Shown here: piece by piece, positions 1-19,790 of the stretch
How the letters are laid out: each line of letters begins with the position of its first letter
How positions within the stretch are numbered: the first letter of the stretch is position 1
Assembly (NCBI GenBank): GCA_025060695.1
Contig: JANXBH010000019.1
Coordinates: forward strand, 1-19,790
Reading direction: 5' to 3'
From: Caldifarciminota bacterium
GTDB taxonomy: Bacteria > Hydrothermota > Hydrothermia > LBFQ01 > DSFT01
Length of the DNA: 19,790 nt
Made by a program: the position numbers and the translations under genes
Notes under the pieces: model-generated
Database searches by the model: none
What the model saw: only the letters and a program-made list of their open reading frames with translations
Told to the model about the DNA's origin: nothing

Positions 1-99
1 GTTTTTATCGTCCCTATAAGGGATTGAAATGCATTTAGGAGTTCTTCATCCTGTAATATTATTTCAATAGTTTTTATCGTTAGCACTCTCAACCATTCG
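1..99 (+). CRISPR. Trailing end of a CRISPR array
   Basis: Bases 1-30 form a 30-base repeat (GTTTTTATCG, a short inverted repeat CCCTATAAGGG, then ATTGAAAT) of the thermophile class that ends in ATTGAAA(C/T). It is followed by a 39-base spacer (31-69) and a second, strongly degenerate repeat beginning at 70 that keeps only the first 11 bases (GTTTTTATCGT). Repeats of this class are usually written with the leader upstream, and a decayed last repeat marks the trailer end, so the array should continue to the left of the window. The last base of the first repeat is T where the family usually has C. No cas gene is present here. Only one intact repeat is visible, so the call rests on recognising the repeat class and on the partial second copy. 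Confidence 0.75.
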
Positions 100-170
100 T
101 TTTGTAGAAGTTCTTAATCCCTGTTCTTGTTTCGCTAATTAGATGATAATCTAAGCTATATAGTAAAAAT

Positions 171-181
171 CTTTAAAATTT
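171..181 (+). promoter_or_regulatory. Promoter -10-like element CTTTAAAATTT before the epimerase
   Basis: A perfect copy of the element repeated through this window. It ends 5 bases before the GTG at 187. By analogy with the copy in front of the TPP riboswitch, transcription should start at or next to the start codon, giving a leaderless mRNA. I see no clear -35 box about 17 bases upstream. Confidence 0.6.
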
Positions 182-186
182 ACCTC

Positions 187-1155
187 GTGCCAAAAGTTCT
201 CATTACAGGATGTGCAGGGTTTATTGGTTATAAAGTCTGTGAAATATTTTTAAAAAATAAATATGAAGTCATAGGCATAGACAACTTTGACCCATACTAC
301 GATATTTCATTAAAAGAGTATAGAATAGAACAACTAAGAAACTATGAAAATTTTAACTTTATACTATGTGATATTAGAGATAAGGAAGTTTTAAGGAATA
401 TTTTTAGGATATATGAATTTGAGTCAGTAATAAATCTGTCTGCAAAAGCAGGAGTAAGAGCAAGCATAATAAATCCAAGAGAATATTTTGAAGTAAATGT
501 CCTTGGAACATTAAATTTATTAGAATTGATGAGGGAATTTAGAGTAAATAAATTTATACTTGCATCTACATCTTCAATTTATGCGGGGCACAATCCCCCC
601 TTTAGTGAGGAATTAAAGTGTGATGAAATGATTTCTCCCTATGCAGTAAGTAAAAAATCAGCTGAAAATTTAGTATACAACTACTACTATCTTTATGGAA
701 TAAATGCTACTATATTAAGATATTTCACAGTTTATGGACCCGCAGGAAGACCAGATATGAGTATATTTAGATTTTTATATTTTGCAATTAAGGATGAAGA
801 AATTACTGTTTATGGTAATGGGACTCAAAGAAGAAGTTTTAGCTATATAGATGATATTGCATATGGGACATTTTTGGCATATAATCTAAAAAACTTCCAG
901 ATAGTAAATCTTGGAAATGATGAAGATAATTGCGTAAATGAAGTATTAGATATAATTAAAAATTTTCTTTCAAAAGAACTAAAGATAAAATATGAACCCT
1001 TCCACAAGGCTGATATATATGAAACTAAGGCAGATATAACTAAAGCAAAAAAACTATTAAATTGGAAACCGAAGATTAAAATTAAAGAAGGTATAGAAAA
1101 TACTTTAAATTGGTTCTTGGAAAACAGAAAACTTATTGATAAACTAAAGATTTAG
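187..1155 (+). CDS. NAD-dependent nucleotide-sugar epimerase, UDP-glucuronate 4-epimerase-like
   Basis: An extended short-chain dehydrogenase that should epimerise C4 of a UDP-sugar for surface polysaccharide synthesis in the cytoplasm. The Rossmann glycine motif GCAGFIG is at residues 8-14, the catalytic serine lies in STSS (about 127-130), and the Tyr/Lys pair is in YAVSK (Y152, K156). The later segment YGPAGRPDM followed by a basic RRSF-type stretch is characteristic of UDP-glucuronate 4-epimerases, but the substrate is inferred. At 322 residues the length is normal for the family. The start is GTG, chosen because the promoter-like element ends 5 bases upstream and the glycine motif follows directly. 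The gene stands alone and its stop overlaps by 4 bases the stop of the convergent gene at 1152-1871. No other sugar genes are nearby. Confidence 0.85.
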   Translation: MPKVLITGCAGFIGYKVCEIFLKNKYEVIGIDNFDPYYDISLKEYRIEQLRNYENFNFILCDIRDKEVLRNIFRIYEFESVINLSAKAGVRASIINPREYFEVNVLGTLNLLELMREFRVNKFILASTSSIYAGHNPPFSEELKCDEMISPYAVSKKSAENLVYNYYYLYGINATILRYFTVYGPAGRPDMSIFRFLYFAIKDEEITVYGNGTQRRSFSYIDDIAYGTFLAYNLKNFQIVNLGNDEDNCVNEVLDIIKNFLSKELKIKYEPFHKADIYETKADITKAKKLLNWKPKIKIKEGIENTLNWFLENRKLIDKLKI

Positions 1156-1871
1156 TGAATAATTGGAGAGTCCCAAAATAGAAGTTTTCCATCTTTAACG
1201 ATATAAATTTCAGGAAAATCAAGTTCACAAATAAGGTTATATTTATAAACTTTTAATTTTTCATATCTTGGAATACTATCTATACCTTTTGAATATATCC
1301 CATCATTTAGAGGAACCAAAATATCTACCACTTTTGTTTTATACCTCAATTCTTGATATATTTGATTTCTTAAATTGAGAGAAATAAACTTTAATCTAAA
1401 GTCTTTACTTTTTTCTAACTCGTCTAAGATTTTAAGAGCTATTGAGAATTGCTTATTTTTAACGAAATACCTTGCAATTTTGTATCTTAAAATTTCCCTA
1501 TAGAATTTTACTTTTTCAAAGTCATAGTAATGAAAAAAGTTATCGTAGTTCTTATAAAATAACTTGTCCGCAAGATAATTCAGAGAACTTTTTTCTTCCT
1601 TTCCTATAAACTCTCTGTAGAACTTTATCTCAAATAAAGGAATTTTAAAATCACCCTTAGATTTTATGCAAAAATTTAAATAGTCAAGGTATTGATTTTT
1701 TCTTTTTACTATAAAAGTATCTTTTTGGTTTAAGCAAGAAATATACAAAAAATCGTAATTTTTAAATTTGGAAATATCAAAGTATTCAAAAAATTGTAGT
1801 TTAAGACTATTGTCATTTGAAACGTGAACGAAGCAGTTTTCAAATTTCGTAAATAAGAGTAATAGGACCAT
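1152..1871 (-). CDS. Hypothetical protein, 239 residues
   Basis: I do not recognise this protein. It is rich in Lys, Phe, Tyr and Leu, has no convincing signal peptide or membrane helices, and looks soluble and mixed alpha/beta. The middle (about residues 110-170) is helical with regularly spaced aromatic and basic residues that could be TPR-like, and the last 60 residues look like beta strands. It is the last gene of the tatA-dtd unit. Its only nearby ATG (1871) lies 32 bases inside dtd, with no Shine-Dalgarno sequence upstream. The MVLLLLF opening is therefore partly dictated by the overlapping dtd codons for the NDGPIT motif and may not be a real signal. Coding status is supported by length and by tight packing with dtd. 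Confidence 0.6.
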   Translation of the reverse strand: MVLLLLFTKFENCFVHVSNDNSLKLQFFEYFDISKFKNYDFLYISCLNQKDTFIVKRKNQYLDYLNFCIKSKGDFKIPLFEIKFYREFIGKEEKSSLNYLADKLFYKNYDNFFHYYDFEKVKFYREILRYKIARYFVKNKQFSIALKILDELEKSKDFRLKFISLNLRNQIYQELRYKTKVVDILVPLNDGIYSKGIDSIPRYEKLKVYKYNLICELDFPEIYIVKDGKLLFWDSPIIH

Positions 1872-2271
1872 CGTTTATTATTTCAATTTCCATATAAGAT
1901 TGAAACTCACCAAACTTTACATGCAAATATTCCTTTAGGAAATTGGTCTTTAAGATTTCAAAAAATCTTCTTGCTTTTTCAACCTCCATAGCTTTATCGA
2001 ACGATGGTCTATTCCCTTTTGAAATATTCCCCGAAAGCGTAAAGTTTGGCACAATCAATATTTCGCCATTTATATCACTCAAAGAAATATTCATTTTACC
2101 ATTTTCATCTTCAAATATTCTAAGATTTATTAATTTTTTTATAAATTTTTTAATTTTTTCCTCATCGTCATCTTTTTCAAAACCTATAAGAACAACTAAT
2201 CCTTTGTTTATGTCAGTATTATTAAGATTTAATATCCTTGCCCTCTTTACCCTCTGAATTACCGCCTTCAT
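1840..2271 (-). CDS. dtd: D-aminoacyl-tRNA deacylase
   Basis: Hydrolyses D-amino acids (and misattached glycine) from tRNA in the cytoplasm, a proofreading step of translation. The N-terminus [11 protein letters not shown] is the family's typical opening, which supports the ATG at 2271. The C-terminal motif NDGPIT (Gly-Pro placed into the active site of the partner subunit) is present, as is the KGNRPSF segment. At 143 residues the length is usual. The other signature, normally SQFTL, reads PNFTL here, so the usual Ser and Gln are replaced. The start lies 50 bases inside tatA and the end overlaps the next gene by 32 bases, so the three genes should share one mRNA from the promoter at 2406-2416. 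Family assignment is firm; whether specificity is altered is open. Confidence 0.9.
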
Positions 2272-2401
2272 CTTTTGCTGCTTTTCTAAATTCCTTTACC
2301 GCATCACCTAGTCCTCTTGCAAGCTTTGGCAATTTATCAGCTCCGAAGAGTATGAGAATGATTATGAGAATTATAATTAATTCTTGAAAACCAAAAGGCA
2401 T
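2222..2401 (-). CDS. tatA: Sec-independent translocase subunit TatA/E
   Basis: A 59-residue protein too short for many ORF callers. It starts [20 protein letters not shown], a short N-terminal membrane helix with the family's polar Glu near its start and FG at its end, then an amphipathic helix ([18 protein letters not shown]) and a short charged tail. TatA multimers form the pore that passes folded proteins with twin-arginine signals across the inner membrane. No tatC is in the window. The ATG at 2401 follows the promoter element by 4 bases, so the mRNA is probably leaderless. The last 50 bases overlap the start of dtd in another frame. The tail is slightly shorter than usual, which may reflect that overlap. 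Confidence 0.88.
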
Positions 2402-2405
2402 AAAA

Positions 2406-2416
2406 AAATTTTAAAG
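2406..2416 (-). promoter_or_regulatory. Promoter -10-like element CTTTAAAATTT before tatA
   Basis: A perfect copy on the minus strand, 4 bases before the tatA ATG and fitting between the mnmE stop and tatA. It should start a separate leaderless transcript for tatA-dtd-hypothetical even though mnmE lies only 16 bases upstream. Confidence 0.6.
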
Positions 2417-2417
2417 C

Positions 2418-3731
2418 TTACTTACCAATACAAAAATCTCTAAAAACTCTATTTAAAATTTCCTCTGGTAAGTCTTCTATACCTAATAGTCTTGATAGTG
2501 AATTTACTACTAATCTAATATGATGTGAAATGATATCAAGTGGCTCAAATTTTAGATTTAAGACTTCAATCAATTCATTGTATGCATATTGCAATGTCTC
2601 GTATTCACTTCTTGAAAAGTAGTATTCTGCACTTATTTCACTTATCGCTTTGTTATATAAGGTATTTTTTAACTCTTCAAATCCAAAGTTTTCATATACT
2701 GAAAGATATATAGGCTTATAGCCCTCTATGTTTGGTCTTGATATTTCTGACTTGTTTATAACTAAAATAAGCTTCTCATTTGGTATTCTTTCCAAGAGTT
2801 CTAATTCATATGTCTCAATTTTTTCCGCTGATAAGACAAAAATTATTATATCTGAAAATTTTGTTAAATTAAGACTTTTTTCTATTCCTATTTTTTCTAT
2901 GATATCCTGTGCTTCTCTAATACCTGCAGTATCAACTATTCTAAATGTTATACCATCTATAACTAAGTATTCCGATATATAGTCCCTCGTAGTTCCAGGA
3001 ATTTCTGAGACTATTGCCCTTTCATATCCAAGTAGTTTATTAAATATAGATGACTTTCCGACATTCGCTTTTCCTATTATTACTACATTTATTCCCTGTG
3101 ATACTTTCTCCATACTTGCGGAATTTTTTAACATGTCTTCAAGCATATTTAAGATTTTTTTAATTCTAAAAAAGACTTCTTCCTTTGAAATCTCAGGTAC
3201 ATCTTCTTCAAAATCAATTCTCGCTTCAATTTCTTTTAATAAGTCCAGTAAACTTTCTCTTAAATCTTCTAATTTTCTAGACAACACTCCATCCATTCTT
3301 GACCTAAGAGAATATATTGCACTTTCACTCTTCGCATTTATAATTTCGTTTATAGTAGAAGATTGAATGAGGTCCAACTTTCCGTTTAAAAATGCTCTCT
3401 TTGTAAATTCTCCCGGCTCAGCTTGTCTTGCTCCAAGTTCTACTATTTCTCTTAATATTAACTTTGGAATAATTAGACCTCCATGGCAAAATATCTCTAA
3501 CATATCTTCACCAGTATAACTTTTAGGAGATTTATAGTAAACAGCAATTACATCATCTATAACTTTACCATTGTTATTATAGAACTTCAAATATGTAGCA
3601 TATCTGTTTTTCAATTTTCTTCTAAAAACCTTCTCTATAATACTTAAAACTAATGGACCACTAACTCTAATTACACTTATAGCAGAAACACCATATCCAC
3701 TACTAATTGCAACTATTGTATCACTTAACAT
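2418..3731 (-). CDS. mnmE: tRNA modification GTPase MnmE (TrmE)
   Basis: With MnmG it installs the 5-carboxymethylaminomethyl group on the wobble uridine of certain tRNAs, using GTP and folate. The order is an N-terminal folate-binding domain beginning near DTIVAISSG, a helical domain, and an inserted G domain with G1 GKANVGKSS, G2 TTRD, G3 DTAGIRE and G4 NKSE. The end is FCIGK, whose cysteine is the conserved functional C-terminal signature. I chose ATG 3731 (437 residues) over an upstream TTG at 3740, because MLSDTIVAI matches the usual start of the family. Either start overlaps the end of jag. Gene order yidC-jag-mnmE is the classic arrangement near the origin in many bacteria; mnmG is not here. 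Confidence 0.95.
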   Translation of the reverse strand: MLSDTIVAISSGYGVSAISVIRVSGPLVLSIIEKVFRRKLKNRYATYLKFYNNNGKVIDDVIAVYYKSPKSYTGEDMLEIFCHGGLIIPKLILREIVELGARQAEPGEFTKRAFLNGKLDLIQSSTINEIINAKSESAIYSLRSRMDGVLSRKLEDLRESLLDLLKEIEARIDFEEDVPEISKEEVFFRIKKILNMLEDMLKNSASMEKVSQGINVVIIGKANVGKSSIFNKLLGYERAIVSEIPGTTRDYISEYLVIDGITFRIVDTAGIREAQDIIEKIGIEKSLNLTKFSDIIIFVLSAEKIETYELELLERIPNEKLILVINKSEISRPNIEGYKPIYLSVYENFGFEELKNTLYNKAISEISAEYYFSRSEYETLQYAYNELIEVLNLKFEPLDIISHHIRLVVNSLSRLLGIEDLPEEILNRVFRDFCIGK

Positions 3732-4317
3732 TCGGAACAACTACTAATCTCATATTTTTACCTCTTCCAACTCTTTCTATTCTAATTCCCTCCATTTTAC
3801 TTAGTTTTGAAATTACAATTCTCCTCTCGTAGTTATTTAAAGGATCCAATGTATATTCAAGCTTATTTTCTATCGCAAGTTTAGCAGTGGCTATTGCTTT
3901 ATTTACTAAGTACTCTTCCCTTTTCTTTTTATATCCATTTATATCAAAAATAAATCTAAGTTTTGCTCCAAATTTCCTTTTAAATATCAATTTCAAAAGG
4001 TAATTTAGCTCTTCTAATGTCTTTCCATTCTTACCTATCAATACTTTATCCATTCCCTTAGTTTTTATGTTTATATACAGAGTACTTTTGCTTTCAGGAT
4101 ATATAGTAATTTTCCCGTCAGTTCCGATTTTTTGAAAAAATTCATTTAGAAACTCCTCAATATCTTCTAATTCTTTAAATTTCTTATATACCCTTACTAT
4201 TATTGGTTCTCTTTTTAAAACTACATATCTTACATCACCAATATTAGCATTTAACTTTGCAAGGGCATTTTTCACAGCTTTTTCTACTGTCGTTGCTTCC
4301 TCGTCAACAAATTCCAT
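3721..4317 (-). CDS. jag: Jag/KhpB-type RNA-binding protein (Jag-N, KH, degenerate R3H)
   Basis: A single-stranded nucleic-acid-binding protein normally encoded after yidC (also called SpoIIIJ-associated or KhpB/EloR). Residues 1-50 form the Jag N-terminal domain (ATTVEKAVKNAL). A KH domain follows with the GxxG loop IGKNGKTLEEL at about 93-103. The C-terminal region from about 158 matches R3H (LDPLNNYERRIVISKL, then a closing VVVP strand). The R3H signature histidine is replaced: family members read ERRI(I/V)H where this protein reads ERRIVI. The start has a strong Shine-Dalgarno AAAGGAGG 10 bases upstream, unlike the leaderless first genes. It lies one base from the yidC stop and overlaps mnmE. 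Confidence 0.88.
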   Translation of the reverse strand: MEFVDEEATTVEKAVKNALAKLNANIGDVRYVVLKREPIIVRVYKKFKELEDIEEFLNEFFQKIGTDGKITIYPESKSTLYINIKTKGMDKVLIGKNGKTLEELNYLLKLIFKRKFGAKLRFIFDINGYKKKREEYLVNKAIATAKLAIENKLEYTLDPLNNYERRIVISKLSKMEGIRIERVGRGKNMRLVVVPNVK

Positions 4318-4318
4318 A

Positions 4319-5671
4319 CTAATTACCTCCTTTTAAAAAAGACTTAAATATAAATTGCTCTAAGATACTTATTAGACTATATGTCAACCAGTATAAAACC
4401 AAACCAGACGGCAATGTCAAGAATATAAGTAAAAACAATACTGACATCATTATACCTATTATTTTTGCGTTTTTATCGCTTGAAGGATGCAATATGGTGT
4501 TTACTAAGCTAATTAGGCTTGTTAAAACTGGTAAGATGTAGTAGGGATCTTTTGATGATAGGTCTTTTATCCATAGGATAAATTGCGCATTTTTGAAATC
4601 TATAGAAGTCACTAAGACTTGATATATTGCAAAGAATATAGGAAGTTGAATAAGCAGAGGTAAGCATCCGCTAAAGGGGTTAACTTTCTCTTGTTGATAT
4701 ATTCTCAGAATCTCCTGCTGAAGTTTTTGTGGGTCATCTTTATAAATAACTTGAAGTTTTTGAATTTCTGGTTGAATTTTTGAAAGTTTTTTCATAGTTT
4801 TATAGGTTGAATAGGTAAGAGGTGAAAAGATAAGTTTTATTAGAATAGAAAATATGATTATCACAAAACCATAGTTATGGATTACGTAATTTATTGCTCT
4901 AAATGAGTAAAATGTTAATTGGCTAAATGGAGCTACTAAGAAAAAGCCCCAATCGTAGATAGAACCAAGCTTTTTATCTACTCTTTTTAGTATATCTGGA
5001 TCTATAGGACCGATGTAAAATTTAAAGTTATTCCTTGTTTTTCCCTCAAAAATTACTCTACTATCGTAAAGAAAGCTTTTTATATTTGATACACTATCAA
5101 GTATAACAAAGGCAAAATAGTGGCTTCTAGTACCAGAAAAATACGTACTTGCTAATTGGTATGGCTTTTCAAACAGCTTACTCTCGGAGATATTATGCCA
5201 CTTATTTTCATAATAAATAAATGAGGAATACTTTCTTTCATAGTCATCTTTAGAGGGTGTGAATAGTCCGTATGAAATAATATCGTTTTTTGTTGAATAG
5301 ACTTGGACTTGGTAGTTATCATAGAATGTATAAATTATAGTATCTTCCTCTGATGTAAGAATCACTTCATTTTCTCTTACTGTACTATTAAATACTTTGT
5401 CCTTTAAATCTTTAAATATGAATAGTGGATAATTACCGAGAATTTCTTGTTTATATTTTTTTGTATAGAACTGCTTTATAAATCCTCCTTTCTTTGAAAT
5501 CTCTACTTTATATAGACTATTTTCGTAGGTTAATATGCTTTCAGCTACAGGAACTTCAAGTTTTATACCTAATTGAGTTTTTGTTTGATATGGCTTACTT
5601 GGGAATAAGATTATCCATAGAAAGTATATAATAAAAGCAATCAGTAAGTAAATAAAAAATCTATTACTCAC
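4319..5671 (-). CDS. yidC: Membrane protein insertase YidC
   Basis: Inserts and folds membrane proteins in the inner membrane, alone or with SecYEG. An N-terminal membrane helix (about 4-22) is followed by a periplasmic beta-rich domain (about 35-235) and the conserved five-helix insertase region (about 240-445). The amphipathic and cytoplasmic hairpin region includes [13 protein letters not shown], followed by [16 protein letters not shown] and the closing helix LPSGLVLYW. At 450 residues it is on the short side for Gram-negative YidC because the periplasmic domain is compact. The positive residue in the hydrophilic groove, Arg in E. coli, appears to be Lys279 in [12 protein letters not shown]. 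The presence of a periplasmic domain points to a diderm bacterium. Its ATG overlaps the yidD stop (ATGA), which indicates coupled translation. Confidence 0.95.
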
Positions 5672-5874
5672 GGATAATCTATGCCTCCCTTTGAAAATGG
5701 ATTACATCTTAAAACTCTATATATTGCTTTTAATAGACCTTTAAGTATTCCGTATTTCTTGATAGATAAAATTGCATAATCTGAGCATGTAGGATAAAAC
5801 CTACAACTATTTGGCAAAACCGGAGAAATTACCAATTTATATAGCTTAATTATGTCTATTAAAAGATTTTTCAT
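5668..5874 (-). CDS. yidD: Membrane protein insertion efficiency factor YidD
   Basis: A small membrane-associated protein that assists YidC-dependent insertion. The 68 residues contain the family core: [20 protein letters not shown] (Pro plus two conserved Cys), an amphipathic helix [15 protein letters not shown] with a third Cys, and the terminal GGxDxP signature seen as GGIDYP. The ATG follows the rpmH stop with no gap and there is no room for rnpA, which usually sits between rpmH and yidD. The end overlaps yidC in an ATGA junction. Confidence 0.95.
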
Positions 5875-6009
5875 TTATACAGCTAATCTCTTTCTACCTT
5901 TTTGTCTTCTTCTTTTTAAGATTTTCCTACCTGATTTTGTCTTCATTCTTGCTCTAAATCCATGAGTTCTTTTTCTTTTAATTCTTGAAGGTTGATAAGT
6001 TCTTTTCAT
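5875..6009 (-). CDS. rpmH: 50S ribosomal protein L34
   Basis: A 44-residue basic protein beginning [18 protein letters not shown] with the typical GFRARM and GRKIL segments and ending KRLAV, which is the L34 pattern throughout. It is a late-assembling large-subunit protein. The ATG at 6009 lies 7 bases after the promoter element, so the mRNA has at most a few untranslated bases. It is the first gene of rpmH-yidD-yidC-jag-mnmE. The usual neighbour rnpA is absent: the rpmH stop is directly followed by the yidD ATG. Confidence 0.96.
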
Positions 6010-6016
6010 AGTGTTG

Positions 6017-6027
6017 AAATTTTAAAG
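6017..6027 (-). promoter_or_regulatory. Promoter -10-like element CTTTAAAATTT before rpmH
   Basis: A perfect copy, 7 bases upstream of the rpmH ATG and 19 bases downstream of the terminator hairpin of the preceding lipoprotein gene. It probably drives the whole rpmH-yidD-yidC-jag-mnmE unit. Confidence 0.65.
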
Positions 6028-6046
6028 CAAATATTAAGATTATAAG

Positions 6047-6068
6047 AAAGAGGGGAGTCCCCCTCTTT
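6047..6068 (-). terminator. Hairpin terminator of the lipoprotein gene
   Basis: A perfect 9-base-pair stem (AAAGAGGGG / CCCCTCTTT) with a 4-base loop, beginning within the stop codon of the lipoprotein gene. On the minus strand it is followed by CTTATAATCTT, a weak T-rich tail. It separates this gene from the rpmH promoter and would also fold on the opposite strand. Confidence 0.7.
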
Positions 6069-7006
6069 TATTGACAAGAAAAGCTCTTTACAAATTCTTC
6101 TTTTTTACCTGGTAAAAATAGTACAATTTTTATGGTTCCTTCCTTTATCGCCGGTGCATCGCTATTAGGACATTTTCCTATTTTTAAGGTATCAAGAGGT
6201 TCAATTTGCATATTTACTTCTAAACCTGAGCAAGTTCTTAAAGTTCCTTTCCCTATTGGCCAAGTTTTAATTATATTATTGCCTATTGTATCACCCGGAT
6301 GCCAATCTAATGCTTGGTCTAAAAACACGTATGTAGTTTCGTTTAAAGTAATAGATCTACAGGAATTGACTTCTTTTGCATATCTAAGACTGCGAATTAA
6401 TTTATACTTCTTTGGTGCTATTGAATCCATAGTTAGTGAACCAGTTTGTACACTCTTGCTTTCCTTTACTAACTCATTATTTCTCATCACTTTAATATAA
6501 AATATAAATGAATCCCCCCAAGAAACTGCAAATCTAAATGGATTATTATCGGTTGTGTTATCGTTATGATTTAGTGTTCCTAATATTGTATAGGTTATGA
6601 TATACTTAGTATTGTTTTCATTAGTCTTAAGAAGCGTATCAGTCCTATTATTGCAAGTAAACTTTATAGTCGTATTTCTATATACCCTATCCCTATCGTC
6701 ATCTGTTGTATCGTTTGGTTGATAAGTAGCACAACCTTTCTTTCTTAAGTCAATACCTAATCCTGTATCTATCTGAGTCCTTATATCTGGCTTTAGAGAG
6801 TATACGAAATATCCAAAATATGGTCCTCTTCTTTGAAATGGAGAGCCAGGATCTATAATGAAATTAGGAGAGTTCTCTACTACTTCACCTGCAGATTGCT
6901 GAGCAAAGTTTATATCTTCCTGTGCAACCTCTTCTATCTTCTCAGCCCTTCTACACCCGAGTGATATAACAGCCAACATGGCTGCTATATATATCAGCCT
7001 TTTCAT
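6068..7006 (-). CDS. Unknown lipoprotein, 312 residues
   Basis: The N-terminus MKRLIYIAAMLAVISLGC is a clear lipoprotein signal with the lipid-attachment cysteine at residue 18. A low-complexity Glu/Ala/Gln-rich linker (about 20-45) follows, then a soluble, beta-rich domain of about 260 residues. That domain is rich in Asn, Thr and Asp and carries several Cys that could form disulfides (for example in KKGCATY, KFTCNN, VNSCRS, RTCSG, GKCPN and the terminal SFSCQ). I do not recognise the family. The ATG overlaps the end of the GAF-ANTAR gene in an ATGA junction and is preceded by AGGAGG, so the two are probably translated together. A terminator hairpin follows directly. Confidence 0.75.
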   Translation of the reverse strand: MKRLIYIAAMLAVISLGCRRAEKIEEVAQEDINFAQQSAGEVVENSPNFIIDPGSPFQRRGPYFGYFVYSLKPDIRTQIDTGLGIDLRKKGCATYQPNDTTDDDRDRVYRNTTIKFTCNNRTDTLLKTNENNTKYIITYTILGTLNHNDNTTDNNPFRFAVSWGDSFIFYIKVMRNNELVKESKSVQTGSLTMDSIAPKKYKLIRSLRYAKEVNSCRSITLNETTYVFLDQALDWHPGDTIGNNIIKTWPIGKGTLRTCSGLEVNMQIEPLDTLKIGKCPNSDAPAIKEGTIKIVLFLPGKKEEFVKSFSCQ

Positions 7007-7944
7007 CTTTTTACCTCCTTTAGTATAACTATGGATTCTGAAATTTCCTTAATTGTTTTCCTACTGTCCATAGCTTTTTTCCTTATATAGTTATATGCTT
7101 CTTCTTCAGTCATACCTTGTTTCATAAGTATGCCCTTTGCTCTCTCAACTAACTTTCTTTCTTCAATTTCACTCTTCAATTTTCTATTCTTTAAAATTAA
7201 ATCCGCATGATTTAACAATAATTTAATAGCTTTACTTTGTTCTTCTGTTAGAAAATTATTTGCCAAGATGACAGAAAAATATTGAGACTTTATATCCGCC
7301 CTGATTTTTGTATTTTCTACAACTTTAACTGGAACTTTCAACATGCTAAAAATTATGCTTTCCAATTTTTCAAAAATGTTTTCATTTTCTTCTATTATAC
7401 TATCAAGTATATTTTCTAAAATTTCCGCTTTTCTTCTGTATTGCTCGTATAGCCACACTTTTTCTAATGCTCCACTTATTATTTCAGAAAACATCTTCAA
7501 TATCATTTTTTCAGACTTAGTATATTTGTGTTCGTTTATATGCTGAACATTTATCACACCAACAAGTTTATCCCTAAATACTATGGGGACAGATATTATA
7601 GCCTCATAAGTATCTTCTTTCAAATTTTTAAAAACTTTAAATCTTCTATCTTTATAGGCCTTTTTACTAATTGAAATTATCCTCCTTTCTTTCCCTACTA
7701 AACCTGCTAGTCCTTCACCCATTTGCAGTTTAATTCTACCTATTGCTCCGAGGTTTGAAGAAGAACCCATTAGTATTAGTTCTCCACTATCTTCTTCATA
7801 CAAATAGATAAAACAACTATCGCCTTTTATAAGTTCGCACACGGACGAAGCAATAAAGTTTAAGATTTCATTTAATTTTTCAGTTTTATTTAAAACTTCC
7901 AAAACTTTTAATATTACTTCAAATAATTTAAACGAATTATCCAT
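7003..7944 (-). CDS. GAF-domain sensor with C-terminal ANTAR RNA-binding domain
   Basis: A one-component or partner-controlled regulator. Residues about 20-165 are a GAF domain with typical segments (FIYLYEEDSGELIL, GEGLAGLVG, ISVPIVFRDKLVGVINVQH). A linker with coiled-coil character covers about 165-260. The ANTAR domain spans about 258-310 and includes the hallmark ERAKGILMKQGMTEEEAY. ANTAR proteins bind two-hairpin RNA elements and prevent transcription termination. No phosphoacceptor receiver domain is present, so the GAF domain is the likely input, perhaps for a small molecule or redox signal. The ATG follows the promoter element by 4 bases. The downstream partner is the unknown lipoprotein. 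I did not find an obvious ANTAR target RNA in the window. Confidence 0.85.
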   Translation of the reverse strand: MDNSFKLFEVILKVLEVLNKTEKLNEILNFIASSVCELIKGDSCFIYLYEEDSGELILMGSSSNLGAIGRIKLQMGEGLAGLVGKERRIISISKKAYKDRRFKVFKNLKEDTYEAIISVPIVFRDKLVGVINVQHINEHKYTKSEKMILKMFSEIISGALEKVWLYEQYRRKAEILENILDSIIEENENIFEKLESIIFSMLKVPVKVVENTKIRADIKSQYFSVILANNFLTEEQSKAIKLLLNHADLILKNRKLKSEIEERKLVERAKGILMKQGMTEEEAYNYIRKKAMDSRKTIKEISESIVILKEVKR

Positions 7945-7948
7945 ATTA

Positions 7949-7959
7949 AAATTTTAAAG
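7949..7959 (-). promoter_or_regulatory. Promoter -10-like element CTTTAAAATTT before the GAF-ANTAR gene
   Basis: A perfect copy 4 bases upstream of the ATG at 7944. It overlaps the stop codon of sdhB (7954-7956), showing how tightly units are packed. Confidence 0.6.
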
Positions 7960-8784
7960 CCTCCTTTCAGGTCTAGAAATTGTAAACTCAGGATATTTAT
8001 ATTTTTCTGGAATTTCTGAGACTTTTTCCTTTGATTTTTCAATATAGGCTGTTTTCTTTTTCTTTTTTATCCCAAGAGAATATAGAACTATTTCCCTTTT
8101 TAAATACTGTATTGCTTTTGCAGGGTCTACACCTTTCGGACAAACATATGAACAAGACTGTGCAAAGTGGCATCTAAAGCATCCATTTGGTGAGTCCAAG
8201 ATTGCTAATCTTTCAGTAAAGCCGTTATCTCTACTATCATAAATATATCTTAGTGCTGACATTAGCGCTTGAGGACCAAGAAATTCTTCATTACTTTGAG
8301 AGATGGGGCATGCAGAAACACAGGCTCCACACTTAATACAATATGCAAATTGTAAATAATTTTCTAATTCTTCAGAAGATTGTATATATTCTCCATCAGG
8401 ATTTATTGTTTCTTCTACGTCATCTCTGATTATATATGGTTTTATTGATGTATGATGTCTAAAGAGGTTAGTTAAGTCGCAGGCCAAGTCCTTTATAACT
8501 GGAAATGATTTTAAGGGTTCTATTACTACTTCGTCAGTTTCTAATTCCATAATTTGTGTTTGACATGCTAATGAGGGTTTTCCATTAATTATCATTGCAC
8601 AACTTCCACAAACACCCATTCTACAGGACTGTCTCCAAGATAATGTGCTATCTAATTTTGCCTTTATTTCGTTTAAGGCTTCAAGAACAGTCATACCCTT
8701 GTATACTTCTAATACATACTCTTTAAAGTACGGCTTTTGGTCATTTTTCGGATTATATCTAAAAATTTTAAATCTAATAAGCAT
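7954..8784 (-). CDS. sdhB: Succinate dehydrogenase/fumarate reductase iron-sulfur subunit
   Basis: Carries electrons between the flavoprotein and the membrane quinone site. All cluster ligands are visible: the [2Fe-2S] set C54, C59, C62 and C74 (SCRMGVCGSC...C), the [4Fe-4S] set C149, C152, C155 and C215, and the [3Fe-4S] set C159, C205 and C211. These match the spacing in E. coli SdhB. C202 is an extra cysteine. The protein has 276 residues; a Lys-rich stretch at about 240-245 leads into a C-terminal tail longer than in E. coli. AAGGAG lies upstream of the ATG and the gene follows sdhD by 3 bases. No flavoprotein gene (sdhA) precedes or follows, so the catalytic subunit must be encoded elsewhere. 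Confidence 0.93.
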   Translation of the reverse strand: MLIRFKIFRYNPKNDQKPYFKEYVLEVYKGMTVLEALNEIKAKLDSTLSWRQSCRMGVCGSCAMIINGKPSLACQTQIMELETDEVVIEPLKSFPVIKDLACDLTNLFRHHTSIKPYIIRDDVEETINPDGEYIQSSEELENYLQFAYCIKCGACVSACPISQSNEEFLGPQALMSALRYIYDSRDNGFTERLAILDSPNGCFRCHFAQSCSYVCPKGVDPAKAIQYLKREIVLYSLGIKKKKKTAYIEKSKEKVSEIPEKYKYPEFTISRPERRL

Positions 8785-8787
8785 TTC

Positions 8788-9129
8788 TTAGAACTCCTTA
8801 AAATATGGTATCCAAGTTGTTATCAAAGCATATACAAAAAATAAGACTCCAATTATCGTAAGGGTTATATTAATTAGCTTGTATGAGAAAGGTGTATGAA
8901 ACCTTTCATATAAAATGCCCCTTAGTCCATATAAACCATGAAACAAGGCAATACCAACAAATATTGTATAACTTATTGGGAAAAATATATCCTTTGCCCT
9001 TTTGAATGTATTTTCAACGGAAAGCGGTTCACCACCTGAAAGATGCATATAGTACATATGACCGCCAAGCAAAACGATGAGAAAAAGACCACTTAACATA
9101 TGTAAAAACCAAAGTCTTCCATCTCTCAT
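8788..9129 (-). CDS. sdhD: Succinate dehydrogenase membrane anchor subunit, SdhD-like
   Basis: A 113-residue protein with three membrane helices (about 8-28, 52-72 and 84-107). His residues at 10, 24 and 64 lie in or near the first two helices; H24 and H64 are plausible haem b ligands by analogy with the family. The segment LFHGLYGLRGILYE resembles the second helix of SdhD anchors. It lies 4 bases after sdhC and 3 bases before sdhB, with a Shine-Dalgarno AGAGG upstream. The two-anchor arrangement (SdhC plus SdhD) is that of the two-subunit membrane-domain types, not the single large b558 protein. Assignment to SdhD rather than a second SdhC-like subunit rests on order and size. Confidence 0.82.
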   Translation of the reverse strand: MRDGRLWFLHMLSGLFLIVLLGGHMYYMHLSGGEPLSVENTFKRAKDIFFPISYTIFVGIALFHGLYGLRGILYERFHTPFSYKLINITLTIIGVLFFVYALITTWIPYFKEF

Positions 9130-9133
9130 AATT

Positions 9134-9589
9134 TTACCTCTTTAAAGGATTAAAAAAAACAAAGATACTATAGACTATAAATATACTTGCAACTATCATC
9201 AATGTCCAAGATAACAGTCTTTGATAGTCTATGGAAGTTCTATATGGATAAATTGGTCTTTCTGGTTTTCCTATGAAAAAACCTAATTCTGTAAGTATTA
9301 ATCTTAATCCATTCGTCATATGAAAGATAACTGCTAAGAGTAAAACCCACTCAAGAAAGTAAATAACGTAGTTATACTTGCCATTATAGTGTCCTGACAT
9401 TATACTCATTACTTTATCCCACATTTCAGGACTATAAGCTCTAAAACCGACAACAATAATATGTGCAAATAAATAAAAAATAAGACCAATTCCAGTAATT
9501 CTGTGGAGTGTAAATAAAATTCTTTCAAAATTTAAATTTCCTCCATAGAACCAACCTATTATACCAGGATAGTTTTTATATTTCCTCAT
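9134..9589 (-). CDS. sdhC: Succinate dehydrogenase cytochrome b subunit, SdhC-like
   Basis: A 151-residue membrane protein with three helices (about 23-48, 72-100 and 124-146). The first helix begins with the family motif LHRITGIGL (H29), and the second contains FHMTNGLRLILTELG (H90), whose His is the likely haem b ligand; H43 is another candidate. It anchors the dehydrogenase and forms part of the quinone site. The ATG at 9589 follows the promoter element by 6 bases, so it should be the first, leaderless gene of sdhC-sdhD-sdhB. Direction of catalysis (succinate oxidation or fumarate reduction) cannot be decided from this sequence. Confidence 0.88.
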   Translation of the reverse strand: MRKYKNYPGIIGWFYGGNLNFERILFTLHRITGIGLIFYLFAHIIVVGFRAYSPEMWDKVMSIMSGHYNGKYNYVIYFLEWVLLLAVIFHMTNGLRLILTELGFFIGKPERPIYPYRTSIDYQRLLSWTLMIVASIFIVYSIFVFFNPLKR

Positions 9590-9595
9590 AACGTC

Positions 9596-9606
9596 AAATT
9601 TTAAAG
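9596..9606 (-). promoter_or_regulatory. Promoter -10-like element CTTTAAAATTT before sdhC
   Basis: A perfect copy 6 bases upstream of the sdhC ATG, within the 24-base gap after herA. It gives the sdh genes their own transcript. Confidence 0.62.
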
Positions 9607-9613
9607 CTCATAA

Positions 9614-11125
9614 TTATATATATTCTTGAAATTGCACTTTTTTATTTAGTTTTAACCACTCTTCAATTACATTTGGATCATGACCCTCTAACTTTGATAA
9701 AGATTTATCTATCTTTACTAATATAGGTATCTTTACCATATTACCTATAAGTATAGCTTCACCGGGGTTAAGTGATGGTAAATATTCTAAAAGTTCATAA
9801 CTTAAGCTCTCAGACGCTCTTTGAACATGATTCTGGTCTTCTGGCTCTACAAGTTTTAAAATAATCATATTGTTCATCTGAGAGAGTATATCCGGATCTA
9901 AGCCCTTTGGTCTTTGACTTACCAACCAAAGTCCTATACCGAATTTCCTACCTTCCCTTGCAATCCTATTTAAAATATACTTAGAACGAGTAATTCTTCT
10001 ATTACTTGCAAATATGTGAGCTTCCTCTAAAATACAGACAATTGGAGCTGATAAAACTTTATTTCCTGTCTTCTTTTTGTCTATAAGTATAGCATTTAAA
10101 AGATGACTTATGATAATATCCGCCTTATCTTCGTCTAAACCACTTAAATCAAGGACATTTATACTGCCCTCGTTTATCTGCTTTATCAGTTCAGTTGCTC
10201 CCTCTTTAAAAAGTGTTCCAAATCTGTTTTTTAGATTTTTTAGCCTATTTATAAGCCTAAATAGTGACTCTTTATTTCCTCCCACAATATCTCTTAGCCT
10301 CTCTTTATCCTGCTTTATACTTTCTAATTCCAATATCACATCTTCTAAAAAGTCCTTATTTAATTCATGGTCTAATTTATCTTCTTCGTCAATGCTAGAA
10401 GACCTTTTCTTTATACTATATACTACATCGTTTAAGATATAATACATTTGAGGACTTGCATCCATATCTACACCAATTAAAGCACCGATCTCCTCTACAT
10501 CAAGTAATCTCGGGTCTATTACTGGTTGGATAATTCTTATAGGTTTATTATTTGGGCGAAAACTTCTATATTCTCCGTGAATATCAAAAACTATAGCTGT
10601 TCCATTTTTTTCCGATATCTTCTCAATTAGTACTGCTACCGTATTTGACTTACCAGCACCTGTAATAGCCAAAATTGCCATATGCCTAATAACAGACTGA
10701 GAAAGATTAATATACACAGGAATATCTGGATTGTTTAGTAAAGTTCCTATTTTTACATAGTTCTTATCCTCAATCTTAAATACTCTTTTTAGAGTTTCAT
10801 TGTCCGCTATGAAAACGTCAGATGAAGGCTTTGGAGGAGACTTCAGAGAACTTAAGCCATTATCTGTAATTTCTCCAAGTAGATTAACTACTGCTCTGTA
10901 TTTTATAGAACCTGAAGTTAAAGCCCTTATCTTTTGTGCATAATCTGGACTTATAATACTTTCAGTTATGTATGGGTTTTCAGAGTATACCGCATATACC
11001 ATTCCAAGCAATTCCCTACCTTCATCTTTCACTATAACGTATTCTCCTATTTTCGGACTTTCACTACTTATGAAGGTTATTCTATACGGGCTAGTTTGGT
11101 TAACTGAAATACCTATGAATTTCAT
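9614..11125 (-). CDS. herA: HerA-type hexameric DNA translocase/ATPase
   Basis: A FtsK/HerA-class ATPase of 503 residues. Residues about 1-90 look like the HAS-barrel domain of HerA (beta-rich, with [10 protein letters not shown]). Walker A is AITGAGKSN (K159), Walker B is VCILEEAH (E367 and E368), and a conserved SQRPKGLDP segment follows at about 403-411. A charged helical insertion spans about 240-315. In archaea HerA pumps DNA for the NurA nuclease during double-strand-break resection, and bacterial relatives pair with NurA, Sir2 or other effectors in repair or defence. No nuclease or effector is adjacent here. The ATG overlaps the urocanase stop (ATGA), so the two are translationally coupled, an unusual pairing. 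Family is clear; the partner and exact job are unknown. Confidence 0.88.
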
Positions 11126-12771
11126 GGTATTCTTATATTAAATTTTTTTGCTGTCTCTATAGCAATTTCATAGCCTGCATCAGCATGCCTTATAACTCCA
11201 AGCGCAGGATCATTAGTTAAAACTCTCTCAATTTTCTTTTCAGTAATTTTCTCTCCATCCGCGCATATTACCACTCCTGCATGAATTGAATAACCTATAC
11301 CAACTCCTCCACCTGAATGAACTGAAACCCAAGTTGCTCCACTCGCTGTATTTAACAATGCATTTAGTATGGGCCAATCCGCAATAGCATCTGAACCATC
11401 TCTCATTGCCTCAGTTTCCCTATATGGAGACGCAACTGAACCTGTATCATGGTGATCTCTACCTATTACAATAGGCGCACTTAGTTCTCCATCTCTCACC
11501 ATTTTATTTAGTTCTAAACCGAATTCTGCTCTTTGTCCCATACCAAGCCAGCATATTCTTGCAGGAAGTCCCTGAAATTTCACTTTCTTTTGTGCAAGCT
11601 CTATCCACCTTTTTATATGCTCATCGTAGCCAAACATTTCTATAACTTTTTTATCCGTTTTATAAATATCTTCTGGACTACCACTTAATGCTACCCATCT
11701 AAATGGACCTTTTCCTTCACTAAATAAATCTCTTATAAAAGCAGGGACATATCCTTGTATTTCAAATGCATCTTTTAAACCTCCTTCATATGCAAGCCTT
11801 CTTAAATTATTTCCATACTCAAATACTATTGAACCTTTCTTCTTTAAATTTAATAATTTAGAAACATGAATATATGCACTTTCACTAACAACCTTTAAAT
11901 AACCATCTTTATCTTTATTTCTAAGCTCACTCGCACTTTCTACATTATGCCCTTTTGGAATATATCCATAGAGTGGGTCATGTGCTGCGGTTTGGTCGGT
12001 TATAATATCAGGAACAAAGTCCATTTTTTCAATTTCTTCTATTACATCTACTATATTTCCAAGAAGTGCAATTGAAATCGGTTTTCCTTTACTAGCACTA
12101 TCTTTTGCAATTCTAATAGCTTCGTATAAATTATCTGTCCACATATCTACATATCCATGTTTAATCCTTCTTTCAATTGCCCAAGGATTAACTTCTACAA
12201 CTATTGCGACACCATCATTTAAAGTTATTGCTAATGGCTGTGCCCCACCCATCTCTCCAAGACCAGCAGTTAAAATAATTCTACCTCTAAGTGTTCCATT
12301 AAAATATTTTCTTGCACAGGCATAAAATGTTTCATAAGTCCCTTGCAAAATTCCCTGAGTCCCTATATATATCCAACTGCCTGCAGTCATTTGCCCGAAC
12401 ATTATTAGTCCTCTTTCCTCTAATTCTCTAAAGTATTTCCAATCAGCCCATTTTGGCACAAGATTTGAATTTGCGATAATAACCCTAGGAGCCCACTCAT
12501 GAGTTTTAAATATTCCAACCGGCTTTCCTGACTGTACCAAAAGTGTTTCATCTGCCTCGAGATTTAATAAACTATTTACTATTTTTTCAAAACTTTCCCA
12601 ATTTCTTGCAGCTTTACCTGTTCCACCATAGACTATGAGATTTATGGGATCTTTTGCTACCTCAGGATCAAGATTATTCATTAACATCCTTAAAGGAGCT
12701 TCAGTTTGCCAACTCTTTGCATTTAGTCTATTTCCTCTAGGTGCAGTAATAACTTTATTTTCTAATTGCAT
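11122..12771 (-). CDS. hutU: Urocanate hydratase (urocanase)
   Basis: Converts urocanate to imidazolonepropionate with tightly bound NAD+, the second step of histidine degradation. The protein has 549 residues, the normal length, and is recognisable throughout: [14 protein letters not shown] near the N-terminus, the [12 protein letters not shown] nucleotide-binding segment, the long [18 protein letters not shown] block, and [13 protein letters not shown]. No other hut genes (hutH, hutI, hutG or ftcD) are in the window, so the rest of the pathway would be elsewhere or missing. The ATG at 12771 follows a promoter element by 4 bases (an out-of-frame ATG at 12776 reaches a stop after four codons). 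It ends in an ATGA overlap with herA. Confidence 0.95.
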
Positions 12772-12775
12772 AGCA

Positions 12776-12786
12776 TAATTTTAAAG
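12776..12786 (-). promoter_or_regulatory. Promoter -10-like element CTTTAAAATTA before hutU
   Basis: Differs from the consensus only in the last base. It lies 4 bases upstream of the hutU ATG and is divergent from the tmRNA promoter copy at 12814-12824; the two elements are 27 bases apart. Confidence 0.6.
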
Positions 12787-12813
12787 TTCAAATTGAAAAT
12801 ATTAATTTTTATA

Positions 12814-12824
12814 CTTTAAAATTT
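12814..12824 (+). promoter_or_regulatory. Promoter -10-like element CTTTAAAATTT before tmRNA
   Basis: A perfect copy with TTGAAA at a -35-like distance (18 bases from TAAAAT). Transcription from it would begin near 12828-12832, leaving a 5' leader of about 20 bases before the mature tmRNA start at 12851. Such leaders are normally removed by RNase P. A second possibility is that TATATG at 12841 acts as the -10 box, with a start directly at the mature end. Confidence 0.55.
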
Positions 12825-12850
12825 TAAAACACTACCTTGCTATATGGATT

Positions 12851-13186
12851 GGGGGTGTATGGATTCGACAGGCATTGGAATTTTATAAAGTGCATGCCCT
12901 AAGCCCCGGGTTAGTGGGTAAGCACGATAAGTGCAAACTCTAACTATGCTTTAGCTGCCTAATTGAGGGTAGCGGGGAATAATCTATGGCGAACCTGGTA
13001 GATTATTCCCTTGATATACAGGTTCGGGATCTTAGCATAGGTTAGGTGCTAAGGTCGCTAAAGACTAACCTAGTCCCTAATAGGTTCGTCCTCTTTCCTA
13101 TTAGGGATGAAGCTAAAAGAGGACTAAGCATGTAGTGCTTTATAAAATTCAATGCCTGGACGCGGGTTCGATTCCCGCCACCTCCA
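12851..13186 (+). ncRNA. ssrA: tmRNA (transfer-messenger RNA)
   Basis: Rescues stalled ribosomes by trans-translation. The acceptor stem pairs GGGGGTG (12851-12857) with CACCTCC (13179-13185), followed by discriminator A at 13186. A T arm with loop TTCGATT is present, and the 5' side reads GGATTCGACAGG as in most tmRNAs. A long P2 helix joins GCATTGGAATTTTATAAAG with CTTTATAAAATTCAATGC. The tag reading frame at 12933-12962 (GCA AAC TCT ... GCC TAA) encodes ANSNYALAA, which carries the ALAA protease-recognition end. CCA is not encoded, since TAA follows the discriminator base, so it must be added enzymatically. A pseudoknot-rich section (about 12965-13120) follows the tag. The gene is one-piece, not permuted. 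smpB is not in the window. Confidence 0.96.
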
Positions 13187-13212
13187 TAATTTATAAAAAA
13201 GGGAGGTTATAT

Positions 13213-13617
13213 ATGGCTGAAAAGAGAGAGCTGCCCAAGAGCATAGAAGAAAAAGTAAGAGAAATAAAAGAAAAAGGAAGATTAAACTACGAAAGTCCTA
13301 GAGTAAATAGATACTCATCTAAATCTAAGAATATCATAGCAGGGACAATACCATCTGATGAAAGGATAAAGGAAAATGTAGAAGAAATAAGTAGTGCTCT
13401 TTCTGTAATATCCGCACTAACTATTTATAATTACAACTGGAAAGGCACTGATATAAAAGACATAGGCCTCATAGCCCAAGAATTAGAAAAAGTATATCCA
13501 GATGCAGTAAAAACACTGGAGAATGGTCTAAAAGTTATTGACTATCAAAAAATTATAGTCTTACTTATAGGCGCTATAAAGGAAATAAAGCAGGAAATTG
13601 AGAAAATAAAAGGTTAA
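13213..13617 (+). CDS. Stand-alone peptidase S74 / intramolecular chaperone auto-processing domain protein
   Basis: A 134-residue protein. The first 45 residues are charged and probably helical or disordered. From residue 47 it matches the C-terminal auto-processing chaperone domain of phage tail spikes and endosialidases (peptidase S74): the SDERIKENV signature with S48, D49 and K53, then [25 protein letters not shown] and a final coiled-coil helix (about 110-133) that would drive trimerisation. In known proteins this domain trimerises a long fibre and then cuts itself off at the Ser-Asp site. Here there is no fibre, only a short N-terminal segment. The start ATG has a strong GGGAGG upstream. 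Placed directly after ssrA, a favoured phage integration site, it may be a prophage remnant or a domesticated trimerisation module. Confidence 0.8.
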
Positions 13618-13622
13618 TAGTA

Positions 13623-13697
13623 GCCCTCATCGTCTAGTCCGGTCAAGGACGCTAGGTTCTCAACCTAGAAACCCGGGTTCAAATCCCGGTGGGGGCA
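13623..13697 (+). tRNA. tRNA-Glu (anticodon CTC)
   Basis: The cloverleaf can be drawn fully. The acceptor stem is GCCCTCA / TGGGGGC with one G-T pair. The D arm includes AGTCCGGTCAAGGAC. The anticodon arm is CTAGG-TTCTCAA-CCTAG with CTC as anticodon. The T arm is CCGGG-TTCAAAT-CCCGG, and the discriminator A is at 13697. CCA is not encoded. The next gene, rpmE, begins only two bases after the discriminator. Confidence 0.95.
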
Positions 13698-13699
13698 TT

Positions 13700-13912
13700 A
13701 TGAAGAAAGGGATACATCCTCAATATTATGAAGATGCTATAATTGTTTGTGCTTGTGGAAATAAAATTAAAGTTGGTTCAACGAAAAAGGAAATACATGT
13801 AGAAATTTGCTCAGCATGCCACCCTTTCTACACTGGTCAAAAGACACAAATAGTAGACACAGGGGGAAGAATAAAGAAATTTAGAGAAAAATATGGACTT
13901 AAGGAGGAGTAG
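13700..13912 (+). CDS. rpmE: 50S ribosomal protein L31 (zinc-binding type)
   Basis: A 70-residue protein beginning [13 protein letters not shown] with the four zinc-ligand cysteines of the C+ form (CAC near residues 17-19 and CSAC near 37-40), and FYTGQ and [10 protein letters not shown] as in bacterial L31. The ATG begins two bases after the tRNA-Glu discriminator base, with no separate Shine-Dalgarno; the only G-rich stretch is the tRNA acceptor stem. RNase Z cleavage of the tRNA precursor would leave an mRNA starting UUAUG. Its end overlaps the next gene by 20 bases. Confidence 0.95.
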
Positions 13913-14336
13913 CTTATTACTAATATTTTTAGTTCAAAATTGTTCATCTATAAAAGTTAACTTTTCTTTAGCATCTCCAGAAGAATTCCAGCCTGTAGCA
14001 ATTACTCAATTTATAAAAAGAGAAATTATTGATACTACGGGTGAAAATAAAACTTCAGAATATAGCTGGAAAGCAGAGGCAGTAGAAGGAGCATTTACCT
14101 ATGGCTATAGAATACAAGTAATAGCAACTTCAAACAAAAAACAAGTTGAAAAACTAAAAGAAGAAGTCCTAAAAAAAGGTTTTAATTACCCAATTTACGT
14201 AAAATACGTCCCACCAATGTATAGACTAAGGATAGGAGACTTTAAAACTCAAGAAGAAGCACAAAAGGCTTTAAATCAACTTAAAAGTGCAGGATATAAG
14301 GATGCATTTATAACAGAGGATTTTATAAACAAGTGA
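13893..14336 (+). CDS. SPOR-domain exported protein, probable lipoprotein
   Basis: A 147-residue protein. The N-terminus [17 protein letters not shown] looks like a short export signal, and C17 could be a lipid anchor, although VQN is an atypical lipobox. A linker rich in Thr, Ser and Glu spans about 25-68. The C-terminal half (about 70-144) is a SPOR domain: two repeats of strand-helix-strand, [21 protein letters not shown] and [25 protein letters not shown] domains bind denuded peptidoglycan glycan at division sites. The ATG at 13893 lies 20 bases inside rpmE. An AAGGAGG at 13901-13907 inside the reading frame has no ATG/GTG/TTG codon following it in frame, so I keep the upstream ATG. Confidence 0.85.
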
Positions 14337-14340
14337 AAAT

Positions 14341-14607
14341 TTGTTAATTTTCTCTTTCTTATCTTTTTTTGAAACAAAAGATAGATGGATTTCATCTGAT
14401 AAGTTTAAACATCTTTTTATTTCATATGTAATGTACTCATTTTCATACGATTATATAAATAGAAAAAATTCAGCTTATATATCCTTTTCAATCGGTCTTT
14501 TTAAGGAACTTTACGATGGATTTAGAAAAGAAAAATTTAGCTATAAAGATATGTTTTGGAATATTCTTGGTATTTATCTTGGATTTGTGATAAATACAAA
14601 GGAGTAG
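14341..14607 (+). CDS. DUF2279/YfiM-like small membrane or periplasmic protein
   Basis: An 88-residue protein starting with TTG four bases after the SPOR gene. It opens with a hydrophobic segment, then WISSDKFKHLFISYVMY, KELYDGFRKEKFSYKDMFWNILGIYLGF. This is the pattern of the DUF2279/YfiM family: DKxKHF, then KExYD, then FSxxDxxxNxxG. Its Asp, Lys and His residues are conserved, but the function is not known to me. The TTG start is uncertain, since no Shine-Dalgarno is evident and no ATG is available before the conserved part. The stop (14605-14607) is shared with the beginning of the uvrA promoter element. It is likely cotranscribed with rpmE and the SPOR gene. Confidence 0.75.
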   Translation: MLIFSFLSFFETKDRWISSDKFKHLFISYVMYSFSYDYINRKNSAYISFSIGLFKELYDGFRKEKFSYKDMFWNILGIYLGFVINTKE

Positions 14608-14617
14608 ATTAAAATTT
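14607..14617 (+). promoter_or_regulatory. Promoter -10-like element GATTAAAATTT before uvrA
   Basis: Core TTAAAATTT with an altered 5' end, 11 bases upstream of the uvrA ATG. This is the largest gap in the set and would allow a very short leader. A TTGTGA lies about 19 bases upstream of TAAAAT and could be a weak -35. Confidence 0.5.
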
Positions 14618-14628
14618 CAAACTAATAG

Positions 14629-17442
14629 ATGGAGAAAAAATATATTATTATAAGAGGAGCAAGGCAGAATAATTTGAAAAATATTAATTTAAAAATTCCA
14701 AGAGGTAAATTAGTAGTCATTACAGGAGTTTCAGGAAGTGGAAAATCTTCTTTAGCTTTTGATACAATATATGCTGAAGGCCAAAGAAGATATGTAGAAA
14801 GTTTAAGCACTTATGCAAGACAGTTCTTAGGAATGATGGAAAAACCAGATGTAGATTTTATAGAAGGACTATCTCCTGCCATTGCAATAGAACAGAGAAA
14901 AATACAAAAAAATCCCCGCTCTACCATAGCAACAACTACCGAAATATACGATTATCTAAGGTTACTATTTTCAAGAGTAGGGGTACCGTATTGTCCTGAA
15001 CACAACATTCCATTAGAAAAATGGAGTATAGACGAAATTGTTAACAGAATATTAAAATTTCCAGTAGGAACTAAAATATCAATACTCTCACCCGTTATTA
15101 GAGGTAAAAAAGGAGAATATAGAAAACTATTTGAAAAGTATCAAAAGATGGGTTTTAATAAGTTTAAAATAGATGAAGAACTATATGTAGATGAAATACC
15201 CGAGCTAGATAAAAATAAAAAGCACGATATCTCTGTTATAGTAGATAGAATTATAGTAAGAGAAGAGATAAAGCAGAGAGTATTTGAGAGTGTAGAATTA
15301 GCTCTAAGAGAAGCTCAGGGAGTAGTTAAAGTAGAATATAGTGAAGGTGAAGAAGTAAAGGAACTTACATTCTCGCAGCACTTAGCTTGTCCAAGGTGCG
15401 AATTTTCACTAAGTGAGTTAGAGCCAAGATTATTCTCCTTTAATAGCCCATACGGTGCTTGTCCGGAGTGTCATGGTCTTGGCTATAAAATAGAAATTGA
15501 CCCATCATTACTAATAAAAAGAGAAAACCTCAGCATATTAGAAGGGGCAATTGAAACTATTGGAGAACCGAATTTTAGAATAAAGCAATATCTTACCGAT
15601 TTAGCTAATATATATGGTGTTAGCCTTAAAGAACCCTGGAAAAATTTACCACAAGACTTTAAGAATGCGGTATTATACGGTACTGATAAATACTTATATT
15701 GGGAGGGCGTAATTCCATATTTGTATAGAAGATATAATGAAACAGATTCAGAATATGTAAAAGAAGAGATTGAAAAATATATGATATACATAGTATGTCC
15801 TACTTGTCAAGGCTCAAGACTAAAGAAAGAAGCTCTTTCAGTTAAAATAAATGGAATAAATATTTGGGAATTTACAAAGATGAGCGTAAGAAGAGCCTTT
15901 GAATTTTTAGATAATTTAAAATTTGAGGACAATAGGTCAAAAATTATTGCTCAGAAGATAGTTAAAGAAATTAAAAATAGATTAAGGTTCTTAATGGAAG
16001 TAGGCTTGGATTACTTAACTTTAGATAGGACTACCGAAAGCTTATCAGGAGGAGAAGAACAAAGAGTTAGGCTTGCAACACAAATAGGCTCAGGACTAAC
16101 AGGAGTTCTTTATGTCCTTGACGAACCAAGTATAGGACTTCATCCAAGAGACACACAAAGACTTATAGATACATTAAAACATCTGAGAGACTTAGGAAAT
16201 ACTGTTATAGTTGTAGAGCATGATGAGAATACTATTAGACAAGCAGATTATGTTATTGACCTTGGACCTAATGCTGGTGAAAATGGTGGATATGTAGTAG
16301 CACAGGGAAAACCAGAAGAATTAGAGAAATATATAGAAACATCACTAACTGCGAAGTATCTTTTTGGAAAATTGTCAATCAATATTCCAGAAAAGAGAAG
16401 GAAACCGTCTAAAAACTATCTAAAAATATACGGCGCAAGAGGAAATAATTTAAAAAATATAAATGTTGAAATACCGTTGGGATTATTTGTAGTATTTACA
16501 GGAGTATCAGGAAGTGGAAAATCATCGCTTGTAATTGATACTTTATACAAAGCTCTAAAGAAGAATCTATATAATTCAAAAGAACAACCTTTACCATACG
16601 ATAGAATAGAAGGTATTGAATATATTGATAAAGTAATAAATGTAGATCAAGCACCAATAGGAAGGACACCAAGAAGCAATCCTGCGACTTATACAGGAGT
16701 ATTTACCGATATTAGGGAAGTTTTTGCTATGACAAGAGATGCGAGAATGAGAGGTTATGATAAGGGTAGATTTTCGTTTAACAAAGAAGAGGGCAGATGC
16801 AGTGTTTGTGCAGGAGAAGGATATTTGAAAGTAGAGATGTATTTTCTACCTGATATTTTCGTGCCTTGTGAAGTTTGTAAGGGTAAAAGATATAATTCTG
16901 AAACTTTAGAAGTAAAATATAAGGGGAAAAATATAGCTGAAGTATTAGATATGTCAGTTTCAGAAGCACTAAAGTTTTTTGAAGACATTCCTAAGATTTA
17001 TAGAAAATTAAAATTACTTGAAGATGTAGGACTTGGGTATATTAAACTTGGACAGCCTGCAACAACTCTCTCAGGAGGCGAAGCACAAAGAATAAAACTA
17101 GCAAAAGAACTAAACAGAGTTGATACAGGAAAAACTCTATATATTTTAGATGAGCCAACTACAGGTTTACATTTTGATGATGTTAAAAAACTTATTGATG
17201 TATTACAAAGACTTGTAGATAGGGGAAATACTGTTATCGTAATAGAACACAACTTAGATGTTATAAAGTGTGCAGATTGGGTTATTGACCTTGGACCAGA
17301 AGGTGGTGAAAATGGTGGTTATATCGTCGCGCAAGGAACACCTGAAGAAACAGCGGAAAGTAATAATTCTTGGACTGGTGTTTATTTAAGGAATATACTA
17401 AAAGAAGAAAAGAAAAAAGTAGTTATGAATTTTGTGCCTTAA
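14629..17442 (+). CDS. uvrA: Excinuclease ABC subunit A
   Basis: Damage-recognition ATPase of nucleotide excision repair; acts as a dimer with UvrB on DNA. It has 937 residues, the usual length. The first ATPase half carries Walker [10 protein letters not shown] near residue 33 and a zinc module CPRC...CPEC around 250-282. The signature SLSGGEEQR and Walker [15 protein letters not shown] follow. The second half has Walker [10 protein letters not shown], a second zinc module CSVC...[13 protein letters not shown] and [13 protein letters not shown]. No frameshift or truncation is seen. It has its own promoter element upstream, and its stop codon overlaps the promoter of the thi4 riboswitch. uvrB and uvrC are not in the window. 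Confidence 0.98.
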
Positions 17443-17447
17443 AATTT
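17437..17447 (+). promoter_or_regulatory. Promoter -10-like element CCTTAAAATTT before the TPP riboswitch
   Basis: Overlaps the uvrA stop codon. The P1 helix of the riboswitch begins at 17452, so the RNA must start between 17448 and 17452, 3-7 bases after TAAAAT (17440-17445). This gives independent calibration that the element is a -10 box. Confidence 0.72.
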
Positions 17448-17451
17448 CTTA

Positions 17452-17552
17452 TCGCACCGGGGGAGCTGGGGCAACCTGGCTGAGAAACCCTCATAATGCG
17501 AGGGTGACCCTTTGAACCTGAACCGGGTAATACCGGCGTAGGGAAGGTGTGA
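17452..17552 (+). promoter_or_regulatory. TPP (thiamine pyrophosphate) riboswitch
   Basis: The aptamer is unmistakable: GGGGAGC, CTGAGA, P3 AACCCTC/GAGGGT, then ACCTGAACCGGGTAATACCGGCGTAGGGAA. P1 pairs TCGCACC (17452-17458) with GGTGTGA (17546-17552), including one G-U pair. Downstream, GGAAGG (17542-17547) and TGAGAG (17550-17555) can pair with CTCTCA (17564-17569) and CCTTCC (17574-17579), which would compete with P1. No U-run follows, so control is probably at translation of thi4: CCTT may pair with the Shine-Dalgarno AAGGAGG (17605-17611) when TPP is bound. Confidence 0.95.
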
Positions 17553-17619
17553 GAGATTATTTACTCTCATAGTCCTTCCTAATATTCCCCTGGTGAATAA
17601 TTAAAAGGAGGTAAAAGTT

Positions 17620-18378
17620 ATGGAAAAATTAGTTACTAAAGCTATGTTGGATAAATTCTATCAGGATCTATCAGAAGCTATCTACGCGGATGTGTTCGTT
17701 ATTGGAGCTGGACCATCAGGGCTTGTCTGTGCAAGAGAACTTTCAAAAAACGGTCTAAAAGTTTTCGTTATAGAGCAAAACAATTACCTTGGTGGTGGTT
17801 TTTGGATCGGTGGATACTATATGAATACCATTACTATAAGAGAACCAGCGAATAAACTACTTGATGAGATTGGTATTCCATATGAAAAGGTAAGTGAAGG
17901 ACTATTTATTTCTTATGGACCCATTGCCTGTTCAAAATTAATCTATGAAACCGCAATAAGTGGTACAAAATTTCTACAACTTACATATCTTGATGATTTA
18001 GTAATTAAGCATAATAGAGTAAGCGGTGTAGTAGTAAATTGGTCTCCTACAAGAGCATTACCAAGAGCTATAACATGTGTTGACCCAATAGCATTAGAAG
18101 GCAAATTTGTAGTAGACGCATCAGGTCACGATGCAATTGCTGTAAAGAAGTTATCACAAAGAAAACTTTTAGAAATAAAAGGACTTGGACCACTTAATAT
18201 TGAAGTTAGTGAGGAGAATGTAATAAAATATACGAGCGAAGTTTATCCAGGTCTTGTAGTATGTGGCATGGCTGTTGCTGAAACATATGGATTAAATAGA
18301 ATGGGACCAACTTTTGGGTCTATGCTACTTTCAGGTAAAAAAGCAAGTGAAATTATCCTTAAACAATTAAAAAATTAG
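17620..18378 (+). CDS. thi4: Thiamine thiazole synthase, Thi4 family
   Basis: Makes the thiazole phosphate half of thiamine from NAD+, glycine and a sulfur source. It has 252 residues. The Rossmann motif VIGAGPSG lies at about 27-34, the EQN acidic end of the second strand follows, GGGFWIGG lies at 58-65, and GHDA at 169-172. The position before VDP that is His in methanogen enzymes (which use free sulfide) and Cys in yeast and plants (a suicide sulfur donor) is Cys153 here. A strong Shine-Dalgarno AAGGAGG lies 8 bases before the ATG, and a TPP riboswitch precedes it, which supports a thiamine role. tenA follows by 10 bases. Confidence 0.93.
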   Translation: MEKLVTKAMLDKFYQDLSEAIYADVFVIGAGPSGLVCARELSKNGLKVFVIEQNNYLGGGFWIGGYYMNTITIREPANKLLDEIGIPYEKVSEGLFISYGPIACSKLIYETAISGTKFLQLTYLDDLVIKHNRVSGVVVNWSPTRALPRAITCVDPIALEGKFVVDASGHDAIAVKKLSQRKLLEIKGLGPLNIEVSEENVIKYTSEVYPGLVVCGMAVAETYGLNRMGPTFGSMLLSGKKASEIILKQLKN

Positions 18379-18388
18379 GAGTTTAGTT

Positions 18389-19048
18389 ATGAAAACGCAA
18401 ACTTTATGGGCTAATATAAGTGGTATCTTTGAGAAAATACTACAGCATCCATTTATAACAGGTTTAGTAGATGGAAGTTTAGATGAAAGAAAGTTTAGGT
18501 TTTATGTAATTCAAGATGCGATTTATCTTAAATATTTTTCAAGAGGCTTGGCTATACTTGGAACTAAGTTCAGTGAAGATGATATCTACCTATCTTTTTT
18601 AGAAGATGCCAAAACTGCTATAATGGTAGAAAGGTCTTTACATGAAAGCTTTTTTAAGGTGTGGAAACTTAGTTATGAAGATGTAAATAGAACACCCATC
18701 GCACCGAATAATTTATTATATGTAAGCTATCTAATGAATATTGTATATGAAAGACCATATTATGAAAGCCTTGGAGCATTTTTACCCTGCTATTGGATTT
18801 ACCTTGAGGTTGGGAAACACCTTGAAAAATTCGGCTCAAAAAACGAACTATATCAAAAATGGATAAATACTTATGCAAGCAAAGAATTTGAAACTGTAGT
18901 AAGGAGAGTTTTAGATATATCCGAGAATGTCTTGAAAAAGTTAAATGATGAACAATTTGAAATGGTAAAGCATCACTTTGTAATGACATCAAAATTTGAA
19001 TACATGTTCTGGGATATGGGCTATAAGGAGCAAAGCTGGGATGTTTAG
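18389..19048 (+). CDS. tenA: TenA family thiaminase II / aminopyrimidine aminohydrolase
   Basis: Hydrolyses thiamine breakdown products such as aminomethyl-HMP so that the pyrimidine can be reused. It has 219 residues, the usual length, and is all-helical. Residues matching the B. subtilis catalytic set are D43 (in IQDAIYLKYF), C134 (in FLPCYWIYLE), Y138 and E204 (before MFWDMGY), so it belongs to the cysteine-type TenA group. It follows thi4 under the same TPP riboswitch and has TTAGGAG upstream of the ATG. Together the two genes supply the thiazole moiety and salvage the pyrimidine; thiC, thiD and thiE are not in the window. Confidence 0.94.
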   Translation: MKTQTLWANISGIFEKILQHPFITGLVDGSLDERKFRFYVIQDAIYLKYFSRGLAILGTKFSEDDIYLSFLEDAKTAIMVERSLHESFFKVWKLSYEDVNRTPIAPNNLLYVSYLMNIVYERPYYESLGAFLPCYWIYLEVGKHLEKFGSKNELYQKWINTYASKEFETVVRRVLDISENVLKKLNDEQFEMVKHHFVMTSKFEYMFWDMGYKEQSWDV

Positions 19049-19049
19049 A

Positions 19050-19763
19050 TTATCTTAAGATTTTTATAATTTTTTCCTTATCGTCGTATTTAATACTTAA
19101 AAAACCTATACCATGTAGTTTAAATTCCCTTTCTCCTTGTAAATAGCCATCAAAAACCCTATACCTCCTTCCGTAAATGCTATAGAAATCAATTTTAACT
19201 CTTACTTTATTCAGAGTCTTAATGTGTATTGAATTACTATTCTGAGTTATAGTTATTTCATCATTTTCTGCCAAATTAACAACACTGAGAATACTATCCT
19301 TTATTGCATATATTGAATCTCCAGAAATTGCTCCATTATTGTTTGCTACATTACCAACCAAATATACATATACTTTTCCAGAATAATTACTTGGAGCAAT
19401 CCATCTTATTTTAAATACAAAACTATCGTTCGAAACTGGAGCATTTTGATGAGTAGCATAACCTCCTGCACTTATTCTTGTATTTGGCCCTATAGTTTGG
19501 AAAGAACCTATAGGATTATTCTGAACATCTTTTATTATCATTTGAAATCCAAACCTTCTATTTCCATGACCTTTTACTACTATGTTTAAATCGTATGAAT
19601 TTCCCGGAACATAAGAACTTGGCTTATTGAAATATACCGAACCACTACCACCAGGATTTAAAGGAGCAGCACTATGACAAATAGTGCAATATCTATTACT
19701 TGGTGGATCCCCGCAATAACTATCAGGTGGATACGTAGAATTAGATATTAAAAGAAAAATCAT
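19050..19763 (-). CDS. Exported Reeler/choice-of-anchor-type protein with CxxCH motif and T9SS-like C-terminal domain
   Basis: A 237-residue protein. A short hydrophobic N-terminus (MIFLLIS) is followed by SYCGDPPSNRYCTICHSAAP, where CTICH is a haem-binding type CxxCH. A beta-sandwich (about 40-165, with GNSYDLNIVVKGHGNRRFGFQ) resembles the Reeler or choice-of-anchor V domains that follow such CxxCH segments in Bacteroidota. The last 60 residues (VKIDFYSIYGRRYRVFDG, then GIGFLSIKYDDKEKIIKILR) look like a type A sorting domain of the type IX secretion system. The signal peptide is unusually short, but an in-frame stop lies in the promoter element just upstream, so the ATG at 19763 is fixed. 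The gene is convergent with tenA with one base between their stop codons. Confidence 0.75.
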   Translation of the reverse strand: MIFLLISNSTYPPDSYCGDPPSNRYCTICHSAAPLNPGGSGSVYFNKPSSYVPGNSYDLNIVVKGHGNRRFGFQMIIKDVQNNPIGSFQTIGPNTRISAGGYATHQNAPVSNDSFVFKIRWIAPSNYSGKVYVYLVGNVANNNGAISGDSIYAIKDSILSVVNLAENDEITITQNSNSIHIKTLNKVRVKIDFYSIYGRRYRVFDGYLQGEREFKLHGIGFLSIKYDDKEKIIKILR

Positions 19764-19767
19764 ATAA

Positions 19768-19778
19768 AAATTTTAAAC
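19768..19778 (-). promoter_or_regulatory. Promoter -10-like element GTTTAAAATTT at the right edge
   Basis: One mismatch to the consensus at the first base. It lies 4 bases upstream of the ATG at 19763 and contains an in-frame TAA that rules out a longer protein. The -35 region is outside or at the edge of the window. Confidence 0.55.
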
Positions 19779-19790
19779 TACAATTACTTT

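What the first reader, a model, noticed from the sequence alone, without database searches (positions are those of the whole stretch)
171..19778. A recurring CTTTAAAATTT promoter element that implies leaderless mRNAs
Ten copies were found, at 171-181(+), 2406-2416(-), 6017-6027(-), 7949-7959(-), 9596-9606(-), 12776-12786(-), 12814-12824(+), 14607-14617(+), 17437-17447(+) and 19768-19778(-). Six are perfect; the rest keep TTAAAATT. Every copy is oriented toward the gene it precedes and sits only at the head of a transcription unit. In seven of the eight protein-coding units the gap to the start codon is 4-7 bases (11 for uvrA), the distance from a -10 box to +1. The copy before the TPP riboswitch lies 4 bases before P1, showing independently that RNA starts there. 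This is neither TATAAT nor the Bacteroidota TAnnTTTG type. It suggests a lineage where the first gene of each operon is normally leaderless.
Basis: partly seen in the sequence, partly recalled or inferred. Interest (0 to 1): 0.78.

Follow-up and report, generated by a model that had tools for sequence, protein, structure and literature searches.

The report
Start-hugging promoters with leaderless messages
In this uncultured bacterium (candidate phylum WOR-3) most transcription units start from one 11-letter promoter placed only a few letters before the start codon, so most first genes are probably read from messages with no leader; known bacteria do this for a minority of genes, and the promoter itself is an unusual variant.

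Summary
The finding holds and is broader than claimed. In 375 kb of the same genome, CTTTAAAATTT occurs 99 times (about 5 expected). In 77 cases a called gene's start codon lies 3-11 bases downstream, with a sharp peak at 4-8; others precede tRNA, 16S rRNA, tmRNA or small uncalled genes. The core is TAAAAT, a sigma70-type -10 box one base from TATAAT, inside a longer element (A/G)CTT-TAAAAT-TT(T) with no -35 signal. TAAAAT stands 5-11 bases before a start at 79 of 98 divergent unit heads, TATAAT at 1. Shine-Dalgarno motifs are rare at heads (9/98), commoner inside runs (54/216). tRNA genes lie 7 or more bases after the box and RNase P RNA in relatives 6-7, which fixes +1 without start codons; coding leaders are then about 0-4 nt. 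Two sister families (GC 28-55%) share the layout with C at -15 and no -35; remoter class members show it weakly and regain TTGACA and Shine-Dalgarno. E. coli is negative; Thermus and Deinococcus show far less. Leaderless bacterial genes are known; the near-default use at unit heads, the C-15 element without -35 and the accompanying sigma change (Q446H) appear new. No RNA data were available.

The parts
171..181 (+). CTTTAAAATTT promoter, exact; gap 5 to GTG 187 of an NAD-dependent epimerase-like gene
2406..2416 (-). exact copy; gap 4 to ATG 2401 of a tatA-like gene
6017..6027 (-). exact copy; gap 7 to ATG 6009 of an rpmH-like gene (rpmH-yidD-yidC-jag-mnmE run, rnpA missing)
7949..7959 (-). exact copy; gap 4 to ATG 7944 of a GAF/ANTAR-like gene; overlaps the end of the upstream sdhB-like gene
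9596..9606 (-). exact copy; gap 6 to ATG 9589 of an sdhC-like gene
12776..12786 (-). one-mismatch copy CTTTAAAATTA; gap 4 to ATG 12771 of a urocanate hydratase-like gene
12814..12824 (+). exact copy 26 bases before mature tmRNA (12851); divergent partner of 12776
14607..14617 (+). weak copy GATTAAAATTT (no C at -15); gap 11 to ATG 14629 of uvrA; doubtful member
17437..17447 (+). one-mismatch copy CCTTAAAATTT; hexamer 17440-17445, so the predicted +1 (about 17452) is the first base of riboswitch P1
17449..17562 (+). TPP riboswitch, a leadered unit that serves as an internal control
   Evidence: RF00059, 76.2 bits
17607..17613 (+). AGGAGGT Shine-Dalgarno (position approximate to a base) before ATG 17620 of the THI4-like gene: this leadered gene has a full SD
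   Evidence: read directly from the sequence
19768..19778 (-). one-mismatch copy GTTTAAAATTT; gap 4 to ATG 19763

Best explanation
The element is the primary (sigma70/RpoD-type) promoter of this WOR-3 lineage: a -10 hexamer TAAAAT (about -12 to -7) extended upstream by C-T-T (C at -15) and downstream by T-T(-T), working without a -35 box. It is set so that +1 falls 7-8 bases after the hexamer, at or 0-4 nt before the start codon, so the first gene of most units is a leaderless mRNA, presumably started by the 70S ribosome on the 5' AUG/GUG/UUG. Inner genes use Shine-Dalgarno or coupling to the gene before. Shown: position, orientation, specificity for unit heads, absence of a -35 signal, use at tRNA, rRNA, tmRNA and riboswitch units, and spread over two sister families. 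Inferred: that RpoD reads it, the exact +1, and 70S initiation.
For: Start codons opening 60+ aa ORFs peak at gaps 4-8 after exact copies and are flat elsewhere. TAAAAT at 79/98 divergent heads with gap 5-11, TATAAT at 1; SD 9-11/98 at heads against 54-62/216 inside runs. Aligned promoters show C 84-88%, T 89%, T-T after the hexamer and no -35; TTGACA-like matches at spacer 16-18 are no commoner than at wrong spacings. Non-translated units: 16S, tmRNA and TPP, and 23 of 30 tRNA loci, the rest mostly later members of tRNA runs, with a floor of 7 bases from hexamer to tRNA once one spurious second match (L188, true gap 9) is set aside. In three sister genomes RNase P RNA starts 6-7 bases after the hexamer. 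Heads with TANWAT 6-10 before a start: G000 77%, G001 68%, G006 75%, G008 77%, G004 86% against 11-14% background; E. coli 12% against 6%. Orthologous heads keep the box and short gap while flanks differ. The 16S anti-SD tail is intact, so SD use inside runs is possible.
Against: No RNA 5' ends for this organism were available. Start codons were chosen from several in-frame candidates; the 11-14% background measures this bias. G002 (same family, GC 51%) shows only 43% with TANWAT (69% with the looser TANNNT). About a fifth of heads lack the element. The pairing of C-15 with sigma Q446H is a single-clade correlation.
Confidence: 0.88

Rival explanations
1. A translation signal: an A/U-rich stretch just upstream of start codons in ordinary leadered mRNAs, bound by ribosomal protein S1, as proposed for some bacterial groups.
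For: U-rich stretches before start codons are an accepted alternative reading of such biases (PMC5397173). An S1 homologue of 573 aa is present.
Against: The same oriented element precedes tRNA, 16S, tmRNA and riboswitch units that have no start codon there. It is specific to unit heads, not to all genes.
Confidence: 0.04
2. An operator half-site or global transcription factor site: close head-to-head copies make an inverted repeat AAATTTTAAAG-N-CTTTAAAATTT.
For: 34 of 49 divergent pairs carry two facing copies, 23 of them with hexamers 5-22 bases apart, and 6 overlap.
Against: Single copies are strictly oriented and placed towards one start codon, spacing between facing copies varies freely, and the aligned promoters show no other conserved element.
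Confidence: 0.03
3. An ordinary -10 box in an AT-rich genome, with short but real leaders (5-15 nt) rather than leaderless mRNAs.
For: The core is a normal sigma70-type hexamer and the exact +1 is not measured.
Against: With +1 at 7-8 after the hexamer, as RNase P RNA, tRNA and riboswitch genes indicate, the observed gaps of 6-10 leave 0-4 nt. Relatives of 54-55% GC (G008, G004) show the same, so AT richness is not the cause.
Confidence: 0.05

Closest known systems
-10 motif adjacent to ORFs in Deinococcus-Thermus (PMC12340547; Zheng et al. 2011, PMC3160421)
   Same: -10 hexamer about 6-7 bp before the start codon, no -35 needed, leaderless mRNAs; RpoD binding and promoter activity were tested there.
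   Different: There TANNNT at nearly a third of D. radiodurans ORFs; by one method here 22-24% of heads on D. radiodurans and T. thermophilus megaplasmids (background 9-10%) against 69-86% in the WOR-3 order (background 26-44%) with TANNNT, or 43-86% with TANWAT (background 11-14%). No C-15 extension is reported in the passages read.
Extended -10 promoter (TGn-TATAAT)
   Same: Bases upstream of the hexamer stand in for a missing -35 box.
   Different: C at -15 (and C at -18 in the sister family) instead of T-15 G-14; TG found in 0-1 promoters per genome in the order.
Bacteroidota promoter (-7 TAnnTTTG)
   Same: A divergent primary promoter of a bacterial group.
   Different: TAAAAT with A-11, T-7 and a following T run, no TTTG.
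Sulfolobus-type organisation: leaderless first genes, SD on inner genes (Tolstrup et al. 2000; content from own knowledge, cited in PMC5397173)
   Same: Two initiation modes split by position in the operon.
   Different: Here in a bacterium with a sigma70-type -10 box rather than a TATA/BRE promoter.

Membership tests
sigma70-type -10 element | T-12, A-11 and T-7 strongly conserved | tested here: met
   TAAAAT is the top hexamer de novo before heads in G000 (79 against 6 and 8 in control windows) and TAAAAT, TAGAAT, TATAAT in sister genomes
sigma70-type -10 element | +1 about 7 bases downstream | tested here: met
   RNase P RNA starts 6-7 bases after the hexamer in three sister genomes; tRNA floor 7; TPP P1 at 7. 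Indirect, no 5' ends mapped
sigma70-type -10 element | Bound and used by the primary sigma factor | not testable with these tools
   RpoD present, regions 2.4, 3.0 and 4.2 mostly conserved
-35/-10 promoter | TTGACA-like -35 at 16-18 bp spacing | tested here: not met
   G000 15/75 at the right spacing against 17-20/75 at wrong ones
Extended -10 (TGn) | T-15 G-14 | tested here: not met
   1/75 in G000, 0 in the other five order genomes
Bacteroidota TAnnTTTG promoter | TTTG at the -7 element | tested here: not met
   consensus TAAAATTT; G 0-2% in the two positions after the hexamer
Leaderless mRNA | 5' UTR absent or under about 5 nt | tested here: inconclusive
   inferred from -10 to start distances; no 5' ends mapped
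Leaderless mRNA | No Shine-Dalgarno before the start | tested here: met
   SD at 9/98 heads, while the leadered THI4 unit in the window has AGGAGGT

The most novel reading that the evidence does not exclude
A whole WOR-3 order runs nearly all transcription, including rRNA and tRNA, from -35-free promoters read through a new kind of extended -10 (C at -15, also C at -18 in one family) by an RpoD altered in region 2.4 (Q446H in 11 of 11, T440I/M in one genus), making leaderless start the default for first genes and allowing back-to-back promoters within a 16-bp palindrome.
Probability: 0.45. Interest if true: 0.75.

Novelty: new variant of a known kind. Interest (0 to 1): 0.6.

Why it matters
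Surveys report leaderless transcription in up to about 40% of transcripts in roughly a fifth of bacterial species (PMC9581028), and 46% of genes at the top (PMC3160421). Here about 70% of unit heads carry the signature after background is allowed for, an organisation known from archaea such as Sulfolobus (own knowledge), inside a bacterium with an intact anti-SD. Because sister families differ in GC and in the exact box, while remoter class members have -35 boxes and SD, the lineage offers a comparative series for how leaderless, -35-free expression arises. Practically, gene finders that expect an RBS will misplace starts in such genomes.

Tried and rejected
RNase P RNA as a +1 marker in the genome itself failed because none was found in family f1. 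The exact 11-mer as a phylum marker is misleading: its excess over the reversed control is confined to family f1, although the layout is order-wide. Loss of S1 as a companion of leaderless translation was considered and not seen. Loss of the -35-reading residues of sigma was considered and not seen: R584, E585, R588 and Q589 are kept. Literature searches for WOR-3 with leaderless mRNA or with promoters and sigma factors found nothing, in an open-access library only. Searches failed on a search term and gave no result; one search was an empty script.

Full report
WHAT IS THERE. The ten copies are real. Six are exact and four are near matches; seven of eight coding units have gaps of 4-7 bases, and uvrA has 11 with a degenerate box. 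The window is a complete contig (C10) of a 1.50-Mb, 77-contig genome. By UvrA the nearest named relatives are candidate division WOR-3 bacteria at 62-73% identity, so I call it WOR-3.

CHANCE AND POSITION. Twenty stretches (375,790 bases, 30% GC) were taken. CTTTAAAATTT occurs 99 times; Markov models of order 1-3 expect 4.4-6.0. Genome-wide it is 352 against 88 for the reversed pattern. Downstream of exact copies, start codons that open ORFs of at least 60 codons number 19, 22, 15, 12 and 7 at gaps 4-8 and 0-5 at other distances. Of the 99, 77 have a start of a called gene at gap 3-11. The other 22 include 16S rRNA, tmRNA, two tRNAs, several genes too short or too near a stretch end for my caller (rpmH in this window, for one), and one leadered gene with GGAGGT; only one is antisense inside a gene.

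HEADS AGAINST INNER GENES. I called genes with a codon-usage model and defined heads as genes whose upstream neighbour lies on the other strand, which does not use the motif. TAAAAT stands 5-11 bases before a candidate start at 79 of 98 heads and TATAAT at 1; among same-strand genes with a gap of 20 or less it is 34 of 216. Shine-Dalgarno cores show the opposite trend, 9/98 against 54/216. The 16S 3' end keeps GGATCACCTCCTTT. The window holds a natural control: the one unit that must have a leader, the TPP riboswitch unit, has AGGAGGT before its ATG.

ANATOMY. Aligned on TAAAAT, 122 promoters give A/G at -4, C 88% at -3, T 77% and T 89% before the hexamer, and T 98%, T 91%, T 58% after it. No column from -45 to -5 carries more than 0.17 bits. 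In conventional numbering this is (A/G)-16 C-15 T-14 T-13 [T-12 AAAA T-7] T-6 T-5. TTGACA-like sequences at the canonical spacing are no commoner than at wrong spacings.

WHERE +1 IS. Four non-translated classes set it. The 16S unit is preceded by CTTTAAAATTT. In 23 of 30 tRNA loci the box precedes the tRNA, 7-17 bases from hexamer to tRNA with one at 22 (L188 matched a second, spurious box; its true distance is 9); the loci without it are mostly later members of tRNA runs. In three sister-family genomes (L154, L155, L156) RNase P RNA begins 6-7 bases after the hexamer. In the window the riboswitch P1, as I pair it, begins 7 bases after the hexamer. With +1 at 7-8, the coding distances of 6-10 mean leaders of about 0-4 nt. 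Use at non-translated units also speaks against a purely translational signal.

BACK-TO-BACK PROMOTERS. In 34 of 49 divergent pairs both promoters are found; hexamers are 5-22 bases apart in 23 pairs and overlap in 6 as TAAAATTTTA. The perfect 16-mer CTTTAAAATTTTAAAG occurs at 7 places; three of these lie within 3-7 bases of tRNA genes listed. Such spacing leaves no room for separate -35 boxes, and facing polymerases should exclude each other (inference).

RELATIVES AND CONTROLS. Heads with TANWAT 6-10 before a start: G000 77%, G001 68% (same genus), G002 43% (same family; 69% with TANNNT), G004 86%, G006 75%, G008 77% (sister family, GC 41-55%); background at other distances 11-14%. Remoter class members: 50, 36, 35 and 36% against 15-25%. 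E. coli K-12: 12% against 6%. With TANNNT, Thermus 24% and Deinococcus 22% against 10% and 9%. Samples for G004, the class members and the controls are small (14-42 heads). The sister family uses TAAAAT, TAGAAT or TATAAT with C at -15 (24/33 in G006, 29/37 in G008) and C at -18 (27/33, 30/37), and no clear -35. In class members G018 (f4) and G022 (f9) TTGACA at spacer 16-18 reappears (6/15 and 6/7). Orthologous heads in G000 and G001 at about 87% protein identity keep box and short gap while the flanks differ.

SIGMA FACTOR. RpoD (541 aa) is a standard primary sigma. Against 19 other sigma sequences of the class (one of them, L306, a secondary sigma), all 11 of the two families carry Q446H in region 2.4; T440 is I in G000 and M in G001 but T in the other nine; V454, listed as invariant in 1002 primary sigmas and near T-15 in the open complex (PMC4593229), is I in all 11 but also in most other class members. 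The -35 readers R584, E585, R588 and Q589 are intact. Intact -35 readers in groups without a -35 TTG are known (PMC8407463). I offer Q446H and C-15 as a testable correlation, not a mechanism shown.

WHAT IS KNOWN. Leaderless genes with a -10-like box about 10 bp upstream are widespread in bacteria, about 20% in Actinobacteria and 40% in Deinococcus-Thermus (PMC3160421); [quoted passage not shown] In Deinococcus the box was shown to act as a promoter without -35 (PMC12340547). In Lactococcus a TG before the box is thought to replace the -35. The WOR-3 case belongs to this kind but differs in extent, in the C-15 element and in serving stable RNA units too. I found no paper on it.

VERDICT. Confirmed and extended: a lineage-wide, -35-free, C-15-extended -10 promoter that most likely makes first genes leaderless. 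A new variant of a known kind, strong by sequence, still lacking RNA data.

Noticed in passing
window 5668-6027 and genome-wide: RNase P RNA (RF00010) and rnpA (PF00825) are not found in any of the four family-f1 genomes, while the protein-only RNase P HARP (PF08745) is found in all four; the eight sister-family genomes show the reverse (in G004 the RNA match is below cut-off). In the window rnpA is missing between rpmH and yidD. Only class A RNA was searched.
   Followed up: partly
L167-L196: tRNA 5' leaders are predicted to be only about 0-10 nt, in a lineage that seems to rely on HARP.
   Followed up: partly
window 1-30: A CRISPR repeat (RF01315) at the contig end, with a partial repeat near 70-80: probably the edge of an array lost to assembly.
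   Followed up: no
window 17449-19048: TPP riboswitch followed by a THI4-like thiazole synthase and a TenA-like gene (named by eye, not searched).
   Followed up: no
window 7189-7199: CTTTAAAATTA on the + strand inside a minus-strand gene with no gene behind it; decoy or antisense start.
   Followed up: no
L046 around 13376 (minus strand): An exact copy followed by GGAGGTG and then an ATG about 25 bases on: a leadered gene using the same promoter.
   Followed up: no
G000 C44:71943, C66:6070, C77:59387: Perfect palindromes CTTTAAAATTTTAAAG within 3-7 bases of tRNA genes, apparently one element serving both strands.
   Followed up: partly
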